Part shown: positions 1 through 29,038 of the stretch, in pieces
How positions within the stretch are numbered: the first letter of the stretch is position 1
Layout: the number at the start of each line of letters is the position of its first letter
Assembly (NCBI GenBank): GCA_027604185.1
Contig: JADGKB010000146.1
Span: 1-29,038 of the forward strand
Direction: 5' to 3'
Source: Boothiomyces macroporosus
Taxonomy: Eukaryota; Chytridiomycota; Chytridiomycetes; Rhizophydiales; Terramycetaceae
DNA length: 29,038 nt
The notes under the pieces: model-generated
Told to the model about the DNA's origin: nothing
The model's input: the letters and a program-made list of their open reading frames with translations, nothing else
The model's database searches: none
Translations under genes and position numbers: made by a program

Positions 1-2074
1 TTATTGCTTTATGTTAGGGTTGCTTGCCAGAGCGAAGGCATCTTTCAAATCTGGCACAAGGCGATTTTTTCCAATTATTTCCACTACCTTGGACTGTACC
101 AGCTTACTTTTGATGCTGTCATTGGCCCCGCTTAAAATAACTGTACATGTTTGGCCAACAAATTTCTTGAATATTTGGGAAAGGATCAGTACTCCATAGG
201 TATCCTAGGTTACAAAAGGTTACAATTTCCTCGCACTTGGAAAGATCAAATATAATTTTGATTGGATTCGCACTGAGACTATATCTTGCCTTTACCAAGA
301 GCCCCTTTTCTCGAGTTGCAATTCGACTTGACAGTAATTTATACGAAATTTCTGGTGCATTTGAGTCTGCTATTTCTCTTGCATTCCTTTCTGCCTCTAA
401 CAATAGCTCTATTCTTCTTCGAAGTCTTCCAGCGTTGTAAAATTGAAGTGGGCCGTAGATTCTAACTGCTATAACTCCATCCACAAATTTACAATTTGGA
501 TAATTTCTTGCGTCAATATACATTGAATCCCCGTTCTCTAAATCCAGTAATCCTACTAACCCAATGTTAATTTTAGTAGTTTTCCGTAAAATTAAAAGCG
601 ATGATAAAAGCAAGCATAGTACAATCCCGTCTGAAATCGATATGAATGTTGTAACGCCAAATGTAAGCAAAAACATGAAAATATCCCCAATGCTTTTCAT
701 TTCTATCAGAAATGCAAATTCAGAAAAATCTATCAAGTTGTACCCCGCATTGGCAACAATTGCAGATAATACTGCTTTGGGGATATATCGTAATACAGTT
801 TCTAGAGTTGAAAACAATGCTAGTACGATTAAAGCAGACAAGACCCCAGCAATGGTAGTTCTTGCACCAGCAGTAGCTAAAATTCTGGACCGTGGCAATG
901 AACCAAATGTAACATAACAACCAAAAAAAGAGCCTATAAGATTGGCAGACCCCAAAGCAAAAAGTTCTCGATTTCCACTTGGAAAATAACCGTGCTGTAG
1001 ACCAAAGCTTCGAGTAACACATTGAGATTGAATATATCCGATAATTGAAATCACAATCACATTGGGTAGCAGCCTTTTGAACTGTTCATAGTCCAAAATT
1101 GGTGCAGCCGGTGTGGGGATTGCACTTGTATAGTCGCCAATAATTTTAATTCCCAATGAGCTAAAGTTTAATGTATAAGAAAATACCACAGTCACGAATA
1201 CCAAGATAAGAATTGCTGGTACATGGACTAACCATTTCTGCCTGCTTGCAAATCTGGTTTTCAAGGCCTGTAGCCCAAATAGAAACAACAAACAGCAAAA
1301 GGATAGAATAACGGTATTTAAGTTTGCTTTGGTAAATGGAACACTAATTAGTTTTGTGTAAGTGGAATCGCTGCCTTTTGCTGGGGATACCACTCCAAGG
1401 AGACCTGGAAGCTGCTCAACAATAATTAAAAGTGCCACTCCAACTATGAACCCATTCAATAGGTATCCAGAAATAATGTTGTCTATAAAGCCTGCTCCAA
1501 GCGCAGATAACACCATACAAAAGATTCCCACATAAAAGCCAATTGCTGTTGCAATATTATTACTATTACCGCCATAAGATGAAACTTCATTGACGCAAGC
1601 AACACCCACTAAAACACTTGTAAGAGCTTCGGGTCCTGCTTTTACTCAAAAGTTACCTACAGAGAGCTGTCTTGAAGCACCAAAAATCGCGTACGTGAGC
1701 AAAGGAAATACCGCTGACACTAGCGCCCTGATTGAATCTATTTGTGCAAGCTGGGCATATCCCATAGCCTGTGGAATCAATACAAATGCGATGGTAATTG
1801 CCGCTCGAAAGTCTTCCAAAAAAGTGGAAAGTTTGTATAAACTGATGTGATGAACCAACGGAAAGATTCTATAAGGAAAAAGCAACAGTCTTTTAAGTAT
1901 GGTATCAGTTGGAAGGGGGTCTTGCGACGTGTAGGCAAATCCGGGCGTTGCTACAGGTGTTTCCACATCGTGAAACTTGTTTATACCATCCACATAGTCA
2001 CCCTCCGTCATATATACGACCGATTTCCATATTGAGAGACGATTTCTATTTTCCTGTACTTCAATTTCCTCCAT
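1..2074 (-). CDS. SulP/SLC26 family sulfate (anion) transporter, copy 1
   Basis: Plasma-membrane anion transporter of the SulP family with a C-terminal STAS domain, 677 aa. Exons are 2074-1657, 1635-224 and 204-1; introns are 21 nt (1636-1656) and 19 nt (205-223). Removing them restores SVGPEAL and the STAS core, and all phases agree. Visible signs: cytosolic N-terminus, then the family signature PQAMGYAQLA (residues 101-110) and FGASRQLSVG (about 131-140), many hydrophobic helices, and STAS from about residue 500 with a FDLSKCEEID strand. The start is the ATG at 2074, because the N-terminal block (QENRNRLSIWKSVVYM) is shared with copy 2. The stop TAA is at 1-3, so the CDS is just complete. 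SulP transporters usually import sulfate; the substrate here is inferred from the family only. It forms a tandem pair with the next gene. Confidence 0.93.
98..313. repeat. Near-identical tract shared by the two SulP genes (copy at 2471-2686)
   Basis: Bases 98-313 match 2471-2686 (constant offset 2373) with one mismatch that I can find (g184 versus a2557). The tract spans the end of exon 2, the whole 19-nt second intron and part of exon 3 of each SulP gene. The flanking sequence on both sides is clearly more diverged, including third-base changes and short runs with no match. A further identical run of about 60 bp covers the last codons (1-65 versus 2374-2438). Confidence 0.9.
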
Positions 2075-2373
2075 TTACGCTCAGACAGCAAAAAATTTTG
2101 GCGATACCAGAAATTAAGCTTCAGGGTAATTCTTTACACCGATGGGATTCAGATTCAATCTCTATCAGTGCAATTTACCCACTGAAATCAAACACACTAC
2201 GGGTAGTTTTTCCGAGAGAGCAACCTAGGTGAATTTCACTTTCCTGCGATAGAAGCATACGCGGAAAATCCAACGTTTATCTTGGTCAAGTTTACAAAAG
2301 CTCCTAATGAATGCTTTGTTAGAAAGGTTGTGTAATATTGCAATGGATGCCAAATTTCAGCACTTGAAATTCT
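2075..2373. promoter_or_regulatory. Spacer holding the SulP copy 1 promoter
   Basis: This 299-bp spacer lies between the start of copy 1 (minus) and the stop of copy 2. No ORF or RNA gene is seen. Directly upstream of the copy 1 ATG, bases 2090-2101 read CCAAAATTTTTT on the minus strand. The same 12-mer occurs upstream of copy 2 at 4463-4474, 16 and 20 nt from the two ATGs. A shared regulatory site is inference; it could also be residual duplication homology. Confidence 0.4.
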
Positions 2374-4443
2374 TTATTGCTTTATGTTAGGGTTGCTTGC
2401 CAGAGCGAAGGCATCTTTCAAATCTGGCACAAGGCGATCACTCCCTATCAAGTCCAACACCTTGGAATCCACCAGCTTACTTTTGATGCTGTCATTGGCC
2501 CCGCTTAAAATAACTGTACATGTTTGGCCAACAAATTTCTTGAATATTTGGGAAAGAATCAGTACTCCATAGGTATCCTAGGTTACAAAAGGTTACAATT
2601 TCCTCGCACTTGGAAAGATCAAATATAATTTTGATTGGATTCGCACTGAGACTATATCTTGCCTTTACCAAGAGCCCCTTTTCTCGTTTTGCCAGCGGTA
2701 TTGATACTATGCTACATGAGGTTTCAGCTATACTAGATTCCCTCATGTCTTTTGCACTTCTATCTGCCTCTATTAATAGCTCTATTCTTCTTCGAAGTCT
2801 TCCAGCGTTGTAAAATTGAAGCGGACCGTAAATTGTTAGCGCTATAACTCCATCCACAAATTTACAATTTGGATAATTTCTTGCGTCAATATACATTGAA
2901 TCCCCGTTCTCTAAATCCAATCTACCAACTAATCCAATGTCAACTTTTGTTGTTTTTCGTAGTATGAGAAGCGCTGATAATAACAAGCATAATACAATCC
3001 CGTCTGAAATTGAAATGAAGGTAGTCACCACAAATGCAAGGAGAAACATGCCAATATCTGAAAGACTTCTCATCCTGACCAAAAAAGCTATTTCATGAAA
3101 CTCTATCAAGTTGAAACCAGCGTTAGCAACAATAGCGCAAAGTACTGCTTTTGGTATGTATCGTAATACAGTTTCTAGAGTTGAAAACAATGTTAGTACG
3201 ATTAGCGCTGCCAAAATGCCGGCAATGGTAGTTCTTGCACCAGCAGTAGCTAAAACTCTGGATCTTGGCAATGAACCAAATGTAACATAAGAGCCAAAAA
3301 ACGATCCTACAATATTGGCAGTGCCCAAAGCAAAAAGTTCTCGATTTCCACTTGGAAAATAACCATGCTGCAGGCCAAAGCTTCGCGTAATAGATTGAGA
3401 TTCAATGTATCCGATAATTGAAATCACAATCACATTGGGGAGTAACCTTTTAAACTGTTCAAAGTCTAATATTGGTACTGAAGGAGTTGGAATTGTACTA
3501 CTAAAATCTCCAATGATTTTGATTCCCAAAGATTCAAAATCTAATGTATATGACAAAACGATTGTCACAAATACTAAGATAAGAATTGCCGGGATATGAA
3601 CTATCCATTTCTGTCTGCGGGCTATTTTGCTTTTTAATATCTGAAGGCCAAATAGAAATACCAAGCAACTGCAAGACAGGATAACGGTATTTAAATTAGC
3701 ATGAGCAAATGGCACCTTGACAAGTTTCTTGTACGTTGAATCACTTCCATCTGCGGACGAAACCACACCCAGAAGGCCAGGCAGCTGTTCAACAACAATC
3801 AAAAAAGCGACACCGACTATATAGCCGTTCATTAGGTATCCTGAAATAATATTATCGATAAAACCAGCTCCGATTATAGATAACACCATGCAGAAGACAC
3901 CCACATAAAATCCCAAAATGGTGGCTACATCGTTGCTATTTCCGCCGAATACAGAAACTTCGTTGACACAAGCAACACCCACCAACACGCTGGAAAGTGC
4001 TTCTGGCCCTACTATCAATGAAAAATACCTATGGACAATTGTCTTGATGCCCCAAAAACAGCATATCCAATGAGAGGAAATACTGCCGAAACTAATGCCC
4101 TGATTGGATCAACGTCAGCAAGCTGAGCATAACCCATTGCCTGTGGAATTAGAACAAACGCGGTCGTAGCTGCCGCACGAAAGTCTTCCAAAAACCAGGC
4201 AACAGAGTACAACTTGATCTGATGAAGAAGAGGAAATATCCTATAAGGTAAATGCAAAAGCCTTTTCAATATTGTAGTGGCCGAGCCCGACTCTTGCGAG
4301 TTGACTGTATATCCTGGAACTATGCTGTTTATTTCATCCTGGAACTTATCTAATCCCTCAGCATATTCGCCTTCCTTCATATATACGACCGATTTCCATA
4401 TTGAGAGTCGATTTCTATTTTCTTGCTCTTCTATATCCCGCAT
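2374..4443 (-). CDS. SulP/SLC26 family sulfate (anion) transporter, copy 2
   Basis: Tandem paralogue of the preceding SulP gene, 676 aa. Exons are 4443-4029, 4008-2597 and 2577-2374. Introns are 20 nt (4009-4028) and 19 nt (2578-2596), at the same positions as in copy 1; the second intron is identical in sequence. Both copies keep the PQAMGYAQLA and FGASRQLS blocks, the membrane helices and the C-terminal STAS domain ending NPNIKQ. Copy 1 and copy 2 differ freely through most of exon 2 but are almost identical in the 3' part. The TAA stop lies inside an AATAAA hexamer on the coding strand. The 205-bp gap to the divergent gene at 4649 must hold the promoters of both. The first intron ends in a TAGTAG tandem acceptor. 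Confidence 0.93.
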
Positions 4444-4648
4444 TAATCACAGCCAAAACTGGAAAAAATTTTGGATAAGGTTTAAAAAGTTACCAAGAAA
4501 AGTATATCCCGCCATAACTTGCTAGACGCCTTTACTTGTTTTATTATTCGATAAAGAATGAAAGCTCGTAACTACATCACTCAACACAAAAAACAACCCG
4601 TGGTACCAAAACGCGCTTTGAAATTTTTGCCATAAGTGTGGAATTCAA

Positions 4649-6739
4649 ATGAATAAGAAAGATAGCCAGAACCGCTCCAGAATAAATGTAGTGGATACCG
4701 ATTCGAATGAGGTTTATATATTGGATGAGTCACCAAATTATAAACCTACTGGAAGGCACAGCAAGGAATCATCATTAACAAAAGATACAAACCAAGATTT
4801 GAGTAATTACGAGTCCGCTTCATTTAAATCGGGATACAATAGCAATCAAAAATCTTATTCATCATTCAAGGAAAATAGCAGCTCCAACTTTAATCACAGC
4901 GAAAATAAACGCGCATCGATGAGCTTCAAATCAGGGATTTCCAAGTCTTACATTCCATTAAAGGATAATTCAAAAGAGCATATTCTTGCGGTGAAAACAA
5001 GCAAAGATAATATTAGTCGGGAGTTGCTATCTCCCGACAGAATTAAAAATGACCATGAATTATCAAAGTCCCGAAGCGAAAACAGTCTATTGATTCTCAT
5101 GGAAGAAACCAAATTTCATTCAAAAACAAAGAACTCGTTAATTACCGAATTGAGATCCCAAAATAGGTTTACTGAGCTTGAAAATAACGGTTATTCGATG
5201 GCTAAACTTCCAAATCTACTATGTAAATCGATTTAATATTAGTGGATGACAAGCGTTCAAGTTTTTCGAAATCTACAATATCCAGGGAAAGCTCGTTAAG
5301 AAGGGGAAAGACGAGGATGGGCACAGCTCAGCCAGATCCTTACGGTAGCTTAATGTCGAGGGTTGAAAATATATTTGAAACGGATTCGATTCCTACAAAG
5401 CCGGATCTGGTAATTACCAGGAAGCACACTGGAAAAATCTATCCTGAAGAAAAGTTATCCATACCTCTAAGCGATGAAGCTCCAAGGCTGACCCGTAAAT
5501 TGACAGGCCAAAAATCTATTGCCGAGCAATCTGTCCGGCCATCTATCAAAAGTCGAATGACAGATAGGAAAAAGTTTGATTATCAACAGGAGCTGGATCT
5601 TTTAAAATTCAAGGAAGAAATTGAATTCCAAGATAGTGACGAGGAATTGGACGAATTATCGGATAATGAATCATTTGAATCACTACAAGATAGTAGGGAA
5701 GAAGAAATTTGGACTCCCCCTGAAGCATTTAAATCTCTGGAGGACATCAAACAGAGTAAAATTTTCACCAACACTCCGCAAGATATGAAGCCAGGCTTGA
5801 TACTTGGATTATCAGCGTTGCATAAAGATGGCATTCGCTTTGATCCAAAAGGGGTCGGAAGTATATTTGAGTGGGCAACTTCCTCTTCTCAATGGCGACG
5901 TATCGGAATAAAAAAACCCACAGCTACAAACGTCGCTGTTCCATTAGGACCAAAGGGATATGTGGACGCTGCTATTGTTTTTGCTGAAAAGCAAATGGAG
6001 GCATGGGAAAAGATGAAGGCAGAAATGCTCAGTCGAACTGGCCAAAAAGCAACCAAATTCAAGAGTTTTCACGATGTTATTAATATAATTCAAAGGCTGA
6101 AGCAACTAGGGATGAACCCTCAGCTTTTGGTAATTCAAACTAACCCAGAATCGCGTCGACAAGTCCACTCTAAATATAATCATCTCCATCAAACTATGGA
6201 AAAAGAGAGCGCTGGATAATAGGAAGCTGCGCAACGAACCAATTAGAAAAGTGCTCTTTAAAGAGGAAAGGGAATTCGCATGTAGAGTTCCACCAATGAT
6301 ACAAGAATATATACTCGAAGAATCAGTGAAAGTAATTGAAAATTATGAGAAGCTGTATGAGAACTTTCTAGGAGCTGAAAACGAGAAAACAGTTGGCTCA
6401 AGGAAACACAAACGGAAAATACTCTCTCAGCAAATACAACCAGATAGTGCACTAGAAGAAGAGCAGCAAGGAGTAGCAAGAAAAATGTTTTCAATGCGGT
6501 CGCTCCGGTTTGGGTCATTTAGATCCAGCAATGCTCGTATTGTCCCAGTAAATGATATAGAATCATCTCAGGGTATAAATGAAGAGCCAGAAGAAAATGA
6601 AGATTTGCAAGTTGTGGTTGTATCAAACAAATCAACACTGCCGCCAGTTCGTGGGGCATTGCGTAGAGGATCCAAAATAGCCCCAATGAGGGACGAAATT
6701 TTGATTAAAATAGAAGAGGATCAAGAGGACCAAGAATAG
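4649..6739 (+). CDS. Unrecognised Ser-rich, acidic, largely disordered protein
   Basis: I do not recognise this protein (683 aa). Exons are 4649-5222, 5243-6129 and 6149-6739. Introns are 20 nt (5223-5242) and 19 nt (6130-6148); with them the three open segments join in phase. The first about 190 residues are rich in Ser, Lys and Asn, with repeated SFKS-type pieces. A short repeat follows (TRKHTG, then TRKLTG about 40 residues on), then a strongly acidic stretch (DSDEELDELSDNESFESLQD). After that comes a more ordered, possibly folded part with aromatic and Gly residues (FDPKGVGSIFEW...WRRIGIKK, AEKQMEAWEKMKAEML), and a helical, acidic C-terminus. No membrane segment or signal peptide is seen. 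It is convergent with the glyoxalase gene, 39 bp away. A cytoskeletal or ciliary role is possible but has no direct support. Confidence 0.8.
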
Positions 6740-6778
6740 CATATGTTTAATTACATGAATATAAAAACATCTTATATA

Positions 6779-7600
6779 TTATCCCCTGAAATTGTTCTTG
6801 AGTTCCCTAAGTGTACCCATCAAGTCAATAGGATTGGAAACACCAACTGCTTTTTGAACAGACTCTTCTGCAACCCTCATGAATGGATTGGTATCCCATT
6901 CATCTTGAAGTGTAGATGGAACAGTTATTTTGGTCTTTTGAGCCCAGTTGTATTTTTCCTTGAGTTTCTGATTGTGAGGATCAACAGTAAGCGCAAATTT
7001 CAAATTAGCCTCAGTGTATTCACTAAATTAGCATCATGCTACTGTCCGCAGTATACAAGAGTATCCTTTGGTAATGCACCGATAGTTTTAATGAGGGAAT
7101 TGTACATGTCTTGCTTTGTCCCTTCGAAGAATCGTCCACATCTTTCTTAGCTTAAATTTACCCACCAATAAACAGCGTATCTCCAGTAAAGACAACTTTA
7201 TCCTTTCCTTCTTCATCTTCGACATAGTAAGAAACTGATCCGTTGGTATGTCCGGGTGTTAACAATGGAGTAATATTCAGAGCTCCGAGTTTAAACGGAG
7301 AATTGGCTTTAATGGTCATTTCCTTTACTCGTTCATCTGCAGCGTATACTTTAATGCCCGGATAGGTTTGAACTACTTTTGCGTTACCGCCTGCATGGTC
7401 ATTATGATGGTGCTTGGTTAATTCCATGTTACAGTGGTTAAGATCGCTTCCAGTTTTGTATCCTTAACGGCAGCCATTGCAGGAATTGGCTCGGCAGGAT
7501 CCACCAGGGCAGATAGGTTGGTCTTGGTGCATTGCAGCAAGTAAGCATAATTGTCTTTGAAAATTGGAATTGGAGTAACTTTGAGCATCTGCTTCATCAT
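6779..7600 (-). CDS. Hydroxyacylglutathione hydrolase (glyoxalase II)
   Basis: Hydrolyses S-D-lactoylglutathione to D-lactate and glutathione, the second step of methylglyoxal detoxification. The protein is 253 aa, the usual length of the cytosolic form. Exons are 7600-7433, 7412-7162, 7141-7043 and 7022-6779; all three introns are 20 nt (7413-7432, 7142-7161, 7023-7042). Each intron sits inside a hallmark motif, which makes the splicing firm: metal-binding TTHHHNDH (residues 55-62) is rebuilt across intron 1, GGCGRFFEG across intron 2 and CGHEYT across intron 3. The metal ligands H111 in TPGHTNG and the Asp of TGDTLF are present. No targeting peptide is visible, so the enzyme is probably cytosolic. 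The C-terminus ([14 protein letters not shown]) matches the family end. Confidence 0.95.
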
Positions 7601-7668
7601 TAGGGAAAATTATCTTTTACCCGAGACCTCGAAATGCAAGATTGATTACGTATTCAATAGCAAGGACA

Positions 7669-8550
7669 ATGAATTCTTGGAAAATGCTAACCACTGAAAT
7701 CATTACGATCCTATTTCTCATTGCGGCAACAATAATTAAAGGATTAGGATTCAGAAAATGCTTGTTAAAATGCAATAGGAACCATTCTTACACTTACCCC
7801 TTGATTTTCTTTAATATCGTTGGATTTCTAGGAATCTTGCATCGCTTCTACATGATAATCAAATCTATCACCGTGGGGATTCAATATCTGGAACCAAACG
7901 ATTTGGACAATTCCTTGTTAGTAATTACCGCGGAACTGGAAATCTACTTTATAATTTTCACGGATTTGCAAACCTTAAATATCTATGGAGTGTTGTTTCC
8001 ATTCTTTACACCAGTTAGAATCATTATATTACAAATAACCAACGCTGTAATAGCGTTATGTGCATTAGCACTTCATTTGGGTTGCGTTTTTTATCCTTTG
8101 CTTGCATTTGTAAGTTATTCTTGATCAATAGTATAACGGGATCGTAGCTCTAGTGAGGGTGCTTGCTGCATTGATCATTGACAGTTATCTGAGTATTGGT
8201 CTATCCATCTTACTGTACAAACAAATTCTAAAGAAAACTAAATTCGAAGAGCCAAAGCTGAAAGTTTTACTACTCAAGTGCGTAGCATTGCTGATATTTG
8301 ATAGCGCAGGATATGCTCTTGACGGAATAGTTTCAGCAACTCAGTTTGTAAATACATTCTAAAATAGGAAGAGTATACTCTGCAACTGCTGTTTTACATT
8401 TTATATACCCTACTCGCTATTCATTTTGGTTCGATAACTCTGTTGTTCTTTGACTTTAAAGAAGTTGCGATTTCAACATTCAAAGTGTACAAGGAACCAA
8501 TTAACAATGCGGAGCTTACATTGGAAATGACTCAGGTTCAGCTTAAATAA
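7669..8550 (+). CDS. Seven-helix membrane protein of unknown family, copy A
   Basis: I do not recognise the family. The protein is 279 aa with about seven hydrophobic segments and short loops, so it looks like a compact seven-helix protein. Exons are 7669-8109, 8132-8347 and 8368-8550; introns are 22 nt (8110-8131) and 20 nt (8348-8367). Helices begin near EIITILFLIAA, YPLIFFNIVGFLG, ITAELEIYFIIF, LQITNAVIALCAL, VLAALIIDSY, LLLKCVALLIFD and LQLLFYILYTLLA, followed by a short cytosolic-looking tail. Motifs shared with copy C are LDN, TAELEI, DLQT, LFPFFT and FFDFK. The ATG at 7669 is the first in frame; the ATG at 7684 fits copy C almost as well. The stop codon overlaps AATAAA. A receptor or sensor role is a guess from topology; a transporter or enzyme is equally possible. 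Confidence 0.8.
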
Positions 8551-8612
8551 AAGATGCGAACTAATTGTCTTTTTTACCTTGTCATTGTACCATTACAATT
8601 TACAATATTTCT

Positions 8613-9074
8613 ATGATGGAAGTGATTGCCTTGCTTGACATTTTCAGTATTTCTGAAATCGCTAGCTCCATGGAAATCATACACTATTTCATTGCATTTC
8701 ACAAGATTGGAATGTTGGGCTGTTTGCACCGAATGTTTCTCGTTGCTGTTGCCATGATATCAGGGTCAAAAATGCTGGATACAAATAACATAGACAATTC
8801 GTTCTGGTAAGCTAGAAATTGGATTCATCATGCTTTTGATCTACGATATCCTTGGATACTTTGAAGCTGTTGCAGCCTTTTTAAAGTTTGTAAATTGTGT
8901 TAAATTAGGACGACTATATTTCTCAATTACTATACTATATTCTTTATACCTTATTGGGCATTCACTTTAGCGTAATTACCTTATGATTTCAAGACATTGG
9001 CCGTGTCTTTAATTAGAACCAAAAAGCCAGCTCCAAAGGCTATAGGAAGCACCCAAATCAATAAAGGCAAATAA
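8613..9074 (+). pseudogene. Truncated seven-helix gene, copy B (pseudogene)
   Basis: Remnant of the same family as its two neighbours. Helix 2 is recognisable (HYFIAFHKIGMLGCLHR), then LDTNNIDNS, after which a TAA (8808-8810) interrupts the frame. The sequence then jumps from the start of the TAELEI block to the helix 6 block (LLIYDILGYFEAVAAF), so helices 3 to 5 are deleted. A 19-nt intron (8890-8908) is still present at the family's second intron position, and the exon 3 relic (YYILYTLLGIHFSVITL) runs to a frameshift near 8983. After that the DFKTLAVS tail can be followed to a TAA at 9072-9074. Much of helix 1 is also missing. Confidence 0.85.
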
Positions 9075-9100
9075 TTGTACGCGTCTATTAAAGTTTTTGA

Positions 9101-9945
9101 ATGGAGGCAATAACAATAACATGCTTATCTGTATCTACAATTTTAAAATGCATTGCACTTTGGAGATGCTTGCAAACAGAAAACAGAAAGAAATCTTATA
9201 CCACACATTTTATATTATTTCACATTATCGGCCAACTAGGGAATTTCCACCGGTTCTATGTTGTAAGTAAAGCAATGCTGACAGGCAACAAAACAGGAAT
9301 CATTCCCGAGTTAGATAATGGTTTAATGATTGCAACAGCAGAGCTGGAGATCTTCTTTATCATATACGCGGATCTGCAGACGTTTAGGATATTTGCTGTA
9401 CTATTTCCTTTCTTTACAGACAGGCTATTTGTAATATCGCATTCATTAAATGCTATCACTACTACAGCCGGGCTTTTATTTCATTTACTTTGCGCATTCT
9501 TTCCTGCTTATAATTTGGTATCTTTGATGCTAAAATAGACGACTGAAATAGTTTTACTAGGAAGGACACTAGTTATTCTGGTAATGGATAATTACTTGGA
9601 AATATCATTGGCGCTGATGCTGTATCGAGAAATATCAAAGAAAAGCGGTTCAAGCATGATTAACCTGTCTCGGCTGCTAACAAAATGCGTGTCGTTGTTA
9701 GTTTACGACACACTTGGCTATGGGTTTGAAGGAGTTGTATGGGCACTGACATTGGTATGGGCTTTTAACCCTAGGATGCATATACGTCCCAATTACTTTA
9801 TTATATATTGTATACCATACTCGGCATTCATTTCGCAGCGATCACTCTGTTATTTTTTGACTTTAAAGCCCTAACAGTTTCTACATTTAAAATCAACAAG
9901 CCAAAAAAGCAGATTGACAAAACAGTGACTTATCGCCTGCAATAA
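9101..9945 (+). CDS. Seven-helix membrane protein of unknown family, copy C
   Basis: Intact paralogue of copy A, 267 aa. Exons are 9101-9517, 9539-9754 and 9775-9945; introns are 21 nt (9518-9538) and 20 nt (9755-9774). Intron positions and the 216-nt middle exon are the same as in copy A, although the sequences have drifted far apart. Seven hydrophobic segments follow one another; conserved pieces are SYTTHFILFHIIGQLGNFHR, TAELEIFFII, DLQTFRIFAVLFPFFT and LLFFDFK. The charged tail is Lys-rich. The ATG is preceded directly by a T-tract (9092-9100). The stop TAA is part of AATAAA. The function is unknown; the shared topology and tandem layout suggest a lineage-specific membrane family. Confidence 0.82.
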
Positions 9946-10386
9946 ATTCAATCCATGTTCTTGATTGAATTAAACGTAAAGCTTCCAACCTCGATAAATA
10001 TTGACCGCCTAATATACAGTAGATTCCAGGTCAATTTATTGAATTCTCTTGTTTTCGGCAATAGAAATAATATAGTGGCAATTGTGAGTGAGAGTAGTTA
10101 TTAAAAGTAAAAGACTGATAAAGCTATTTGGTAAGCTTGTACTTGACACTGTGAAATCTGTGGGTGGTAAAATTCAGCAGAACTGATTTCCCAGGATCTA
10201 TCAATACTTTATTATTTGGTGCAAAAATCTATTTTCAAGATTGACGCGATTTCTCAGATTGCTCATGATTTCAAAGACACTACAGATAAATCAACTCAAT
10301 TTCCAACCTGCATATGCGGATGAAACCATATGAGTTGTCTCACTAAATCTCTCCATGGGTGATTGTTCATCTCCATTTTTCTTTGC
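9946..10386. other. Intergenic spacer upstream of ornithine carbamoyltransferase
   Basis: About 440 bp between copy C and the OTC start. I see no ORF with coding character, no tRNA-like element and no long repeat. It presumably contains the OTC promoter. A short upstream ATG at 10355 opens an 11-codon frame that stops at the TGA overlapping the OTC start (10388-10390), so a small upstream ORF overlapping the OTC start is possible. Confidence 0.5.
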
Positions 10387-11379
10387 ATGAAACACCTAAT
10401 CACACTTCGCGACTTGAGCAAACCTCAAATACTGCAATTAATCAAAAGATCATTGGAATTGAAAGCGCATGTTTACAAGCAGTCACCAGCAGAAATCCCC
10501 AGCTTAAAAGGGAAAACGCTGGGTATGATTTTCACAAAACGCTCAACCAGAACTAGAGTATCAGCTGAAACAGGATGGGCATTTTATGGAGGACATCCAT
10601 TATTTTTGGGATCGCAAGATATTCAACTTGGCGGTGGGGAACCATTATCAGTGACAGCCAAAGTGGTGTCCTCTATGGTTGATTGTATCCTAGCTAGAGT
10701 GGGTGACCATTCAGAAATAATTGTACACTAAACTAATCTCAGGAATTGGCACAATATTCCAAAGTTCCTGTCATAAATGCGTTATCTGCAAAGTATCATC
10801 CATTGCAGATTCTTGCAGATTTGATGACTCTTTATGAAACTTACATTCCTGATGGTAACTTTAACTCATTTAGTGTTGAATCACAAATCTACCGAAAGCG
10901 ATCCATTGCCGCCTTTGCCCAATCTGAATATCGCCTGGGTGGGAGATGCGAATAATATTATAAACTCAATGTTGGTTACTTATCCTAGATTGGGACTCAA
11001 TGTCAAAGTGGCAACACCTAAAGACTATCCTATTCTTCCGGATGTACTCGAATACAGCAAACAACATGGAAATGTGGAGGTATATAGCGACCCAGTTCTA
11101 GCAGTTAAGAATGCTGATATTATAGTGACTGATACTTGGGTGTCTATGGGACAAGAGGCAGAACATCAACAGAGATTAAAGAGCTTCAAAGGATTCCAAG
11201 TCACTGAAGAGTTGGGTAAACATGCCAAGCCCGACTGGAAATTTATGCATTGTCTGCCAAGAAAACCTTACGAAGTAGATGACACCGTATTTAATGGGCC
11301 AAGATCTTTGATTTATCCTGAAGCAGAAAACAGAAAGTATACTGTGATGGCGGTATATGAGGCATTGATGAATAAATAA
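10387..11379 (+). CDS. Ornithine carbamoyltransferase
   Basis: Condenses ornithine and carbamoyl phosphate to citrulline in arginine biosynthesis. The protein is 317 aa. Exons are 10387-10722, 10743-10854 and 10874-11379; introns are 20 nt (10723-10742) and 19 nt (10855-10873). Carbamoyl-phosphate-binding STRTR is at residues 53-57; the HPLQILAD block (normally HPxQxLAD) and the ornithine-site HCLPR near the C-terminus are intact. The ATG at 10387 starts [11 protein letters not shown], which is already the beginning of the mature enzyme, and an in-frame TGA lies just upstream (10360-10362). So no mitochondrial transit peptide is encoded unless a further 5' exon exists. A cytosolic enzyme, as in budding yeast, is the simplest reading. 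The 3' end reads AATAAATAAA over the stop. Confidence 0.95.
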
Positions 11380-11676
11380 AACACGTGCATTTCATAATAA
11401 GATGCAATTAGAATTGAATTAGTTTCTACGATCTTTAATGCCATCTCTCCATTGAATAAATAAAACATTGCTTTTGAATATTGAAATTGGCAGCCTAGAA
11501 ACTCTTTTAAATCCAACCGCTTTGGGCATTTATAAATAAATATGCTGATGGAATAATCAAAGATAATAGGCTATCCTCGTTTCGTGTTTCTCTTTGGCTC
11601 AAAACACAAACAAAACTAGGGTTAGGGTTAATGTGGCTTCTGCTTCAAATTCACTCCACACGAAAACTTGATAAAA
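11380..11676. promoter_or_regulatory. Spacer with telomere-like TAGGGTTAGGGTTA box
   Basis: This 297-bp spacer lies between OTC and the CDC50 gene. At 11617-11630 it carries TAGGGTTAGGGTTA, two units of the common telomere repeat, 46 nt before the CDC50 ATG. Single short copies of this kind act in other fungi and plants as promoter boxes bound by telobox or Myb-type factors (for example Tbf1). No ORF or RNA gene is seen in the rest. Confidence 0.5.
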
Positions 11677-12969
11677 ATGCCTCCAAAGGAAAGTAAAAAA
11701 CCAGAAAGTACGGATATATTAACGTAGACACATCATTTAAACAGCAACGGCTCAAGTCCTGGCAACCGTTGCTCACTCCAAAATCAGTTATTCCTGCCTT
11801 TTTCATTATTGGTTTAATATTCATACCTATTGGTGCCGTATTGTATATCGCTTCCGACAATGTATCCGATTGTAACTGTAGGTACATCAAACCGTATTCG
11901 ACTATACAAATTGTAAGAATGCTCCATCCACATTTACTACTCCAACAGAGAATAACGGGATTACTAAATGGAAATACAACCCGGATACAAAGGAGTGTAC
12001 CATCCAGTTTCAAGTCGAAAAGTCAATCAATGCGCCAGTCTATTTGTATTATCGATTGACCAACTTTTATCAGAATAATAGAAAGTATGTAAAGTCATTT
12101 GATTTGAATCAGCTAAAGGGAGATGCAGTACCTAGTGGAAGTATTAATTCATTGTGTTCTCCTGTGGATGTTCCTAAAACTGGTGTTACTGTCAGCATCA
12201 ACGGTGTTTCCGTTGCCCCTGATGCTGATGCGGTATATTACCCTTGTGGTTTGATTGCCAATTCCTTATTTTCAGGTAATTCGTTGGTAATTTAAAGACA
12301 ATATTTACAATAATATCACCTGTATCGATTCACCAGGAGTTTGCTCCATCAACGATCCAACTAGCACCGTGTTATATAATATTTCTTCCAAGGGGATCGC
12401 ATGGCCATCAGATGCAGATAAATATGGAAAATCTTCTTATTTGACTAACCCTGCGTTTGCAAATAATATCACAACAAAAGTTATCCCGCCACCTTTCTGG
12501 AGAGATGCGTTCCCGCAATGGAAAAACGGATATACAGCAAGCAATTTCCCAGATCTTAATACTTGGGAGCATTTCCAAGTATGGATGAGAACTGCTGGTC
12601 TGCCAACATTTAGAAAGCTATATGGTGTAAATTCGCAAAATCAATTAAACTACGGACTGTGGCAACTGGTTATTGTACAAAGTAATTATAAATAACAATA
12701 GATTTTGACTGTGACAAATTTGGAGGAACAAAATCTATTGTGTTATCTTCGACTTCGATTTTAGGAGGAAAGAACTACTTTTTGGGATCTGCATATGTCG
12801 TTATTGGTGCTTTGTGTGTGGCTTTGGGTATTGCGTTCCTGATTAGAAACTTGGTTAACCCAAGGTATTTTATTATTAACACAGAAAACTTGGTGACCAC
12901 ACACTATTGTCTTGGAATCAAAATGCCCCAAGCAGACCTGAACAAAACTCTTTATTAGCTGGGCAATAA
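11677..12969 (+). CDS. CDC50/LEM3 family beta-subunit of P4-ATPase lipid flippases
   Basis: Chaperone and accessory subunit that brings P4-ATPase phospholipid flippases out of the ER and supports their catalysis. The protein is 396 aa. Six exons: 11677-11707, 11728-11861, 11882-12275, 12298-12681, 12702-12864 and 12885-12969. Introns are 20, 20, 22, 20 and 20 nt. Two membrane helices flank a large Cys-containing lumenal loop: VIPAFFIIGLIFIPIGAVLY near the N-terminus and SAYVVIGALCVALGIAFL near the C-terminus. Family blocks are LYYRLTNFYQNNRKY, PCGLIANSLF, GIAWPSD, HFQVWMRTAGLPTFRKLYG and the cytosolic end NPRKLGDHTLLSWNQ. The last block appears only after removing intron 5. The stop TAA sits in AATAAA, and the stop of the convergent LRR gene begins two bases downstream (1 nt gap). 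Confidence 0.95.
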
Positions 12970-12970
12970 A

Positions 12971-14352
12971 CTAATCTTTTAAAAGAATTTCTTTCTTGGC
13001 ATACAAGTAAGAGTAGCACTGTGATGAGAGCGCGTGTTCAGAGAACCACATCGTAGGATCAAATATCCCGACAGAGTTTTCATCCAAAAAAGTATCTGCC
13101 AATGTGCTAATAGAAGCAAATGGTATAAAACAAGTCTTGCATAGCATTTCAAAGACGTGTCGTTTCAATTCATGTGGGAGGGGTAACAAAACAACAGACC
13201 TACAACAAACCAAAAACTTTTTCGCATTTTCAGTCTGATTAGCAATATTCTTATCCAACAGTTCCTCCAACTCTTCATCAGCCTGATGATCCAGTGATAT
13301 ATCGGTCAAATATGAATTATAAGCAAGATTTTCTTTGATTGACTTTATCATTGGGCCATGTTGTTCAAATTCTGAAATATTGAAAGAGTGTAGTCCTCTG
13401 TTCTTTCTAATCATGGTTAGCACCTCTTGGTCAAGCTCTTTCGTTTCAAAAGCGTCGTTGAATGATACGGATAGAGATTGTAGAACGCAGTTGTAACGTA
13501 ATGATTTGAATATCCAGGCGGCGTCCGTTTTATTTTGGTTGGCTGTTGTTAAAGACAAAACAGTTAGGCTGGTATTGGATTTTAATCCATTCGAAAGGTG
13601 GAACAGGCCATCTTTTTCAGGATCAAACTCTGCAATCTCCAGGCTAACCAATTTAGTTGTAGTAGACAGATAGTCACCTATTGCCTTCAAACCTTTTGCA
13701 CCCACAAAGTTTTCTTGTATATCAAGCATCTTTATAGATTTACTCCTTTGAAGTCCGTCTATAAAAGCACAAACATGCTCTGAACCCATGCCATTGTCAA
13801 TCAAGACAACGCTCGCTAATGTTTTATGCTCTCCCAACAGTTTTCCAATCCTTTTACAATCTCCAATCGATAACTTGATTTTTTGAAAGGATATCGTCGC
13901 CAATGCTTTTGGTAAAGCTAAATTATGATTGATTGGTGTATTAACGAATTCCACATATTGCACTGAACTGGCTTTTATCGAATCGCCACTGCTCTCTGGT
14001 ACTACGATATCTCTATTAATATACACTCACCTTCGAATCGCAAATGAAAGATTGTGGTATTGTTGTTTAGTATCTTGGTGATTGTATTCATTATCGCTGG
14101 TGACAGCTTGACATCTTTGATCTGAATTTCGCTAAGAACGGATTTCTCCAAGACTGTCGATACCAAATCCAAATAGTCGACCCATAGCTTGTTTACCTGA
14201 ATTATATCTGCAAATTTCAATTGATTTGCTAATATATTGAAATCTTTGTCTGACAATTCCTTCTTGTTTTTGTATTTGATTCCCAATTCTTCTACTGAAG
14301 TATAAAATCCTTGGCTTGGCATTTCATCAAACAAGTCTTCGTCTTCATCCAT
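12971..14352 (-). CDS. Leucine-rich repeat protein (RanGAP/RNH-like repeats)
   Basis: The protein is 453 aa, with exons 14352-14031 and 14010-12971 and one 20-nt intron (14011-14030) that begins GTGAGT rather than GTA. The acidic N-terminus (MDEDEDLFDEMPSQ) is followed by repeats of about 28 residues of the ribonuclease-inhibitor type, for example LASVVLIDNGMGSEHVCAFI, IKMLDIQENFVGAKGLKAIG and LTVLSLTTANQNKTDAAWIF. A C-terminal non-repeat helical part follows (LPLPHELKRHVFEMLCK...). No catalytic motif, membrane segment or signal peptide is visible. Such proteins usually act as binding scaffolds; the partner cannot be told. The TAG stop is one base from the convergent CDC50 stop, so the two 3' ends must overlap. 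Confidence 0.85.
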
Positions 14353-14898
14353 ATTGGGGCAAGATCCACCTTACTTTGGCCATTGATCAAGTAGCCTTTG
14401 TTGCACCTATCAATTTATGAATAAAAACATCAATGTAAAGGGCTCCTTGGGCTATAATGTGGACTTAAATTAAACTAGAGGTGTCGCTTTTCGGAACAAA
14501 TTTCAGGACATTGCACAGTCTGTTGACCTATGATTCACGCAACTTCACCTTCAAGACTTGAAAATACAAATAGCTTGTAAGTCACGTTGCTGATCAGCAA
14601 AGTAACTTTATAAACTAAAATCTGATTTGCTCATCAGTTGGCTGTTTAAGAGACGAGAAACAGTTTCGCAAAGTAATTGAACAAGGTACCCCACCTTGCT
14701 CAAACTCTTGCGATATCCAATCCGCTGTCGTTTTAATCTCAGCTTTAATAAGTCATTTAATATTGCATCTCAATTTGCTGAGATTAATTTTGGGGTGGTC
14801 AAAAAACATGTGACGTTTTTTAATGCTGGAAATTTATAAACAAACAAAAATCGCGAAAAGAGTTTATCTTGGAATCACACTGATTTTGTTTCACTTGA
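14353..14898. other. Divergent intergenic region between LRR and PUF genes
   Basis: About 545 bp that must contain both promoters. It holds a 12-bp perfect palindrome, TGCTGATCAGCA (14588-14599), a related inverted piece nearby (TTTGCTCATCAG), and a TATA-like ATTTATAAAC at 14830. No convincing ORF or RNA gene is seen. A further 5' exon of the PUF gene cannot be excluded. Confidence 0.4.
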
Positions 14899-16800
14899 AT
14901 GATAACCCACGGAGAACCAGACATTCCACTGAAAGACGCGATTCAAGATCCAATAAAATTCTCGTTTCCGTTTCTGATGGACGATGTATATTTCAGATAC
15001 GATATCAACAGCCCAACACTTAATAATGCAGCGACAATCATCCAATCAAACTATAGAGGTTACTCGTCGCGAGCAAAAGTACAAGATTGTTAACCCTAGC
15101 AACTACATGCTCTTCAAAGAGAGTGTCTCATGCTTAGGAAGCAGTTGCAGGAAAAGAACTCTTTATTAGCACAGTATTCCAAGGAGCTCAACAATAGCGA
15201 AATTACGGTTACAGAATTGCGAAATGTATACTTTATCTAACAGCAGGCTCTAGATGCGATGGATATTCAATCAACTAAAGATAGCATGTACTCACTCCCT
15301 TCATCGCGTTCAACGCTGTTCCAGGCATCCAACTTTGAAATGCCACGTCAACAAGAAACCTATCCGCTAAAGATGAAGTCTGAACCTGTGGTTCCGCGCA
15401 TGGAAGAAAGACCCTTCATTCCTCTTTCTCAGTCTGAAAGCTTTTGGAACCCTAAAGCAGAGCCAAAAAGAAGTGGATCTGACCCTGAACTGGCTTCGGC
15501 AGACTACTTTCGTCAAATATGGAGTCCAATTAATACAACTGTTCCTAGAGCTCCTGTAAAATCCATGTCCAGTAGCAGTCTTCCAGGGCTGCAAGAAGTT
15601 AATTACAACGATCCACAAATCTTGAACAACACCCTTGCAAATTTCAACTCGCAATCTTTTAATGATACCAAAGAATATAAAACAACATTCAAGGTACTCT
15701 TGTATTTATAGTAGAATTTAGTCGAGAAAATAGTAAAGACAAACGATCAGCCTTGTTCCATCTTTTTACAGCAACGACTTCGTGTTGAAAACCATGAAGT
15801 AAAGTCTTTGATTTTTGATGCAATCATGGGCCATGTATTGTCTCTAATGAAGAATAGATTCGGCAATTTCTTGATCCAGTGCTGCTTGGAATGTGGTACT
15901 GATGAACAGATACAAGCTTTATGCTCAAAAATGCGAGGCCATGTAGTACAGCTATCATGCGATCGATTTGGGTGTCACGTAATGCAAAAAGCCATTGAAA
16001 AGCTTGGCCAGGATGTCAAACTTATGCTGATCTCTGAGCTATTCCAATCTATTCCAGAAACCTTTACCCATAGATTTGCTTGTCATGTTTGGCAGCGGGT
16101 ATTTGAAATTAAATGGAACCCTGGAACCCCTTCAATTATGGACTATATCCAAAGCTCAGTTGTCGGCCAGTGGGCTACTATTGCGAACGATGAAAATGGG
16201 AGCTTGGTCGTTCAATGTATTTTTGAGCACTGTAGCCAACAAGAAAAGCTGCAGGTGATCAATGAAATATTTGCTTGTACTGCAGATATTGCTAAAGGTA
16301 ATTTACATTTAATCAAAAGGTCAATGGGGTAACTGGGTTATCCAGCATATTTTGGAGCATGGCTTGTCCTCGGAACAAAACCATATCATTAGTGTAGTCT
16401 TAGAAAACGTTTTCGAAATGAGCATTGATCAATATGCTAGCAAAGTTGTAGAAAAGTGTGTAAAAATTGCGTCTAAAAGAGATTTACAACAATTCGTAGA
16501 AGAAATCATCAAGGTAGAATCAGACAGAGAGTAATTCAAGCTAATGGTAGGTGTCCATATATTCTATCTATGATGAACAACCAATACGGAAATTATGTTG
16601 TTCAAAATGTCTTGTCGGTTGCCGAAAGCAGTCAACGTGAGTCTTGCGTAAAGCTATTGGCACCGCATATACCTGTATTAAGAGCCTCAAAGTATGGACA
16701 ACGAGTTGCTTCTCTATGTGAAAAGTATATCAGATTGGCCCAACACAAATTCAATCCCCAGTCGATGATCAACAACACTGGGTATAACATCGTCTTGTAA
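14899..16800 (+). CDS. PUF (Pumilio) RNA-binding protein with N-terminal IQ motif
   Basis: Binds specific mRNA 3' UTRs to control translation and decay. The protein is 598 aa. Exons are 14899-15078, 15100-15225, 15247-15693, 15715-16297, 16320-16530 and 16551-16800; introns are 21, 21, 21, 22 and 20 nt. Near the N-terminus residues 48-58 (IQSNYRGYSSR) fit the calmodulin-binding IQ consensus IQxxxRGxxxR, followed by a helical, coiled-coil-like stretch (LHALQRECLMLRKQLQEK). A disordered middle leads to eight PUF repeats from about residue 255 to the end. Their recognition helices read in order: CSIFLQ, GNFLIQ, GCHVMQ, ACHVWQ, GSLVVQ, GNWVIQ, ASKVVE, GNYVVQ. The SxxxE in repeat 7 is the canonical guanine reader. 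Intron 2 ends CAGCAG, so an 18-nt variant adding one Gln is possible. An additional upstream exon cannot be excluded. Confidence 0.93.
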
Positions 16801-16962
16801 TTCCTGTGCTTATGCTTTCATATACCCTTGAAAGAATATGGAATACTTTTTAATTTTTTGTTATTTCCTTTTTATCTATATTTTGGTAATCGTAATAAAA
16901 CAATATAGTACTGATTTTGATTACCTAGAACTTTTTCAACTGAAACAACACGTCACCGCAGA

Positions 16963-18849
16963 ATGTCTATAAGGTCAGCAAAGAAAGCCTCCGCCTCCAG
17001 AATCAATAGTGCTGAAGCAGGAAAGCCTTCAGTGGTTGCATCTATTCCACCTCAGGATTTAACTGATGTAGTTGAGCCAAACGCGTCAGAAGCTCCAAAT
17101 AGAGAATCTGTAGAAAGAACAGTAGAGGAGCTGGAAGAAGACGAAATCAAAGAATTGGTTGATGTATTTCAAAAAAGAATGGAGCTACTACCATTACCCA
17201 TTGATTTACTCAAACAGGGACTATCAGAAATTGGACCATCTCCAGATCATTTAAAAAGTGTATACCACAAATTATCACTCCCAGTAATATTGAATTAAAG
17301 ATAGTTTCGAGATTTAGTGGATATCTCTGGCCTTTCAGAATTTGCGTATATTTTCAACTTGGAGCTGCAAGGAAACAAAATCAAAGGTATACTGGAATTG
17401 ACAAGACATTTCTCCACTAGCTTCAATGAGATATTTAATTCAGGTCGATTTGTCGGATAATGATTTGTCAGAAAGCATTGTGTTTGAACCAGCACCATTC
17501 AATCTGCAAGATGTCAACCTGTCACAAAATCACATTCTAGATATTGGAGATTTGTCGATTCATAGATTCTTGACTAGGTTGGCATTTGATGGTACTATAT
17601 AACTAAACCTTGATAATTTGGTAACAGATGTATCCGGACTTTCAGAGTGTTTAAATCTAAAGCATCTTTCTTTTGCAAGAAACAGGGTTCAAGATATCGC
17701 ACCATTGGCAGGCTTACCTCTTAAATACTTGAACATCGTAACACTCGACTAATGAAAGGAAAGTAACGACGTGGAATCAATGGAAATTGTAAAAACGCTG
17801 GAAAATTTGCAAGAACTGTATGCATCATCAAACAGGATCCAAAGTATCAGCTGCCTAGAAAGTCACAAGAATATTAGTGTATTGGATTTGGAAAGTAATT
17901 TAATCGAAAGCCCAGAAATGGTTTCCTTGCTTTCAACTCTCCCATTATTGAGACATTTAAAGATTGCATTGAATCCAATTGAAAATCTGCTGCAGATCAG
18001 TCCAGAAGGTGAAAATGACTTTCCTATCCACGATAATGCCTATTACCCTCCAAGTTTCCGTTTGAAGACTGTGTTTCTGGTACCAAGACTAACAGTCCTG
18101 AATTCCATTCCAGTTACACCGGAAGAAAAGGTTGCTTCAGTTAATATTTACAATCCAACGACCATAGTTAAAATCAGTAAGCAGCATCAGCACCAAACAA
18201 AGCAGCAAGCGTTAGCATATGCAAGGATAAAGGCAGAAGACCTAATGCGAGCAAAGAGACTGAGACCAATTGTATTGTGCGGCCCAAGTGGAAGTGGTAA
18301 AAGAACTCTTGCTGCAAGACTCCTTCGCGATCATCCTCACATTTATGGTCTATCCATTTCCCATACAACGAGGAAGCCAAGACCTGGAGAAGAACATGGG
18401 GTCCACTATTGGTTTGTGTCAAAGAAGGAGATGATGCAAATGAACCAGGAAGGCAAATTCATTGAAATGGTTACACTATTTGGTAATATGTATGGGACAA
18501 GTATGGAGTCCATCGACAGAGTCACTGAACAAGGAAAGATCTGTATTCTAGCCCTAGAATATGAAGTAAGTACGATTAATATTAGGGAATGATGGCGATC
18601 CAAAAATCATCCTTAAAGCCTAGATATATAATGATTACCACTTCCAGCATTCACATTCTGGAACAGAGACTGGCAAAGAGGGTTGGAAACGAAGACGATC
18701 ATCAGCAATGGGTAACCAAAGCAAAAGAAGCCCAAAACTATGAGGGAATAGATCATGTGATTGTTAACGATGATTTGGAGAAGGCAGTTGCTGAGTTGGA
18801 GAGCTACTGTTTAGATTTGTATTGGAAAGAATTTGACCAGGATGATTAA
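16963..18849 (+). CDS. LRGUK-like protein: leucine-rich repeats plus guanylate kinase domain
   Basis: The protein is 594 aa. Exons are 16963-17283, 17305-17386, 17406-17591, 17613-17737, 17759-18565 and 18586-18849. Introns are 21, 19, 21, 21 and 20 nt. The architecture is a short charged N-terminus, SDS22-type leucine-rich repeats (about residues 115-330; VDLSDNDLS, VNLSQNHILDI, LSFARNRVQDI, LYASSNRIQSI), then a guanylate kinase domain. The GK domain has the P-loop GPSGSGKRT at 413-421 and the GMP-site segment SHTTRKPRPGEEHGVHYWFV. Animal LRGUK has the same order and is needed for sperm head and flagellum formation; activity of the GK domain is not assured. Intron 3 is odd: the boundary that preserves the repeat consensus ends TG, not AG (17592-17612). 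A GT-AG alternative would be 36 nt (17592-17627) and remove five residues. Confidence 0.9.
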
Positions 18850-18926
18850 CTTTAAATACAGTTCTAAAGTTTTACTATTCTTTCGATTAAAGTTTAAAAT
18901 AGAGTTCTTGCTCTTTAACTTTTTGA

Positions 18927-19748
18927 ATGGAACTGATCTTTTCACTTCGAGGACACAGTGCAGGGATCACCTCGATATCAATTGAAGACAATCACTTGCT
19001 ATCTGGAGACTCGGAAGGGACGCTGATATACTGGGATTTGGAGATTAGGCGGCCAATTTCATCCTGGAAAGCTCACAACTCTTCAATCTTGAAGACTGCA
19101 ATCCAAAATAATTTCTATTCTCAGGGAAGAGATGATTTAATTAGAGTATGGAACAAAAACTATGAACTGCTCGGCCAGTTTCCCGCATACTCGCTCTCTT
19201 TTTGTGGGTTTGCAATTAACAACGAAAAGATGGTGTATCCACTAGAGTACTCTTTGGTAGTTTTAAAACTGGATGGAATGGAAATTGAAAGAGAAATTCA
19301 ACTTGATAAAAAGTATGGAAACTGTCTCTCGTTAGCGATACAAGACGGAGAAGTGCATGGAGGGTTTGAAGATGGCAGTGTTGTATCATTTGGAAAGGAA
19401 CAGAAATCCATCAAAGTGATGAATGAGCCGCTTTTAACCCTGGATTTTGAAAAGTATTTATATTGCGCAGGTGCTGAGAGTTTTATAGCAAAAATAGTTG
19501 GAGATGAAATTGAGAAAATTCAATTAGCTAATCCTGGTATTTCACAAATTACGTGTTATAATGGTGTAATATTTGGAGCTTGTTGGGATTCCTCTATTGT
19601 AAAGATAGGAGAGGAAATAGAATATTACAATGAACACAGGGAAGCTATCAGATGTGTTTCAGTTGGAAAAGTTAATTTAAAGAAGGCGTCAACCATTGTA
19701 TGCATTGGATCGGATGATGCGAGAATATCAGTATGGAAATTAGAATAA
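18927..19748 (+). CDS. WD40 repeat protein, Asa1/GNB1L-like
   Basis: Intronless, 273 aa, a complete seven-bladed WD40 propeller by length. It opens with LRGHSAGITSISI, GDSEGTLIYWDLEIRRPISSWKAH and SQGRDDLIRVWNK, a combination typical of the Asa1 (ASTRA-associated protein 1) / GNB1L group, and closes with SDDARISVWKLE. In fungi Asa1 belongs to the ASTRA/TTT complex that helps PIKK kinases mature; animal GNB1L acts in the same pathway. The assignment rests on the N-terminal blade pattern and short length; another WD40 family cannot be excluded. The ATG at 18927 is preceded directly by ACTTTTTGA. The TAA stop lies in AATAAA, and the convergent glutamate kinase gene stops 5 bp away. Confidence 0.72.
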   Translation: MELIFSLRGHSAGITSISIEDNHLLSGDSEGTLIYWDLEIRRPISSWKAHNSSILKTAIQNNFYSQGRDDLIRVWNKNYELLGQFPAYSLSFCGFAINNEKMVYPLEYSLVVLKLDGMEIEREIQLDKKYGNCLSLAIQDGEVHGGFEDGSVVSFGKEQKSIKVMNEPLLTLDFEKYLYCAGAESFIAKIVGDEIEKIQLANPGISQITCYNGVIFGACWDSSIVKIGEEIEYYNEHREAIRCVSVGKVNLKKASTIVCIGSDDARISVWKLE

Positions 19749-19753
19749 ACATT

Positions 19754-21001
19754 TTATTGTGATATGATTGCCATGTTATCTCGGGAAATTACATATTCAG
19801 TTTCTCTATACCCAAGAATTTCTGCGATATCTTTGGAATGTGATCCAAGAATGCGTTGAATTTCAAGAGACGAATAATTTACCAGACCGCGACCGATTTC
19901 TTGTTCGTATTCTTCTTCCCTGCCATCAATGCTGACTCTCTTTGCAATTTTGACTATTTTGACACATTGAAGTGCGTTAAAGCTGCCAATCACTTGTTTG
20001 ATACCAGCAGCAAAGAGAGAGCTTTTACTTTTCCTTGTGATTGCAATTGAAGCACCTTCATCAACAATCAGCTTTCCAGCAGTTGCCAAACTGTGCAAGA
20101 TCCACCATTGTCTATCATCCATTGGTTTTTCTCTAGCAAGAAACAAGGTTCCATGGCTCGGTTCAAACTCTTTGTTATTTTCGTTCTCCTGTATTTCCCT
20201 AATAATTGTCTCAATCAAGTTTGGTTTTGATCCAATGGTGATAATCATATTACACCCAGCGCTGATGGACAGCTCGGCAGCAATTAATTTTGTAATCATC
20301 CCTCCTGTCCCTACTGATGATCCTGGAGAGGATACATTCACTAGCTTAATAATCATGAACCTTGCTCTTTCAATACTGAAATATCCTTGACTACTTTAAT
20401 TCTAGCTGCGTTAGGGTTGCTTCTTGGATTATCAGTGTACAATGAATCAACATCTGTCAATAAAAACAAGTAATCGGCATGAACCATCCCAGCTACTATC
20501 GCAGATAACGAATCATTATCACCAAATCTGATTTCACTGCTTGATACAGAATCGTTTTCATTTATAATTGGAATTGTATTGAAAGCCAGTAATTCGCGTA
20601 ACGTATTACATGCATTTAGGTATGGAGATCGCTAATGGTCAGTTAAATGTACGTCACATAAATTATCCCTTGATAGTAGGATTTGAGCGATTGGAAGGTG
20701 GAATTGAGCGAATAATGAATCGTATAATGCAATTAATCGTCCCTGTCCTACGGCGGCAGCTGCCTGGATTAATTCAAATTACTTGCACTTGCGAAAGATG
20801 CTTTGGTCGCTTTGTCAATTTCAACCTCCTTAATCCCATGCCGACAGCTCCTGAACTAACGAGTACAACTTTATGGCCTTCTTCGCGCAGCTGCGCAATG
20901 GTTTCAACTAGTAAAGATAAGTTTGATAATTTGGGAATAAATGTTTTTTCGTCGCATATACTTGATGTTCCCAGCTTAATCACTATTGTCAATTTGCCCA
21001 T
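19754..21001 (-). CDS. Glutamate 5-kinase with PUA domain
   Basis: Phosphorylates glutamate in the first step of proline biosynthesis. The protein is 395 aa. Exons are 21001-20783, 20763-20653, 20631-20361 and 20340-19754. Introns are 19 nt (20764-20782), 21 nt (20632-20652) and 20 nt (20341-20360); the last begins GTTCAT, an unusual 5' site. Amino-acid-kinase motifs: [11 protein letters not shown] at the start, [31 protein letters not shown] (glutamate/ATP site), [14 protein letters not shown] and [13 protein letters not shown]. The C-terminus ([19 protein letters not shown]) is the PUA domain found in most microbial and fungal glutamate 5-kinases; there is no fused reductase. Length agrees with stand-alone fungal Pro1. 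Feedback by proline is a family property, not visible here. The stop overlaps AATAAA. Confidence 0.95.
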
Positions 21002-21098
21002 TTGAAAAAGTGGAGATGAAAAATATATCGCGATTTCATAGTGATAAAAACAAGTTTATTGAATAGCTGAGGATTTCAGAATTACTATACGAATCCCG

Positions 21099-23584
21099 TT
21101 AGCTATCAGAGATGAAATCAATCTCTTGCAGATACCCTTCCAACTCTGTATTTCTCTCATGCTGAATCAAGCACTGCTTCATTGCTAAAAGAAAGTCTTG
21201 TAGTTCGCTCCAATCACTAGAGTTCAAAAGGTATATAAACAAATTGTTCCATAATTCAATATTCCAATCTTTTTCAAACTTGCCAACGACTTTGATTTTC
21301 TCCTTTTTTGCAGACTGTGGGTTTGTTTCTAGTAGCTTTCCAAACAGTAGAATGTGAATCATACACGCCAAGTTGTACAGATCCGGTTCATACTTGAATG
21401 GCTGTCCGAATCTACACTCCCAGCATTCTTCATGTGGTAATTGATCAGATTTGGGGATTTGAAACATTTGAGTAGGTTTAAAGTGATTTAAATCGATCGC
21501 TGCCCCGAAATCTACCAACACTAATTCTCTGTTTCGAGTAATATAGTTTTCCAGTCTTAAATCACCGTGTATAAAGCCATTTTTAAACAAAAAGATTGAA
21601 ATATCTAGTAGCTTGATGGAATAATGTAAAACTAGCAATTCATCAATACCTTTGATCAACTCCAATTACCTGGTGAGTCCCTTCCAATCTTTAATTTTCG
21701 GCAACTATTGAAAACATCAAGCAAGGTGGATCCTGGCTCATAGCTTAACTCCAAAATTGATTCATTCTTATAAAAATAGAAATGAAGAGGCTTGATGATG
21801 AAATCATTTCTGGTTTTTGAATGAATCTGGTGCAGGATATAGTATTCCCAACCACTAGGAGGTGTAGATATCTTTAGTACCTTGGTTGTATTCTTTTGGA
21901 CTGCATACACTTTTGAATAGTCGTTTTCAGCAAGTATTTTAACAATTTTATACTTTTCAGCATTAAACAATACAGTGTTTCCATCACTTTTCAAATTAGA
22001 CTCTTTTGAAGGATAAAAATCAAAACTCTTGTTTTGCGGATCGTATGCTTTTTTCAATATAGCTGCTCTAATTTGCGGATCGGATGGATGTACTGGCTCT
22101 TCTTCCTCAGTAATCGCTTCGAAAGAAGCTGAGGTATGATGAAAAGTAACTTCGCTCTTTTCTGTGACTGGTGTCATTATTTGCACTGGCTGTCCAAAAA
22201 CATTCTTTACAGTCCTTGGAGTTCCTTCAGAAAATAATGTTTCCACAGGATTAGAGCTATCTTCATCAGAATCTTCATCTTTGAAAACGCCCAATTTCAA
22301 CTCTTCTACAGGTCTTTTGAAAACCTTACTAGAAATTGTTTCATCATCTTGAGGATTGTAGTATATAACCTGATCAACTTCTGTGTCTCCTTGAATAGGT
22401 GCATTGAAAATATCCATAATATCACGCATAGCATCTTTTGTATTGATAGTTGGCGAAGCAGGTTTAAACTTTGGCTTCTCTACTCTTGGCGCCCTTTCGT
22501 TGATATCATATCCATACGAAATGGCCCTATTTTCTTCAAAACAATATTCCTTGTTTTTAATTTTTAGTAATTCCATTTTTGTTACTAATACAGACCCATT
22601 CATATCGGCAGTAGCAGTTTGTTCAGCAAGCAAGTCGTCTTTTTTAGATCATATTTACCTTTTACAGCTTTTGGTTTGAAAATCTTTGGTTTCTTTCTTG
22701 GTGCAACTTCTTCATGTTCATCTTTGTATACGTTCAACTTTGGGTTCGCACTAGGAGCACTTTCTTGCTTGTAAGTGTTTCCTACCCATTTTTCAGGCTC
22801 TGCTTCATTCTCTTTTGCTTTCAAACTGTAATCTTCCCAGCCAGCTGAAGCCTCAGGAACCAATACGTCTTCAGGTTCACTTGAATCTTTGAATACCTTT
22901 AATTTATCTTTAGAGCTTGTTTTTGGCTGTAAAACTTTCTTTTTTGTCAAAGGTTTATCCTCTAATGGGATTCCACTAGCCTTTCTAACCAGAAATTTGT
23001 TGTATTCCTTGACAATTTCATCAACAGGATCAGCTTTCCTACTAATACCAAGACGATAAAGCTCATCCGCTCTATCATAATCCTTTCCGGATTCATAGTA
23101 CCTAGCGTATTCTAGATAGTAGATTGCAAGTCCAGTTCCGATTTGATTTACTGCTAAATACTTGAAAGCATCCCCAGGATCGGGCTGCTTCCTAACTACA
23201 GTCATCCACAAGTCGACATATCTCGGATCGTTCTTGTATCTGCATTAACATTATTTACCTTGGGTCTTTTCTAAACTCTCTAACAGCGGTCTCCATCACA
23301 GTTGGTATTGATGGATGAGTATAAGTGAAATGCTTTGTTGTCCACTTTATGTAGTCGATATACGGGAGAAGAGGATCTTCCTTGTGGACTTTATTCAATT
23401 CTGCTTCCTTGATTCGACGCAAATGCTCGTAATCTTTCCCAATGACGTCTGGTTTGTAACCATATTTAGTGGCTTGGACATTTTCCTTTTCTTTCTCCAG
23501 CTCGTCCATGTCGTATTCGACCATTTTTGAGATTAAGATTTTGACTTCGGACTTTTTTCGATAAGCCAACCTTTGATTACTCAT
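21099..23584 (-). CDS. MadBub spindle-checkpoint protein (BUB1/Mad3-type with kinase domain)
   Basis: Mitotic checkpoint kinase and scaffold acting at kinetochores and in APC/C inhibition. The protein is 808 aa. Exons are 23584-23259, 23239-22659, 22638-21670 and 21649-21099; introns are 19 nt (23240-23258), 20 nt (22639-22658) and 20 nt (21650-21669). In order: KEN box 33-35 (EKEKENVQ); Bub1/Mad3 TPR region about 45-190; second KEN 251-253; ABBA-like motifs LKVFKD (222-227), LNVYKD (277-282) and LGVFKD (418-423); Bub3-binding GLEBS-like KEYCFEENRA (332-341); a conserved-looking block PTINTKDAMRDIMDIF (365-380); C-terminal kinase. The kinase keeps a candidate lysine (VLKIS), the catalytic loop HGDLRLEN and DFG, so activity is plausible, although the glycine loop is degenerate. 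Having both KEN boxes and a kinase marks an unduplicated ancestral-type gene. Confidence 0.93.
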
Positions 23585-23711
23585 TTCAATGCTAAAAGCG
23601 TATGAGAAAACCTTTTAAGGGATTGAACCCCGGTGATTCGGATCCATCGATCTCTTTTTAAAAGAGTCAGCAAAAAAGTTTAGTGGGAGGAAGCGTTAGA
23701 TCTTCAAAAAG

Positions 23712-23818
23712 TGTCTCTGGCCAGACTTGAACTGGTATCCTCTCCGAAGTTTCTGCAGTATTGAACAGAGTTCAAACCGGGATAGGGTGGAGCGCTCTAC
23801 CATTTGAGCTACAGAGCC
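23712..23818 (-). tRNA. Degenerate intron-containing tRNA-like gene
   Basis: The minus strand shows a D arm identical in plan to the next tRNA (TAGCTCAAATGGTAGAGC), a 5' acceptor GGCTCTG facing CAGAGAC, a GGAG/CTCC anticodon stem, an AGGAT variable loop, a T arm (CCAG-TTCAAGT-CTGG) and a T-run terminator (23706-23710). A 34-nt intron (23781-23748) is needed to fit. Oddities: G2 faces A71, A31 faces C39, A49 faces C65, and position 33 is C instead of the nearly universal T. By position the anticodon would be CTA. It may be a decaying copy or a tRNA-like transcript; I would not assign an amino acid. Confidence 0.45.
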
Positions 23819-23989
23819 AACGATTGGTGGAAATCTCGGTTACTCTAGTCATCATAGACTTGCTAAGCCACATTATGATTCATGAAAGTAATTCAAGCTC
23901 AATAGCAATCATTTTAGTTCTATAAGCATCCCGCAACAACTCAAAGATATTTCTTTTCTTAAACAACTAGTGCTTGCAAATGCAAAAAA

Positions 23990-24092
23990 CGTTTCTGTCT
24001 CGATTTGAACGAAAATCCTCCCCAAGATCGGATTCGAACCGAATTGTAACCAAAGAGTAAGTGGGGCGCTCTACCAATTGAGCTACAGAAAC
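23990..24092 (-). tRNA. tRNA-Val(UAC), 30-nt intron carrying a perfect B box
   Basis: The minus-strand cloverleaf of 73 nt after removal of a 30-nt intron (24055-24026) has a perfect 7-bp acceptor GTTTCTG/CAGAAAC, D arm GCTC/GAGC, 5-bp anticodon stem CCCCA/TGGGG, variable loop AGGAT, 5-bp T stem TTTCG/CGAGA and loop TTCAAAT. It is followed directly by six T (Pol III terminator, 23984-23989). T33 is present, the anticodon at 24059-24057 is TAC (valine), and C32 can pair with G at intron position -4, the eukaryotic A-I pair. Position 37 is T, which is unusual. The intron contains GGTTCGAATCC (24040-24030), an exact B-box consensus, while the real T arm (CGTTCAAATCG) is a poor one. Confidence 0.8.
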
Positions 24093-24201
24093 GCACCCTA
24101 TTTCTACAACTTTAAAGATATCAAATTTCAATATACACTTGTGTACAAATTATGCCATACCAATAGACTTTTCAGAAATATAGTTTAAAAATCATTATCG
24201 T

Positions 24202-25170
24202 TTATTGAGTTGCTTTTTCAATTAGTTCATGGGAGAATTTAGTCAATTTCAAAGCCAATTCTTCATCATACGACAGCGGGTGATAGAGTGTACCCAGTTG
24301 GCAGTCATAGTAATATTTACCAGGCTCAATCTTTGGATCAAATGCGCAAACGATAGAAGTTGCTGTTCCTTGAGGAATGTTTTTTGAAGCCATGATCTTT
24401 GGAATTAGGGATTTGTTGATCTGCCATACCATTTCAAACGCACTTTTGACTCCAATATGCTGAGTCAAGTTTGTAGCTGCGATATTTCCAGGGTGTAAAG
24501 AGACTGCAATTACATGCTTTCCTTCCTTTTTCATTCTATCGTTTAGCTCTACTGTATAGAGAATATTCGCAAGCTTTGATTGGCCGTATCGTTCCCAAGA
24601 GTTGTAGTGTTTTTCGCCATTAATGTCGTCAAATAGGATTCCAGCCTTTGGAGCAAACAAAACTGCTGCCAATGACGCTAAATTGACCACTCTGCTTGGT
24701 TCGTCCTTAGTTCCTGATTTTTCCAATACCGGAAGCAGTAATTCAGTAAAGTAAAAGTGGCCCAAGTGGTTAGTCCCAAACTGAGTTTCGAATCCATCGG
24801 CAGTTTTGGTTAGTGGACATGCCATGACACCGGCATTGTTGATGAGAATGTCGATTGGCTTTCCAGTGCTGATGTAGTCCTCGGCGCATTTCTTTACTGA
24901 TTTCAGGTTGGACAGGTCGAGCGGAACAACAGTGATGTTTGCATCCGCGGTTTCCTTTAAAATATCTGCTTTTGCCTCCTCTCCCTTGGAAACAGTTCGG
25001 CAGCAAATAGTGATGATTGCGCCTTCCTTTGCAAGCACTCTGGCAGTTTCTTTTCCCAGCCCGATATTGGCACCAGTGATGACAACGTGTTTTCCTTTGA
25101 TTCTGTGCTTAAAGACGGTCGCTACTTCTTCAGCTGTGGTCTTATTGTTGAACGTTGGGTTGGATGACAT
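24202..25170 (-). CDS. Short-chain dehydrogenase/reductase (retinol dehydrogenase/WWOX-like)
   Basis: NAD(P)-dependent oxidoreductase of the classical SDR superfamily, intronless, 322 aa. The Rossmann cofactor loop TGANIGLG is at residues 32-39, with CCRT at the end of the second strand, LDLSNLKSV, the structural NNAGV, the catalytic Ser in VVNLASLAA, and the YGQSK catalytic pair followed by SLHPGNI. The pattern matches the retinol dehydrogenase 11-14 / WW-oxidoreductase-like group common in fungi, whose substrates vary, so the substrate is open. No N-terminal membrane anchor or peroxisomal signal is obvious. The TAA stop lies in AATAAA. A second copy starts at the right edge of the window, so this is a small local family interrupted by two unrelated genes. 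Confidence 0.92.
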   Translation of the reverse strand: MSSNPTFNNKTTAEEVATVFKHRIKGKHVVITGANIGLGKETARVLAKEGAIITICCRTVSKGEEAKADILKETADANITVVPLDLSNLKSVKKCAEDYISTGKPIDILINNAGVMACPLTKTADGFETQFGTNHLGHFYFTELLLPVLEKSGTKDEPSRVVNLASLAAVLFAPKAGILFDDINGEKHYNSWERYGQSKLANILYTVELNDRMKKEGKHVIAVSLHPGNIAATNLTQHIGVKSAFEMVWQINKSLIPKIMASKNIPQGTATSIVCAFDPKIEPGKYYYDCQLGTLYHPLSYDEELALKLTKFSHELIEKATQ

Positions 25171-25774
25171 TTAGTCAAAACTTTGCTCAATATCGGAGCT
25201 TTATATCATTGGCGGTGCACGGCCCTGCTAGTGGTTGTCTGATATTAATTTTGCCGCAACAACCAAACTTGCAAAACAATGAAAAATAAATAGATTTTGA
25301 CAAGAAATTCTACACTTGAATAAACCAAGATATTTATATTTCACTTTGATTGCTAAAGTTATGGATTTGCTAGTGATGGACACCTTATGTTGTATATCCG
25401 ATTCAAGTCGGACTATCGGGTTAAAGTGGCGCGGGAACCTTAATGCAAAAATTCAGAGTGCAATGTTGATTGAACCGAATACATCGTGAAGCGGCGATTC
25501 TATAATATGGATGCAAGATTAATTTTAGTTTCTCAGAATTGTCTATTCGGTGATAGCATTTGAAAGGTGAGTAAAATATTCACTATCCAACAAGTGAGGA
25601 ATGGGTGTACTGTCTGAAGTTCGCGAGTAAGAGCAATCCAGTTGTTGGGTTTGGTGAATGGATACAAAAGGCATGAATATTCAACCAACTTACTTTCTGA
25701 TTATTGCACTTGAAGTATTTTGTCAAATACTTTGTTATGAGATGGCAAGTTGGTTACTCCATCAAATTATATTT
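25171..25774. other. Intergenic region between SDR start and sphingosine kinase end
   Basis: About 600 bp, the longest gene-free stretch. It contains the SDR promoter and the 3' flank of the sphingosine kinase. Two hairpins are visible: TCCGATTCAAGTCGGA (25397-25412) and AAGTATTT-TGTC-AAATACTT (25713-25732), the latter 43 nt past the kinase stop on its strand. No ORF, tRNA or repeat is supported. Confidence 0.4.
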
Positions 25775-27354
25775 TCAAGATAGTTTATTGGCTTTTGGGA
25801 AATCTTTGTAGAATTTCTTTTCCCACCTCTCTCTGTCATTCCAGTCAGGCACGATTATGTTTAGTATCTGTGGGAGACACTCGACTTGCACCAACTCATA
25901 CGGTATCCTTTCTCCGCTAAGGTCGAGAATATTATCTTTTTCAATAAGGTTGGCAGAGTCGCTATCTTGATGTCCGTGTGGATCCAATACAAACGCAACT
26001 ACTTTTTCATGTTTGACTTTATCCACCGTCATATGCATACCTCTTTCAGTATCTATTACACAACTCAGTGCTCCTGATCGATTCATTTCGGTAGTGTATA
26101 CTACATCCATGAACCCATTGTCAATTCTTGTAGAAGGACAAGCTATAAAATCCGTTGCAATCCAAGGCACATTTAGCGCTTATTAGCTACCATTTACCTA
26201 GAAAGAATTGAAAGATACTTTCGATTTGAATTGGCCACGTGGTATAACTGTCGTTATTGATTGATATATATTTACACGATGGTCCATGAAACATTTGAGT
26301 AACGTTGGCATCAACGTTCACATAGTCTGAAGCATTTTCTTTTGGAAGCATGTATAGCTTTCCCTTGTAGTGACGAAAGTCTATGATTCTGATTAGCGCC
26401 ATCAAGAATGTTCTTAGATTACCTACATTAAAATAACTGACCTATCGCCCTCCACTTTTCCGATTCTATGTCAACATCGGCTACGAATCCCCAGGTCAAG
26501 GACAAGTGGGAATAGGTGATTTTGCTGTTTTGAATCACCGCCATTACATCAAACTTGCAGGTTTTCCCCTTCAATATCGCCAGCGTTGCGAGTTCCTGAT
26601 ACTCCAAATCCAAGTTCTTTCCGATTCCATTCGCAGTACCACCACCAATAGTAGCAATTGGCAAATCCTTTGCAAGCTCCCAATCTGGCCTGGAAAGCAG
26701 CCCGTGAACTATTTCGTGAAACACCCCATCTCCAGATATAGATGCTATCACTTTGTATTTGGTATAATCCAAATCTCTAGCGATTTCTGAAGCATGATTC
26801 ACATATCGCGTTTCTCGAAGTTCGTGCAGATGCTCCAAGCCAGCAATTTTGATTATAGGAAGGACTATTTTGTGATAAATCTTCAAGGCTTTCTTTTGAC
26901 CACCAAATGGATTTAATACAAACAGATACTTTTTATCAGACGGACCCAAAGCCTCCCTAATTGTCTGAACACAGTTTTCAGCATCTGCAATTAGTGCTAT
27001 ATACCTACTGAAGCACTGGAAAAAACAATTTCTCGCAAAGTAGGCTTTGAAACATTTCCGTTCTCATCCAGATTAATATTAAATGCAAATATTGACCATC
27101 TACCAGTTGGAATTTGCTTGATCCGCATTGCAGCTAATTCCAAAGGATTTGATCCGCAACAACTGGTGAAATATCGATCTTTAGTATGCGCTACTCCGAT
27201 TATGTGGTTCAATGAAAGCGAGTATTCTAAGTCAGAATCAAATACGTTTTGCGTTCACTACCCAGTGGATATCCGTATCAGTTAAAGTGATTTGCGTCAG
27301 TGCAGAATAGTTTGTTCGTTGGTTACTATCATATTCAAACCGTTGGCGTTCCAT
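25775..27354 (-). CDS. Sphingosine (long-chain base) kinase
   Basis: Phosphorylates sphingoid bases to signalling and degradation intermediates; diacylglycerol-kinase-type catalytic fold. The protein is 464 aa. Exons are 27354-27246, 27226-27005, 26984-26442, 26422-26198 and 26178-25775. Introns are 19 nt (27227-27245), 20 nt (26985-27004), 19 nt (26423-26441, starting GTCAGT) and 19 nt (26179-26197). Motifs: NPFGGQKKALKIY (nucleotide site), SISGDGVFHEIVHGLL (catalytic SGDG), ATIGGGTANGIGKNL, the sphingosine-kinase-specific SLTWGFVADVDIESEKWRAIG, and the C-terminal VECLPQILNIIVP. The WGFVADVDIESE block separates it from plain diacylglycerol or ceramide kinases. The start ATG at 27354 lies in a first exon found only by allowing the 19-nt intron. 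It is the one gene here ending in TGA. It is divergent from the CDP-DAG synthase, 178 bp away. Confidence 0.93.
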
Positions 27355-27532
27355 TCCCAGATTCTAAAATTTCAAAAAAACGTTCCAGAGTTTTAAAGGG
27401 TTGGACTGCACGCCAACTAAGCCAACCTAGTGCTCGGATTTCCGAGTGCGGTATGCCTGATTTGAATTGTTGAAACATCACTCTTGTGACTTTTTCTTTT
27501 TTTCACCACATTAGTGTTGAACCTCATACTAT

Positions 27533-28924
27533 ATGACAAGAAAAAGAAAGACTAAATCAGCATCAGAATCGCATGCAAATTCAGAAGCGTCCACTCCGGT
27601 ATTACAGAGAAAAAAGCCAGGAACTCCAGCAGAAGAAGCGCCAAAGTTGCTAGTTGACCAGCCAGCTACTGCAAAGTGGAAGAATTGGTGGACAAGAACA
27701 TTTTGGACCGTAGTAATGATCTTGGGTTTCTTGGGAATATTATACGCTGGACCGCAATATGTGATACTGCTTGTCGGAATCATCCAAATTATCGTCTACA
27801 AGGAAGTATTATCTCTTTCCGTAGGTCCATCCAAAGAAAAATCTCTACCTTGGTTCAGATCTTTGCATTGGTATTTCCTAGCTTCCACAAACTATTTTCT
27901 ATATGGAGAATCATTGATTTATTACTATAAACCATATGTACTAGTAGATGCATTCTTAATGCCACTCGCTACTCATCATCGATTCATTTCATTTTCATTG
28001 TACACTGGCGGACTTGTAATATTTGTATTGAACTTGAAAAAAGGTGATTATCGCTAATTCCAGGGTTTTACAAATTCCAGTTTGCTCACTTCTGTTGGAC
28101 CCATATGGCACTATTGCTAGTTGTTGCTCAATCGCATTTTATCATCAACAATATTTTCGAAGGTTTGATTTGGTTCGTGCTACCTTGTGCTTTGGTTGTC
28201 TGCAACGACATTATGGCATACGTCTCTGGATTTTTCCTTGGAAAGACTCCTCTAATCAAAATCTCTCCAAAGAAAACTTGGGAAGGATTCATTGGAGGAT
28301 TGATTGTTACGGTAGAGTTGTTTCTCATCCCAGGTTATATTTGCTTATTTCTTTTCCGGATTTATAGCTCAGTATCCATACATGACTTGTTCACTCCAAG
28401 ATGTTACCTTTAACCCAACAGGATATGTTTGCCCGCCAAATCCAGTATTTTTAGCTAGGCAAATACAGTTGTTCCCTTCAATCACAGGCAATTTTTTTCT
28501 AATATCAGGGTTATTGCGATGGATTGTCATGCCATTCCACTTTTTATTCCCAACTCTAGTGTCAGCTGAACCTATTCGTACAATGAGTGTTTTGCCTATT
28601 CAATTCCACGCATTGGTATTTGCCATGTTTGCTTCTTTAATTGCTCCATTTGGAGGTTTCTTTGCCTCTGGTGTGAAACGTGCTTTCAATATTAAAGATT
28701 TCGCAGACTCTATCCCGGGCCATGGTGGACTAACAGATAGAATGGATTGCCAATTTATTATGGGAGTATTTGCTAGTTTATATTACCACAGTTTCATTGG
28801 AAGAGTTGGTATGACCGTAGGAACTGTTCTGGAATTGGCATTGCAAAGTTTGGATACTCAAAATCTGGTTCAATTGTATATTGGATTGGGTAAATACCTG
28901 GAAGGACAAGGAATAGAATTTTAA
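27533..28924 (+). CDS. CDP-diacylglycerol synthase (phosphatidate cytidylyltransferase)
   Basis: Converts phosphatidic acid and CTP to CDP-diacylglycerol, the precursor of phosphatidylinositol, phosphatidylserine (in fungi) and cardiolipin; an ER membrane enzyme. The protein is 449 aa, the usual eukaryotic size. Exons are 27533-28043, 28064-28311 and 28334-28924; introns are 20 nt (28044-28063, GTGATT start) and 22 nt (28312-28333). A basic disordered N-terminus is followed by several membrane helices and the blocks [31 protein letters not shown], and [20 protein letters not shown]. The signature [14 protein letters not shown] is complete, with its metal-binding acidic residues. Intron 2 removal restores [20 protein letters not shown]. 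An AATAAA follows the stop by a few bases, and the convergent SDR copy stops 50 bp away. Confidence 0.95.
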
Positions 28925-28974
28925 TCAATTTAATAAATCAAGTTAGGAATCTGTTATAGAATGAAAGACACTGT

Positions 28975-29038
28975 TTATTGAGCTGCTTTTTCAATTAGTT
29001 CATGAGAGAATTTAGTCAATTTCAAAGCCAATTCTTCA
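28975..29038 (-). CDS. Second SDR copy, C-terminus only (cut by window edge)
   Basis: The last 64 bases encode on the minus strand a 20-residue C-terminus and TAA stop identical to the end of the SDR at 24202 except for one residue (EKAAQ instead of EKATQ). Nearly all bases match as well. The stop again lies in AATAAA. The gene continues beyond the window, so nothing more can be said about its integrity. Confidence 0.85.
   Translation of the reverse strand, partial: EELALKLTKFSHELIEKAAQ

Follow-up and report, generated by a model that had tools for sequence, protein, structure and literature searches.

In the chytrid Boothiomyces macroporosus, introns across nearly the whole genome are very probably (probability about 0.93) normal U2-type spliceosomal introns reduced to roughly the smallest physical size that this spliceosome accepts. 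At 19-22 nt they are near the smallest introns known. As U2-type introns they have GT-AG ends, and their donor and branch sequences are complementary to U1 and U2, respectively, in a genome that contains major snRNAs and core factors. As introns of the ultra-short kind they are nearly all below about 25 nt, have a narrow length range and keep a fixed distance between the branch A and the 3' end. Splicing at these sites is predicted from sequence.

Introns of the analysed window

The window, that is, the whole stretch of DNA analysed (29,038 nt of contig JADGKB010000146.1), contains 42 GT-AG introns, with 9, 20, 8 and 5 of them at 19, 20, 21 and 22 nt, respectively. A codon-statistics model in which intron lengths of 18-23 nt were allowed yielded 40 (8, 20, 7 and 5 at the same lengths), and two others were placed by hand between gene models (26179-26197, 19 nt; 17738-17758, 21 nt). 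Donors start with GTA in 38 cases, GTG in two, and GTT and GTC in one each. Two introns (8890-8908 and 8972-8993) lie inside a degraded, low-scoring gene. An earlier note on this DNA had counted 44 introns, 40 of them with GTA; the re-count, compared by totals, lowers these figures to 42 and 38. Its description of the introns as spliceosomal, ultra-short, uniform and spread across the sampled genome holds in all respects, and the host is a fungus. The introns are as follows (coordinates, strand, length, gene; support).

1636-1656, -, 21 nt, SulP transporter copy 1; gene model, position and protein length match copy 2
4009-4028, -, 20 nt, SulP transporter copy 2; gene model, gap-free junction, 17-nt reading rejected
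5223-5242, +, 20 nt, uncharacterised gene; gene model, frame only
6130-6148, +, 19 nt, uncharacterised gene; gene model, frame only
7413-7432, -, 20 nt, glyoxalase II; gene model, gap-free junction
7142-7161, -, 20 nt, glyoxalase II; gene model, gap-free junction
7023-7042, -, 20 nt, glyoxalase II; gene model, gap-free junction
8110-8131, +, 22 nt, membrane protein gene; gene model, frame only
8348-8367, +, 20 nt, membrane protein gene; gene model, frame only
8890-8908, +, 19 nt, degraded membrane protein copy; low-scoring gene model
8972-8993, +, 22 nt, degraded membrane protein copy; low-scoring gene model
9518-9538, +, 21 nt, membrane protein gene; gene model, frame only
9755-9774, +, 20 nt, membrane protein gene; gene model, frame only
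10723-10742, +, 20 nt, ornithine carbamoyltransferase; gene model, gap-free junction
10855-10873, +, 19 nt, ornithine carbamoyltransferase; gene model, gap-free against Terramyces, gaps against more distant homologues
11708-11727, +, 20 nt, CDC50/LEM3; gene model, gap-free junction
11862-11881, +, 20 nt, CDC50/LEM3; gene model, gap-free junction
12276-12297, +, 22 nt, CDC50/LEM3; gene model, gap-free junction
12682-12701, +, 20 nt, CDC50/LEM3; gene model, gap-free junction
12865-12884, +, 20 nt, CDC50/LEM3; gene model, gap-free junction
14011-14030, -, 20 nt, GTG donor, uncharacterised repeat-like gene; gene model, frame only
15079-15099, +, 21 nt, Pumilio gene; gene model, frame only
15226-15246, +, 21 nt, Pumilio gene; gene model, frame only
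15694-15714, +, 21 nt, Pumilio gene; gene model, frame only
16298-16319, +, 22 nt, Pumilio gene; gene model, gap-free junction
16531-16550, +, 20 nt, Pumilio gene; gene model, alignment gap within a few residues
17284-17304, +, 21 nt, LRR-guanylate kinase; gene model, gap-free junction
17387-17405, +, 19 nt, LRR-guanylate kinase; gene model, gap-free against Globomyces pollinis-pini
17592-17612, +, 21 nt, candidate non-canonical GT-TG intron with 14+1+6 geometry, outside the 42; same position and phase as an intron inferred in Globomyces
17738-17758, +, 21 nt, LRR-guanylate kinase; hand-placed, gap-free junction
18566-18585, +, 20 nt, LRR-guanylate kinase; gene model, gap-free junction
20764-20782, -, 19 nt, glutamate 5-kinase; gene model, gap-free junction
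20632-20652, -, 21 nt, glutamate 5-kinase; gene model, gap-free junction
20341-20360, -, 20 nt, GTT donor, glutamate 5-kinase; gene model, alignment gap within a few residues
23240-23258, -, 19 nt, BUB1/Mad3 kinase; gene model, family domains present in spliced protein
22639-22658, -, 20 nt, BUB1/Mad3 kinase; gene model
21650-21669, -, 20 nt, BUB1/Mad3 kinase; gene model
27227-27245, -, 19 nt, sphingosine/DAG kinase; gene model, beyond homologue alignment
26985-27004, -, 20 nt, sphingosine/DAG kinase; gene model, beyond homologue alignment
26423-26441, -, 19 nt, GTC donor, sphingosine/DAG kinase; gene model, gap-free junction
26179-26197, -, 19 nt, sphingosine/DAG kinase; hand-placed, gap-free junction
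28044-28063, +, 20 nt, GTG donor, phosphatidate cytidylyltransferase; gene model, one Pfam match covers both gene junctions
28312-28333, +, 22 nt, phosphatidate cytidylyltransferase; gene model, one Pfam match covers both gene junctions

Homologues were compared for 27 introns in eight genes: 20 junctions are gap-free, two show a gap a few residues away and five lie beyond the alignments. For instance, the 20-nt reading in SulP copy 2 aligns without gaps to prestin and to a plant sulfate transporter, which rules out the 17-nt alternative that had been considered earlier. The 21-nt reading gives SulP copy 1 the same length as copy 2 at the intron site; the comparison of these paralogues alone cannot separate the length pair 21/20 from 18/17. 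Protein comparison places the host among Boothiomyces-like chytrids (Rhizophydiales): the ornithine carbamoyltransferase matches that of Terramyces at 88% and Isy1 that of Boothiomyces sp. JEL0838 at 94%. At these intron sites, exons are skipped or a 27-nt insert is retained in some of the public protein models of close relatives; therefore, the protein sets of this clade may have been damaged by gene finders with a larger minimum intron size.

Length distribution and intron anatomy

When all lengths from 10 to 120 nt were given equal prior weight, 203 of the 239 introns found in 255.7 kb measure 19-22 nt, and the edges of the distribution are sharp (none at 18 nt, 52 at 19 nt, 16 at 22 nt, none at 23 nt). 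Twenty unselected 10-kb stretches from 20 contigs (200 kb) gave 183/217 introns of this size without any length preference, and 251/264, the other 13 being longer, when 19-22 nt was mildly favoured. Such introns are present in all 20 stretches, where 75 of 119 gene models contain introns at a density of about 0.9 per kb; extrapolation from 1.3% of the genome gives a total of about 13,900.

The peak depends on the GT-AG ends. Before motif training, 129 of 254 GT-AG introns were 19-22 nt long, while seven decoy end pairs placed only 2-18 (of 168-243) in this interval and showed no comparable peak; GC-AG and AT-AC readings were unsupported in this comparison. An annotation-free count of GTA[AT]..branch..AG, repeated and with lengths of 200-1000 as the baseline for expected values, found 241 cases at 19-22 nt against 43 expected. 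The same count showed no excess at 23-30 (67 vs 86), 31-50 (211 vs 216), 51-100 (533 vs 540) or 101-200 nt (1103 vs 1080). A simpler count from GTA to AG is highest at 20, 22 and 19 nt, but weakly. Non-GTA donors have no annotation-free peak in either count (163 vs 172 at 19-22 nt in the count with the branch), and thus the non-GTA introns rest on gene models. For AT and GC control donors, counts at 23-200 nt are mildly above expectation (z up to 5.7), which is read as composition drift.

Two distances add up to the length of these introns: the branch A is preceded by 13-14 (sometimes 15) nt and followed by 5-6 nt, which places the A at nucleotide 14 or 15, sometimes 16. In an annotation-free map of both distances over the unselected stretches, the cells 13-14 x 5-6 hold 56, 38, 49 and 39 cases over a background of 4.7 per cell. 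The next-best of about 2,000 cells holds 18 (13 x 35), in a row that is raised by real introns combined with any later AG. Among 265 called introns, which are GT-AG by construction, 240 have a GTA donor, and a branch motif was scored in 230 (TTAAT 75, CTAAT 50, TTAAC 33, CTAAC 20), a weak YURAY; 58 of 263 short introns have no branch sequence that matches strictly at 5-7 nt. The acceptor matrix applied in calling partly determines the 3' distance of called introns, an influence that is absent from the annotation-free maps. The distance of 3-8 nt between branch sequence and intron end that was reported earlier narrows to 5-6 nt in most introns. Introns of length 3n are not depleted, since the 14+1+6 cell (34.3 after background subtraction) is not below the value of about 29 expected under independence.

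Each intron is built of packed modules: a donor GTA(A/T).. at positions 1-6, read by U1 and then by U6, a spacer of a few nucleotides, a YURAY branch motif that pairs with U2, and a 5-6-nt tail ending in YAG. The 19-22-nt length results from 13/14(/15) + 1 + 5/6, and the distances from donor to branch A and from branch A to 3' splice site are held separately. This leaves no space for a polypyrimidine tract; the whole intron would therefore be recognised as a single unit (intron definition). The lariat is predicted to have a circle of 14-16 nt and a tail of 5-6 nt, and a changed Isy1 N-terminus could help the active site to accept this tight loop. A few percent of longer introns (23 nt, 46 nt) persist.

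Splicing machinery and alternative readings

The search covered seven protein factors and the U1, U2 and U6 snRNAs, all of which were found. The 5' end of U1, AUACUUACCUG, is canonical, in a gene that scores 68.8 bits, just under the Rfam cut-off of 69.5. U2 (two copies) carries GUAGUA and U6 carries ACAGAGA, both canonical where the intron is read. The protein factors are SF1, U2AF65, Slu7 (154.6 bits), Prp18 (173.6 bits), a Yju2-family protein, Cwc25 and Isy1, and the splicing-factor genes themselves carry such introns. U2AF65 retains its two RRMs and its UHM (exon by exon it scores 230.7 bits, below the family cut-off of 310.3), and SF1 keeps its HH, KH and zinc-knuckle regions; the changes that had been suggested in U2AF and SF1 were not borne out. 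The Cwc25 model contains MGGGDLNLKKSWHP, with the MGGG glycine motif. In yeast, Slu7 and Prp18 are needed mainly for long branch-to-acceptor distances; the idea that this fungus can dispense with them was not supported, both being present in the genome. Among the factors looked at, Isy1 alone looks unusual: its N-terminus looks diverged both in the present gene model and in the Boothiomyces annotation, two models that may share one wrong first exon.

Longer introns exist. Homology supports a 23-nt intron in Slu7, and the DNA together with two relatives supports a 46-nt intron in Isy1 that has GTAAGT and CTAATGTTAG, contains no internal 18-23-nt GT-AG pair and displaces a 22-nt reading. The strict length measurement proposed earlier agrees with the sharp edges and separates into the two distances, though a few introns are longer. 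A substantial class (above about 10%) of ordinary-length introns, among which those of 19-22 nt would be merely dominant, is improbable. In its favour, the 46-nt Isy1 intron has homology support, and 45 of 312 calls made without length preference exceed 22 nt; 36 of these start with GTA, and a branch module precedes the end of 21, compared with 6.4% for random AGs. However, 22 of the 45 enclose a complete 19-22-nt intron and look like merged neighbouring introns, calls above 22 nt fall to 24/414 when 19-22 nt is favoured (7 of the 24 without an internal 18-23-nt GT-AG pair) and to the 13 mentioned above in the unselected stretches, and every annotation-free interval from 23 to 200 nt lacks an excess.

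Inserts that are short, vary little in length and interrupt reading frames could also be removed from the DNA, as in IES-like elimination, or skipped in translation. This is highly unlikely given the GT-AG ends, the branch motif at fixed distance, the canonical U1, U2 and U6 sites, the same introns in splicing-factor genes and the lack of a comparable peak for decoy dinucleotides. The minor spliceosome can be given hardly any credence: U12 introns have a narrow branch-to-acceptor distance too, but the GTAATT/GTAAAT donors and the weak YURAY branch fit U1 and U2, and AT-AC ends reached only 12/243 at 19-22 nt, in a comparison limited to end dinucleotides. Sequencing or assembly indels, which alone could yield frame breaks, are just as implausible, since the inserts share one motif structure and occur in all 20 unselected stretches, and proteins from other deposited genomes align with the inserts removed.

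Relation to other tiny-intron systems

In the literature consulted, tiny introns are tied to relic nuclei, reduced parasites and ciliates whose splicing factors are altered. The presence of 19-22-nt introns throughout the sampled genome of a fungus that has Slu7, Prp18, SF1 and U2AF65 suggests that such introns do not need a reduced machine, and it sets a natural lower limit on both splicing distances in opisthokonts. The fungus may be a new system for asking the minimum intron size that splicing machinery can remove, the few longer introns (such as that of 46 nt in Isy1) serving as an internal comparison. Among the papers listed by full-text searches of a library with few subscription articles, none dealt with the length of introns in Terramycetaceae or with fungal introns of 19-22 nt, which is weak evidence that no such report exists.

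These introns apparently join the nucleomorph, heterotrich and mikrocytid kind by convergence. In the heterotrich ciliate Stentor coeruleus, all annotated introns are 15-16 nt and 18% of genes have introns, according to one study (PMC9505925), which also describes Slu7 and Prp18 as undetected, the Cwc25 glycine motif as missing and the Isy1 N-terminus as not conserved. Stentor and the chytrid share GT-AG ends, narrow lengths, a branch A at a fixed place, canonical sites for U1 and U2 pairing and a similar tail after the branch A (5 and 5-6 nt); the Isy1 N-terminus, reported as not conserved in Stentor, may be diverged in the chytrid as well. However, the branch A is nucleotide 10-11 in Stentor and 14-16 in the chytrid, which retains Slu7, Prp18 and the Cwc25 glycine motif, has introns in a larger share of its genes and possesses rare longer introns; the heterotrich combination of losses is thus not found in it (PMC9505925).

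A tentative extension, which we regard as possible but doubtful, is that a Rhizophydiales clade (Terramycetaceae, Globomycetaceae, perhaps Kappamyces and Gorgonomyces) independently evolved a two-ruler spliceosome that uses almost only 13-15 nt from donor to branch and 5-7 nt from branch to acceptor and keeps its factors. The enabling change, reported for Stentor too, would be an eroded Isy1 N-terminus, a segment that in spliceosomes elsewhere reaches into the active site next to the intron. If true, this clade would provide the first example among Fungi, together with a cultivable organism for testing the lower size limit of splicing.

The nucleomorphs of the chlorarachniophytes Bigelowiella and Lotharella contain 951 and 1,011 introns with a mode of 19 nt (20 in the chytrid) and a maximum of 32 nt (PMC4035089); they are likewise GT-AG and near-equal in length, but nucleomorphs are relic algal nuclei whereas the chytrid has a full fungal nucleus. 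Mikrocytos mackini has 224 introns of 16-17 nt, a reduced parasite genome and 17-19 identified spliceosome proteins (PMC10245619). Its introns resemble those of the chytrid in very narrow lengths and conserved sequence, whereas the chytrid combines about 0.9 introns per kb with all ten factors and snRNAs searched for. Cryptococcus introns, also spliceosomal, have a mean of 63 bp and are called relatively short (PMC8476143); those of the chytrid are about one third as long, with a far narrower spread. The nuclear introns of Paramecium and Nyctotherus are longer, around 25 nt, and 3n introns are under-represented in them (PMC5014332), whereas the 21-nt (14+1+6) class of the chytrid, also a nuclear genome with very short introns, is not depleted.

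Intron lengths in the window and across the assembly

The survey covered the 15.2-Mb assembly (216 contigs, the window being its contig C146) through bases 100,001-110,000 of contigs C1 to C20 (155-401 kb), here called the unselected stretches, together with loci obtained from gene searches. Boothiomyces belongs to the Terramycetaceae (Rhizophydiales, Chytridiomycota) and is a saprotrophic, free-living genus. The spliced ornithine carbamoyltransferase (OTCase) of the window is 88% identical to that of Terramyces sp. JEL0728 and 66% to that of Globomyces pollinis-pini; Isy1 shares 94% identity with Boothiomyces sp. JEL0838, and the LRR-guanylate kinase shows 91% identity over 61% with Boothiomyces sp. 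JEL0866 and 81% along its length with Terramyces.

In a first, codon-statistics gene model, GT-AG introns could take any length from 10 to 120 nt with equal weight, and 129 of the 254 that it placed measured 19-22 nt; seven decoy end pairs under the same codon model gave 2-18 introns at these lengths, of 168-243. With learned donor and acceptor matrices and a length prior kept uniform, 203 of 239 introns fell at 19-22 nt (52, 89, 46 and 16 for 19, 20, 21 and 22 nt, respectively), none of the 239 measured 18 or 23 nt, and one had 17 nt. The earlier note had proposed that introns of 19-22 nt are uniform throughout the genome. Their spread and uniformity are upheld for the sampled genome by the unselected stretches, where they account for 183 of 217 introns and occur in 20 of 20; homology-supported introns of 23 nt in Slu7 and 46 nt in Isy1 are rare exceptions. 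In these stretches 75 of 119 gene models carry at least one such intron, which extrapolates to roughly 13,900 in the genome.

Counts independent of gene models, with lengths of 200-1,000 as the baseline, gave 241 combinations of GTA[AT] donor and branch module at 19-22 nt against 43 expected, and no excess over chance at 23-30, 31-50, 51-100 or 101-200. The top count for a single length within 23-199 was 23 (at 67 nt), the baseline maximum being 25. A simpler GTA-to-[ACT]AG count peaks at 20, 22 and 19 (z 4.2, 2.8 and 2.7), with other lengths near. Non-GTA donors show no 19-22 peak in the gene-model-free count, and therefore the non-GTA introns (25 of 265 calls) depend on gene models.

Without length preference, 45 of 312 calls exceed 22 nt; 22 of them enclose a complete 19-22-nt intron and look like fused neighbouring introns. 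When 19-22 nt was mildly favoured, 388 of 414 calls had these lengths (251 of 264 in the unselected stretches), 24 were longer and two had 13 nt. Seven of the 24 longer calls lack an internal GT-AG pair of 18-23 nt. Among these seven is the 46-nt Isy1 intron (locus L046, 1761-1806; GTAAGT..CTAATGTTAG), which is backed by Boothiomyces and Globomyces proteins. The 23-nt Slu7 intron has a 15+1+7 geometry (nt before the branch A, the A itself, and nt after it). Because both are supported by homology, the 19-22-nt rule is strong but not absolute, and in view of the Isy1 case the main reading now allows for longer introns as a small minority. Further unexplained longer calls lie in loci L008, L011, L012, L019 and L035, and a 24-nt call in L049.

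Eight window genes with 27 introns were compared with homologues: 20 junctions are gap-free, two are gapped within a few residues, and the remaining five lie outside the alignments shown.

Gap-free junctions per window gene
CDC50: 5 of 5
Glyoxalase II: 3 of 3
OTCase: 2 of 2, one with Terramyces only
Glutamate 5-kinase: 2 of 3
Pumilio: 1 of 5
Sphingosine kinase-like: 2 of 4
LRR-guanylate kinase: 4 of 4, one of them without Terramyces, since its model misses the exon
SulP copy 2: 1 of 1

The other 15 of the 42 window introns were placed by frame and motif, some having in addition a domain match on the spliced protein.

Intron anatomy and splicing machinery

Among the 265 calls of 17-24 nt, 240 begin with GTA, and the ends are TAG (171), CAG (59), AAG (32) and GAG (3). 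For 230 of them a branch motif could be scored; upstream of the branch A there are 13 (114 introns), 14 (82) or 15 nt (17), and downstream 5 (119) or 6 (80). The 13+1+5 geometry is found in 59 of 66 introns of 19 nt, those of 20 nt are divided between 13+1+6 and 14+1+5 (49 of 119 each), and 14+1+6 is the commonest at 21 nt (25 of 58). Calling relied on an acceptor matrix that draws mainly on the last 12 nt; the same two-dimensional peak of branch distances recurs in gene-model-free maps. If positions 1-6 serve U1/U6 and the helix of U2 with the branch takes about seven nt, the gap between them would be two to three nt, which suggests that both helices are packed side by side with almost no spare base. 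Since only 3-4 nt separate the branch A from the AG, there is no polypyrimidine tract.

The U1 (full length, 68.8 bits, slightly under Rfam's 69.5), U2 (two copies, 142 and 135 bits) and U6 (62 bits) snRNAs are canonical at their intron-contacting parts. Both U2 copies (loci L029 and L030, contigs G000:C80 and C178) are full-length and clearly divergent. U2AF65 aligns to the human RRM1-2 and UHM, and its N-terminal start to a piece of U2AF59, presumably the fission yeast segment that binds the small subunit. The genome further encodes SF1, Slu7, Prp18, one Yju2-family protein, Cwc25 and Isy1. Slu7 matches, along most of its length, the 586-residue SLU7 of solved spliceosomes, which we take to be the human protein. 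The Cwc25 model starts upstream of an internal MGGGDLNLKKSWHP, taken as the real start. Cwc25 matches with identical scores lie near two contig ends (G000:C49:3542-3652 and C100:5137-5247), either as a haplotype copy or as an assembly duplicate.

Tiny introns elsewhere and in relatives

Ultra-short introns are already known as a kind. Published work describes nucleomorph introns of 18-24 nt (mode 19, longest 32; PMC4035089), mikrocytid introns of 16-17 nt (PMC10245619) and Paramecium introns of about 25 nt (PMC5014332). A study of Stentor, a heterotrich ciliate (PMC9505925), gives introns of 15-16 nt with the branch A at position 10-11 and a 5-nt tail, and describes Slu7 and Prp18 as undetected, the Cwc25 glycine motif as absent and the Isy1 N-terminus as non-conserved. 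Compared with Stentor, the chytrid tail is equal or one nt longer and its predicted circle four to five nt larger, whereas Slu7, Prp18 and the Cwc25 motif are all present. For Fungi, a survey of 644 genomes terms a mean intron of 63 bp relatively short (PMC8476143). The literature searched yielded no earlier report of ultra-short introns in Fungi, which is weak evidence of absence.

Protein models of relatives indicate that such introns probably extend throughout the Terramycetaceae and into the Globomycetaceae. For instance, two Globomyces LRR-guanylate kinase records are near-identical except for gene-model differences: at the site matching window 17592-17612 the sequence is SLDYNMISD in one record, whereas SLDCIRSLNLPLDNMISD in the other has nine additional residues (27 nt). 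Back-translated, this insert would fit GTATA...TTAG with a TTAAY/CTAAY-like branch, and its removal would restore Y. Window 17592-17612 is itself a candidate intron of exact 14+1+6 geometry that ends in TTG instead of TAG; its phase and position agree with the putative Globomyces intron, and it could be an intron with GT-TG ends, one whose acceptor has mutated, or the product of a base error. In the tiny-intron part of this kinase 13 and 11 residues are missing from the Terramyces model and 139 from that of Boothiomyces sp. JEL0866, but the JEL0838 Isy1 model is consistent with the removal of three introns of 19-20 nt. Public annotation therefore treats tiny introns unevenly, not always failing.

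Isy1, and features of the window

The motif MxRNxEK stands at the start of 58 of the 120 Isy1 homologues listed and within 60 residues in 59; the other 61 are mostly a MARSAEKA variant or later-starting models. Clearly different full starts among those listed belong to Boothiomyces, Globomyces, Kappamyces, Gorgonomyces and the metagenome proteins P0167 and P0208. Twelve of the 24 chytrid entries listed read MARNEEKAQSMLYRF, six begin MLYRF, two are odd or partial and four have diverged. The motif was not found in the three forward frames of the 3.2-kb locus L048. As the first exon is unsure and absence of the motif is not rare among the listed homologues, N-terminal divergence of Isy1 may be the relevant change only as a lead. 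The joint reading, to which we give about one chance in four, slightly less than before this comparison of Isy1 starts, is that a Rhizophydiales clade possesses a spliceosome tuned to two distances, with its factors kept, and that erosion of the Isy1 N-terminus enabled it.

In the Isy1 locus L046 (contig G000:C39), positions 1259-1299 contain two full 20-nt intron modules with one nucleotide between them, which may represent an exon of one nucleotide or a twin (nested) intron. Here the Isy1 protein annotated in Boothiomyces is shorter, as though one longer intron had been removed.

Other features of the window
119-2074 and 2492-4443: two SulP transporter genes in tandem, 3' ends very similar
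7620-9950: small membrane-protein gene in three tandem copies, the middle one degraded
11617-11630: interstitial telomere-like TAGGGTTAGGGTTA
23989-24093, minus strand: tRNA-Ile(UAU) whose anticodon loop holds a 30-nt intron

The SulP pair suggests gene conversion or recent duplication. Near 23700-23820 a tRNA-like stretch, not called as a tRNA, resembles the tRNA-Ile(UAU). The window end (28974-29038) resembles 24201-24265, the 3' end of a short-chain dehydrogenase gene, and is probably a further copy of it.
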